A stretch of DNA of 64,000 nucleotides from Obelidium mucronatum (Eukaryota; Chytridiomycota; Chytridiomycetes; Chytridiales; Chytriomycetaceae), in assembly GCA_025765595.1 (NCBI GenBank), contig JAIVFH010000075.1, forward strand, positions 111,497-175,496, in the 5' to 3' direction. Shown one piece after another: positions 1 through 64,000 of this stretch. The notes below the pieces were generated by a model. It saw only the letters and a list, made by a program, of their open reading frames with translations. It was not told the DNA's origin and made no database searches. Every line of letters starts with the position of its first letter. Within the stretch, counting starts at the first letter, position 1. A program made the translations under genes and the position numbers.

Positions 1-784
<784 letters not shown>

Positions 785-1076
785 ACAACAGCAGGTGGCC
801 CTAGATAAATTATATGTGTGTGTGTGTTTCACCTCATCTATTTATTCTTCTTTTTTTATTCGGGGGGGTTTTTGTAGTGTGGTACCCTTTTTTGGGGTGT
901 GTGTGCTTGAGAGAGTGTGATTGACCAGGGCTATTATTGACCATCGCGTGAAAAAAAAAACATACGATCCTTCCTTTGAATTTATCAAAATATATCAATC
1001 CTGTTATCAATACATAATAATACTCTTTCCTTCTCTCTTGAAAAATATTTTTAATTCTTTGTGAAGGGGATCAACA

Positions 1077-1756
1077 ATGCAAGTGTCCAGCCAACCAGGT
1101 CCTACCACGGCGCCATCGTCTACGGCTACCGCTGGATCCAGCGCCACAGCAGCCCCTGCCTCACAGCAAAAAGTACACGTTGCTAAAGAGATTCTACACG
1201 TCTTTGAAGAGTATAAGGTTGGAGTCAAACCCAACTCGTTCATTGTCATCACTGGAACCACCGCCGAAGCGGGATCAAAATACCCCCCCAACACGTTCAG
1301 ATTATGTCTTATTGAGGACGTGTGGCTGACTATTCATCTCAACTCCAGTGGATACCTGGTGAGAATTTTGTTTTTACATATGATATGTTATATTCTATTT
1401 TTTTCTTTCTTTCACCTCGCGACTTCCGCTTGTTCGCGTGATGTTCGCATCTCATTATGCGATATATATACCTTTTTTTTGTACCTTTTTTTCTTTTTAG
1501 TGTGTATGTGTGGCTTAGCTTTCTCTTTTACAAACAGATCTTGAAAGCAGAAGCAGATCCAAATCCTACAAACCCAGCAGCCACGAAATATGCAATCAGT
1601 GAAACGCGCCCTCACATTCAAGCGCCGTTTGAAAGTATGGACGGACTCTTGAATTCTGTGTCTGGGGAATACCGAAACAGGTTCCAAGAGCGACTTTGTC
1701 ATAAATTGGAAAAAGTAGTAAAGGAGAGAGAGAAGGAAGGAAAATCAGAACAATAG
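1077..1756 (+). CDS. GSKIP-domain protein
   Basis: Two exons, 1077-1358 and 1538-1756, with a phase-0 intron (gtgaga ... aaacag), give a 166-residue protein. The first 30 residues are low-complexity Pro/Ala/Thr/Ser. The rest resembles the GSKIP domain (formerly DUF727), which is also found in CLU/TIF31 proteins: a central strand region (RLCLIEDVWLTIHL), then QAPFESMDGLLNSVS and EYRNRFQERLCHKLEKV, which match the human GSKIP C-terminal part, where GSK3-beta binds. Human GSKIP is 139 residues and tethers PKA and GSK3. The start is the first ATG in the open frame. It is convergent with the ABC-F gene; the two stop codons are only 128 T-rich bases apart, so the 3' UTRs probably overlap. Assignment is by eye from the C-terminal pattern. 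Confidence 0.7.
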
Positions 1757-1884
1757 ATTGGTTGGGGGGGAGGAGGAGATTTTTTGTCTGCGTTTTGAGG
1801 TTTTTTTTTTTGGGAGTCTTTCAGCGTGTTTTTTTTTTGTTTTTTTTTGTTTCCTTTACTCTTGTTATCACATCTCCATATTCA

Positions 1885-2230
1885 TCATAAATCCAAGGAT
1901 TTTAACAAAGATTTCTTGTACTGTGATGCAAAACAAAAATAATAGACATTAACAAGTGAGTGGAGGAAAATGCTCAAGCAGAAACAATACCTGTTTGACA
2001 GCACCATCTCCGTCCCCAATTGCGCCACTGAAGGACTTCAACTTTCCATCCGCACAAATCCACACATCGTTACAAACAGCGTCCAAGAATCGCTCATCGT
2101 GGGAAATAACAGCAACACCTCCTTTGAATTCACGAAGAGCGAGGGCCAAAGCATCAATACTATCCATATCCAAGTGATCTATCAAAAGAAAAATATATTC
2201 GTTAATCTTCCCCCGAACCTCACAAAATAT

Positions 2231-2325
<95 letters not shown>

Positions 2326-4861
2326 CATGGTAGTTCCAACAACTCAACTGGTAGGTTCATCGAGAATCAAAACATGTGGATTAGTCAGACTCATGGCAGC
2401 AAAGACAACACGACTCTTTTGTCCTCCAGACAGAGTTCCAATCGGCTGCAACGCAGTTGTCCCAGTCAACCCAAATCTTCCCAACACGCGACGGTATTCT
2501 TCTTCCGTCTTTCCAGGGAATTTGGCCGTCAAAAATTGGACAGATGAAACTGCCAAGTCGATTTGGTCGACATGGTGTTGAGAAAAGAGACCCAACCGAA
2601 GTCTTCCGTGGCGATGACAAATTCCGGTTGTTGGTGTATGCTGTCCAGTCAAGAGGTAGATCATGGTGGATTTGCCTGTTGGGGGGGTTGGTTTTAGCAT
2701 CGAAAAAAAAGGAAATACTCAGAATTGTTAAAAAAAAAAAGGATTCACCGGCTCCGTTAGGTCCAACAATGGCAATCTTGCTATCCATTTGTAAATCAAA
2801 ACTAATGGAGCTCAAGATCGTTCGTGTTGTTCCTGGATATGCAAATGTAACTTCGTCCATTTGCAAGATTGGTGGAGACAGTTTTTCTGGTTCGGGGAAT
2901 CTAAAGTACAAATCCTTTGATTCTCCTTCACCCAATCCATCCATATCGTCTTTTGGCGGGGCAATTAGCTCTGGCAGTTTCTCCAGGATTTTGATTTTAC
3001 TCTGCGCTTGTGCTGAGGTGTGTATGTGTGTGTGTTTTTTTTTGCAGTTAGTAAATGAAACCGAAGCCTATCCGTTTTACCTGCGCGATTCGCATTATAT
3101 CTCCATCGATCAATAAATGCCTGCAAATGCTGACGATATTGCAATTGTGCTTCATATTCACGAATCTGATTCTTTCGGCGTTCCGCTCGGGCAGAAATAT
3201 AACTCGTAAAGTTACCCTTGTAATAGTCCAAAACACCATTGTGCAAGTGGAAAATATCAGTTGTGACCGCGTCCAGGAAGGAGCGATCGTGGGAAACAAC
3301 GAGAAGAGTAGCAGACCAGTTTTGGAAGTAATTTTCAAGCCACACAACGGCTGGGAAACTTGAAAAAGAAGAAAAATCAATACAGATCTTCACTCCGAAA
3401 AAAAAGAAGTCCAATGGCGACGTACTCGAGGTAGTTGGTGACTTCATCGGCAAGAAGCAAGTCTGGCCGGCAAAACAGAGCGCGAGCAAGTGCCAGACGC
3501 TGCAACATAATCAGAAAATGAAACAATAAAACCGGTATAAGTCAAGTTACCATTCTCCAACCACCAGAGAAAGTCTTTGTTGCTGCTTTTTGCTGAGCCG
3601 GAGAGAATCCAAGACCATTCAAAATCAAAGAAGCCCTGGAAGAAACAGCATTAGTTTGCAGCCATTGAAAATAAAACGAAAATCCTAATACCTTGATTCT
3701 GCCTTGTCTGATTCAATCTCTTCCAATTTCAAGTACACATTCTTCAACTTTTCAGCCGCAGCTGTCGCTTCTTCTGGTGAAATAGATGTCCTTGCCAATG
3801 TGGCATTGAGGGCTTTTTCGTCGGCCAAAAGGGCTTCACGTTCCAAATCAGCTTGGAGAACAGATTGGATAGCTTCAGTGTCACCCCCAGCAATCTAATC
3901 GAAAATTGGCCATGAGCAAAAAACCAACAACTCAGCAATCTCGATCGTATTCAAACCTCTTGTTCAACGTGGAGAATACGAATATGACTGGGCAACTGCA
4001 ACTCTCCATGGGCAATAGCTCTCAAAAGCGTGGACTTTCCGATACCATTCTTTCCAACAAGACCATATCTGCGACCATAAGTCATACTTAAATCGGCATT
4101 GGTAAGAATTTTTTTTCCAGCAAAGTGAATGTCAAAGTTTTCAATACGGATATCCTTTGAAGCACTTGTAGCAGACGAAGAAGACTTCATTTGATTGACA
4201 ATCATTGCAGGTTTGACATTGGGGTTCCAAACAGGAATTTCGTAGAGATCGCCCTTGGCGCCGCGTTCTTCACGTTTTGAAGCAAGTTTCATTTCAGCCT
4301 TTCTAAGTTTCTTTTGATCAACTATTGGAGGGGATACAAAGGAGGGTTACAAAATAACTTATTGAAATACGCCAAGAACTAATAGGGTATTACCTGTTGA
4401 TGACTGCGGACCATTCTTTGACTGCAGATGCGCAAGATCAACACTTTTGGCTCCCGTACCCATACCAAGAGCAGCAAGAGTAGTAGATGCATTCGAAACG
4501 CCATGAGCATCGGCATTTGAGGCAATGTTAACCGATTGGTCGAGTCTACGGGCTGAGTTGACTTGAAGTAAGCGTCCAGGTCAACCAGTCTCAGCAGAAA
4601 CCCACCATCCGAGCTGCCGTTTCCTTCGCTGTCTTCTGAGCCAATTTCACGCGCCAACTTCTCACAGAGCGCCTTTGCTTGCGCCGAAGTGATGTTGTTT
4701 GTTGAGTCTTCGAGCAGCGGACCCAGAAACTCCCTCAGTCCCGCGGTGCTGAGATCGTTTCCTGCGCCTGGCTCAAAGTAGCCCAGGGCATATTCAAGCG
4801 TGTCAGCATCCATCGACGGACATGCGGCAGCGAGCAATCGCTTTGCAGCTTCCGCTTCCAT
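1885..4861 (-). CDS. GCN20: ABC-F ATPase, ABCF3/GCN20 orthologue
   Basis: Eleven exons on the minus strand (4861-4606, 4552-4394, 4321-3957, 3894-3692, 3635-3551, 3499-3426, 3358-3081, 3012-2749, 2675-2349, 2178-1991, 1920-1885) give 744 residues, against 709 for human ABCF3 and 752 for yeast Gcn20. Residues 1-140 resemble the ABCF3 N-terminal region that in Gcn20 binds Gcn1; no membrane segment is present, so it is a cytosolic translation-linked ATPase. NBD1: Walker A GKNGIGKST (228-236), signature FSGGW (350-354), Walker B LLLADEVTN (370-378). NBD2: Walker A GPNGAGKST (557-565), LSGGQ (643-647), LILDEPTNHLD (664-674). In yeast the protein helps Gcn1 activate the kinase Gcn2 on uncharged tRNA. 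Odd point: NBD1 has DEVTN in place of the usual DEPTN, though the catalytic Glu remains. The start is the ATG 44 bases from the divergent SmgGDS start. Confidence 0.93.
2232..2322. repeat. (AC)n dinucleotide microsatellite in an intron
   Basis: An uninterrupted run of about 45 AC/CA dinucleotides. It lies inside intron 9 of the ABC-F gene (2348-2179), which splits the Asn codon of the second Walker B/D-loop. Likely hypervariable in length. Confidence 0.97.
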
Positions 4862-4905
4862 CTTTATTTTATTTTCAACAAAAAGAAAAATTAAACGCAC
4901 GACAG
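4862..4905. promoter_or_regulatory. Bidirectional promoter / shared 5' leaders
   Basis: Only 44 A/T-rich bases separate the ATG of the ABC-F gene (minus, 4861) from the ATG of the SmgGDS gene (plus, 4906). The core promoters and 5' UTRs of both genes must fit here or overlap the opposite coding region. I see no convincing TATA box, although TTTATTTTATTTT at 4862-4875 is AT-rich. Confidence 0.6.
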
Positions 4906-7900
4906 ATGATCGACCTCGAGCAGCAGCCCGCGAACGGTGAGATTTCGCCGTGTTTCGACGCGCACTGACCACGCGTCTTTTTCTTGTGTAGATGAGCAGC
5001 GCCTCGCGCTGGCGACCAGCGGCGCGCTGGCCGAGCTGGCGGCGCTGCTCGAAGCGGACAGCGGCGCAAGCGCAAGCGCAAGCAAGGCCGCGCGGCTCGT
5101 GGCTGAAATCGCGAAATGCGGTTTGTGTTTTGTGTTTTGCGTTTTGTGTTTTGTGTTTTGGTTTCCAACTTAACTGTTTCGAAGAGGAGACGCGGAAGCC
5201 GCTGATGGAAGCCGGCCTGCTGCGGCCGCTGGCGGCGCTGCTCCACGCCGCAAACACAAACACGGCCGACACTGAGCTGGCCGTGCAGATCCTGCGCGCC
5301 CTCGGGAACATGTGCTACGACAACGGTTCGCTGCGACTGAGCGTGTGCGGTGGTGCTGATCTGTGCTTGTTTTAGAGGACAATCGCGATGCGCTGCTCGA
5401 CATTCCAAATGGAATCCAGGCCGTTGCTTCATGTCTCGACTCGGATGATACACGGTTGCTGCAGATTGCTTGTGGGGCCCTCCTCAATATTTCAATGGAT
5501 AATGGTCTCTTCTGTGCCAATAATCCTTTTGCTCGTTTTATTAAATCTCTGCACACCATTCTTTTTTTGTAGAATCGGTTCAGGTTCAGGCTATTGCCGC
5601 CGATGGAGTGAAAAGGCTTCTCAGGATCGTGAAACTCTCGACCAATGAGAATTCTGACCCGAAATACGCATCTTTGGCGTCCTCGTCAATTTCTGCTCTA
5701 TCGAATCTTTTGGAAGTGGGTATGTTTCCGAATAATAGGGTGGCATGGGATAACAAGTGTTTATTTGATTCAACCATGAATGTAATCTCTTAGAACCTGG
5801 AATCAAAGACTTGCTCGCTCAGGATGGCCTTGTGTCGTTTTTCCACATTCTCAAAATGAAACACCAAATTCTGATGAATCAATCGGTGGACAAGGATTCG
5901 TTTATCAACGCGTTGGAGATTTTGGATACGGTTGTCACGGCTCTAGAACTTGTTGGGGAAAATGGTAGAATGCTCTTCTTTCACCCATTTTTTTTTGTTG
6001 TCAGCGACAGCGTGACACCTTCCCCTCGTTGAGAGAGACCCAAGCGAAATTACACCCTCTATAAATTACTCTCTTTCCAGCCTTAACCCTTTTAAAAAAT
6101 ATTCAACAGATACTGTCCAGCGCGTTATTGTGTCTCAAGACTTGCTCGGCATTCTTTTGGATTTCGTGGACCATAGGCCAACATATGTATTGCCAGAACC
6201 TGAAGAAGATGAAGATTCTCACCCAAGTTATATTGAAATCCGAAAGCGTATTTCTAGAATTGTGACTTTAGTAACAATGAACGGTAAGTGTTGATGTGGT
6301 ATGTGTGTGTTGCCATTGCCGCATTTCTAATTTTACATTCGACAGATTCCAACATGACTGACATTCCAAAGCACGCAGACGTCATGGCCAGATTCAAGCA
6401 ATGGATGACACTGGGTCTTCACACTGGAAAGGAGCTGGAAGAAGATGAAATCCGCATGTCTGGAGCACTGTGTATGGGAAATCTGTCTCGCAGCGACGAA
6501 GCATGTGCGGCTCTAATTAATCAACATGGGGTTGCGGTTGCTCTTTTGGCTTTGTTGGGATTGGAAGTAGAACGGGTGAAGGCTGGCACTCTTGCTATGG
6601 CAGAAGGTGGCGATGGTGCACAACTAGCTGTGAATGACATCAAGAGTTGTGTTAAAGTCGTTCATGCTGTAGTTGGTGCTTTTAAAAATCTGACCATTGC
6701 TGGTTTGTTTTGATTTTTTTTATCTTCCTTGTAACTTGGACAAAAATTCAAATCATGTTGTCTTTTAGTGGCTGATAGAAAGTCGTTGGGAGCCCTTGGA
6801 ATTATTAAGCCGATCGCATCATTGCTAGACATTGAAGTCATGAAGCCGGTTCACTTTGGCTGTATTGGTGTTCTCAAAAATTTGTGTTCAGGAAGCGGAA
6901 ATGGTATTGCTCCACCCTCATTTTTGTTTTGATCTTGCATCTAACTGTATTTTGTGATCTAATTTTTTTTTTTTAGAATTGAATGCATATCGTATTATTA
7001 CAGGTCTGGATGTGACTTCAGAAGATCAAAAGGCTGCAAAATTGAGTGCTGCTTCCATCACACCACAATCCAAAACTCCTCTCAACAAATTGATAAAGTA
7101 CATCTGGAAAGCAACTGGGGATAATATGACGGGAGTTAGAAATGAGGGTGGCCGAGTAATTGTGAACCTAGTTCGTACTTGCCATCTTGCAGGAGGTGAT
7201 TTTTGTGGCATTGGCAGGTGGCCGACTTCGATTTTTTCTTAAACCTCTCACCATATCAGCTCCTCATTTGATCAAAGTAATTTTGGATGCCAATGGAATC
7301 ACGCCTTTGGTGCAGATTGTTACGGGAGCGCTTTTGACGCGGGTGAATGAAGACCAAGATCAAAGTGGAAGTCAACCTGAATTACACCATCACGTTCACT
7401 TTGATGCGGTTCCATCGGATGGACAAGTTTTCCCAGTTGTTCAAAACGAGGGACTTGTTGCATTGATTTTGACGGCCAACGGTAGTAAATTCTGTTTTTC
7501 CTTGAAATTGATTCTGTTTTGTTGAACTCCACCCTTGCCATCAGCACTATCCACGTCAATCCCAATTATCACGAAATATCATACGTCTTTGATTCCAGTT
7601 GCGAAAAAAATTCTTTTGAGTGGCCTTCCCCCACAGGAACAGTCTACAGAAGTTGTATCTGCAGCGGGAACGGGGCCACAGACTCCAACTTCTGAAGAAG
7701 TATTATATTCTGACGAAGTTAAAGTGAATTGCTGTTTATTTTTGGGCGTGCTTGCCTCTGCTGATGGTAAAACTCCCCGCCTTTTTTTTTTTCTTCTTTT
7801 GCTGCCTGTCGTATTATTCAATTGAATTAATTTTTCAACTTTATATCAGAAATGTTCCGTAATTTGGCGACACCAGAAATTAGTCCAGTGCTGGAGAGAT

Positions 7901-8163
7901 TGACGAAATGGACTTCCGTGTCGAATTTGACTGTTGCAAGCGCGATATCGCAAAAGAGCGCATTGGCCTACCAAGAACAAGCTACACGAGGATCTGCCAC
8001 GTCTGTCTTGTCGCGCACAAATACAAAAAGCGCTAAACGAGTTGTGAGTAACGAGAGTGGTGGTGGAAGTAGCGGCTTAAGTGGTCGTGTGTCTGTAGAA
8101 GATCTCAAGCTTGTTGAAGCTGTGAATCGGTTGAAGGGGGTGCTTGAAAAAACAAACACGTGA
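4906..8163 (+). CDS. RAP1GDS1: SmgGDS (RAP1GDS1)-like armadillo-repeat protein
   Basis: Thirteen exons: 4906-4936, 4992-5120, 5185-5325, 5376-5504, 5573-5719, 5794-5964, 6110-6283, 6346-6702, 6769-6903, 6977-7195, 7260-7481, 7545-7766, 7850-8163, giving 796 residues. The protein is an array of armadillo repeats. Landmarks shared with human SmgGDS (607 residues) include LVAEIAKC, a GLL(R)PL..LL repeat, and the ILRALGNMCYDN block followed by DNR. SmgGDS chaperones newly made or prenylated small GTPases such as RhoA and Rap1 and can act as an exchange factor; this role is inferred from family. The C-terminus (about residues 690-796) is Ser/Gly-rich with a final short helix. All twelve introns are phase 1 and exons 2-5 each carry about one repeat. 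It is divergent from the ABC-F gene and convergent with eL31. Confidence 0.85.
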
Positions 8164-8461
8164 TGGTGCGAGGGTAATCTGAATAAAAACACAAAGTATC
8201 ATATTCCTGTCATATTCCTCACCAATTATATATCAGCCAGTGTATATTAACACCATTGATTAATAAAATAAATTCAGAAAGAGACTTTATTGTTAGGCCT
8301 CCAAACATTCAAGACTATTCTCTTGATCCCCACAACCACCACACAGAACAATAAATACTACACAAGGAAGAAAGAAAGATAGCGAAAGGGAACACTCCAC
8401 TACCTCCACCCCCGCTCCAAACATAGCATTCACATTGAATCCAAACGAAAAAAAAGTTAAT

Positions 8462-8911
8462 TTACTCGTCGTGGATGGTCTCGTTCTGAAGACCCTTGAA
8501 GTCAGAAGACTTGGCAATTGGAACGGCAGTAACGAGGGTGAAGAGTCTTTCCTTGGCATCTTCGTTGTCGTTCTTCTTGCGAGAAAGACGGACACGAATT
8601 CTGTGCGGGATAGACTTGACTCCACGCTTCCACACTTCAGTGTTCAAGGATGGGTCGAGACGAACGTCAGAGGTCTTCATGGCGTCCTGAGCAAACTTTC
8701 TGATGACCTTGATGGCGTGTGGAGCTCTCTTTTTGAAGGTTCTGCCAAAGACGTGCTTGTGGAGGTGGATGGTGTACTCACGAGTAACAACCTTTTTGTG
8801 TTTTTTTTTTTGGAATGTTAGATCCCAAACATGGCGCTTTAATGGTGCGGTTATAGTTACCTCGTTGAGGGTAGACTTCTTGGTAGATTTCTTGGTAGCG
8901 TCCTTGGCCAT
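8462..8911 (-). CDS. RPL31: 60S ribosomal protein eL31
   Basis: Two exons, 8911-8861 and 8791-8462, with a phase-0 intron (gtaact ... aaaaag) produce 126 residues, matching the family length (human 125). The short exon 1 encodes a Lys/Ser/Thr-rich start, MAKDATKKSTKKSTLNE; exon 2 begins VVTREYTIHLHK and contains FKKRAPHAIK, the VRLDPSLN block and PHRIRVRLSRKKN, all typical of eL31. The protein sits on the large subunit surface near the peptide exit tunnel. I chose the ATG at 8911, as an ATG 24 bases upstream (8935) would add eight residues (MSPLPNSK) absent from the family. It is convergent with SmgGDS, with 298 bases between stops that hold only AT-rich UTR sequence. Confidence 0.95.
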   Translation of the reverse strand: MAKDATKKSTKKSTLNEVTITAPLKRHVWDLTFQKKKHKKVVTREYTIHLHKHVFGRTFKKRAPHAIKVIRKFAQDAMKTSDVRLDPSLNTEVWKRGVKSIPHRIRVRLSRKKNDNEDAKERLFTLVTAVPIAKSSDFKGLQNETIHDE

Positions 8912-9077
8912 TTTACTGTTGGGGAGGGGAGACAACGGTTAGAAGTCGGTTTTGTTGGCTTCAAAGTGCAAGTTCGATATAAAACTGAAGCAGAGAAGCT
9001 TCGTTGCAAGGAGGTATGTTGCGATCCAGTTCATTTCACGCCCCGCACGGCCTTCTCAAAGAGCGTCCACTGTAGTT

Positions 9078-9540
9078 TCAAGTCTTGGTTGGATGCCATC
9101 TGCCCCTGCCATCGCCCATCCCCACCGCCCCGATCCACGCATCAATCCCTGCGATGGCGTTCTGAGCAACTAGCAACTCCTCGAACTCGATCGACGAACG
9201 CTTGCTGAAGAATGATGGCTGCTTCTGTTTTGGTGCTGTCGGGGTGGGCGTGTGTGGACCACTCACGATTTTTGGAAGTTTTCTAATTTTTCCAACAAGA
9301 GCGAAATCAATAAAACAAGCTACAAAACCAGACCAAAGAGCACAGGCAAATTGTGTTCTGCTTGATCTGGAGGCTTCTTTTTTTTGGCAAGGTGTCAGAA
9401 GAATTGTAATACTGAAAAGCGCTGATGGGTTTTTGCGGAAATGATTCGAAACTTTCTGTAACTGGGATGGACTGAAAGGTCGGCGCATTATAATATTGAA
9501 GAGAATAAAAGATTGTATCAATCGTTGTTATTTCAACCAA
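9078..9540 (-). other. Possible small spliced minus-strand gene, frame unresolved
   Basis: Between eL31 and the phosphotransferase gene are 745 bases. Two good-looking minus-strand introns stand out: 9412-9320 (gtatta ... ttttgtag) and 9266-9205 (gtgagt ... cttcag). The 53-base exon between them (9319-9267) joined to 9204 onward can read LVLLISLLLEKLENFQKS followed by KRSSIEFEELLVAQNAIAG, which looks like protein, but no upstream frame with an ATG joins cleanly. A second combination starts with an ATG at 9491 and gives about 64 residues. I recognise no family. It could also be a spliced 5' leader of eL31, which lies downstream on the same strand. Confidence 0.25.
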
Positions 9541-9656
9541 GGCGTTGCCAATTCAAGCTAGACCGTGTAAATAGTGTATTCGGAATTCCCAATTTCCCCC
9601 TTCGCTTTTTTCTTTCTTTTTTTTTGTGGTCATTTCCCTTCCCCGCCTCACCTCAG

Positions 9657-11413
9657 ATGTACTACTTTCGAAAAGTGGATGTTCCAGGCTTGAAAAGCTA
9701 CTCGTACAAGTCAATTGATAAGTAAGTCTTGGCGATTGCTGATTAGAGGGATCAGCAACGGTGGGATTCCTTTTTTGACTATCTGACGATCACAAAAAAA
9801 AAACCCCCCTTTTGTATATTCAGATCGTTTGTCGCCAATCGAATCTTGAATCCGTACTGGTGGAGTGTCATTATTGACTTTGTTCCTTCATGGGTAGCGT
9901 ATGTATCCAAACTCCCCATCTTAATTTGGTTGACAAAAAGCGTTGAATCTCAACACACACACAACTGTCTCTTTTTTTTATTGTAAAAGCCCCAACTTGA
10001 TCACTCTCACTGGATTCCTATGTGTACTTGCGAATGTAGCTTTATTGTTTTACGTTTCTCCAGACTTGAAGGAGGCATGCCCACCATGGGCTTATATTTC
10101 ATTTGCAGTGGGATTGTTTGTGTATCAATCGCTTGATGCGATTGATGGAAAACAAGCTCGAAGAACTGGATCGTCTGGTCCTTTGGGTGAACTTTTTGAC
10201 CAGTTTAGTTTTTTTGTGTTGTTGTTAATCCTTTTTGGTGGTGTTTTCTTAACGTACTTTTTTTTATGCAGTGGTTGTGATGCGCTCAATACTGGATTTG
10301 CCACTTTCCTTGGAATGAATGCATTGGGATTGACGCAATCGTGGTGGCAGATTTTCGGCGTGTATTCCTGTTTGGCAAACTTTTACTTGTCAACATGGGA
10401 GGAATACTACACGGGGGTTTTGTATCTCAGCGAATGCAGTGGTCCTGTAGAGGGAGTGTTGACCATGTGTGCGATTTTGATTACAACATCCTTTTACGGT
10501 AAGGAGAGAAAAAAAAGAAAAGAAGGAGTGTGTGTTGTGGAAATATGGTGAAACTGATTTGTTTTTCAACTTTTAGGACCTGAATTATGGTCAAAGACAT
10601 TGGGTCAATTGCTGCCAGAGAAGCTTGCAGACTTGATTTCCTCATATCCGTTTCTTGCGGACTTACCCTTGAATCAAGGGTTTATTTACTTTGGCCTCTT
10701 TATCGTTATTCCAAATGTGGTTGGAAGGTAGGTTTACAAAAGAAGAAAAAAAAAGAGAGGAAAGCACGATGACTTATAACCTTCTCTGATCCAGTATCAT
10801 CAATGTCTACTCTGCAATTGCAACAAACCCCGCTTCAGCTGAAAAGGCGAAAAAGTTCTCGCCAATCTTGGCGTTACTGCCTTTCCCAATTGTAACATGC
10901 ATCACTGTTACATATCCTTTCTTGTTTCCATCTTTGATTGTCAGTAGCCCTGCAATCGCCCCATTCCTGATTATTGTCTCGTTTTTAATGGGCCAACAAG
11001 TCGGATCCATTATCGTTGCACACATTAGTAAACGTGTGTATCCATTCCTGGAAATGGTACTACCTGGACTTGCGATAAGTGCAACAGGACTGGGTCTGGC
11101 TGTTGCACGCGCTTTCATTGTCGCTGGAACAAGTCGCGAAAAAGTCGTTTGGGAAGAGTTTGAAATGACTGCGGAGATTTTGTGGGGAGTGGCTGTTGGG
11201 TGTGGAGTCATGTATTTGGTGTGGTTTATTCGGATTGTAGCCGATTTGTGTGAAGTATTTGATATATATTGTTTGTCCATCAAACATCAGAAGGTGGTGG
11301 TGGAAACTCCAAATGCAGTGAAAGGAAAGGGTGGAAAGAGAAGTTCAAGCAAAAAACGCAAGAATGATAGTGGGAATGAAGGTGGGGCAACTCGATCATC
11401 GCCGCGTAAATAA
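9657..11413 (+). CDS. CDP-alcohol phosphotransferase (choline/ethanolamine phosphotransferase)
   Basis: Six exons, 9657-9721, 9824-9898, 9990-10202, 10272-10498, 10577-10727 and 10795-11413, encode 449 residues (human CEPT1 416, yeast Cpt1/Ept1 about 390). It carries the full CDP-alcohol phosphotransferase signature D99-G-x2-A-R-x8-G-x3-D117-x3-D121, split by intron 3 inside D117-H118. The IDGKQARRTGSSGPLGELFD and HGCDALN context is that of CEPT1/EPT1 rather than of PI or PG synthases. Most of the remainder is hydrophobic, with several membrane segments, so it should be an ER or Golgi membrane enzyme that transfers phosphocholine or phosphoethanolamine from the CDP form to diacylglycerol, the last Kennedy-pathway step. 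Head-group choice cannot be read from sequence. The C-terminal 40 residues are a very basic Lys/Ser-rich cytosolic tail. Confidence 0.92.
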
Positions 11414-11774
11414 TGGGATTTAAAGAAGTTGAGTTTGGGAATTTTGGAAAGTTGCTTCAAGAGCGAAACAGAGCAAAAAAAAAAGAAATTTTCAACCCTT
11501 CTTCCATCACGACCGACAGGCTTCTGCGGCGAAAGCACACTCGGCAACTGGGCAAACACATTGGGAACTGCTCGCTACCAAGTAACTACGAGACAAGAAA
11601 ACTTGTCAGCTGTTTAAAGCCGCGTTTTGTCCTTGTCTCCCACAACAAAATCCCTATTTTTTCTCCATTTGGAACTGGAGTAATCGCAGGAATCAACGGA
11701 CGGACTTTCCAACCGACCCCCCCTTGCGAAGCAGCAAACACTACCAAACTAGTTCCAGGACATCGTCACCAGCA
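11414..11774 (+). other. Intergenic region / Med15-like 5' leader
   Basis: 361 bases between the phosphotransferase stop and the Med15-like ATG. I see no coding pattern; an in-frame upstream ATG at 11724 could add 17 residues to the next protein. Promoter presumed here; no clear motif. Confidence 0.5.
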
Positions 11775-11855
11775 ATGAACCAGAGTGACCCTCCGCTCAG
11801 CCTTCTTTCTCCTGACGCCACCGGGTTCCAACAGCAACAGCAACAGCAGCAACAG

Positions 11856-11888
<33 letters not shown>

Positions 11889-14800
11889 TTGCAGTTGCAG
11901 CAGATGCAGCAGATTCAGCAGATTCAGCAGTTGCAGATGCAGAACCAGCTTGATCCGAACCAGCAGCTCAACCAACTCAACCAAATATCTCAAATGAACC
12001 AGCTGCGCCAGATGAGCTTCATGCGGCAGCAACAGCAGCAGCAACAGCAGCAGCAGCTGTTTGTGGGCGGCAACGGAGGCAACGGCGGGTTCGGGTCGCC
12101 GCTGCAGCAGAACAACGCAAACATGCAGCAGCTGCTGTCGAACAGTTGAGTGTTTGTTGTTGTTGATGTTGATGTAGTGGTGGTAACCCTTTGTTTTTGT
12201 TTTCTGCTCTAGTGGCGCCAACGCCGCAGCAGCAGCAGCAGCAGGCGCTGAACATGGCGGCAATGAATCCGCAGATGATGCAGGCGGTTCGGCTGCAGCA
12301 GCAGCAACAACAACAGCAGTTTATGCAGCAGCAGCTGCCGCAGCAGCAGCAGCTGGGCCAGCTGCAGCAGCAACTGCAGCAGCAACAACAGCAACAGCAA
12401 CAACTGCTGCAGACCCCGCAGGGACAACAGATGCAGCAACAACAGCTGCAACAGCAGCTCCAGCAGCAACAACAACAACAGCAACAACAACAACAACAAC
12501 TGCAGCAGCAACAACAGCAGCAGCAACAGGCGGGCGCTAACGTTGTTGGGAATGCCGCTGATAAAGCAACTCACAACGAACGAAGAACGGTTGTCCAGAA
12601 CTTGTAAGTTGGTCTATTTCTCCCCGCCCGCTGTTCTCAACGCCTCTCCTTCTTTTAGAATGATGCAAATGAAGGATATTTTGGGGCAATTGTCTCCAGA
12701 GGACGATGGAAGGGTATACCAATTCGCTATCATGTATGAACGAAGTGCATATAACGAAACTGCAAATAAGGTATAGTTTTAGTGTACACTTTTAGCTGGC
12801 GTTGTTTCGAAAGTTCATTGACGCTTCTTTTCATAGGCTGCCTATTTGGACAAAATAATGAATCAAATCAATGATTTGAAGCTGCGGCGTACGTATTTTG
12901 AACGATCGTCAATTTGTTTTTGGTCTTAACCTTCTGCTTCCTCTTTAGCCGGGGCTGTTGCAGGACTGTTGGCAAGTCCTCAAATTTCAATGAACATGGC
13001 TTCCCCTGCCGCAGTGCCAATAGCTGGAAACGGATCGTCTGGGTCATTGGCAGGAACTCCGCCTCCAACTGCGTCGTTACTGAACGGTATGGCGGGCGGC
13101 AGTTCGTCTCAGCCGGGTCAACTTCAGCAACAGGCCCGAATGTCTCCATTTGTAAACGGAGTTATGACGCCGGGCGCTGGAACAACAGCTGGGAATGTGG
13201 CTGGGCCCGCTGGTTCCACAATGTCTCCACATATGCACAATCAGATACTCACGACCCAACAAGTCGCAATCAAGCAAATGCAACAACAGCAGCTGCAACA
13301 GCAGCAAATTCAACAAAGGCAGTTGCAGCAATTGATGACCCAACCGAATGGAAATAATCCTGCGTTGATGCAACAACAACAAATTCTTTTGCAACAACAA
13401 TTGCAACAGCAACAACAACAGCTACAGCAGCAGCAAGGAAATGTGGTGGATAGTGCTGGCAGTCCAAAAGATATCCCTCAATCATCTTCTTCGGCATCAA
13501 GTCCGAAAAATGAATCTGCCGACAAGACTGCCCAACAAAACCGAAGCTTCACCCCACAGCAAGGCAACTCTGATCAGTTGCAACCGAATCAACAGCAGCA
13601 ACAACTTCAACAGCAGCAGATGGCGTTAATACAACAGCAACAACAACAGCTGGCTCAGATTCAAGGAGGTCCAGTTCGACCCCAACAACCGCCACAATCA
13701 CAACAACCTCAACAACAACAATTCCAACTTCCTCCCCAACTAGCCGCAGCCATTCAGAATTTTCACAACAAGCAGTTTCAATTCCAGAGGTTGGCACAAG
13801 GGGGTCAAATAAACGCACAGCAATTCCAATCCCTCCAAATGCAATTGAACCAAGAGCAAGTTTTCCTTCATACCCAGCTGCAGCAAGCCCGCTTGCACCA
13901 ACAGCAGCAGCAACAACAACAACAGCAGGGAATCGGTAGCCCTTTCGCAAGCGGTGGCGCTGCGGTGGGTGTATCCACGCCAGGACGGACTCAAAGTCTT
14001 GTTGGAACACCTATGGCCATGGGAGGAGCGCTTGGTGGTGTTGGAGTTGTTGGATTAGGAAATGCATCCCTGGTTGGAACGCCGGTACCTTTAAATGCGG
14101 CTTCACCGCCAGCCAATAACCAAATTGGAAATGCTGCTTCTAATGCAAATGGAATGATTGGAGCAACTGATCCGCAAATGTCGCCGCTCGGATTTAATGA
14201 CTTTGTTGCGAATGATAACAGCAGTACGAGTGGAGCTGCCGGTGGACCGACCGGAGAAAACGGAAGCCCAAGTGGCGGCGGAGGTCTTTCTGAGACTGGC
14301 GGGCAAGGTGGCTCTTTGAGAATGAGTGGATCGCCACAGCCCCCTGCAGGGCAGCGGCAGCAAAATGCGGGGGATGCATCTGCGCCGGGAAAACCAGACT
14401 CTGATAGTGGCAACGAGGTATCGGGGGGAGGCGTTGTCCCTGGTGGGAGCCACAGTCCGAATGGATCGATTGGAGGTTCAAGGCCCGCTGGTTCTGTCGA
14501 TGGTGGTGCGACTAGTGTGGGTAGTGGTGGTGGTGGTGCTGGGGGTGTCGCGAAACAGATTCATTTGACCCAAATTCATGGCATGTCTGATGACGACATG
14601 AATGAAGTGAAAGAAAAGGTTTGCAGAGTTTTTTTTTTCGCTTGCGTTCTTTGTTTTATTGATGTATTGGTGAATTTCAGATGAGTCAAATGTACCCCAT
14701 GTTTCGATCCATGGAGTTCCTGACAGGAATACTTTTGTCAGTTAATGGAGAGAGTGAGGCCGAGAAAGTTCGAAAGTTGAATGGAATGGTATGGTCGGTG

Positions 14801-15609
14801 ATTTGTCGTCTTCGTTGGTCTAATAAGTTGTTGTTTTAACAGAAGGAAATGATGCAAAAACAATATGAGGGCTTACCGCACAACATTTTCTACTTGCGAC
14901 CGGAAACGGTTCGTTTGTTACAAGATAATTTGATCAAGTTTTTCAACTACGCCGACGATATTCTTGGTACACAAAATTCGCAAGGAAATGGAAGTGCCAT
15001 GCCGACTATTGACACTGGAGATGGAAACCAGGATGTGGCCAATTCTTTGGACAACAGCGGAACATCGCCGAATGCCATGTTCAACAACGCGAACCGGGTT
15101 GCACAAGCTGCTGTTGCGGCAGGTGTTTCTGGTGGAGGCAGTGGCGGTGTGGCTGGAGTTGGGAACCAACGAGCGGGGCAACTTCAGGGCCACGCTGCAA
15201 CTGTGAATCAACACGTGGCTCAGCAACAACAGCATTTGTTGCGGCTTCAGCAACAAGTCCTTAGCGCTACTCAAGGTGGATCGCCTTCGCAACAGCAGCA
15301 TCAGATCCAACAACCTCATCATCAGCAGCCGCAGCCGCAGCAGCAACTGCATCCAGAGCAGCAAATTGGCGTTACACCTATTCCCATTATTCCATCTACC
15401 CCGAAAGCTTCGCCTCGAGTGATGCCGGCTCCTCAACCGCAAGGACAGAGGATTCCTTCACAGCAGCAACAGCAACCAGTGTTGGGAGGCTTGCCAACAG
15501 GACAAGCGCTGCCTCAGCAGCAGCAACTAAATCCAATGAACCCGATGATGAATCAACCCATGGCGCCTCAGCAGTTGGCAATGTTTCAGCAGCAGCAACA
15601 ATTGCTTGT

Positions 15610-15640
<31 letters not shown>

Positions 15641-17606
15641 CAGGCTGGTATCCAAAACCCCCAACAACTTTTGCACGTTCAAAGACTGGCTGCTAATGGG
15701 AACTTGCAAGCTCAGATGATGCTTCAATCTCATATCATGCGCATGCAGCAAATGCAACCACAGGTCCAGGCGCAGTTGCCGTTAAATGGTGTTACTGGTG
15801 GACCCATAAATCGAACGCCATCTGGCACTCTTCCTGGTCCAATGGGAGCTGCTGTAGCGCCAATAAACGGGAGTATACCGCTCGCTGGGGTAGGAGTTAT
15901 GGGAGGAGGCGTGGAAGGTCCTTCTACCCCCGGTGCTATTAATAGTGTTGTGGGAGTTGGTGGTCCATCTGCGGCTCCTGCAATCGTTGAACCATCGCCC
16001 GCCAAAACGACAAAAGCAAAGGCTGCAAAAACTCGAAAAGCCGCTCCAACGAAGAGAGAACTAGCAAAGTTACAAAAAGAGAAGGAGGCACAAGAGAAGG
16101 CTGCGGCTGCCGAGAACGAGAAGCTTCAAGTTCAACAGGCGCAACAACAAGCCCAGCAACAAGCTTTGCAACAACAAGCGCTCCAGCAGCAGGCCCTTCA
16201 ACAGCAACAGCAACAACAGTTGCAGCAGCAGCAGTTGCAGCAGCACCAACTTCAACAGCAGCAGCAACAACAACAGCAACAACAACAGAATAAACAGCAG
16301 CAGATGCACCAGGAGTCGTTATTACACCAGCAACGTTTACAGCAGCACCATCAACAGCAACAGTTCATTCAACAACAGCAAATGCAAAACATGGGCAACC
16401 GTGGGATGTTGCAAGGTGGGCTTCCAGGGCAGTTACACTTGGACCAGAATCAGGGAGGTATGCAAGATGGAACAGGTGTTCAAAATGGCTTTGAAAGCGA
16501 TCGGCTTTGGGATGAGAGTGCAATGGCTGGTTCAAATGCTGCTGGTCAAATGCCCGAAGCTGGTATGTACACTTCGTCTTTGAATTTATACTTCGTACAA
16601 TGTATTTATTGTGTTTTTTTTTCACACAGAGTTTGAAGACTTCTTTGACTTGGACGATCACGACCAAGACTATACACCCCCGTCACCTCCAAAGAACGAA
16701 CCATCCAAGAAACGAGCACGAGAGTCTGGTGGTGATTCGTTGGGAAGTTCTACCAGTGGATTGTTTGATGATTTAGAAGTAGAAGATTCCACTACAAGGA
16801 ATGTCAAGGTGAAAGTATCGGGGGAAAGTTTCCCAACCCCTGGAGATGATCGAGAGGGTGTCGCTGCCAAAGAACACTTGCCCGTCACCAATCAGCAAAG
16901 TTTGTCATCAATGGCATCTGCAGAGTCGTCAGGTGTTGATTTAGAGGGATCTCTGTTTGACTTTGGAGGCGGTGAAGGATCACCGGTCGCTGGAGGAGCT
17001 GCTGTTGCAGCCGCCACGCTTGATGAAGAACTTGAGTCGATCCGAGGCCAATTTGGATTCACATTTGAGAAACACGATGTTGGTGGTCATATCATGGTGA
17101 TATCGTCTCTTGGGGACGTTCGGTTATCATTCAAGGTATCGGATTTGGATCGGTATCAGAAATTACCTGTTTCCCAATCTCTTGGCGGCATGCTGATGAT
17201 GAATATTCGCCATGGTGACGTGGAGGTAACTGACTTTGCGTCACCGGCACTGGAGACTTTTGAAGTCCATGGAGGTGCGACGGCATCCTTGATGAATGCA
17301 GTTCAAGGGCTTTCTGTCGGAAGCAACCGGTCAAAGCTACGGATTTCACATGTTGTTGCAAGTTGCTTTGAGGTTTTGAAAGGGAATAGTATCGCAGGTA
17401 GTGGTGGACTTGGTCTTGCTGTGGGGAGCAGTAATAGTAGCAGCGTCAGCCATGGCTCTGGTATCGCTGGTGGTGGTGGTGGTGGTGGTGGTAGTGGTGG
17501 AGCAGTTGGATCATCCAATTTGGATTTAGACAGTGGATTTTTAGACTTTGAAGTTGGTGGCGGATCAGAAGATTTTGGGTACATGTCGGGGAACTTTTTC
17601 CTATAA
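11775..17606 (+). CDS. Gln-rich KIX-domain protein, Med15/Gal11-like Mediator tail subunit
   Basis: Eight exons (11775-12144, 12213-12603, 12659-12770, 12837-12888, 12949-14618, 14681-14788, 14843-16562, 16630-17606) give 1,799 residues. All junctions keep frame. Residues about 255-308 resemble a KIX helix bundle: YQFAIMYERSAYNETANKAA, then YLDKIMNQINDLKLRR, as in Med15 and p300. Long poly-Gln runs (mixed CAG/CAA) surround it and recur through residues 20-1400, broken by Gly/Ser/Pro-rich stretches. A second ordered part near residues 850-960 (MYPMFRSMEFLTGILLSVNG, later LPHNIFYLRPETVRLLQ) and a C-terminal one near 1610-1730 are predicted folded but I do not recognise them. A Lys/Arg-rich segment (TKAKAAKTRKAAPTKRELAK) could be a nuclear signal. 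Family role: Mediator tail target of activators. Alternative: a different Gln-rich co-activator. The start could be 17 residues upstream at 11724. Confidence 0.65.
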
Positions 17607-17915
17607 TTTGGTTGATCGGTTTATTGTTTTTTTTTTTTCATATTTCTTCCTTTTTTTTTTCTTTTTTTGTTGTCTTTTTTTTTGCTGATGGCTTCTTGGA
17701 ATTTAGTTTTTGGGTTGCGTGGGGGAGGGTCTTTGGTTTTCTTTTTTTTTTTTTAACTCTTTTCTTTTGCGTTATTCGCTGTGTGCTTGCTTCCTCCTTT
17801 TTTTTTGATGTGAGCGTAGTGTGTCTGTCTGAGTGTGTGTGGCCTATCTTGTGTATATAAATCCTTTTCGTGAATTTCACCTTGGGTAAATAGACTTCCT
17901 CCTGCGCCCCAAATT
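17607..17915. other. T-rich non-coding stretch
   Basis: 309 bases with many runs of 8-12 T on the + strand, read as the 3' UTR and downstream flank of the Med15-like gene. No gene seen. Confidence 0.6.
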
Positions 17916-18393
17916 CACGCGCGATTCAAAAGTCGATTTGACACGAAATAGATGAGATTGAACTTCTTATTAGTGTATATTTGTGCTCGAAACAACGGAT
18001 TTCAAAAACTAGTTTTGGGTCAAAAGAAAAGCTCTGAGAAATACCAAAACAAATTAGCGCGCGATTCAAAAGTCGATTTGACACGAAATAAATGAAATTG
18101 AACAACTGATTAATGTTTATTTGTGCTTGAATGAACGGATTTCAAAAACTAGTTTTGGGTCAAAAGAAAAGCGCCGAGAAATACCACCACAAATTAACGC
18201 ACGATTCAATACTCGATTTTACACGAAATAGATGAGATTGAACTTCTTATTAGTGTATATTTGTGCTCGAAACAACGGATTTCAAAAACTAGTTTTGGGT
18301 CAAAAGAAAAGCTCTAAGAAATACCAAAACAAATTAACGCGCGATTCAAAAATGCGATTTGACACGAAGTAAATGATATTGAACTACTGCTTA
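17916..18393. repeat. 140-base tandem repeat
   Basis: The phrase GCGATTCAAAAGTCGATTTG recurs (with changes) at 17921, 18061, 18201 and 18341, exactly 140 bases apart. Each unit also contains GACACGAAATAAATGA-like and CAAAAACTAGTTTTGGGTC-like segments. The fourth unit changes into the 293-base satellite, with which it shares short words such as ACACGAAATAAATGA, so the two are related. Confidence 0.9.
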
Positions 18394-21056
18394 GTGTTTA
18401 TTTGAGGTCGAAACGGGGTTTTTCCAAGAGAAAGTAATTTTCTTCCTTCAAGGAAAGAGAAACGGACAGAATTAGAAGAACAAATCAACAACTCAACAAA
18501 CAAATAAAACGACACGAAATAATCGAAAACAAGAGCCCTAAACAATGTTTCTCTGAAGTCGAAACGTGGTTTTTCAAACAATGATTTATTGGCTAGTTTA
18601 GCGTGAAGGCAAAAAGAGAGAAACAAATCAACAACGCAACAAACAAAAGAAACGACACGAAATAAATCAAAAGAAGAGCTTAATCAATGTTTTTTTCAAG
18701 TCGAAACGGGGTTTTTCAAAGAGAAAGCAATTTTCTTCCTTCAAGGAAAGAGAAACAGACAGAATTAGAAGAACAAATCAACAACTCAACAAACAAATAA
18801 AACGACACGAAATAATCGAAAACAAGAGCCCTAAACAATGTTTCTCTGAAGTCGAAACGTGGTTTTTCAAACAATGATTTATTGGCTAGTTTAGCGTGAA
18901 GGCAAAAAGAGAGAAACAAATCAACAACGCAACAAACAAAAGAAACGACACGAAATAAATCAAAAGAAGAGCTTAATCAATGTTTTTTTCAAGTCGAAAC
19001 GGGGTTTTTCAAAGAGAAAGCAATTTTCTTCCTTCAAGGAAAGAGAAACAGACAGAATTAGAAGAACAAATCAACAACTCAACAAACAAATAAAACGACA
19101 CGAAATAATCGAAAACAAGAGCCCTAAACAATGTTTCTCTGAAGTCGAAACGTGGTTTTTCAAACAATGATTTATTGGCTAGTTTAGCGTGAAGGCAAGA
19201 AGAGAGAAACAAATCAACAACGCAACAAACAAAAGAAACGACACGAAATAAATCAAAAGAAGAGCTTAATCAATGTTTCTTTCAAGTCGAAACGGGGTTT
19301 TTCAAAGAGAAAGCAATTTTCTTCCTTCAAGGAAAGAGAAACAGACAGAATTAGAAGAACAAATCAACAACGCGACAAACAAATGAAACGACACGAAATA
19401 AACGAAAACAAGAGCTTAAACAATGTTTCTTTCAACTCGAAACGTGGTTTTTCAAACAGTGATTTATTGGCTAGTTAAACGTGAAGGGAAAAAGAGAGAA
19501 ACAAATCAACAACTTAGCAAACAAAAGAAACGGCATGAAATAAATGAAAAGAGGAGCTTAATCAATGTTTCTCTGAAGTCGAAATGGGGTTTTTCAAAGA
19601 GAGAGTAATTTTCTTCCTTCAAGGAAAGAGAAACGGACAGAATTAGAAGAACAAATCAACAACTCAACAAACAAATAAAACGACACGAAATAATCGAAAA
19701 CAAGAGCCCTAAACAATGTTTCTCTGAAGTCGAAACGTGGTTTTTCAAACAATGATTTATTGGCTAGTTTAGCGTGAAGGCAAAAAGAGAGAAACAAATC
19801 AACAACGCAACAAACAAAAGAAACGACACGAAATAAATCAAAAGAAGAGCTTAATCAATGTTTCTTTCAAGTCGAAACGGGGTTTTTCAAAGAGAAAGCA
19901 ATTTTCTTCCTTCAAGGAAAGAGAAACAGACAGAATTAGAAGAACAAATCAACAACGCGACAAACAAATGAAACGACACGAAATAAACGAAAACAAGAGC
20001 TTAAACAAAGTTTCTTTCAACTCGAAACGTGGTTTTTTAAACAGTCATTTATTGGCTAGTTTAGCGTGAAGGGAAAACAAGAGAAACAAATCACCAAGTC
20101 AACAAACAAAAGAAACGGCATGAAATAAATGAAAAGAGGAGCTTAATCAATGTTTCTCTGAAGTCGAAATGGGGTTTTTCAAAGAGAGAGTAATTTACTT
20201 CCTTCAAGGAAAGAGAAACAGACAGAATTAGAAGAACAAATCAACAACGCGACAAACAAATAAAACGACACGAAATAATCGAAAACAAGAGCTTAAACAA
20301 TGTTTCTTTCAACTCGAAACGTGGTTTTTCAAACAGTGATTTATTGGCTAGTTAAACGTGAAGGGAAAAAGAGAGAAACAAATCAACAACTTAGCAAACA
20401 AAAGAAACGGCATGAAATAAATGAAAAGAGGAGCTTAATCAATGTTTCTCTGAAGTCGAAATGGGGTTTTTCAAAGAGAGAGTAATTTACTTCCTTCAAG
20501 GAAAGAGAAACGGGACAGAATTAGAAGAACAAATCAACAACTTAGCAAACAAAAGAAACGAAATGAAATAAACGAAAACAAGAGCTTAAACAATGTTTCT
20601 TTCAACTCGAAACGTGGTTTTTCAAACAGTGATTTATTGGCTAGTTAAACGTGAAGGGAAAAAGAGAGAAACAAATCACCAAGTCAACAAACAAAAGAAA
20701 CGGCATGAAATAAATGAAAAGAGGAGCTTAATCAATGTTTCTCTGAAGTCGAAATGGGGTTTTTCAAAGAGAGAGTAATTTACTTCCTTCAAGGAAAGAG
20801 AAACGGGACAGAATTAGAAGAACAAATCAACAACTTAGCAAACAAAAGAAACGACATGAAATAAACGAAAATAAGAGCTTAAACAATGTTTCTCTCAACG
20901 CGAAACGGGGTTTTTCAAACAGTGATTTATTGGCTAGTTAAACGTGAAGGGAAAAAGAGAGAAACAAATCAACAACGCAATAAACAAAAGAAACGACAAG
21001 AAATAAACGAAAACAAGAACTTAAACAATGTTTCTCTAAAGTCGAAACGTGACTTT
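18394..21056. repeat. 293-base dimeric satellite array
   Basis: About nine copies. The half with GTCGAAACGTGGTTTTTCAA (or a close variant) recurs near 18545, 18838, 19131, 19423, 19716, 20008, 20300, 20593 and 20886. The other half, with GTCGAAACGGGGTTTTTCAA, recurs near 18398, 18691, 18984, 19275, 19567, 19860, 20154, 20446 and 20739. The halves are diverged copies of one monomer of about 146 bases, giving a higher-order period of 293. Open frames of 61-67 codons repeat with the array and are a by-product of it. Confidence 0.95.
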
Positions 21057-21415
21057 TGCACCAAGAATATCAAGTGCAAGAAAAGTCTCAAGAAAATGAA
21101 AAAAAACAACAACCAACCAACCTTGTCCAACGAAACACGAAACACGAAACACGAAACACGACAATCGAAAACTCCTTAAACTCGAAACGCATGATGCACT
21201 GATTTCCGCTTTGTCGAGCACAGTTTGTCTAATGATCACCATTGATTTTCCCTTTTTTCGCCTTTGCATTGTCCTTGAGAGTCCTCATTTGGCAGTCGGC
21301 CGCTGCCGCGCCCGACGCAAAACCACTTTTTTTCCGAGACCGGACTTTTTTCTCGCGTGTCCATAAAACGCCGCGCGGAAAACTCGCAGTCGTCACTCGC
21401 AAAACTCAAGAAAAA
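21057..21415. other. Satellite edge and upstream region of the surface-protein gene
   Basis: Decayed satellite end, a short ACGAAAC-type repeat (four CGAAACA words at about 21130-21160), then unique sequence leading into the next gene. The last 50 bases before the ATG at 21416 are presumably its leader. Confidence 0.5.
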
Positions 21416-22769
21416 ATGCAGCTTTTGGCGATTTTGGCGACTTTGGCGACTTTCGCAAATTTGGCGGCGGCGTTCAATCTTGGCGAAGTAAAAACAGTTC
21501 CCGCTGAATGTACAATCGACACCGGAGCCCAAGGTCTCTGGGATTCCAACAAAGTTGTTCCTTCCGTTGGAGCTGTCGTTGAAGATACAAACGACCAATT
21601 CGTTACTCTTCCATTGACTGTTGCTAATGCTGATCAAACCATCAAGGTTGAAGGATCTTGCTTCACTCCGACGTTTGATGGTTGTAAACTCAAACTCACA
21701 CCAATATCGGGCTGTAGCGGTGTCAAAACGTATGTGTTTTCAAACTCAAAACAAAATCAAACCAGCTTTTAACAAATAATGAAACCACCAACACAGGTTG
21801 ACCGTTACTTCGTCGATTGGCGGCTCGAGTACAAAACAGCCAGTCACACTCACCATCACTCCGAGTGCCACTAATGTCGATGCTAAAGTATCTAACCCAA
21901 CCCTGTTGGAGGCAATCCCATGCATAATCACGAGCTTTGTTGTCGATCCAGATACTAGTTCTATTAAAGTACAGTGTGGTCCAAATAACCCTCAGCTCAA
22001 TTTCTGCCAGGAAGATATTACAGCTTCAACAGCTACAGTTTTCGGTTCATGCACCACGAAAGCCGCCACTGATATCACGCTTACTCTTGGTGGATTTGGG
22101 ACAACTACACAATACAAAATCCGGTCCTACAACGGTGACGCGACAAATGCCGCCACTACCACAACCACTTTCTCTTACAAAAGAGCTGACGATAGAACTG
22201 GTGAACTGAATGATGTGGTTCTCTCTGTTACAGACCCAAATTACGCGACTTTGCAAACTCCAAGAACATACTCGGTTAATGCAGACCCCTTGGACTACAT
22301 TTACTTTAAACTCACATCTGGTTTCATCCCTGCTAAAATTTCATCTTGGCGTGTGGATCGACAGACTAATGCTGGCGACTGGATGGATGGATTCTTGAGT
22401 TCGCCCACCGCCAGCAACTGTATGACATATGCTAATAGTGGCACTGCAAAAGACCTCCTCCGTTTCAAATTGGCAGTCAAGACAGAGCTGCTGAACGGCG
22501 CAAATCAAGACTGTGGATTCGTCAGTGGAGACTACAAAAGCTACAAACTCACAGTCAACTGGGACGTGGTTGGTGACAACCCCCAAAGAAGAGACACAGT
22601 CAAGACAGCCACCTCTGGAAGCGCCAGTGCGGTCTTCAAGATTGACGCACCAGCAACTGGAACTAGTAAGCCAGCAACCGTCACTGTCACTAACCTTGTT
22701 TCTTCTGGCCACGGAATCGGCGAAGCTGTAGCTGCTGGAGCAATGCTCGGAGCTGCTTTTATTCTTTAA
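21416..22769 (+). CDS. Secreted, probably GPI-anchored surface protein
   Basis: Two exons, 21416-21729 and 21797-22769, phase-2 intron (gtatgt ... aacacag), encode 428 residues. Residues 1-20 are an Ala/Leu/Thr-rich signal peptide (MQLLAILATLATFANLAAAF). The C-terminus ends in a small-residue site (SSGHG) followed by a hydrophobic tail, AVAAGAMLGAAFIL, with nothing charged after it, the usual layout of a GPI-attachment signal. The mature part is Thr/Ser-rich with paired cysteines (PAECT; CFTPTFDGC; ISGCSG), suggesting disulphide-bonded beta modules. I do not recognise the family. The 3' neighbour is a decayed paralogue sharing the module VPAECT...TSSIG and the block LTSGFIPAKISSW. A cell-wall or cell-surface role is inferred only from targeting signals; its position next to the subtelomere is typical of fast-evolving surface families. 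Confidence 0.75.
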
Positions 22770-23322
22770 ATACTTCTATTGAATGATTCTCTTACTTCTC
22801 TCTCTTTTTTCTTTCTTCTAATCACGAAATTAACAACGTGATAAAAACCACAATCAAAAAGCAATAAAAACACGCATTCTCTTTCTTTTCATTGATCACT
22901 CGCAATGTTCTCTCTATTTGTTTGTTTCTCCTCTTCTTCTTCAGCCGCCAACATCGGCTTTGTTAAAATGATTTAGCAATGTGAAAAAGTGAACAGCACC
23001 AGTCCCAATCAACAACTCAAGAACGCGTCGACTTGGATCCATCTGATTATCGCCAGTTATTTTGTTTGATCTCTCGTATGTCAAGGATTGTTCGGTGTCT
23101 GTCCAGATGTCCGTCACTCAGTCGCCCAGTTTGGCCGAAAGCCATCCTCAGGGGATTCATCTACTTCACAATCTTGTTTGGACCAATCTTTGCGATTCGA
23201 GCGTGTTGAGGAAACAACTTTGCTCAATATTCGCTGCATATCCAATACTCTGCTAAAACACTGAAGTACATCTGTTTCTTTCATTGTTGTTGGACTCACG
23301 GAAATCATCTCATCTGAAAGCT
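22770..23322. other. Intergenic region
   Basis: 553 bases between the surface-protein stop and the homologous start of its paralogue. It holds the 3' UTR (AATAAAA near 22863) and unique sequence. Open frames here are short and without family resemblance. Confidence 0.5.
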
Positions 23323-24803
23323 GTGCAGCTGCTTAAATTGGCGGCCGCGACGCCAATTAATGTTCCCGCTGAATGTACAACCGGCATTCCAGCTGGCGTC
23401 ACAGAAGCGTGGAACAACTACGGCATTGTTCCGCCTGTGGGACCTCTTGATACTGTCGAGGAAGGCGATCCATCTGCCACTCTTCCAGTGTATTATGCAG
23501 CAGCCACCCAAACAGTCGAAGTTGTAGAAGAAGGCACAGCGTGTTTCCAAGTGGAATCTCCAATTACTGGTTGCAAACTCACGTTGACAGTAAAGAGTAG
23601 CCCTGATCCTAGCTGCAACAGCGCCACGAAAAAGCAAGTGAAATAACTCGTTCTTTGCATTCAACTGAATTGAAACTAATAATGCACTGTTTTTCATAGA
23701 ATCACCATTACTTCGTCTATTGGCTCTATCAAAAGAGCCCAAACACTCGATCTTTCTATTAATTTCCTTGGCAGCGGTCTCTCAAGCTCTGGTTCAAAGC
23801 TTACGGCTAAAATTGCTCAAGTTCCCGTTCCTGTTAGTTGTACAATCAACGGCGGCGCCGAAACTACCTTCGGAACCAACCACATTGTTCCGAGTCTTAA
23901 AAAAGCTTCTACTAATCTTGTTGCTGATGGCGGAGGCTACGCCGCCCTTACAGTGACTAAAGTTGCTAGTACTCAAAAGATTGAAGTGGATGATGCGTGT
24001 TTCACTCCATCAATTTCTGATTGTTTGCTCAAGCTTACACCTAAAGCTACTTGCTCTGGACTAATAGAGTACGCCTTTTCCCACTCTTTTTTTGTATTCA
24101 AATCAATTTATTGATGTTAATTCGTTTAAACAGCGTGACTATAACCTCATCGATTGAGAACGATTTCAAAACCATACAAAAACTCAGTCTTACAATTAGT
24201 CAAAGTGATGGTGGTACTGCTCTCGAAGCTGATGTAGGTAGTAACAGCCTGTTGAGTGCTCCTGCCTGCACAATCAAAAAGTTTGTTGCCGACTCGGACC
24301 AGGGTAAAATTACAGTGGGGTGCGAAGAAAAGGGACTTGACGTCAAATTCTGCGCGGGTGGATCAACCTTTAATGGTTGTACAAGAGGAAGTGACATTGT
24401 GTTTGATATGACCGACACAGGAGGTGCATCCACGCCTCAAACCTACACGATCAAGTCCTTCCGGGGAACTTCCAATCTGTTGTATGCCTCGGCCACCAGC
24501 ACCTTCGAATACACTAGGACGAAGACCGGAGATGGGATTTTGAACGATGTTACCCTCAACATTAAAGGGTCAGGCTACGGGAATGCAGTCCCTACATCAT
24601 ATCTGCTGGATGCAACCCCTGACCCAGACTATGTCTACTTTTTACTCACATCCGGCTTCATCCCTGCGAAAATCTCGTCTTGGACGGTGTATGGATCATC
24701 AGCAACAACTGCGTGGGCAGTTGCCCATGCCTCTGGCAGTGGCAACTGCTTGGTATACGAAGATGACAGAACCACCGCCACCGCCAATGCAAACGGCGAG
24801 TAG
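23323..24803 (+). pseudogene. Truncated paralogue of the surface protein
   Basis: Exons 23323-23633, 23700-24068 and 24134-24803 read continuously and resemble the upstream gene, but both ends are damaged. At the homologous start, GTG (23323) stands where the intact gene has ATG, and about 30 bases that encode the hydrophobic core of the signal peptide are missing. At the 3' end the frame hits TAG (24801) right where degenerate telomeric repeat begins, so the last 100 or so residues and the GPI signal are lost. Intron 1 uses a GC donor (gcaagt ... catag). The N-terminal module (VPAECT/VPVSCT ... CFTPSISDC ... VTITSSI) is present twice, against once in the intact gene. An in-frame ATG at 23284 would give a protein without a recognisable signal peptide. 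It could still be transcribed. Confidence 0.75.
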
Positions 24804-24858
24804 AACAGGGATAGGGCTAAGGCTAAGGCTAGGGCTAGAGTTAAGGTTAGGATTAGGG
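24804..24858 (+). repeat. Degenerate telomeric repeat at the gene/subtelomere border
   Basis: Run of TTAGGG-like words with variants GGCTAA, GGTTAG, GGATTAGGG. It starts right after the truncated paralogue and marks the proximal edge of the subtelomeric array. Confidence 0.85.
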
Positions 24859-25292
24859 TTCTTTACTCATGGGGGAGGTTGGGGAGAGTTAGGGTTTCTC
24901 CGGAAATTTTTATGATATAAAAGTTGCCTACCGGGGGACTTGAACTGCACACCCCATGGAAGTACCTTACCAAATGAGCTAATGTGATGTGTGTTTATGC
25001 TGGCAAATACAAGGTGTAAGTGGAGACAATAATTCAAACTTTGCTGAAATTTTTTGTACAAAAACACATAACTTCTATGAATTAGTCTTTTTAAACCTTA
25101 CCTTGACCAAAAAAAAAATAATTCAGTTTTCTACTTTCAGTTTCAAAGTGAAAAACCTAAAAATCCAAGAGGGAAGCGGGGATTGAACTGGCCCCCCACT
25201 GGTTCAAAAGCTAATGACACACCAGATGTGCCATAACTTCTATATTTTTTACAAGAAAAGCCAGTTTTATTATATACAAAACCACAAGCCAA
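24859..25292 (-). repeat. tRNA-like module A, copy 1
   Basis: Begins on the + strand with TTCTTTACTCATGGGGGAGG. Read on the minus strand it holds a tRNA-like segment with a B-box-like GTTCAAGTCCCC (damaged in this copy at about 24935-24950, where a dozen bases are missing) and, further upstream, a second one with GTTCAATCCCC (about 25172-25185). It looks like a tRNA-derived short retroelement or a fused pair. No acceptor stem closes, so it is not a working tRNA gene. Confidence 0.7.
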
Positions 25293-27520
25293 ATTGGGCT
25301 GCTTTGGAATTGGGCTGCTTTGGAATTAGGCAGCCTAATTGGGCTGCTTTGGGGAATTGGGCTGGTTCGGAATATTAGGCTGCCTAATTGGGCTGGTTCG
25401 GAATATTAGGCAGCCTAATTGGGCTGGTTCGGTGAATTGGGCTGGTTCGAAATATTAGGCAGCCTAATTGGGCTGGTTCGGTGAATTGGGCTGGTTCGGA
25501 ATATTAGGCAGCCTAATTGGGCTGGTTCGGTGAATTGGGCTGGTTCGGAATATTAGGCAGCCTAATTGGGCTGGTTCGGTGAATTGGGCTGGTTCGGAAT
25601 ATTAGGCAGCCTAATTGGGCTGGTTCGGAATATTAGGCTGCCTAATTGGGCTGGTTCGGTGAATTGGGCTGGTTCGGAATATTAGGCAGCCTGATTGGGC
25701 TGGGCTATGCTGGAAGATGTTACACAAGGGACCAATTTGAAAGTCTTTCAATCAGATTTTTCAAAATTTTTGACTTATGGCCCAATAAAGTTGCATAAGC
25801 CTAAATTTGTATACCTATTGATGTTAAAATTATTGCTCTAAAATTTTTGGTTCTGCTGCAAGCAGTTTGCCTTGGAACATCAGTCAGTTGGAAAATTTTT
25901 CTGGGAATTACGCTCGCCAAATTAGGTTACACGAGACACTCTATGATAGTTAAGTAGTTGGTATTAGAACTTTTGATTTCCTCAAAACGTTACACGAGCC
26001 TCCAAAACTTAAAAATTTCCAAGTTCTGCAAGTACTGCAAGCAAATTGCCTTGAAAAATCAATCAAGCCTATAAGTCTGCACAATTTACCTGGGAAATCC
26101 ACTTGCCCGATGACGTTACACAAGAGTCTCTATGATAGTAAGTGGTTGGTATTACAATATTTGATTTTGGCACTGCAACAAAAACGTTACACGAGCCTCC
26201 AAAACATAAAAATTTCCAAGTTCTGCAAGTACTGCAAGCAAATTGCCTTGAAAAAACAATCAAGCCTATAAGTCTGCACAATTTAACTGGGAATTCCACT
26301 TGCCCAATGACGTTACACGAGAGTCTCTATGACAGTAAGTGGTTGGTATTACAATGTTTGATTTTGGCAGTGCAACAAAAACGTTACACGAGCCTCCAAA
26401 ACTTAAAAATTTCCAAGTTCTGCAAGTACTGCAAGCAAATTGCCTTGAAAAATAAATCAAGCCTATAAGTCTGCACAATTTAACTGGGAATTCCACTTGC
26501 CCAATGACGTTACACGAGAGTCTCTATGACAGTAAGTGGTTGGTATTACAATATTTGATTTTGGCACTGCAACAAAAACGTTACACGAGCCTCCAAAACT
26601 TAAAAATTTCCAAGTTCTGCAAGTACTGCAAGCAAATTGCCTTGAAAAATAAATCAAGCCTATAAGTCTGCACAATTTATGAAAAAACTGCAGTAGCCCA
26701 ATTATGTTACACAAGACTCACTATGTGTACAGAGTAGTTCCCATAAGAACTCACTGCACCAAAAACATTACAGAAGCCCACAAAAATTGAAAATTTTTAG
26801 GTTGGCAAGAAGTGAGCAGCTTGCCTTGAAATGAGTTTGCACAATATTTCCAAGAAATGCACTAGCTCAATTACGTTACACGCTACACAAGCCTCCAGAA
26901 GGGGCTGCTTGGGGGAACTGGCCTGCTTTGGAAAGTAGGCAGCCTAACTGGGCTGTTTCAGAATATTAGGCTGCCTAATTGGGCTGGTTCGGAAAAATTG
27001 GGCTGCTTTGGGACATTGGGCTGGTTCGGAATACTAGGCAGCCTAATTGGGCTGCTTTGGGGAATTGGGCTGGTTCGGAATATTAGGCAGCCTAATTGGG
27101 CTGGTTCGGAATATTAGGCAGCCTAATTGGGCTGGTTCGGTGAATTGGGCTGGTTCGGAATATTAGGCAGCTAATTGGGCTGGTTCGGTGAATTGGGCTG
27201 GTTCGGAATATTAGGCAGCTAATTGGGCTGGTTCGGTGAATTGGGCTGGTTTCAAAATATTAGGCTGCCTAATTGGGCTGGTTCGGTGGATTGGGCTGGT
27301 TCGAAATATTAGGCAGCCTAATTGGGCTGGTTCGGAATATTAGGCAGCCTAATTGGGCTGGTTCGGAATATTAGGCAGCCTAATTGGGCTGGTTCGGAAT
27401 ATTAGGCAGCCTAATTGGGCTGGTTCGGTGAATTGGGCTGGTTCGAAATATTAGGCAGCCTAATTGGGCTGGTTCGGAATATTAGGCAGCCTAATTGGGC
27501 TGGTCGGGTGAATTGGGCTG
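25293..27520. repeat. Sat1 - spacer 1 - Sat1 block, unit 0
   Basis: Sat1 (25293-25711 and about 26900-27520) is a short tandem repeat built from TTGGGCTGGTTCGG, either followed by TGAA or by AATATTAGGCAGCCTAA. Between them is AT-rich spacer 1 (25712-26899), which contains about three tandem copies of a 197-base repeat (roughly 25985-26680) and about a dozen copies of GTTACACRAG. Repeated 76- and 108-codon open frames here follow the 197-base period and look incidental. Confidence 0.9.
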
Positions 27521-27531
27521 GGTTAGGGTTA
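27521..27531 (+). repeat. Short telomeric repeat at LINE tail, copy 1
   Basis: GGTTAGGGTTA directly followed by the poly(T) of the LINE. Confidence 0.7.
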
Positions 27532-27668
27532 TTTTTTTTTTTTTTTTTAATGTTAAAGTTTATTGCCTCCGGTAACCCAGGAGGATAACAACCAAAGATG
27601 TAAGTTAAGGAAGAAGAAGAAGTAGAAGAAAAGTTTAAAGAAAAAGTCGATAAGAAAATAAAGTCAAC

Positions 27669-29696
27669 TTAAGAAATTTCGCCAAGAAAATAGAGTCGAG
27701 CATACGCCTCCGGTAGTTTGTTGGTAGCAATGAGCCGAGGTACTTGTGAATCGGCAGGGAAGTTTCGAGCCAGGTGGTGTCGAACAAGTTTTTGATGTTG
27801 GTCGAGAGAGAGAGTAGAATCCCGCAGAACGTTGGCCATACTGTAGGGTGGGTTGAAGATAATAGCTTTCGAAGAGAATCCATCGAGCTCAGCCTGTTTA
27901 GTGAGTAAGTTTTTGAAGTGGTTGAAGATAGCAGTTTTGATGTCAGAGTCGACAGGTCCTTTGCGGTAAGTAGAAGAAATGGATTTGATGGTTTTGTTGC
28001 TGCTGAGAGCTGAGTGAAGTTTGCAGTTGTCAGCAGGAATAAGTTGTGGCATCTTGGAAGCCATTCGACAGGTAATGAAGTCAGCCCGGTCCAAGAAGCT
28101 AGGAAGAAACAGAAGACGACGGATAGCAGAAGACTGAAGTGGAACTGGTGGTTGCAGTGGCCTGAAGATCCATTGGCAGATTTGATTGGTAAGACCAGAA
28201 CCAGCAGATCCAAGTGCAAGACGTTCTGATTGAGAGATGGTAGCGTTAGCGAGCGGTAAAGAATATTCCCACTTTGGACGGATAAGAGAGACAAAGATGG
28301 CCCGGCGAGACTGGGTGGTCCATGAAGAAGCATGTGGAGAAGCGGAGATGGTTTCAAAGGAGCGACGAGCGTGGTGGATTTTTCCCATGAAATAGTTGAA
28401 GAATTGAGGACCAGCAGTGGAGAGTGGCAGCCCAAGGTAGTGGTCTCGCTCTTTAGCAGGAATAGTGGTACCGTTGTAGATGATTGGTGGCCCAGTGTAG
28501 TTGATGGTGGTACACTTGGATGGAGAGAGCGTAAGTCGACTCGAGATACAGAAGTTGACAATAATGGCAAAAGCCTTTTGAAGAAGAAAATCAGAAAAAG
28601 TGCGAACAGAAATATCGTCGGCAAAGAAAGAAGAAGGTGTAGTGCCGCGAGTAGGAGGGAGTTCAGAAACTAATTCAAAAGCAAGAGGATCAATAAAAAT
28701 GTTGAACAAAATTGGAGAAAGAGAAGAGCCTTGTGGTAAACCACGCGAGCGAGTGATGATACGAGTATACTTGTCACCATAGAGAACCCTGGTGTAGGTA
28801 CGGTGGAAGAGTTGGTGGACAGAAGCCAAGATGTTGAGGTGGAATGGACAGTTGGACTGGAGAAGTTTAGACTTGAGGCGGTCGAGTAGAGCAGGGAGAA
28901 TATCAGTAGAGTGGACCAATTGTTTGAGTAGATTCCAGGAGATTCCATCAGGCCCAGACGCCTTATGGAGTGGATAAGCAGTGATTAGAGCTAAAATTTG
29001 GTCAGTGGTAGCAAAGACAAAATTTTCCGGTAGATCTGGCGGGTTGGCAGGGTCAATGAGTGGAGGCGGCGACTGGTAAAGAGGGTCCATGGAGCGGTAG
29101 AGATTTCGAAAGGTACTTCTGGCTTCATCGAGTTGTTTTGGAGACGGAGAGAACCCATACTGGAGAGTACTTTTTGGACTGGAGGAAGACTTTGCCTGGC
29201 GAATAGCATCCAAGGTGGTAGTGGTTTTGGTTTTTGGGAGGGGGGAGTGGTGTGGAGGTAATGTTGCCTTCTTAGGGCCGTACAGCAGAGCTGCAAGCTG
29301 ACGCAGTTTGTCACTGATTTGGTTATACAAATCATCAATGACAGTTTGGGGAGGAAATTCAGATACAGAAAGTAAAGATATATTCGCAAAAATATTTTTA
29401 TGGAGTGGTAAACGAGTGAGTTTTGGGAGGCGATGATAATTAAAACGAACGAGATGTTCAGGGTTAAAAGCTAAAGGGGATTGTAAAATAGTTTTGGGAG
29501 AGGATGGATGCATAGAAGCAAAATAAGATTCAGAAGAAAGTGGCACAGTAGTACTGGATAACCCAGCTGAAGAAGAAAAAGATGGAGAGGCGGGTGAAGG
29601 AGCGGCACTAGAAGAAACGGCCAAGAAATTAGAAGAAGAAGAAACAAAAGATACAGAAGAACCTGAGACCAGTGGACCAGAAGGAGACTTAACCAT
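27669..29696 (-). CDS. LINE ORF2 reverse transcriptase, copy 1, internally deleted
   Basis: 675 residues, in frame from an ATG that overlaps the ORF1 stop. It retains RT motif 0 (KASGPDGISWNLLK), motif B (RGLPQGSSLSPILFN) and motif C (FFADDIS), but compared with copies 2 and 4 it lacks 114 residues in frame (342 bases), which correspond to residues 270-383 of the full ORF and include the motif A aspartate (DFYKAYDTV). The RT should be dead. The deletion junction reads ...DILPAL/LDRLKS... and lies at short shared sequence (gag(t/c)ag) on the DNA. N-terminal 240 residues are Ser/Pro-rich. Confidence 0.9.
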   Translation of the reverse strand: MVKSPSGPLVSGSSVSFVSSSSNFLAVSSSAAPSPASPSFSSSAGLSSTTVPLSSESYFASMHPSSPKTILQSPLAFNPEHLVRFNYHRLPKLTRLPLHKNIFANISLLSVSEFPPQTVIDDLYNQISDKLRQLAALLYGPKKATLPPHHSPLPKTKTTTTLDAIRQAKSSSSPKSTLQYGFSPSPKQLDEARSTFRNLYRSMDPLYQSPPPLIDPANPPDLPENFVFATTDQILALITAYPLHKASGPDGISWNLLKQLVHSTDILPALLDRLKSKLLQSNCPFHLNILASVHQLFHRTYTRVLYGDKYTRIITRSRGLPQGSSLSPILFNIFIDPLAFELVSELPPTRGTTPSSFFADDISVRTFSDFLLQKAFAIIVNFCISSRLTLSPSKCTTINYTGPPIIYNGTTIPAKERDHYLGLPLSTAGPQFFNYFMGKIHHARRSFETISASPHASSWTTQSRRAIFVSLIRPKWEYSLPLANATISQSERLALGSAGSGLTNQICQWIFRPLQPPVPLQSSAIRRLLFLPSFLDRADFITCRMASKMPQLIPADNCKLHSALSSNKTIKSISSTYRKGPVDSDIKTAIFNHFKNLLTKQAELDGFSSKAIIFNPPYSMANVLRDSTLSLDQHQKLVRHHLARNFPADSQVPRLIATNKLPEAYARLYFLGEIS

Positions 29697-31345
29697 CGAC
29701 TTGGGAAGGAGCTGAAGATTTCATGGCTCCGTCATCAACAAAAGTAGCACGACCTTTTCCCTTGGGAGATGGACCAGGAGGAGCTTGCTTAGAGTTTTCT
29801 TCAGCAATGAGAGCTCTCATTGCTTCAGACTGGGTGTGTTTCTCATACAAGTGTTCGGCCCAGCCAGCAAAGAAGCCTTGGACCCGAACATAAGGAGAAG
29901 ACTCAGCAATCTTGTAGACCCTCTTATAGTTCCATAGCAGTTGCTTTGCAGATACAGAGTCCTTGTCCATTTGAAAGTTTTCCAAGACCTTAAAACCCAG
30001 CTTAGTAAGTTTCTGAGCAATGTACCCGGCAAAAGTAATGTTGACAGTGAGCTCCATAGTAGCAACCCCGACAGATGAGAAGTTGTAGATTTCCCTAACA
30101 GGTACTTTCACCAACTCCAGTTTCTGCTTAAGCTGCGAATAAGGGATCTTTTTGAACCCAACAACATACAAGAGTGCAACATTGTTCTTGACCTCAACAT
30201 CGGAGAACCGGCGGTAGAATTCCATGTCTGGTTGCACTTGAGTACGCTTAAACTTGAGAGGAGACTGCTCAGGAACAGGAGCTCTGAGCTCAGCAAGCGC
30301 AGCACGGACCTCAGAATCGTGCTCTGAAGGTGGTTCCGAGATTGCATCAGCCCAAGACTTTCGAGCTGTAGACTGAGTCGTGGATTGGCGACCTGAAGAC
30401 GAGCCAGCTCTCGATTGCAAATACAGAGAGCGAGTTTCCTCAAGCTCATCTGAGAGCTTCTTGAGCTTGGCATTGAAATCGGAACGAATATCGACAATCT
30501 CTCTGTCCTTGAAGGCAAGCTCGGCTTGGAATTGGTCTTCCATCGCAGCTGTCTTGCGCTCAAACTTTTCTTCAAGGGCAGCCATCATTGATACTTGAAA
30601 TTGCTTCATGATTGCTTGAATGTCTTCAAGCGTCGCTGGAGGTCCCGAAGGAGGAATAGCCGAGTTCGGCTGGGTCGCGAACTCATGTGGGGGGTCATAA
30701 TGACCAAAGCCCGAGTTCGACTGAGGCCGAATAGCATCCAGCTTGGCGTCACGAGCACCTTGTTAGTGAGTCGGCTGTTGACTAGAAGCGGCCGCGACTG
30801 CGTCGCGAGCGACGCGTTGCTGTTTTTCGACAGAAGAGAAGATGCCGTCACGAGCGGCAACACGGGGGGACTGCTCCGGGGAAGCGCCAGCGGCAAAGGC
30901 GGCGACTGTTGCGGGGGCGGCGGCGACGACGGTGTCCGTTGTTTCTAAACGGCGAGGGGGCTCAGAGTGACTGGCCCCGCCATTCGAGTGTTGACGATTA
31001 AGCTTGAATCTGGCGTCACGAGCGCCCAAGCGTTGGTTTACGAAGCGATCGGCATCGACGGCGACAGTGGATGCGGCTGCTGCTGTTGCGGCTGCGGCGT
31101 AGGTAGGTGGTAGGTGTTTGACGAGCATTGACGACTTTGACAGGGGCGGCTGTGGACTCGATGGCGCCGTTGTCGTCGACTCCTCCGTCGTCCATGTTGA
31201 AGTTGACGTCCGAGTATTTGCTGCTCGCGTCGGTGTCGTCGGCGTCGTCGTTGTTTGTGGTGTTGATGTTGGTGTTGTCCAAGTTCTCCACCTTGGATGC
31301 ATCGACCGTACCAGCAGATCTCGACAAGTCGACCGCACCGCGCAT
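29689..31345 (-). pseudogene. LINE ORF1, copy 1, with frameshift and stop
   Basis: The intact C-terminal part is 306 residues (30609-29689): an N-terminal coiled-coil stretch rich in Glu/Lys/Leu (about 60 residues), a Ser/Thr linker, then an RRM-like fold candidate (VALLYVVGFKKIPYSQLKQK onward) and a basic tail. Upstream the same frame is open to 31338 but interrupted by TAA at 30765-30763, and the first part fits better in another frame from ATG 31345, the switch lying near 31,110. ORF1 proteins of LINEs bind the element RNA; the role is inferred from position and layout. A short motif GARDA recurs three times upstream (about 30,745, 30,850 as AARDG, 31,015). Confidence 0.65.
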
Positions 31346-31379
31346 GACTTTCGAGAGGGACGCGTTATTAGAGCTAGGG

Positions 31380-31822
31380 TTCTTTACTCATGGGGGAGGT
31401 TGGGGAGAGTTAGGGTTTCTCCGGAAATTTTTATGATATAAAAGTTGCCTACCGGGGGACTTGAACTCCTGGCCTGCACACCCCATGGATGTGCCTTACC
31501 AACTGAGCTAAGGTGATGTGTTTTATGCTGGCAAATACAAGGTGTAAGTGGAGACAATAATTCAAACTTTGCTGAAATTTTTTGTACAAAAACACATAAC
31601 TTCTATGAATTAGTCTTTTTAAACCTTACCTTGACCAAAAAAAAAATAATTCAGTTTTCTACTTTCTGTTTCAAAGTGAAAAACCTAAAAATCCAAGATG
31701 GAAGCGGGGATTGAACTGGCCCCCCACTGGTTCAAAAGCTAATGACACATCAGATGTGCCATAACTTCTATATTTTTTACAAGAAAAGCCAGTTTTATTA
31801 TATACAAAACCACAAGCCAAAT
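31380..31822 (-). repeat. tRNA-like module A, copy 2
   Basis: Starts with TTCTTTACTCATGGGGGAGG. Minus strand: A-box-like TAGCTCAGTTGGTAAGGCAC (about 31512-31493) and B-box-like segment around 31465, then a second B-box-like GTTCAATCCCC near 31710. Confidence 0.75.
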
Positions 31823-32128
31823 TGGGCTGCTTTGGAATTGGGCTGCTTTGGAATTAGGCAGCCTAATTGGGCTGCTTTGGGGAATTGGGCTGGTTCGGAA
31901 TATTAGGCAGCCTAATTGGGCTGGTTCGGAATATTAGGCAGCCTAATTGGGCTGGTTGGGAATATTAGGCAGCCTAATTGGGCTGGTTCGGAATATTAGG
32001 CAGCCTCATTGGGCTGGTTCGGAATATTAGGCAGCCTAATTGGGCTGGTTCGGTGAATTGGGCTGGTTCAGAATATTAGGCAGCCTAATTGGGCTGGTTC
32101 GGAATATTAGGCAGCCTAATTGGGCTGG
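31823..32128. repeat. Sat1 array without spacer
   Basis: About nine Sat1 units (TTGGGCTGGTTCGG plus AATATTAGGCAGCCTAA). Here spacer 1 is absent: Sat1 runs straight into module B. Confidence 0.9.
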
Positions 32129-32624
32129 TTCTTTACTCATGGGGGAGGTTGGGGAGAGTTAGGGTTTCTCCGGAAATTTTTATTATATAAAAGTTGCCTA
32201 CTGGGGGACTTGAACCCCTGGCCTGTGCACCTCATGTCTGTGCTTTACCAACTGAGATATAAGGGATGTTGTTAATTCTATCTTTTGACATGAATAAGTA
32301 TGGTTATTATGGAAAACAATAGACAGTCCTAGTTAGAAGCTTGCACTTTCAAACTGAGTTTATGGATGGCATAAAGAGTCTTGACAAGACTGAAATAGAG
32401 GTATTCAGTCAAACTCTGCTGTCCAAATTCGTGTTTTTCCCACATATTAGACTGAGGGATAGATTATCAGAAAGTTGAAACAATTGAAAAACAACCAAAA
32501 GTTGACAGTGCTGGGGATTGAACCAGTGACCCTCAAATTCCAAAAAGAACTGCTTGTCAGATGAGCTAAAATAACACATTTATTCATTGAAATTTCATAA
32601 GTTGTTCTCATTAGAAAAGGTCTA
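32129..32624 (-). repeat. tRNA-like module B, copy 1
   Basis: Shares about 105 bases with module A from TTCTTTACTCATGGGGGAGG through the first tRNA-like B-box (GGGGTTCAAGTCCCCC on minus, about 32203-32218), then differs. The first A-box-like reads ATCTCAGTTGGTAAAGCAC. A second tRNA-like segment sits at about 32507-32570 (minus: TTAGCTCATCTGACAAGCAG ... CTGGTTCAATCCCCAG). Confidence 0.75.
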
Positions 32625-35600
32625 ATTAGACTGTCTAATTCAGACTGTCTAATTTAGACTGTCTAATTCAGACTGTCTAATTCAGACTGTCTAATTCAGA
32701 CTGTCTAATTTAGACTGTCTAATTCAGACGGTGCGATTAGACTGTCCAATTAGACTGTCTAATTTAGACGGTTAATTCAGACTGTCTAATTTAGACTGTC
32801 TAATTTAGACGGTTAATTCAGACTGTCTAATTTAGACTGTCTAATTCAGACGGTGCGATTAGACTGTCCAATTAGACTGTCTAATTTAGACGGTTAATTC
32901 AGACTGTCTAATTTAGACTGTCTAATTTAGACGGTGCGATTAGACTGTCCAATTAGACTGTCTAATTTAGACGGTTAATTTAGACTGTCTAATTTTTTCG
33001 ACTGTCTAATTTAATGCCCAAAACGGAATGTGTGAAATTTGGGAAGACCTCAGGAAACAACGTTACACAAGGACGCTGGTTGTGCAAAATATCATGGCCA
33101 ATCAGATTTGAAAATTTGCAGGAATGATTTTATCGGCTCACTTGAAACATGACGTTACACAAGGCTATTGATGATTGTTAAGCCCAATCAGATGTGAAAT
33201 TTTGGGATCAACCTTGTCCAGTCACCAGATAAATCACGTTACACAAGGGCACTTTGTGTTAAAAATTTCATTCCCCATCAGATTCGGTATAATATTCAAA
33301 AGTCTACTTATAAGGTTACCTGGAAAATGACGTTACACAAGTTCTAAGATGATGAAAAATACACTATTACTATTAATACAATTAAGAATAGTACTCTTAG
33401 ACACTATGCAATAATGTTACACAAGATTTACCTTGATGGGAAAAAAACTTATGCAGTACTCTCATCTCTTTGATACTTCAAGCATCAGTTGAATGAGGTA
33501 AAAAAATCCATATTAGTTAAAAGACGTTACACGAGCGTTACACGAGGCTTACACGAGTCCCTGTCCAACCCTAACCCATTAGACTGTCTAATTTAGACGG
33601 TTAATTCAGACTGTCTAATTTAGACTGTCTAATTCAGACGGTGCGATTAGACTGTCCAATTAGACTGTCTAATTTAGACGGTTAATTCAGACTGTCTAAT
33701 TTAGACTGTCTAATTCAGACGGTGCGATTAGACTGTCCAATTAGACTGTCTAATTTAGACGGTTAATTCAGACTGTCTAATTTAGACTGTCTAATTCAGA
33801 CGGTTAATTCAGACTGTCTAATTTAGACTGTCTAATTCAGACGGTGCGATTAGACTGTCCAATTAGACTGTCTAATTTAGACGGTTAATTCAGACTGTCT
33901 AATTTAGACTGTCTAATTTAGACGGTGCGATTAGACTGTCCAATTAGACTGTCTAATTTAGACGGTTAATTTAGACTGTTAGGGTTAGGGTTAAGACGGT
34001 TAATTCAGACTGTCTAATTTAGACTGTCTAATTCAGACGGTGCGATTAGACTGTCCAATTAGACTGTCTAATTTAGACGGTTAATTCAGACTGTCTAATT
34101 TAGACTGTCTAATTCAGACGGTGCGATTAGACTGTCCAATTAGACTGTCTAATTTAGACGGTTAATTTCTGTCCAATTAGACTGTCTAATTTAGACGGTT
34201 AATTCAGACTGTCTAATTTAGACTGTCTAATTCAGACGGTGCGATTAGACTGTCCAATTAGACTGTCTAATTTAGACGGTTAATTCAGACTGTCTAATTT
34301 AGACTGTCTAATTCAGACGGTGCGATTAGACTGTCCAATTAGACTGTCTAATTTAGACGGTTAATTCAGACTGTCTAATTTAGACTGTCTAATTCAGACG
34401 GTGCGATTAGACTGTCCAATTAGACTGTCTAATTTAGACGGTTAATTCAGACTGTCTAATTTAGACTGTCTAATTTAGACGGTGCGATTAGACTGTCTAA
34501 TTTAGACTGTCTAATTCAGACGGTGCGATTAGACTGTCCAATTAGACTGTCTAATTTAGACGGTTAATTCAGACTGTCTAATTTAGACTGTCTAATTTAG
34601 ACGGTTAATTCAGACTGTCTAATTTAGACTGTCTAATTCAGACGGTTAATTCAGACTGTCTAATTTAGACTGTCTAATTCAGACGGTGCGATTAGACTGT
34701 CCAATTAGACTGTCTAATTTAGACGGTTAATTCAGACTGTCTAATTTAGACTGTCTAATTTAGACGGTGCGATTAGACTGTCCAATTAGACTGTCTAATT
34801 TAGACGGTTAATTTAGACTGTCTAATTTAGACTGTCTAATTTAGACGGTCAATTCAGACTGTCTAATTTTTTCGACTGTCTAATTTAATGCCCAAACGGA
34901 ATGTGTGAAATTTGGGAAGACCTTAGGAAACAACGTTACACAAGGACGCTGGTTGTGCAAAATATCATGGCCAATCAGATTTGAAAATTTGCAGGAATGA
35001 TTTTATCGGCTCACTTGAAAAATGACGTTACACAAGGCTATTGATGATTGTTAAGCCCAATCAGATGTGAAATTTTGGGATCAACCTTGTCCAGTCACCA
35101 GATAAATCACGTTACACAAGGGCACTTTGTGTTAAAAATTTCATTCCCCATCAGATTCGGTATAATATTCAAAAGTCTACTTATAAGGTTACCTGGAAAA
35201 TGACGTTACACAAGTTCTAAGATGATGAAAAATACACTATTACTATTAATACAATTAAGAATAGTACTCTTAGACACTATGCAATAATGTTACACAAGAT
35301 TTACCTTGATGGGAAAAAAACTTATACAGTACTCTCATCTCTTTGATACTTCAAGCATCAGTTGAATGAGGTTAAAAAAATCCATATTAGTTAAAAGACG
35401 TTACACGAGCGTTACACGAGCCTTACACGCGTCCCTGTCCAACCCTAACCCATTAGACTGTCTAATTTAGACGGTTAATTCAGACTGTCTAATTTAGACT
35501 GTCTAATTCAGACGGTGCGATTAGACTGTCCAATTAGACTGTCTAATTTAGACGGTTAATTCAGACTGTCTAATTTAGACTGTCTAATTCAGACGGTGCG

Positions 35601-37734
35601 ATTAGACTGTCCAATTAGACTGTCTAATTTAGACGGTTAATTCAGACTGTCTAATTTAGACTGTCTAATTTAGACGGTGCGATTAGACTGTCTAATTTAG
35701 ACTGTCTAATTCAGACGGTGCGATTAGACTGTCCAATTAGACTGTCTAATTTAGACGGTTAATTCAGACTGTCTAATTTAGACGGTTAATTCAGACTGTC
35801 TAATTTAGACTGTCTAATTCAGACGGTGCGATTAGACTGTCCAATTAGACTGTCTAATTTAGACGGTTAATTCAGACTGTCTAATTTAGACTGTCTAATT
35901 CAGACGGTGCGATTAGACTGTCCAATTAGACTGTCTAATTTAGACGGTTAATTCAGACTGTCTAATTTAGACTGTCTAATTTAGACGGTGCGATTAGACT
36001 GTCTAATTTAGACTGTCTAATTCAGACGGTGCGATTAGACTGTCCAATTAGACTGTCTAATTTAGACGGTTAATTCAGACTGTCTAATTTAGACTGTCTA
36101 ATTTAGACGGTTAATTCAGACTGTCTAATTTAGACTGTCTAATTCAGACGGTTAATTCAGACTGTCTAATTTAGACTGTCTAATTCAGACGGTGCGATTA
36201 GACTGTCCAATTAGACTGTCTAATTTAGACGGTTAATTCAGACTGTCTAATTTAGACTGTCTAATTTAGACGGTGCGATTAGACTGTCTAATTTAGACTG
36301 TCTAATTCAGACGGTGCGATTAGACTGTCCAATTAGACTGTCTAATTTAGACGGTCAATTCAGACTGTCTAATTTTTTCGACTGTCTAATTTAATGCCCA
36401 AACGGAATGTGTGAAATTTGGGAAGACCTTAGGAAACAACGTTACACAAGGACGCTGGTTGTGCAAAATATCATGGCCAATCAGATTTGAAAATTTGCAG
36501 GAATGATTTTATCGGCTCACTTGAAAAATGACGTTACACAAGGCTATTGATGATTGTTAAGCCCAATCAGATGTGAAATTTTGGGATCAACCTTGTCCAG
36601 TCACCAGATAAATCACGTTACACAAGGGCACTTTGTGTTAAAAATTTCATTCCCCATCAGATTCGGTATAATATTCAAAAGTCTACTTATAAGGTTACCT
36701 GGAAAATGACGTTACACAAGTTCTAAGATGATGAAAAATACACTATTACTATTAATACAATTAAGAATAGTACTCTTAGACACTATGCAATAATGTTACA
36801 CAAGATTTACCTTGATGGGAAAAAAACTTATACAGTACTCTCATCTCTTTGATACTTCAAGCATCAGTTGAATGAGGTTAAAAAAATCCATATTAGTTAA
36901 AAGACGTTACACGAGCGTTACACGAGCCTTACACGCGTCCCTGTCCAACCCTAACCCATTAGACTGTCTAATTTAGACGGTTAATTCAGACTGTCTAATT
37001 TAGACTGTCTAATTCAGACGGTGCGATTAGACTGTCCAATTAGACTGTCTAATTTAGACGGTTAATTCAGACTGTCTAATTTAGACGGTGCGATTAGACT
37101 GTCCAATTAGACTGTCTAATTCAGACGGTTAATTCAGACTGTCTAATTTAGACTGTCTAATTCAGACGGTGCGATTAGACTGTCCAATTAGACTGTCTAA
37201 TTTAGACGGTTAATTCAGACTGTCTAATTTAGACTGTCTAATTCAGACGGTGCGATTAGACTGTCCAATTAGACTGTCTAATTTAGACGGTTAATTCAGA
37301 CTGTCTAATTTAGACTGTCTAATTCAGACGGTGCGATTAGACTGTCCAATTAGACTGTCTAATTTAGACGGTTAATTCAGACTGTCTAATTTAGACTGTC
37401 TAATTCAGACGGTGCGATTAGACTGTCCAATTAGACTGTCTAATTTAGACGGTTAATTCAGACTGTCTAATTTAGACTGTCTAATTTAGACGGTGCGATT
37501 AGACTGTCTAATTTAGACTGTCTAATTCAGACGGTGCGATTAGACTGTCCAATTAGACTGTCTAATTTAGACGGTTAATTCAGACTGTCTAATTTAGACG
37601 GTTAATTCAGACTGTCTAATTTAGACTGTCTAATTCAGACGGTGCGATTAGACTGTCCAATTAGACTGTCTAATTTAGACGGTTAATTCAGACTGTCTAA
37701 TTTAGACTGTCTAATTCAGACGGTGCGATTAGAC
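32625..37734. repeat. Sat2 arrays with three spacer-2 copies (amplified unit)
   Basis: Sat2 is made of 13-14-base words AGACTGTCTAATT with variants AGACGGTTAATTC and AGACGGTGCGATT, arranged in an 81-base higher-order unit of six words. Spacer 2 (about 580 bases, unique AT-rich sequence with GTTACACAAG motifs) appears three times here, at about 33,000-33,585, 34,865-35,452 and 36,372-36,957, where later units have it once. A stray TTAGGGTTAGGG lies within Sat2 at 33979-33992. Each spacer ends with CCAACCCTAACCC. Confidence 0.9.
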
Positions 37735-37765
37735 TTAGGGTCAGGGTTAGGGTTAGGGTTAGGGC
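37735..37765 (+). repeat. Telomeric TTAGGG tract
   Basis: TTAGGG-type repeat (TTAGGGTCAGGG, then three or four perfect repeats) directly followed by the LINE poly(T). Confidence 0.93.
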
Positions 37766-37905
37766 TTTTTTTTTTTTTTTTTTTTTAATGTTAAAGTTTA
37801 TTGCCTCCGGTAACCCAAGAGGATAACAACCAAAGATGTAAGTTAAAGAAGAAGAAGAAGTAGAAGAAAAGTTAAAGAAAAAGTTGATAAGAAAATAAAG
37901 TCAAC

Positions 37906-40272
37906 TTAAGAAATTTCGCCAAGAAAATAGAGTCGAGCATACGCCTCCGGTAGTTTGTTGGTAGCAATGAGCCGAGGTACTTGTGAATCGGCAGGGAAGT
38001 TTCGAGCCAGGTGGTGTCGAACAAGTTTTTGATGTTGGTCGAGAGAGAGAGTAGAATCCCGCAGAACGTTGGCCATACTGTAGGGTGGGTTGAATTTAAT
38101 AGCTTTTGAAGAGAATCCATCGAGCTCAGCCTGTTTAGTGAGTAAGTTTTTGAAGTGGTTGAAGATAGCAGTTTTGATGTCAGAGTCGACAGGTCCTTTG
38201 CGGTAAGTAGAAGAAATGGATTTGATGGTTTTGTTGCTGCTGAGGGCTGAGTGAAGTTTGCAGTTGTCAGCAGGAATAAGTTGTGGCATCTTGGAAGCCA
38301 TTCGACAGGTAATGAAGTCAGCCCGGTCCAAGAAGCTTGGGAGAAATAGAAGACGACGGATAGCAGAAGACTGAAGTGGAACTGGTGGTTGCAGTGGCTT
38401 GAAGATCCATTGGCAGATTTGATTGGTAAGACCAGACCCAGCAGAGCCAAGTGCAAGACGTTCTGATTGAGAGATGGTAGCGTTAGCGAGCGGTAAAGAA
38501 TATTCCCACTTTGGACGGATAAGAGAGACAAAGATGGCCCGGCGAGACTGGGTGGTCCATGAAGAAGCATGTGGAGAAGCGGAGATGGTTTCAAAGGAGC
38601 GACGAGCTTGGTGGATTTTTCCCATGAAATAGTTGAAGAATTGAGGACCAGCAGTGGAGAGTGGCAGCCCAAGGTAGCGGTCTCGCTCTTTAGCAGGAAT
38701 AGTGGTACCGTTGTAGATGAGTGGTGGCCCAGTGTAGTTGATGGTGGTACACTTGGATGGAGAGAGCGTAAGTCGACTCGAGATACAGAAGTTGACAATA
38801 ATGGCAAAAGCCTTTTGAAGAAGAAAATCAGAAAAGGTGCGAACAGAAATATCGTCGGCAAAGAAAGAAGAAGGTGTAGTGCCGCGAGTAGGAGGGAGTT
38901 CAGAAACTAATTCAAAAGCAAGAGGATCAATAAAAATGTTGAACAAAATTGGAGAAAGAGAAGAGCCTTGTGGTAAACCACGCGAGCGGGTGATGATACA
39001 AGTATACTTGTCACCATAGAGAACCCTGGTGTAGGTACGGTGGAAGAGTTGGTGGACAGAAGCCAAGATGTTGAGGTGGAATGGACAGTTGGACTGGAGA
39101 AGTTTAGACTTGAGGCGGTCGAGTAGAATTGGAATGTCAACAGTGTCGTAAGCCTTGTAGAAATCAGTGAGTAGAGTGCGAGTATCCTTGGAAGCAGTGT
39201 TGGCAGCCCAGGCTAAGTTGGAAGAGGTGGAACGACCTGGTTGGAAACCTTGTTGTGTAAAATGGACAGTAGTAAAACGACGGAGATAAACATGGAGACA
39301 CTTTTCGTAGAGCAGACGGAGACAGTTGCCGACCCCGAGCGGTCGGAAGTCAAGGAGAGTTGGGTGGAGCGGTGGAGTAGAGGACTTGGGAATGAGGATG
39401 GTGTTGAAGGCCCTCCATTGTTCAGGAATGATACCATGGGAGAAGCAGACTTGAAAGAGACTGGACAGAGCAGGGAGAATATCGGTAGAGTGGACCAATT
39501 GTTTGAGCAGATTCCAAGAGATTCCATCAGGCCCCGACGCCTTCTGAAGTGGGTAAGCAGTGATTAGAGCTAGAAGTTGGTCAGTGGTAGCAAAGACAAA
39601 GTTTTCCGGTAGATCTGGCGGGTTGGCGGGGTCAATGAGTGGAGGCGGCGACTGGTAAAGAGGGTCCATGGAGCGGTAGAGATTTCGAAAAGTACTTCTG
39701 GCTTCATCGAGTTGTTTTGGAGACGGAGAGAACCCATACTGGAGAGTACTTTTTGGACTGGAGGAAGACTTTGCCTGGCGAATAGCATCCAAGGTGGTAG
39801 TGGTTTTAGTTTTTGGGAGGGGGGAGTGGTGTGGAGGTAATGTTGCCTTCTTAGGGCCGTACAGCAGAGCTGCAAGCTGACGCAGTTTGTCACTGATTTG
39901 GTTATACAAATCATCAATGACAGTTTGGGGAGGAAATTCAGATACAGAAAGTAAAGATATATTCGCAAAAATATTTTTATGGAGTGGTAAACGAGTGAGT
40001 TTTGGGAGGCGATGATAATTAAAACGAACGAGATGTTCAGGGTTAAAAGCTAAAGGGGATTGTAAAATAGTTTTGGGAGAGGATGGATGCATAGAAGCAA
40101 AATAAGATTCAGAAGAAAGTGGCACAGTAGTACTGGATAACCCAGCTGAAGAAGAAAAAGATGGAGAGGCGGGTGAAGGAGCGGCACTAGAAGAAACGGC
40201 CAAGAAATTAGAAGAAGAAACAAAAGATACAGAAGAACCTGAGACCAGTGGACCAGAAGGAGACTTAACCAT
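37906..40272 (-). CDS. LINE ORF2 reverse transcriptase, copy 2, intact
   Basis: 788 residues from the ATG at 40272, which overlaps the ORF1 stop in ATGGTTAA; the frame is open 37 codons further upstream. RT motifs in order: motif 0 GPDGI (247-251), motif 1/2 region LDFRPLGVGN (308-316), motif A D370-FYKAYD, motif B RGLPQGSSLSP (431-441), motif C FADD (471-474), then the YLGLPLS thumb region. Residues 1-200 are Ser/Pro-rich and hold no apurinic-endonuclease motifs. The 250 C-terminal residues show no CCHC knuckle, no PD-D/E-type restriction-like endonuclease pattern and no RNase H. It should copy element RNA into DNA at a primer end; clade not assigned. Confidence 0.92.
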   Translation of the reverse strand: MVKSPSGPLVSGSSVSFVSSSNFLAVSSSAAPSPASPSFSSSAGLSSTTVPLSSESYFASMHPSSPKTILQSPLAFNPEHLVRFNYHRLPKLTRLPLHKNIFANISLLSVSEFPPQTVIDDLYNQISDKLRQLAALLYGPKKATLPPHHSPLPKTKTTTTLDAIRQAKSSSSPKSTLQYGFSPSPKQLDEARSTFRNLYRSMDPLYQSPPPLIDPANPPDLPENFVFATTDQLLALITAYPLQKASGPDGISWNLLKQLVHSTDILPALSSLFQVCFSHGIIPEQWRAFNTILIPKSSTPPLHPTLLDFRPLGVGNCLRLLYEKCLHVYLRRFTTVHFTQQGFQPGRSTSSNLAWAANTASKDTRTLLTDFYKAYDTVDIPILLDRLKSKLLQSNCPFHLNILASVHQLFHRTYTRVLYGDKYTCIITRSRGLPQGSSLSPILFNIFIDPLAFELVSELPPTRGTTPSSFFADDISVRTFSDFLLQKAFAIIVNFCISSRLTLSPSKCTTINYTGPPLIYNGTTIPAKERDRYLGLPLSTAGPQFFNYFMGKIHQARRSFETISASPHASSWTTQSRRAIFVSLIRPKWEYSLPLANATISQSERLALGSAGSGLTNQICQWIFKPLQPPVPLQSSAIRRLLFLPSFLDRADFITCRMASKMPQLIPADNCKLHSALSSNKTIKSISSTYRKGPVDSDIKTAIFNHFKNLLTKQAELDGFSSKAIKFNPPYSMANVLRDSTLSLDQHQKLVRHHLARNFPADSQVPRLIATNKLPEAYARLYFLGEIS

Positions 40273-40747
40273 CGACTTGGGAAGGAGCTGAAGATTCCAT
40301 GGCTCCGTCATCGACAAAAGTAGCACGACCTTTTCCTTTGGGAGATGGACCAGGAGGAGCTTGCCTAGAGTTTTCTTCAGCAATGAGAGCTCTCATTGCT
40401 TCAGACTGTGTGTGTTTCTCGTACAAGTGGTCGGCCCAGCCAGCAAAGAAGCCTTGGACCCGGACATAAGGAGAAGACTCAGCAATCTTGATAACCCTCT
40501 TGTAGTTCCAGAGCAGTTGCTTGGCAGATACAGAGTCCTTGTCCATTTGGAAGTTTTCCAGGACCTTAAACCCCAGTTTAGTAAGTTTCTGTGCGATGAA
40601 CCCGGCAAAGGTAATGTTGACAGTGAGCTCCATAGTAGCAGCCCCGACAGAGGAGAAGTTGTAGATTTCCCTAACAGGTACTTTCACCAACTCCAGTTTC
40701 TGCTTAAGCTGCGAATAAGGGATCTTTGTGAACCCAATCACATACAG
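40265..40747 (-). pseudogene. LINE ORF1 remnant, copy 2
   Basis: C-terminal 158-161 residues of ORF1 (RRM-like half and basic tail), cut at the element's 5' junction with module A. Coding region remains open but lacks its own start apart from the internal ATG at 40741. Confidence 0.85.
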
Positions 40748-40757
40748 GAGTGCAACG

Positions 40758-41198
40758 TTCTTTACTCATGGGGGAGGTTGGGGAGAGTTAGGGTTTCTCC
40801 GGAAATTTTTATGATATAAAAGTTGCCTACTGGGGGACTTGAACCCCTGGCCTGCACACCGCATGGATGTGCCTTACCAACTGAGCTATGGTGATGTGTG
40901 TTTTTGCTGGCAAATACAAGGTGTAAGTGGAGACAATAATTCAAACTTTGCTGAAATTTTTTGAACAAAAACACATAACTTCTATGAATTAATCTTTTTA
41001 AACCTTACCTTGACCAAAAAAAAAAATAATTCAGTTTTCTACTTTAAGTTTCAAAGAGAAAAACCTGAAAATCCAAGATAGAAGCGGGGATTGAACTGGC
41101 CACCCACTGGTTCAAAAGCAAATGACACACCAGATATGCCATAACTTCTACATTTTTCACAAGAAAAGCCAGTTTTATTATATACAAAACCACAAGCC
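40758..41198 (-). repeat. tRNA-like module A, copy 3
   Basis: As earlier copies; minus-strand TAGCTCAGTTGGTAAGGCAC and GGGGTTCAAGTCCCCC are both well preserved here (about 40886-40837). Confidence 0.8.
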
Positions 41199-42975
41199 AA
41201 ATTGGGCTGCTTTGGAATTAGGCTGCTTTGGAATTGGGCTGCTTTGGAATTAGGCAGCCTAATTGGGCTGCTTTGGGGAATTGGGCTGGTTCGGAATATT
41301 AGGCTGCCTAATTGGGCTGGTTCGGAATATTAGGCAGCCTAATTGGGCTGGTTCGGAATATTAGGCTGCCTAATTGGGCTGGTTCGGAATATTAGGCAGC
41401 CTAATTGGGCTGGTTCGGAATATTAGGCAGCCTAATTGGGCTGGTTCGGAATATTAGGCTGCCTAATTGGGCTGGTTCGGTGAATTGGGCTGGTTCGAAA
41501 TATTAGGCAGCCTAATTGGGCTGGTTCGGTGAATTGGGCTGGTTCGGAATATTAGGCAGCCTGATTGGGCTGGGCTATGCTGGAAGATGTTACACAAGGG
41601 ACCAATTTGAAAGTCCTTCAATCAGATTTTTCAAAATTTTTGACTTATGGCCCAATAAAGTTACATGAGCCTAAATTTGTATACCTATTGATGTTAAAAT
41701 TATTGCTCTAAATTTTTCGGTTCTGCTGCAAGCAGTTTGCCTTGGAACATCAGTCAGTTGCAAAATTTTTTCTGTGAATTACGCTCGCCAAATTAGGTTA
41801 CACGAGACACTCTATAATACTTAAGTAGTTGGTATTAGAACTTTTGATTTCCTCAAAACGTTACACGAGCCACCAAAACATAAAAATTTCCAAGTTCTGC
41901 AAGTACTGCAAGCAAATTGCCTTGAAAAAACAATCAAGCCTATAAGTCTGCACAATTTAACTGGGAATTCCACTTGCCCAATGACGTTACACGAGAGTCT
42001 CTATGACAGTAAGTGGTTGGTATTACAATGTTTGATTTTGGCAGTGCAACAAAAACGTTACACGAGCCTCCAAAACTTAAAAATTTCCAAGTTCTGCAAG
42101 TACTGCAAGCAAATTGCCTTGAAAAAACAATCAAGCCTATAAGTCTGCACAATTTAACTGGGAATTCCACTTGCCCAATGACGTTACACGAGAGTCTCTA
42201 TGATAGTAAAAGGTTGGTATTTCAATGTTTGATTTTGGCAGTGCAACAAAAACGTTACACGAGCCACCAAAACATAAAAATTTCCAAGTTCTGCAAGTAC
42301 TGCAAGCAAATTGCCTTGAAAAAACAATCAAGCCTATAAGTCTGCACAATTTAACTGGGAATTCCACTTGCCCAATGACGTTACACGAGAGTCTCTATGA
42401 CAGTAAGTGGTTGGTATTACAATGTTTGATTTTGGCAGTGCAACAAAAACGTTACACGAGCCTCCAAAACTTAAAAATTTCCAAGTTCTGCGAGTACTGC
42501 AAGCAAATTGCCTTGAAAAATAAATCAAGCCTATAAGTCTGCACAATTTATGAAAAAACTGCAGTAGCCCAATTATGTTACACAAGACTCACTATGTGTA
42601 CAGAGTAGTTCCCATAAGAGTTCACTGCACCAAAAACATTACAGAAGCCTACAAAAATTGAAAATTTTTAGGTTGGCAAGAAGTGAGCAGCTTGCCTTGA
42701 AATGAGTTTGCACAATATTTCCAAGAAATGCACTAGCTCAATTACGTTACACGCAACACAAGCCTCCAGAAGGGGCTGCTTGGGGGAACTGGCCTGCTTT
42801 GGAAAGTAGGCAGCCTAACTGGGCTGTTTCAGAATACTAGGCTGCCTAATTGGGCTGGTTCGGAAAAATTGGGCTGCTTTGGGACATTGGGCTGGTTTGG
42901 AATACTAGGCAGCCTAATTGGGCTGCTTTGGGGAATTGGGCTGGTTCGGAATATTAGGCAGCCTAATTGGGCTGG
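41199..42975. repeat. Sat1 - spacer 1 - Sat1 block, unit 1
   Basis: Sat1 41199-41576, spacer 1 41577-42770 with four 197-base repeats, Sat1 42771-42975. Confidence 0.9.
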
Positions 42976-43462
42976 TTCTTTACTCATGGGGGAGGTTGGG
43001 GAGAGTTAGGGTTTCTCCGGAAATTTTTATTATATAAAAGTTGCCTACTGGGGGACTTGAACCCCTGGCCTGTGCACCTCATGTCTGTGCTTTACCAACT
43101 GAGATATAAGGGATGTTGTTAATTCTATCTTTTGACATGAATAAGTATGGTTATTATGGAAAACAATAGACAGTCCTAGTTAGAAGCTTGCACTTTCAAA
43201 CTGAGTTTATGGATGGCATAAAGAGTCTTGACAAGACTGAAATAGAGGTATTCAGTCAAACTCTGCTGTCCAAATTCGTGTTTTTCCCACATATTAGACT
43301 GAGGGATAGATTATCAGAAAGTTGAAACAATTGAAAAACAACCAAAAGTTGACAGTGCTGGGGATTGAACCAGTGACCCTCAAATTCCAAAAAGAACTGC
43401 TTGTCCGATGAGCTAAAATAACACATTTATTCATTGAAATTTCATAAGTTGTTCTCATTAGA
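42976..43462 (-). repeat. tRNA-like module B, copy 2
   Basis: Same structure as the copy at 32129, joined at the same Sat1 position (GGGCTGG/TTCTTTACTC). Confidence 0.8.
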
Positions 43463-44943
43463 AAAGGTCTAATTAGACTGTCTAATTCAGACTGTCTAAT
43501 TTAGACTGTCTAATTCAGACTGTCTAATTCAGACTGTCTAATTCAGACTGTCTAATTTAGACTGTCTAATTCAGACGGTGCGATTAGACTGTCCAATTAG
43601 ACTGTCTAATTTAGACGGTTAATTCAGACTGTCTAATTTAGACTGTCTAATTTAGACGGTTAATTCAGACTGTCTAATTTAGACTGTCTAATTTAGACGG
43701 TGCGATTAGACTGTCCAATTAGACTGTCTAATTTAGACGGTTAATTTAGACTGTCTAATTTAGACGGTCAATTCAGACTGTCTAATTTTTTCGACTGTCT
43801 AATTTAATGCCCAAACGGAATGTGTGAAATTTGGGAAGACCTCAGGAAACAACGTTACACAAGGACGCTGGTTGTGCAAAATATCATGGCCAATCAGATT
43901 TGAAAATTTGCAGGAATGATTTTATCGGCTCACTTGAAAAATGACGTTACACAAGGCTATTGATGATTGTTAAGCCCAATCAGATGTGAAATTTTGGGAT
44001 CAACCTTGTCCAGTCACCAGATAAATCACGTTACACAAGGGCACTTTGTGTTAAAAATTTCATTCCCCATCAGATTCGGTATAATATTCAAAAGTCTACT
44101 TATAAGGTTACCTGGAAAATGACGTTACACAAGTTCTAAGATGATGAAAAATACACTATTACTATTAATACAATTAAGAATAGTACTCTTAGACACTATG
44201 CAATAATGTTACACAAGATTTACCTTGATGAGAAAAAAACTTATGCAGTACTCTCATCTCTTTGATACTTCAAGCATCAGTTGAATGAGGTAAAAAAATC
44301 CATATTAGTTAAAAGACGTTACACGAGCGTTACACGAGGCTTACACGAGTCCCTGTCCAACCCTAACCCATTAGACTGTCTAATTTAGACGGTTAATTCA
44401 GACTGTCTAATTTAGACTGTCTAATTCAGACGGTGCGATTAGACTGTCCAATTAGACTGTCTAATTTAGACGGTTAATTCAGACTGTCTAATTTAGACTG
44501 TCTAATTTAGACGGTGCGATTAGACTGTCCAATTAGACTGTCTAATTTAGACGGTTAATTCAGACTGTCTAATTTAGACTGTCTAATTTAGACGGTGCGA
44601 TTAGACTGTCCAATTAGACTGTCTAATTTAGACGGTTAATTCAGACTGTCTAATTTAGACTGTCTAATTCAGACGGTGCGATTAGACTGTCCAATTAGAC
44701 TGTCTAATTTAGACGGTTAATTCAGACTGTCTAATTTAGACGGTTAATTCAGACTGTCTAATTCAGACGGTGCGATTAGACTGTCCAATTAGACTGTCTA
44801 ATTTAGACGGTTAATTCAGACTGTCTAATTTAGACTGTCTAATTCAGACGGTGCGATTAGACTGTCCAATTAGACTGTCTAATTTAGACGGTTAATTCAG
44901 ACTGTCTAATTTAGACTGTCTAATTCAGACGGTGCGATTAGAC
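43463..44943. repeat. Sat2 - spacer 2 - Sat2 block, unit 1
   Basis: Sat2 43463-43790, spacer 2 43791-44372, Sat2 44373-44943. Confidence 0.9.
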
Positions 44944-44974
44944 TTAGGGTCAGGGTTAGGGTTAGGGTTAGGGC
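44944..44974 (+). repeat. Telomeric TTAGGG tract
   Basis: Same 31-base tract as at 37735, again joined to LINE poly(T). Confidence 0.93.
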
Positions 44975-45115
44975 TTTTTTTTTTTTTTTTTTTTTTAATG
45001 TTAAAGTTTATTGCCTCCGGTAACCCAAGAGGATAACAACCAAAGATGTAAGTTAAAGAAGAAGAAGAAGTAGAAGAAAAGTTAAAGAAAAAGTCGATAA
45101 GAAAATAAAGTCAAC

Positions 45116-47477
45116 TTAAGAAATTTCGCCAAGAAAATAGAGTCGAGCATACGCCTCCGGTAGTTTGTTGGTAGCAATGAGCCGAGGTACTTGTGAATCG
45201 GCAGGGAAGTTTCGAGCCAGGTGGTGTCGAACAAGTTTTTGATGTTGGTCGAGAGAGAGAGTAGAATCCCGCAGAACGTTGGCCATACTGTAGGGTGGGT
45301 TGAATTTAATAGCTTTTGAAGAGAATCCATCGAGCTCAGCCTGTTTAGTGAGTAAGTTTTTGAAGTGGTTGAAGATAGCAGTTTTGATGTCAGAGTCGAC
45401 AGGTCCTTTGCGGTAAGTAGAAGAAATGGATTTGATGGTTTTGTTGCTGCTGAGGGCTGAGTGAAGTTTGCAGTTGTCAGCAGGAATAAGTTGTGGCATC
45501 TTGGAAGCCATTCGACAGGTAATGAAGTCAGCCCGGTCCAAGAAGCTTGGGAGAAATAGAAGACGACGGATAGCAGAAGACTGAAGTGGAACTGGTGGTT
45601 GCAGTGGCTTGAAGATCCATTGGCAGATTTGATTGGTAAGACCAGACCCAGCAGAGCCAAGTGCAAGACGTTCTGATTGAGAGATGGTAGCGTTAGCGAG
45701 CGGTAAAGAATATTCCCACTTTGGACGGATAAGAGAGACAAAGATGGCCCGGCGAGACTGGGTGGTCCATGAAGAAGCATGTGGAGAAGCGGAGATGGTT
45801 TCAAAGGAGCGACGAGCTTGGTGGATTTTTCCCATGAAATAGTTGAAGAATTGAGGACCAGCAGTGGAGAGTGGCAGCCCAAGGTAGCGGTCTCGCTCTT
45901 TAGCAGGAATAGTGGTACCGTTGTAGATGAGTGGTGGCCCAGTGTAGTTGATGGTGGTACACTTGGATGGAGAGAGCGTAAGTCGACTCGAGATACAGAA
46001 GTTGACAATAATGGCAAAAGCCTTTTGAAGAAGAAAATCAGAAAAGGTGCGAACAGAAATATCGTCGGCAAAGAAAGAAGAAGGTGTAGTGCCGCGAGTA
46101 GGAGGGAGTTCAGAAACTAATTCAAAAGCAAGAGGATCAATAAAAATGTTGAACAAAATTGGAGAAAGAGAAGAGCCTTGTGGTAAACCACGCGAGCGGG
46201 TGATGATACAAGTATACTTGTCACCATAGAGAACCCTGGTGTAGGTACGGTGGAAGAGTTGGTGGACAGAAGCCAAGATGTTGAGGTGGAATGGACAGTT
46301 GGACTGGAGAAGTTTAGACTTGAGGCGGTCGAGTAGAATTGGAATGTCAAACAGTGTCGTAAGCCTTGTAGAAATCAGTGAGTAGAGTGCGAGTATCCTT
46401 GGAAGCAGTGTTGGCAGCCCAGGCTAAGTTGGAAGAGGTGGAACGACCTGGTTGGAAACCTTGTTGTGTAAAATGGACAGTAGTAAAACGACGGAGATAA
46501 ACATGGAGACACTTTTCGTAGAGCAGACGGAGACAGTTGCCGACCCCGAGCGGTCGGAAGTCAAGGAGAGTTGGGTGGAGCGGTGGAGTAGAGGACTTGG
46601 GAATGAGGATGGTGTTGAAGGCCCTCCATTGTTCAGGAATGATACCATGGGAGAAGCAGACTTGAAAGAGACTGGACAGAGCAGGGAGAATATCGGTAGA
46701 GTGGACCATTGTTTGAGCGATTCCAAGAGATTCCATCAGGCCCGACGCCTTCTGAAGTGGGGAAGCAGTGATTAGAGCTAGAAGTTGGTCAGTGGTAGCA
46801 AAGACAAAGTTTTCCGGTAGATCTGGCGGGTGGCGGGGTCAATGAGTGGAGGCGGCGACTGTACAGAGGGTCCATGGAGCGGGTAGAGAGATTTCGAAAA
46901 GTACTTCTGGCTTCATCGAGTTGTTTTTGAGACGGAGAGAACCATACTGGAGAGTACTTTTTGGACTGGAGGAAGACTTTGCCTGGCGAATAGCATCCAA
47001 GGTGGTAGTGGTTTTAGTTTTTGGGAGGGGGGAGTGGTGTGGAGGTAATGTTGCCTTCTTAGGGCCGTACAGCAGAGCTGCAAGCTGACGCAGTTTGTCA
47101 CTGATTTGGTTATACAAATCATCAATGACAGTTTGGGGAGGAAATTCAGATACAGAAAGTAAAGATATATTCGCAAAAATATTTTATGGAGTGGTAACGA
47201 GTGAGTTTTGGGAGGCGATGATAATTAAACGAACGAGATGTTCAGGGTTAAAAGCTAAAGGGGATTGTAAAATAGTTTTGGGAGAGGATGGATGCATAGA
47301 AGCAAAATAAGATTCAGAAGAAAGTGGCACAGTAGTACTGGATAACCCAGCTGAAGAAGAAAAAGATGGAGAGGCGGGTGAAGGAGCGGCACTAGAAGAA
47401 ACGGCCAAGAAATTAGAAGAAGAAACAAAAGATACAGAAGAACCTGAGACCAGTGGACCAGAAGGAGACTTAACCAT
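45116..47477 (-). pseudogene. LINE ORF2 reverse transcriptase, copy 3, frameshifted
   Basis: The C-terminal 386 residues (46276-45116, including motifs B and C) are open. The N-terminal part is split into pieces at about 46736-46347, 47117-46839 and 47477-47184 by single-base changes, for example an extra A near 46350 and lost bases near 46,710, 46,735, 46,830, 47,185, 47,200 and 47,228. The density and single-base type suggest consensus error more than decay. Confidence 0.85.
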
Positions 47478-47952
47478 CGACTTGGGAAGGAGCTGAAGAT
47501 TCCATGGCTCCGTCATCGACAAAAGTAGCACGACCTTTTCCTTTGGGAGATGGACCAGGAGGAGCTTGCCTAGAGTTTTCTTCAGCAATGAGAGCTCTCA
47601 TTGCTTCAGACTGTGTGTGTTTCTCGTACAAGTGGTCGGCCCAGCCAGCAAAGAAGCCTTGGACCCGGACATAAGGAGAAGACTCAGCAATCTTGATAAC
47701 CCTCTTGTAGTTCCAGAGCAGTTGCTTGGCAGATACAGAGTCCTTGTCCATTTGGAAGTTTTCCAGGACCTTAAACCCCAGTTTAGTAAGTTTCTGTGCG
47801 ATGAACCCGGCAAAGGTAATGTTGACAGTGAGCTCCATAGTAGCAGCCCCGACAGAGGAGAAGTTGTAGATTTCCCTAACAGGTACTTTCACCAACTCCA
47901 GTTTCTGCTTAAGCTGCGAATAAGGGATCTTTGTGAACCCAATCACATACAG
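47470..47952 (-). pseudogene. LINE ORF1 remnant, copy 3
   Basis: Identical truncated ORF1 tail as in copy 2. Confidence 0.85.
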
Positions 47953-47962
47953 GAGTGCAACG

Positions 47963-48404
47963 TTCTTTACTCATGGGGGAGGTTGGGGAGAGTTAGGGTT
48001 TCTCCGGAAATTTTTATGATATAAAAGTTGCCTACTGGGGGACTTGAACCCCTGGCCTGCACACCGCATGGATGTGCCTTACCAACTGAGCTATGGTGAT
48101 GTGTGTTTTTGCTGGCAAATACAAGGTGTAAGTGGAGACAATAATTCAAACTTTGCTGAAATTTTTTGAACAAAAACACATAACTTCTATGAATTAATCT
48201 TTTTAAACCTTACCTTGACCAAAAAAAAAAATAATTCAGTTTTCTACTTTAAGTTTCAAAGAGAAAAACCTGAAAATCCAAGATAGAAGCGGGGATTGAA
48301 CTGGCCACCCACTGGTTCAAAAGCAAATGACACACCAGATATGCCATAACTTCTACATTTTTCACAAGAAAAGCCAGTTTTATTATATACAAAACCACAA
48401 GCCA
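47963..48404 (-). repeat. tRNA-like module A, copy 4
   Basis: Near-identical to the copy at 40758. Confidence 0.8.
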
Positions 48405-50180
48405 AATTGGGCTGCTTTGGAATTAGGCTGCTTTGGAATTGGGCTGCTTTGGAATTAGGCAGCCTAATTGGGCTGCTTTGGGGAATTGGGCTGGTTCGGA
48501 ATATTAGGCTGCCTAATTGGGCTGGTTCGGAATATTAGGCAGCCTAATTGGGCTGGTTCGGAATATTAGGCTGCCTAATTGGGCTGGTTCGGAATATTAG
48601 GCAGCCTAATTGGGCTGGTTCGGAATATTAGGCAGCCTAATTGGGCTGGTTCGGAATATTAGGCTGCCTAATTGGGCTGGTTCGGTGAATTGGGCTGGTT
48701 CGAAATATTAGGCAGCCTAATTGGGCTGGTTCGGTGAATTGGGCTGGTTCGGAATATTAGGCAGCCTGATTGGGCTGGGCTATGCTGGAAGATGTTACAC
48801 AAGGGACCAATTTGAAAGTCCTTCAATCAGATTTTTCAAAATTTTTGACTTATGGCCCAATAAAGTTACATGAGCCTAAATTTGTATACCTATTGATGTT
48901 AAAATTATTGCTCTAAATTTTTCGGTTCTGCTGCAAGCAGTTTGCCTTGGAACATCAGTCAGTTGCAAAATTTTTTCTGTGAATTACGCTCGCCAAATTA
49001 GGTTACACGAGACACTCTATAATACTTAAGTAGTTGGTATTAGAACTTTTGATTTCCTCAAAACGTTACACGAGCCACCAAAACATAAAAATTTCCAAGT
49101 TCTGCAAGTACTGCAAGCAAATTGCCTTGAAAAAACAATCAAGCCTATAAGTCTGCACAATTTAACTGGGAATTCCACTTGCCCAATGACGTTACACGAG
49201 AGTCTCTATGACAGTAAGTGGTTGGTATTACAATGTTTGATTTTGGCAGTGCAACAAAAACGTTACACGAGCCACCAAAACATAAAAATTTCCAAGTTCT
49301 GCAAGTACTGCAAGCAAATTGCCTTGAAAAAACAATCAAGCCTATAAGTCTGCACAATTTAACTGGGAATTCCACTTGCCCAATGACGTTACACGAGAGT
49401 CTCTATGATAGTAAAAGGTTGGTATTTCAATGTTTGATTTTGGCAGTGCAACAAAAACGTTACACGAGCCACCAAAACATAAAAATTTCCAAGTTCTGCA
49501 AGTACTGCAAGCAAATTGCCTTGAAAAAACAATCAAGCCTATAAGTCTGCACAATTTAACTGGGAATTCCACTTGCCCAATGACGTTACACGAGAGTCTC
49601 TATGACAGTAAGTGGTTGGTATTACAATGTTTGATTTTGGCAGTGCAACAAAAACGTTACACGAGCCTCCAAAACTTAAAAATTTCCAAGTTCTGCGAGT
49701 ACTGCAAGCAAATTGCCTTGAAAAATAAATCAAGCCTATAAGTCTGCACAATTTATGAAAAAACTGCAGTAGCCCAATTATGTTACACAAGACTCACTAT
49801 GTGTACAGAGTAGTTCCCATAAGAGTTCACTGCACCAAAAACATTACAGAAGCCTACAAAAATTGAAAATTTTTAGGTTGGCAAGAAGTGAGCAGCTTGC
49901 CTTGAAATGAGTTTGCACAATATTTCCAAGAAATGCACTAGCTCAATTACGTTACACGCAACACAAGCCTCCAGAAGGGGCTGCTTGGGGGAACTGGCCT
50001 GCTTTGGAAAGTAGGCAGCCTAACTGGGCTGTTTCAGAATATTAGGCTGCCTAATTGGGCTGGTTCGGAAAAATTGGGCTGCTTTGGGACATTGGGCTGG
50101 TTTGGAATACTAGGCAGCCTAATTGGGCTGCTTTGGGGAATTGGGCTGGTTCGGAATATTAGGCAGCCTAATTGGGCTGG
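48405..50180. repeat. Sat1 - spacer 1 - Sat1 block, unit 2
   Basis: Sat1 48405-48782, spacer 1 48783-49976 with four 197-base repeats, Sat1 49977-50180. Confidence 0.9.
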
Positions 50181-50668
50181 TTCTTTACTCATGGGGGAGG
50201 TTGGGGAGAGTTAGGGTTTCTCCGGAAATTTTTATTATATAAAAGTTGCCTACTGGGGGACTTGAACCCCTGGCCTGTGCACCTCATGTCTGTGCTTTAC
50301 CAACTGAGATATAAGGGATGTTGTTAATTCTATCTTTTGACATGAATAAGTATGGTTATTATGGAAAACAATAGACAGTCCTAGTTAGAAGCTTGCACTT
50401 TCAAACTGAGTTTATGGATGGCATAAAGAGTCTTGACAAGACTGAAATAGAGGTATTCAGTCAAACTCTGCTGTCCAAATTCGTGTTTTTCCCACATATT
50501 AGACTGAGGGATAGATTATCAGAAAGTTGAAACAATTGAAAAACAACCAAAAGTTGACAGTGCTGGGGATTGAACCAGTGACCCTCAAATTCCAAAAAGA
50601 ACTGCTTGTCCGATGAGCTAAAATAACACATTTATTCATTGAAATTTCATAAGTTGTTCTCATTAGAA
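50181..50668 (-). repeat. tRNA-like module B, copy 3
   Basis: Near-identical to the copy at 42976. Confidence 0.8.
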
Positions 50669-52176
50669 AAGGTCTAATTAGACTGTCTAATTCAGACTGT
50701 CTAATTTAGACTGTCTAATTCAGACTGTCTAATTCAGACTGTCTAATTCAGACTGTCTAATTTAGACTGTCTAATTCAGACGGTGCGATTAGACTGTCCA
50801 ATTAGACTGTCTAATTTAGACGGTTAATTCAGACTGTCTAATTTAGACTGTCTAATTTAGACGGTTAATTCAGACTGTCTAATTTAGACTGTCTAATTTA
50901 GACGGTGCGATTAGACTGTCCAATTAGACTGTCTAATTTAGACGGTTAATTTAGACTGTCTAATTTAGACTGTCTAATTTAGACGGTCAATTCAGACTGT
51001 CTAATTTTTTCGACTGTCTAATTTAATGCCCAAACGGAATGTGTGAAATTTGGGAAGACCTCAGGAAACAACGTTACACAAGGACGCTGGTTGTGCAAAA
51101 TATCATGGCCAATCAGATTTGAAAATTTGCAGGAATGATTTTATCGGCTCACTTGAAAAATGACGTTACACAAGGCTATTGATGATTGTTAAGCCCAATC
51201 AGATGTGAAATTTTGGGATCAACCTTGTCCAGTCACCAGATAAATCACGTTACACAAGGGCACTTTGTGTTAAAAATTTCATTCCCCATCAGATTCGGTA
51301 TAATATTCAAAAGTCTACTTATAAGGTTACCTGGAAAATGACGTTACACAAGTTCTAAGATGATGAAAAATACACTATTACTATTAATACAATTAAGAAT
51401 AGTACTCTTAGACACTATGCAATAATGTTACACAAGATTTACCTTGATGAGAAAAAAACTTATGCAGTACTCTCATCTCTTTGATACTTCAAGCATCAGT
51501 TGAATGAGGTAAAAAAATCCATATTAGTTAAAAGACGTTACACGAGCGTTACACGAGGCTTACACGAGTCCCTGTCCAACCCTAACCCATTAGACTGTCT
51601 AATTTAGACGGTTAATTCAGACTGTCTAATTTAGACTGTCTAATTCAGACGGTGCGATTAGACTGTCCAATTAGACTGTCTAATTTAGACGGTTAATTCA
51701 GACTGTCTAATTTAGACTGTCTAATTTAGACGGTGCGATTAGACTGTCCAATTAGACTGTCTAATTTAGACGGTTAATTCAGACTGTCTAATTTAGACTG
51801 TCTAATTTAGACGGTGCGATTAGACTGTCCAATTAGACTGTCTAATTTAGACGGTTAATTCAGACTGTCTAATTTAGACTGTCTAATTCAGACGGTGCGA
51901 TTAGACTGTCCAATTAGACTGTCTAATTTAGACGGTTAATTCAGACTGTCTAATTTAGACGGTTAATTCAGACTGTCTAATTTAGACTGTCTAATTCAGA
52001 CGGTGCGATTAGACTGTCCAATTAGACTGTCTAATTTAGACGGTTAATTCAGACTGTCTAATTTAGACTGTCTAATTCAGACGGTGCGATTAGACTGTCC
52101 AATTAGACTGTCTAATTTAGACGGTTAATTCAGACTGTCTAATTTAGACTGTCTAATTCAGACGGTGCGATTAGAC
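50669..52176. repeat. Sat2 - spacer 2 - Sat2 block, unit 2
   Basis: Sat2 50669-51005, spacer 2 51006-51590, Sat2 51591-52176. Confidence 0.9.
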
Positions 52177-52207
52177 TTAGGGTCAGGGTTAGGGTTAGGG
52201 TTAGGGC
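52177..52207 (+). repeat. Telomeric TTAGGG tract
   Basis: Same 31-base tract, followed by LINE poly(T). Confidence 0.93.
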
Positions 52208-52347
52208 TTTTTTTTTTTTTTTTTTTTTAATGTTAAAGTTTATTGCCTCCGGTAACCCAAGAGGATAACAACCAAAGATGTAAGTTAAAGAAGAAGAAGA
52301 AGTAGAAGAAAAGTTAAAGAAAAAGTCGATAAGAAAATAAAGTCAAC

Positions 52348-54714
52348 TTAAGAAATTTCGCCAAGAAAATAGAGTCGAGCATACGCCTCCGGTAGTTTGT
52401 TGGTAGCAATGAGCCGAGGTACTTGTGAATCGGCAGGGAAGTTTCGAGCCAGGTGGTGTCGAACAAGTTTTTGATGTTGGTCGAGAGAGAGAGTAGAATC
52501 CCGCAGAACGTTGGCCATACTGTAGGGTGGGTTGAATTTAATAGCTTTTGAAGAGAATCCATCGAGCTCAGCCTGTTTAGTGAGTAAGTTTTTGAAGTGG
52601 TTGAAGATAGCAGTTTTGATGTCAGAGTCGACAGGTCCTTTGCGGTAAGTAGAAGAAATGGATTTGATGGTTTTGTTGCTGCTGAGGGCTGAGTGAAGTT
52701 TGCAGTTGTCAGCAGGAATAAGTTGTGGCATCTTGGAAGCCATTCGACAGGTAATGAAGTCAGCCCGGTCCAAGAAGCTTGGGAGAAATAGAAGACGACG
52801 GATAGCAGAAGACTGAAGTGGAACTGGTGGTTGCAGTGGCTTGAAGATCCATTGGCAGATTTGATTGGTAAGACCAGACCCAGCAGAGCCAAGTGCAAGA
52901 CGTTCTGATTGAGAGATGGTAGCGTTAGCGAGCGGTAAAGAATATTCCCACTTTGGACGGATAAGAGAGACAAAGATGGCCCGGCGAGACTGGGTGGTCC
53001 ATGAAGAAGCATGTGGAGAAGCGGAGATGGTTTCAAAGGAGCGACGAGCTTGGTGGATTTTTCCCATGAAATAGTTGAAGAATTGAGGACCAGCAGTGGA
53101 GAGTGGCAGCCCAAGGTAGCGGTCTCGCTCTTTAGCAGGAATAGTGGTACCGTTGTAGATGAGTGGTGGCCCAGTGTAGTTGATGGTGGTACACTTGGAT
53201 GGAGAGAGCGTAAGTCGACTCGAGATACAGAAGTTGACAATAATGGCAAAAGCCTTTTGAAGAAGAAAATCAGAAAAGGTGCGAACAGAAATATCGTCGG
53301 CAAAGAAAGAAGAAGGTGTAGTGCCGCGAGTAGGAGGGAGTTCAGAAACTAATTCAAAAGCAAGAGGATCAATAAAAATGTTGAACAAAATTGGAGAAAG
53401 AGAAGAGCCTTGTGGTAAACCACGCGAGCGGGTGATGATACAAGTATACTTGTCACCATAGAGAACCCTGGTGTAGGTACGGTGGAAGAGTTGGTGGACA
53501 GAAGCCAAGATGTTGAGGTGGAATGGACAGTTGGACTGGAGAAGTTTAGACTTGAGGCGGTCGAGTAGAATTGGAATGTCAACAGTGTCGTAAGCCTTGT
53601 AGAAATCAGTGAGTAGAGTGCGAGTATCCTTGGAAGCAGTGTTGGCAGCCCAGGCTAAGTTGGAAGAGGTGGAACGACCTGGTTGGAAACCTTGTTGTGT
53701 AAAATGGACAGTAGTAAAACGACGGAGATAAACATGGAGACACTTTTCGTAGAGCAGACGGAGACAGTTGCCGACCCCGAGCGGTCGGAAGTCAAGGAGA
53801 GTTGGGTGGAGCGGTGGAGTAGAGGACTTGGGAATGAGGATGGTGTTGAAGGCCCTCCATTGTTCAGGAATGATACCATGGGAGAAGCAGACTTGAAAGA
53901 GACTGGACAGAGCAGGGAGAATATCGGTAGAGTGGACCAATTGTTTGAGCAGATTCCAAGAGATTCCATCAGGCCCCGACGCCTTCTGAAGTGGGTAAGC
54001 AGTGATTAGAGCTAGAAGTTGGTCAGTGGTAGCAAAGACAAAGTTTTCCGGTAGATCTGGCGGGTTGGCGGGGTCAATGAGTGGAGGCGGCGACTGGTAA
54101 AGAGGGTCCATGGAGCGGTAGAGATTTCGAAAAGTACTTCTGGCTTCATCGAGTTGTTTTGGAGACGGAGAGAACCCATACTGGAGAGTACTTTTTGGAC
54201 TGGAGGAAGACTTTGCCTGGCGAATAGCATCCAAGGTGGTAGTGGTTTTAGTTTTTGGGAGGGGGGAGTGGTGTGGAGGTAATGTTGCCTTCTTAGGGCC
54301 GTACAGCAGAGCTGCAAGCTGACGCAGTTTGTCACTGATTTGGTTATACAAATCATCAATGACAGTTTGGGGAGGAAATTCAGATACAGAAAGTAAAGAT
54401 ATATTCGCAAAAATATTTTTATGGAGTGGTAAACGAGTGAGTTTTGGGAGGCGATGATAATTAAAACGAACGAGATGTTCAGGGTTAAAAGCTAAAGGGG
54501 ATTGTAAAATAGTTTTGGGAGAGGATGGATGCATAGAAGCAAAATAAGATTCAGAAGAAAGTGGCACAGTAGTACTGGATAACCCAGCTGAAGAAGAAAA
54601 AGATGGAGAGGCGGGTGAAGGAGCGGCACTAGAAGAAACGGCCAAGAAATTAGAAGAAGAAACAAAAGATACAGAAGAACCTGAGACCAGTGGACCAGAA
54701 GGAGACTTAACCAT
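52348..54714 (-). CDS. LINE ORF2 reverse transcriptase, copy 4, intact
   Basis: 788 residues, the same protein as copy 2 as far as I can compare, with motif A D370, motif B RGLPQGSSLSP and motif C FADD. Starts in the ATGGTTAA overlap with the ORF1 remnant. Confidence 0.92.
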   Translation of the reverse strand: MVKSPSGPLVSGSSVSFVSSSNFLAVSSSAAPSPASPSFSSSAGLSSTTVPLSSESYFASMHPSSPKTILQSPLAFNPEHLVRFNYHRLPKLTRLPLHKNIFANISLLSVSEFPPQTVIDDLYNQISDKLRQLAALLYGPKKATLPPHHSPLPKTKTTTTLDAIRQAKSSSSPKSTLQYGFSPSPKQLDEARSTFRNLYRSMDPLYQSPPPLIDPANPPDLPENFVFATTDQLLALITAYPLQKASGPDGISWNLLKQLVHSTDILPALSSLFQVCFSHGIIPEQWRAFNTILIPKSSTPPLHPTLLDFRPLGVGNCLRLLYEKCLHVYLRRFTTVHFTQQGFQPGRSTSSNLAWAANTASKDTRTLLTDFYKAYDTVDIPILLDRLKSKLLQSNCPFHLNILASVHQLFHRTYTRVLYGDKYTCIITRSRGLPQGSSLSPILFNIFIDPLAFELVSELPPTRGTTPSSFFADDISVRTFSDFLLQKAFAIIVNFCISSRLTLSPSKCTTINYTGPPLIYNGTTIPAKERDRYLGLPLSTAGPQFFNYFMGKIHQARRSFETISASPHASSWTTQSRRAIFVSLIRPKWEYSLPLANATISQSERLALGSAGSGLTNQICQWIFKPLQPPVPLQSSAIRRLLFLPSFLDRADFITCRMASKMPQLIPADNCKLHSALSSNKTIKSISSTYRKGPVDSDIKTAIFNHFKNLLTKQAELDGFSSKAIKFNPPYSMANVLRDSTLSLDQHQKLVRHHLARNFPADSQVPRLIATNKLPEAYARLYFLGEIS

Positions 54715-55189
54715 CGACTTGGGAAGGAGCTGAAGATTCCATGGCTCCGTCATCGACAAAAGTAGCACGACCTTTTCCTTTGGGAGATGGACCAGGAGGA
54801 GCTTGCCTAGAGTTTTCTTCAGCAATGAGAGCTCTCATTGCTTCAGACTGTGTGTGTTTCTCGTACAAGTGGTCGGCCCAGCCAGCAAAGAAGCCTTGGA
54901 CCCGGACATAAGGAGAAGACTCAGCAATCTTGATAACCCTCTTGTAGTTCCAGAGCAGTTGCTTGGCAGATACAGAGTCCTTGTCCATTTGGAAGTTTTC
55001 CAGGACCTTAAACCCCAGTTTAGTAAGTTTCTGTGCGATGAACCCGGCAAAGGTAATGTTGACAGTGAGCTCCATAGTAGCAGCCCCGACAGAGGAGAAG
55101 TTGTAGATTTCCCTAACAGGTACTTTCACCAACTCCAGTTTCTGCTTAAGCTGCGAATAAGGGATCTTTGTGAACCCAATCACATACAG
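54707..55189 (-). pseudogene. LINE ORF1 remnant, copy 4
   Basis: Same truncated ORF1 tail as in copy 2. Confidence 0.85.
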
Positions 55190-55199
55190 GAGTGCAACG

Positions 55200-55641
55200 T
55201 TCTTTACTCATGGGGGAGGTTGGGGAGAGTTAGGGTTTCTCCGGAAATTTTTATGATATAAAAGTTGCCTACTGGGGGACTTGAACCCCTGGCCTGCACA
55301 CCGCATGGATGTGCCTTACCAACTGAGCTATGGTGATGTGTGTTTTTGCTGGCAAATACAAGGTGTAAGTGGAGACAATAATTCAAACTTTGCTGAAATT
55401 TTTTGAACAAAAACACATAACTTCTATGAATTAATCTTTTTAAACCTTACCTTGACCAAAAAAAAAAATAATTCAGTTTTCTACTTTAAGTTTCAAAGAG
55501 AAAAACCTGAAAATCCAAGATAGAAGCGGGGATTGAACTGGCCACCCACTGGTTCAAAAGCAAATGACACACCAGATATGCCATAACTTCTACATTTTTC
55601 ACAAGAAAAGCCAGTTTTATTATATACAAAACCACAAGCCA
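55200..55641 (-). repeat. tRNA-like module A, copy 5
   Basis: Near-identical to the copy at 40758. Confidence 0.8.
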
Positions 55642-57437
55642 AATTGGGCTGCTTTGGAATTAGGCTGCTTTGGAATTGGGCTGCTTTGGAATTAGGCAGC
55701 CTAATTGGGCTGCTTTGGGGAATTGGGCTGGTTCGGAATATTAGGCTGCCTAATTGGGCTGGTTCGGAATATTAGGCAGCCTAATTGGGCTGGTTCGGAA
55801 TATTAGGCTGCCTAATTGGGCTGGTTCGGAATATTAGGCAGCCTAATTGGGCTGGTTCGGAATATTAGGCAGCCTAATTGGGCTGGTTCGGAATATTAGG
55901 CTGCCTAATTGGGCTGGTTCGGTGAATTGGGCTGGTTCGAAATATTAGGCAGCCTAATTGGGCTGGTTCGGTGAATTGGGCTGGTTCGGAATATTAGGCA
56001 GCCTGATTGGGCTGGGCTATGCTGGAAGATGTTACACAAGGGACCAATTTGAAAGTCCTTCAATCAGATTTTTCAAAATTTTTGACTTATGGCCCAATAA
56101 AGTTACATGAGCCTAAATTTGTATACCTATTGATGTTAAAATTATTGCTCTAAATTTTTCGGTTCTGCTGCAAGCAGTTTGCCTTGGAACATCAGTCAGT
56201 TGCAAAATTTTTTCTGTGAATTACGCTCGCCAAATTAGGTTACACGAGACACTCTATAATACTTAAGTAGTTGGTATTAGAACTTTTGATTTCCTCAAAA
56301 CGTTACACGAGCCACCAAAACATAAAAATTTCCAAGTTCTGCAAGTACTGCAAGCAAATTGCCTTGAAAAAACAATCAAGCCTATAAGTCTGCACAATTT
56401 AACTGGGAATTCCACTTGCCCAATGACGTTACACGAGAGTCTCTATGACAGTAAGTGGTTGGTATTACAATGTTTGATTTTGGCAGTGCAACAAAAACGT
56501 TACACGAGCCACCAAAACATAAAAATTTCCAAGTTCTGCAAGTACTGCAAGCAAATTGCCTTGAAAAAACAATCAAGCCTATAAGTCTGCACAATTTAAC
56601 TGGGAATTCCACTTGCCCAATGACGTTACACGAGAGTCTCTAAGGTCAGGGTTTAGGGTTAGAGACAGATTTAGGGTTAGGGTTAAGGTTAGGCTTAGGA
56701 TTAGGGTTAGGCTTAGGGTTAGGGCCAAAACATAAAAATTTCCAAGTTCTGCAAGTACTGCAAGCAAATTGCCTTGAAAAAACAATCAAGCCTATAAGTC
56801 TGCACAATTTAACTGGGAATTCCACTTGCCCAATGACGTTACACGAGAGTCTCTATGACAGTAAGTGGTTGGTATTACAATGTTTGATTTTGGCAGTGCA
56901 ACAAAAACGTTACACGAGCCTCCAAAACTTAAAAATTTCCAAGTTCTGCGAGTACTGCAAGCAAATTGCCTTGAAAAATAAATCAAGCCTATAAGTCTGC
57001 ACAATTTATGAAAAAACTGCAGTAGCCCAATTATGTTACACAAGACTCACTATGTGTACAGAGTAGTTCCCATAAGAGTTCACTGCACCCAAAAACATTA
57101 CAGAAGCCTACAAAAATTGAAAAATTTTTAGGTTGGCAAGAAGTGAGCAGCTTGCCTTGAAATGAGTTTGCACAATATTTCCAAGAAATGCACTAGCTCC
57201 AATTACGTTACACGCAACACAAGCCTCCAGAAGGGGGCTGCTTGGGGGAACTGGCCTGCTTGGAAAGTAGGCAGCCTAACTGGGCTTGTTTTCAGAATAT
57301 TAGGCTGCCTAATTGGGCTGGTTCGGAAAAATTGGGCTGCTTTGGGACATTGGGCTGGTTTGGAATACTAGGCAGCCTAATGGGCTGCTTTGGGGAATTG
57401 GGGCTGGTTCGGAATATTAGGCAGCCTAATTGGCTGG
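55642..57437. repeat. Sat1 - spacer 1 - Sat1 block, unit 3, interrupted by telomeric tract
   Basis: Sat1 55642-56019, spacer 1 56020-57234, Sat1 57235-57437. One 197-base repeat is interrupted: about 110 bases are replaced by a degenerate telomeric tract at 56642-56725. From about 57,070 onward many single-base indels are seen relative to the other units. Confidence 0.88.
56642..56725 (+). repeat. Internal degenerate telomeric tract
   Basis: AAGGTCAGGGTTTAGGGTTA and further TTAGGG variants inside spacer 1. Its first 70 bases are the same as the tract that starts at 63901. Confidence 0.9.
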
Positions 57438-57926
57438 TTCTTTACTCATGGGGGAGGTTGGGGAGAGTTAGGGTTTCTCCGGAAATTTTTATTATATAAA
57501 GTTGCCTACTGGGGGACTTGAACCCCTGGCCTGTGCACCTCATGTCTGTGCTTTACCAACTGAGATATAAGGGATAGTTGTTAATTCTATCTTTTGACAT
57601 GAAATAAGTATGGTTATTATGGAAAACAATAGACAGGTCCTAGTTAGAAGCTTGCACTTTCAAACTGAGTTTATGGATGGCCTAAAGAGTCTTGACAAGA
57701 CTGAAATAGAGGTATTCAGTCAACTCTGCTGTCCAAATTCGTGTTTTTCCCACATATTAGACTGAGGGATAGATTATCAGAAAGGTTGAAACAATTGAAA
57801 AACAACCAAAAGTTGACAGTGCTGGGGATTTGAACCAGTGACCCTCAATTCCAAAAAGAACTGCTTGTCCGATGAGCTAAAATAACCACATTATTCATTG
57901 AAATTTCATAAGTTGTTCTCATTAGA
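57438..57926 (-). repeat. tRNA-like module B, copy 4
   Basis: As other B copies, with scattered single-base indels (for example the lost A in ATATAAAGTTG). Confidence 0.75.
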
Positions 57927-59437
57927 AAAGGTCTAATTAGACTGTCTAATTCAGACTGTCTAATTTAGACTGTCTAATTCAGACTGTCTAATTCAGACTG
58001 TCTAATTCAGACTGTCTAATTTAGACTGTCTAATTCAGACGGTGCGATTAGACTGTCCAATTAGACTGTCTAATTTAGACGGTTTAATTCAGACTGTCTA
58101 ATTTAGACTGTCTAATTTAGACGGTTAATTCAGACTGTCTAATTTAGACTGTCTAATTTAGACGGTGCGATTAGACTGTCCAATTAGACTGTCTAATTTA
58201 GACGGTTAATTTAGACTGTCTAATTTAGACTGTCTAATTTAGACGGTCAATTCAGACTGTCTAATTTTTTCGACTGTCTAATTTAATGCCCAAACGGAAT
58301 GTGTGAAATTTGGGAAGACCTCAGGAAACAACGTTACACAAGGACGCTGGTTGTGCAAAATATCATGGCCAATCAGATTTGAAAATTTGCAGGAATGATT
58401 TTATCGGCTCACTTGAAAAATGACGTTACACAAGGCTATTGATGATTGTTAAGCCCAATCAGATGTGAAATTTTGGATCAACCTTGTCCAGTCACCAGAT
58501 AAATCACGTTACACAAGGGCACTTTGTGTTAAAGATTTCATTTCCCCATCAGATTCGGTATAATATTCAAAAGTCTACTTATAAGGTTACCTGGAAATGA
58601 CGTTACACAAGTTCTAAGATGATGAAAAATACACTATTACTATTAATACAATTAAGAATAGTACTCTTAGACACTATGCAATAATGTTACACAAGATTTA
58701 CCTTGATGAGAAAAAAACTTATGCAGTACTCTCATCTCTTTGATACTTCAAGCATCAGTTGAATGAGGGTAAAAAAATCCATATTAGTTAAAAGACGTTA
58801 CCGAGCGTTACACGAGGCTTACACGAGTCCCTGTCCAACCCTAACCAATTAGACTGTCTAATTTAGACGGTTAATTCAGACTGTCTAATTTAGACTGTCT
58901 AATTCAGACGGTGCGATTAGACTGTCCCAATTAGACTGTCTAATTTAGACGGTTAATTCAGACTGTCCTAATTTAGACTGTCTAATTTAGGACGGTTCGA
59001 TTAGACTGTCCAATTAGACTGTCTAATTTAGACGGTTAATTCAGACTGTCTAATTTAGACTGTCTAATTTAGACGTGCGATTAGACTGTCCAATTAGACT
59101 GTCTAATTTAGACGGTTAATTCAGACTGTCTAATTTAGACTGTCTAATTCAGACGGTGCGATTAGACTGTCCAATTAGACTGTCTAATTTAGACGGTTAA
59201 TTCAGACTGTCTAATTTAGACGGTTAATTCAGACTGTCTAATTTAGACTGTCTAATTCAGACGGTGCGATTAGACTGTCCAATTAGACTGTCTAATTTAG
59301 ACGGTTAATTCAGACTGTCTAATTTAGACTGTCTAATTCAGACGGTGCGATTAGACTGTCCAATTAGACTGTCTAATTTAGACGGTTAATTCAGACTGTC
59401 TAATTTAGACTGTCTAATTCAGACGGTGCGATTAGAC
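57927..59437. repeat. Sat2 - spacer 2 - Sat2 block, unit 3
   Basis: Sat2 57927-58265, spacer 2 58266-58849, Sat2 58850-59437. Indels cluster up to about 59,075. Confidence 0.88.
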
Positions 59438-59468
59438 TTAGGGTCAGGGTTAGGGTTAGGGTTAGGGC
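59438..59468 (+). repeat. Telomeric TTAGGG tract
   Basis: Same 31-base tract, followed by LINE poly(T). Confidence 0.93.
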
Positions 59469-59609
59469 TTTTTTTTTTTTTTTTTTTTTTAATGTTAAAG
59501 TTTATTGCCTCCGGTAACCCAAGAGGATAACAACCAAAGATGTAAGTTAAAGAAGAAGAAGAAGTAGAAGAAAAGTTAAAGAAAAAGTCGATAAGAAAAT
59601 AAAGTCAAC

Positions 59610-61975
59610 TTAAGAAATTTCGCCAAGAAAATAGAGTCGAGCATACGCCTCCGGTAGTTTGTTGGTAGCAATGAGCCGAGGTACTTGTGAATCGGCAGGG
59701 AAGTTTCGAGCCAGGTGGTGTCGAACAAGTTTTTGATGTTGGTCGAGAGAGAGAGTAGAATCCCGCAGAACGTTGGCCATACTGTAGGGTGGGTTGAATT
59801 TAATAGCTTTTGAAGAGAATCCATCGAGCTCAGCCTGTTTAGTGAGTAAGTTTTTGAAGTGGTTGAAGATAGCAGTTTTGATGTCAGAGTCGACAGGTCC
59901 TTTGCGGTAAGTAGAAGAAATGGATTTGATGGTTTTGTTGCTGCTGAGGGCTGAGTGAAGTTTGCAGTTGTCAGCAGGAATAAGTTGTGGCATCTTGGAA
60001 GCCATTCGACAGGTAATGAAGTCAGCCCGGTCCAAGAAGCTTGGGAGAAATAGAAGACGACGGATAGCAGAAGACTGAAGTGGAACTGGTGGTTGCAGTG
60101 GCTTGAAGATCCATTGGCAGATTTGATTGGTAAGACCAGACCCAGCAGAGCCAAGTGCAAGACGTTCTGATTGAGAGATGGTAGCGTTAGCGAGCGGTAA
60201 AGAATATTCCCACTTTGGACGGATAAGAGAGACAAAGATGGCCCGGCGAGACTGGGTGGTCCATGAAGAAGCATGTGGAGAAGCGGAGATGGTTTCAAAG
60301 GAGCGACGAGCTTGGTGGATTTTTCCCATGAAATAGTTGAAGAATTGAGGACCAGCAGTGGAGAGTGGCAGCCCAAGGTAGCGGTCTCGCTCTTTAGCAG
60401 GAATAGTGGTACCGTTGTAGATGAGTGGTGGCCCAGTGTAGTTGATGGTGGTACACTTGGATGGAGAGAGCGTAAGTCGACTCGAGATACAGAAGTTGAC
60501 AATAATGGCAAAAGCCTTTTGAAGAAGAAAATCAGAAAAGGTGCGAACAGAAATATCGTCGGCAAAGAAAGAAGAAGGTGTAGTGCCGCGAGTAGGAGGG
60601 AGTTCAGAAACTAATTCAAAAGCAAGAGGATCAATAAAAATGTTGAACAAAATTGGAGAAAGAGAAGAGCCTTGTGGTAAACCACGCGAGCGGGTGATGA
60701 TACAAGTATACTTGTCACCATAGAGAACCCTGGTGTAGGTACGGTGGAAGAGTTGGTGGACAGAAGCCAAGATGTTGAGGTGGAATGGACAGTTGGACTG
60801 GAGAAGTTTAGACTTGAGGCGGTCGAGTAGAATTGGAATGTCAACAGTGTCGTAAGCCTTGTAGAAATCAGTGAGTAGAGTGCGAGTATCCTTGGAAGCA
60901 GTGTTGGCAGCCCAGGCTAAGTTGGAAGAGGTGGAACGACCTGGTTGGAAACCTTGTTGTGTAAAATGGACAGTAGTAAAACGACGGAGATAAACATGGA
61001 GACACTTTTCGTAGAGCAGACGGAGACAGTTGCCGACCCCGAGCGGTCGGAAGTCAAGGAGAGTTGGGTGGAGCGGTGGAGTAGAGGACTTGGGAATGAG
61101 GATGGTGTTGAAGGCCCTCCATTGTTCAGGAATGATACCATGGGAGAAGCAGACTTGAAAGAGACTGGACAGAGCAGGGAGAATATCGGTAGAGTGGACC
61201 AATTGTTTGAGCAGATTCCAAGAGATTCCATCAGGCCCCGACGCCTTCTGAAGTGGGTAAGCAGTGATTAGAGCTAGAAGTTGGTCAGTGGTAGCAAAGA
61301 CAAAGTTTTCCGGTAGATCTGGCGGGTTGGCGGGGTCAATGAGTGGAGGCGGCGACTGGTAAAGAGGGTCCATGGAGCGGTAGAGATTTCGAAAGTACTT
61401 CTGGCTTCATCGAGTTGTTTTGGAGACGGAGAGAACCCATACTGGAGAGTACTTTTTGGACTGGAGGAAGACTTTGCCTGGCGAATAGCATCCAAGGTGG
61501 TAGTGGTTTTAGTTTTTGGGAGGGGGGAGTGGTGTGGAGGTAATGTTGCCTTCTTAGGGCCGTACAGCAGAGCTGCAAGCTGACGCAGTTTGTCACTGAT
61601 TTGGTTATACAAATCATCAATGACAGTTTGGGGAGGAAATTCAGATACAGAAAGTAAAGATATATTCGCAAAAATATTTTTATGGAGTGGTAAACGAGTG
61701 AGTTTTGGGAGGCGATGATAATTAAAACGAACGAGATGTTCAGGGTTAAAAGCTAAAGGGGATTGTAAAATAGTTTTGGGAGAGGATGGATGCATAGAAG
61801 CAAAATAAGATTCAGAAGAAAGTGGCACAGTAGTACTGGATAACCCAGCTGAAGAAGAAAAAGATGGAGAGGCGGGTGAAGGAGCGGCACTAGAAGAAAC
61901 GGCCAAGAAATTAGAAGAAGAAACAAAAGATACAGAAGAACCTGAGACCAGTGGACCAGAAGGAGACTTAACCAT
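59610..61975 (-). pseudogene. LINE ORF2 reverse transcriptase, copy 5, one frameshift
   Basis: The frame from ATG 61975 runs through the Ser/Pro-rich part and is thrown by a one-base loss near 61,391, where copies 2 and 4 have AAAA and this copy AAA. The remaining 587 residues (61373-59610) hold all RT motifs. A homopolymer slip in sequencing is as likely as a real mutation. Confidence 0.88.
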
Positions 61976-62450
61976 CGACTTGGGAAGGAGCTGAAGATTC
62001 CATGGCTCCGTCATCGACAAAAGTAGCACGACCTTTTCCTTTGGGAGATGGACCAGGAGGAGCTTGCCTAGAGTTTTCTTCAGCAATGAGAGCTCTCATT
62101 GCTTCAGACTGTGTGTGTTTCTCGTACAAGTGGTCGGCCCAGCCAGCAAAGAAGCCTTGGACCCGGACATAAGGAGAAGACTCAGCAATCTTGATAACCC
62201 TCTTGTAGTTCCAGAGCAGTTGCTTGGCAGATACAGAGTCCTTGTCCATTTGGAAGTTTTCCAGGACCTTAAACCCCAGTTTAGTAAGTTTCTGTGCGAT
62301 GAACCCGGCAAAGGTAATGTTGACAGTGAGCTCCATAGTAGCAGCCCCGACAGAGGAGAAGTTGTAGATTTCCCTAACAGGTACTTTCACCAACTCCAGT
62401 TTCTGCTTAAGCTGCGAATAAGGGATCTTTGTGAACCCAATCACATACAG
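61968..62450 (-). pseudogene. LINE ORF1 remnant, copy 5
   Basis: Same truncated ORF1 tail as in copy 2. Confidence 0.85.
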
Positions 62451-62460
62451 GAGTGCAACG

Positions 62461-62903
62461 TTCTTTACTCATGGGGGAGGTTGGGGAGAGTTAGGGTTTC
62501 TCCGGAAATTTTTATGATATAAAAGTTGCCTACTGGGGGACTTGAACCCCTGGCCTGCACACCGCATGGATGTGCCTTACCAACTGAGCTATGGTGATGT
62601 GTGTTTTTTGCTGGCAAATACAAGGTGTAAGTGGAGACAATAATTCAAACTTTGCTGAAATTTTTTGAACAAAAACACATAACTTCTATGAATTAATCTT
62701 TTTAAACCTTACCTTGACCAAAAAAAAAAATAATTCAGTTTTCTACTTTAAGTTTCAAAGAGAAAAACCTGAAAATCCAAGATAGAAGCGGGGATTGAAC
62801 TGGCCACCCACTGGTTCAAAAGCAAATGACACACCAGATATGCCATAACTTCTACATTTTTCACAAGAAAAGCCAGTTTTATTATATACAAAACCACAAG
62901 CCA
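62461..62903 (-). repeat. tRNA-like module A, copy 6
   Basis: Near-identical to the copy at 40758. Confidence 0.8.
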
Positions 62904-63900
62904 AATTGGGCTGCTTTGGAATTAGGCTGCTTTGGAATTGGGCTGCTTTGGAATTAGGCAGCCTAATTGGGCTGCTTTGGGGAATTGGGCTGGTTCGGAA
63001 TATTAGGCTGCCTAATTGGGCTGGTTCGGAATATTAGGCAGCCTAATTGGGCTGGTTCGGAATATTAGGCTGCCTAATTGGGCTGGTTCGGAATATTAGG
63101 CAGCCTAATTGGGCTGGTTCGGAATATTAGGCAGCCTAATTGGGCTGGTTCGGAATATTAGGCTGCCTAATTGGGCTGGTTCGGTGAATTGGGCTGGTTC
63201 GAAATATTAGGCAGCCTAATTGGGCTGGTTCGGTGAATTGGGCTGGTTCGGAATATTAGGCAGCCTGATTGGGCTGGGCTATGCTGGAAGATGTTACACA
63301 AGGGACCAATTTGAAAGTCCTTCAATCAGATTTTTCAAAATTTTTGACTTATGGCCCAATAAAGTTACATGAGCCTAAATTTGTATACCTATTGATGTTA
63401 AAATTATTGCTCTAAATTTTTCGGTTCTGCTGCAAGCAGTTGCCTTGGAACATCAGTCAGTTGCAAAATTTTTTCTGTGAATTACGCTCGCCAAATTAGG
63501 TTACACGAGACACTCTATAATACTTAAGTAGTTGGTATTAGAACTTTTGATTTCCTCAAAACGTTACACGAGCCACCAAAACATAAAAATTTCCAAGTTC
63601 TGCAAGTACTGCAAGCAAATTGCCTTGAAAAAACAATCAAGCCTATAAGTCTGCACAATTTAACTGGGAATTCCACTTGCCCAATGACGTTACACGAGAG
63701 TCTCTATGACAGTAAGTGGTTGGTATTACAATGTTTGATTTTGGCAGTGCAACAAAAACGTTACACGAGCCACCAAAACATAAAAATTTCCAAGTTCTGC
63801 AAGTACTGCAAGCAAATTGCCTTGAAAAAACAATCAAGCCTATAAGTCTGCACAATTTAACTGGGAATTCCACTTGCCCAATGACGTTACACAGAGCTCT
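62904..63900. repeat. Sat1 and partial spacer 1, unit 4
   Basis: Sat1 62904-63281, spacer 1 63282-63900, cut in the same 197-base repeat and at the same place as at 56641. Confidence 0.9.
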
Positions 63901-64000
63901 AAGGTCAGGGTTTAGGGTTAGAGACAGATTTAGGGTTAGGGTTAAGGTTAGGCTTAGGATTAGGGTTAGGTTCGGGTTAGGGTTAGGTTTGGGTTAGGGT
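63901..64000 (+). repeat. Distal degenerate telomeric tract (window end)
   Basis: TTAGGG repeats with variants (GGCTTAGG, GGTTCGGG, GGTTTGGG) to the last base. TTAGGG on the + strand pointing outward is the right orientation for a right-hand chromosome end, but the irregular repeats and the parallel tract at 56642 mean a true terminus cannot be claimed. Confidence 0.9.

Follow-up and report, generated by a model that had tools for sequence, protein, structure and literature searches.

The window, 64,000 nucleotides of DNA from the chytrid fungus Obelidium mucronatum, covers the right-hand end of contig C75 (175,496 bases), and its last base is the contig end at 175496. A match to ribosomal protein L31 lies at 8462–8911, and a tandem satellite with a 140/293-base period (17910–21049) separates gene-like DNA from subtelomeric repeats. 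The window contains five copies of a non-LTR retrotransposon, referred to here as the LINE (Table 1), and mapping of the copies placed all five on the minus strand, as the original prediction had it. The same prediction had joined each poly(A) tail to telomeric repeat; poly(T) does begin at exactly the five positions claimed, which are the first bases of the LINE entries in Table 1, with TTAGGG-type repeat before each, and alignment of the tandem units agreed with its count of two independent junctions, one for copy 1 and one for copies 2–5. The latter lie in tandemly repeated units, each about 7.2 kb long and 97.7–99.9% identical to the others over long aligned pieces; being duplicates of one unit, they are counted once in what follows. 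The telomeric stretch at these junctions is short, 12 bases for copy 1 and 30 bases plus one C for copies 2–5, and TTAGGGTTAGGG was matched 12 times in the window and, on average, 0.00 times in 100 shuffles.

Table 1. Positions of the LINE copies, SINE-like repeats and telomeric tracts in the window
Feature	Positions	Strand	Remarks
Telomeric repeat	27520..27531	+	GGGTTAGGGTTA; 3' junction of copy 1
LINE copy 1	27532..31367	-	5'-truncated within ORF1; internal deletion in RT region of ORF2; poly(A) tail starts 27532
Degenerate telomeric stretch	31368..31379	+	TTAGAGCTAGGG; short, between copy 1 5' end and next SINE-like repeat
SINE-A	31380..31581	-	Tail facing LINE copy 1
Telomeric repeat plus one C	37735..37765	+	3' junction of copy 2
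LINE copy 2	37766..40757	-	5'-truncated; stops at SINE-A tail
ORF2 of copy 2	37906..40272	-	Open; 788 aa from first ATG; Pfam: RVT_1 only
SINE-A	40758..40960	-	Abuts truncated 5' end of copy 2
Telomeric repeat plus one C	44944..44974	+	3' junction of copy 3
LINE copy 3	44975..47962	-	Tandem-unit duplicate of copy 2
SINE-A	47963..48165	-	Abuts 5' end of copy 3
Telomeric repeat plus one C	52177..52207	+	3' junction of copy 4
LINE copy 4	52208..55199	-	Tandem-unit duplicate; ORF2 open
SINE-A	55200..55402	-	Abuts 5' end of copy 4
Buried telomeric tract	about 56642..56724	+	Near copy of contig-end tract
Telomeric repeat plus one C	59438..59468	+	3' junction of copy 5
LINE copy 5	59469..62460	-	Tandem-unit duplicate
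SINE-A	62461..62664	-	Abuts 5' end of copy 5
Telomeric tract at contig end	63903..64000	+	Window end = contig end

TTAGGG is the telomere repeat of the host: (TTAGGG)4 gave 29 matches on seven contigs, and among the contig ends inspected those of C7, C14 and C75 terminate in TTAGGG, C7 and C14 having been picked for inspection on account of their repeats. All 29 matches are on the forward strand of the contigs and none on the reverse, which may be an assembly effect. The LINE-bearing contig ends inspected, C75 apart, terminate in non-TTAGGG sequence, so that a contig end can be taken only as a stand-in for a chromosome end. The host keeps a telomerase domain, a Telomerase_RBD match above its cut-off at C3:112353–112772; the region has stops inside one match, possibly marking an intron. 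The contig-end tract with its flank is 99.3% identical over 686 bases to a tract buried in one of the 7.2-kb units (52177–59437), a match that could reflect copying or capture of an earlier telomere in the course of the duplication.

Junctions, phase and polarity of the LINE 3' ends

The genome was searched with the last 535 bases of the LINE and only the best candidates were scored, so that the counts given here are lower bounds. At least 22 matches were obtained, corresponding to at least 19 independent loci after merging of copies 2–5, and among the matches found there were 18 independent 3' ends on 14 contigs: two each on C75, C129, C42 and C1, and one each on C204, C25, C168, C109, C163, C18, C57, C496, C70 and C122. 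They comprise 12 ends of the LINE proper, one of an old relative (C122, about 75% identical and with a degenerate flank), two stubs of about 30–45 bases (C129 inner and C42 right) and three ends of other elements with the same tail, on C57, C496 and C70, which have the 3' end alone in common with the LINE. C384 holds an internal 116-base LINE piece with no 3' end and no telomeric joint. When the genome was searched with the ORF2 protein, the LINE-family members among the 36 matches were all at known loci, and the remainder, of 26–31% identity and outside the LINE loci, belong to other elements.

At all 18 independent 3' ends found, the poly(A) runs on into CCCTAA-type repeat. At least 8 perfect telomeric bases occur in the first 25 at 17 of the 18 ends and at least 9 at 13, C18 falling short with 6; the corresponding frequency of at least 8 was 0.6% in random 25-mers from contig-end loci and 0 of 200,000 in those from window positions 1–24000. 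The proximal flanks (bases 61–460), compared for 15 of the 18 ends, matched each other outside the tandem copies of the window in pieces of 24–60 bases only, plus a 255-base match between the flanks of the two C129 joints, which overlap because the joints are 145 bases from each other.

The phase in which the G-strand repeat ends was variable. It ends at GGG at the outer joint of C129, the left and right joints of C42, C18 and C70 (where the TT that follows is indistinguishable from poly(T)), in a longer G run at the inner joint of C129, C109 and C57, at TTA at C75 copy 1, C168 and C1 right, at CTA at C163 and at TAG at C204 and C496; other endings are GGGC (C75 copies 2–5), GGAC (C25), GGA (C1 left) and ATTC (C122). 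Since a fixed cut would yield one phase, the several phases among the 18 junctions argue that there is no fixed insertion phase. The expectation attached to the original prediction, that most LINE 3' junctions genome-wide would lie in TTAGGG repeats, in several phases and on several chromosomes, thus agrees with what was found on the 14 contigs. It is very improbable that the telomeric repeats come in the LINE's own RNA, by read-through or as a templated tail, and do not belong to the target: a second LINE family of this genome does end in a constant GTTAGGGTTAGGG, maybe a templated tail, but after the poly(A) of the LINE the phase, the length and the degenerate variants of the repeat differ by locus and the flanks are unrelated.

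Relative to the nearest contig end, the LINE 3' end faces inward in 20 of the 22 matches found, or 17 of the 19 independent loci (one-sided probability of at least 17 of 19 under random orientation near 0.0004), a measure of little meaning where the contig is short, as with C384 and C163. The two exceptions, with the opposite polarity relative to the nearest contig end, are C42:22683 and C122:8773. On C42, about 0.5 kb separate the telomeric repeat from an open frame ahead of it that encodes an ABC_membrane domain (E 2.5e-7, L036 4274–5044). By eye, the ABC_membrane gene (L036 4274–5680) continues up to the telomeric-type repeat, which is followed by the LINE. This joint looks like a broken and healed chromosome end, at which the contig was then perhaps misjoined. 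MoTeR and FoTeR elements have the same polarity as the LINE, so that polarity cannot separate terminal addition from site-specific insertion. It does bear on the idea that the LINE inserts anywhere and survives only in gene-poor subtelomeres, an idea to which we give the least weight of all: subtelomeres are tolerant of insertions, and the tandem duplication on C75 means that copies multiply there by recombination too, but survival leaves both the contact of the 3' end with telomeric repeat and the polarity unexplained. Chance, like pure survival, was rejected on the random 25-mer null and the polarity.

Coding capacity of the LINE and the endonuclease question

The LINE encodes an ORF1 of about 725–785 aa and an ORF2 of about 790 aa. 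The latter carries a LINE-type reverse transcriptase (RVT_1, E 8.5e-22 in Pfam) that is under purifying selection, and its closest solved structures are L1 ORF2p and R2. The predicted structure of ORF2 matches human L1 ORF2p beginning near residue 247, behind the L1 endonuclease, and appears to leave scant space for an APE domain ahead of the reverse transcriptase, the C-terminal part being modelled as helical. Pfam gave no endonuclease in ORF2 at E up to 10 or in ORF1 at E up to 1, in a search whose positive control for APE worked, the APE domain of the second LINE family being detected. No REL endonuclease was found in Pfam or was visible in the ORF2 model, the positive control having been for APE alone; the Foldseek and VIA-align rows for ORF2 listed no separate endonuclease, which by the tool's own note is no proof. 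As judged from its sequence, the element is a LINE without a recognisable endonuclease. The endonuclease is likewise absent from a relative of the LINE from a metagenome, and a tree of 53 rows grouped the LINE with P0001 on a long branch, in which loss and original absence of the endonuclease are not separated. Two other reverse transcriptase proteins, P0003 (728 aa) and P0009 (742 aa), make up a separate clade, and their precomputed Pfam domains include no endonuclease; these could be additional LINEs without endonuclease, or else fragments.

The second LINE family (L051 = C1:87300–95300, L052, L053, L041 and L055–L059) has an APE domain. Its 3' ends read GAGAT[C/T]GTTAGGGTTAGGG in five of five, in one constant TTAGGG register, and at its 5' ends TTAGGG stands immediately ahead of an A run and CTCTG in two of two. 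This family may be SART/TRAS-like with a fixed target, or may have a templated telomeric tail.

These data bear on the most serious rival to terminal addition, namely that double-stranded telomeric repeat is cut and the LINE inserted by target-primed reverse transcription as in SART/TRAS or MoTeR/FoTeR, an unrecognised domain or an element acting in trans making the cut. Insertion of this kind predicts the same location and polarity, FoTeR and MoTeR 5' ends being described as facing the terminus too (PMC12857005), and the genome does hold an APE-bearing family with one TTAGGG register at five of five 3' ends, such that an endonuclease supplied in trans, for example from that second family, is possible. 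Set against this are the lack of any Pfam endonuclease in ORF1 or ORF2, the little room for APE and the helical C-terminal part in the ORF2 model, the variation in phase and the lack of any long telomeric array in the 140–300 bases upstream of the 5' ends inspected. On balance we consider site-specific insertion improbable. A SART/TRAS- or MoTeR-like insertion had been the first candidate and was demoted for want of an endonuclease and because of the variable phase.

Shared 3' tails, partner elements and layered stacks

The 3' core common to the ends is TGTTATCCTC[C/T]TGGGTTACCGGAGGCAATAAACTTTAACATT plus poly(A), from which several loci deviate at a few positions, C122 most; it includes AATAAA, the usual polyadenylation signal. 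A hairpin, CCTCY-TGGGTTACC-GGAGG, can be drawn at the 3' end, with six of its seven predicted pairs intact in 16 of 16 sequences and the remaining pair in 15 of 16. No pair is changed on both sides, so that this is weak support for an RNA structure, and the GGGTTA in the hairpin loop may be a coincidence. The element on C57 (L047 1312–3140) has a 193-aa ORF, spanning two overlapping frames, whose residues 70–189 are 30% identical to the C-terminal part of ORF1 (E 4e-11), and no reverse transcriptase was seen between this ORF and the LINE-type 3' end; it would thus be a putative ORF1-only element with a LINE 3' end, recalling HeT-A by analogy. C496 (L048) has a 3' stretch in common with the C57 element, and on C70 a short sequence of less than about 200 bases has the same 3' end as the LINE.

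At five of the 19 loci the truncated LINE 5' end lies no more than 6 bases from the tail of a SINE-like repeat, which is SINE-A at C75 copies 2–5, C25, C1 left and the C129 stub and SINE-B at C42 left. Two further loci are within 30 bases of such a tail: at C1 right 14 intervening bases, LINE-like by eye, lead to SINE-B, and at C204 about 26 bases including an A run lead to SINE-A ahead of a near-full-length LINE copy. The polarity of LINE and SINE-like repeat is identical in all seven. A short telomeric stretch separates the LINE from the SINE-like repeat at C75 copy 1 and C129 outer, a Penelope-like ORF adjoins the LINE tail at C42 right and C57, and GTCCCTAAC precedes the LINE at C163; the 5' neighbours at C109, C70, C122 and C384 are other sequence, and at C168, C18 and C496 the 5' side is cut by the contig end.

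SINE-A tails point away from the nearest contig end in 36 of the 40 matches scored among 47 candidates; the 40 include tandem copies on C75 and C31 and so are not all independent cases. Thirteen additional SINE-A tails were inspected by eye, eight of which continue into CCCTAA-type repeat (L061, L063, L064, L066, L068, L069, L070 and L072); SINE-B gave 38 genome matches. Both have tRNA-like letters by eye only, ARAGORN finding no tRNA in the window and Rfam, across seven sources, no family that reached the gathering score. The Penelope-like ORFs on C42 (L037 = C42:268000–277689) and in L047 are arranged head-to-tail with the polarity of the LINE and have no recognisable endonuclease. We provisionally call them Penelope-like after a reverse transcriptase motif; in Pfam there was a weak RVT_1 match only (E 0.0013), and a PDB sequence search was without match.

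Some ends are layered. From the proximal side outward, the C129 stack consists of a LINE stub, a SINE-A piece, TTAGGGTTAGGG and a LINE, and the C1 left stack of a SINE-A piece, TTAGGG-type repeat, a LINE piece and SINE-A. Such layers match what would be expected of alternating additions by elements and telomerase, and the direct LINE–SINE joints could alternatively have originated by template jumping between RNAs.

Proposed terminal addition and comparison with known systems

Our preferred explanation, to which we assign a probability of roughly 0.8, is that the LINE is a non-LTR retrotransposon without a recognisable endonuclease that spreads by terminal addition. Where a telomere has become short or lost its cap, its G-rich strand would offer a 3' end from which the LINE poly(A) RNA could be reverse-transcribed; the cDNA, often incomplete on its 5' side, would turn into the new chromosome end, which telomerase or the RNA of another retroelement would then top. 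Outward synthesis of this kind would need no nick and would leave, in order, TTAGGG, poly(T), LINE antisense, the truncated 5' end and the next layer; a TTAGGG 3' end as primer with poly(A) RNA as template gives exactly the layer order observed. The sequence itself shows poly(A) joined to telomeric repeat in varying phase, a shared polarity, an ORF2 that is under constraint and has no recognisable endonuclease domain, and layered stacks; the chromosome terminus as primer, the LINE's own reverse transcriptase as the acting enzyme and continued mobility are inferred. Points that count against this explanation are the two loci of opposite polarity, the internal piece on C384 and the make-up of the 18 junctions, five of which belong to stubs or to different elements sharing the tail. 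The original prediction had left open whether the element integrates into telomeric DNA or is primed by it; priming fits better. Its comparison with SART/TRAS and MoTeR stands for location, and for MoTeR/FoTeR also for polarity, but not for mechanism, there being no recognisable endonuclease and no fixed phase.

In SART1 and TRAS1 of the silkworm, the endonuclease cuts the telomeric repeat in a fixed register. The LINE resembles them as a non-LTR retrotransposon located in telomeric repeat and differs in having no APE domain, in a search whose positive control worked, and in showing several phases in 18 junctions. In its proposed mechanism it resembles HeT-A, TART and TAHRE of Drosophila, in which the 3' end is proximal, 5' truncations occur and copies form head-to-tail stacks: the LINE 3' end points away from the chromosome end (17 of 19 loci, relative to contig ends), stacks are head-to-tail, and terminal addition primed by the chromosome end is suggested here by the anatomy of the sequence. 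TART and TAHRE have an endonuclease domain. O. mucronatum differs in retaining a telomerase domain and TTAGGG repeats, and its LINE in having no endonuclease domain. Endonuclease-mutant human L1 reportedly used the chromosome end as primer at mammalian telomeres (work attributed to Morrish in 2007), that L1 being an engineered mutant whereas the LINE belongs to a natural, constrained lineage.

HeT-A, TART and endonuclease-mutant L1 have been described as added onto chromosome ends that act as primer (PMC2881922). MoTeR1 and the FoTeRs are fungal elements within telomeric repeat, with the 5' end toward the terminus and a REL endonuclease in a large ORF (PMC12857005); the LINE is also fungal, in telomeric repeat and with its 5' end toward the terminus, but its 3' end is of the AATAAA/poly(A) kind, its coding sequence is split into two ORFs and an endonuclease is not recognisable in them. 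Endonuclease-deficient Penelope-like elements (Athena and fungal relatives) are described as thought to be primed by exposed chromosome 3' ends and as carrying telomeric repeats on the truncated 5' end (PMC3846280); they are likewise without endonuclease, and their reverse transcriptase is of a different class from that of the LINE. Hebe of the rotifer Adineta vaga is a subtelomeric poly(A)-tailed LINE in a genome that also has telomeric Penelope-like elements, and it is described as having an AP endonuclease and no 5' truncations (PMC2861651); its location and tail are shared with the O. mucronatum LINE, which by contrast is 5'-truncated and has no recognisable endonuclease.

In open-licence literature represented mostly by titles and the beginnings of abstracts, which is weak evidence of absence, there was no such endonuclease-lacking LINE and no telomeric retroelement from a chytrid. 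We lean, with some reserve, towards a wider proposal: a natural LINE clade wholly without endonuclease, living solely by extending chromosome 3' ends beside an intact telomerase and mobilizing an ORF1-only partner and a small non-autonomous repeat via a common 3' tail, would represent a present-day equivalent of the ‘pre-endo’ retrotransposons, which have been proposed to extend free DNA ends. Copying of the LINE straight onto chromosome ends would, if true, be a case in nature of something so far described chiefly in Drosophila and in mutants made in the laboratory. An endonuclease-free LINE beside telomerase would make it testable which protein features are sufficient for end targeting, how element and telomerase share the chromosome end, and whether retroelements provide a second rescue route for short telomeres, and the stacks would be an ordered record of past end shortening and healing.
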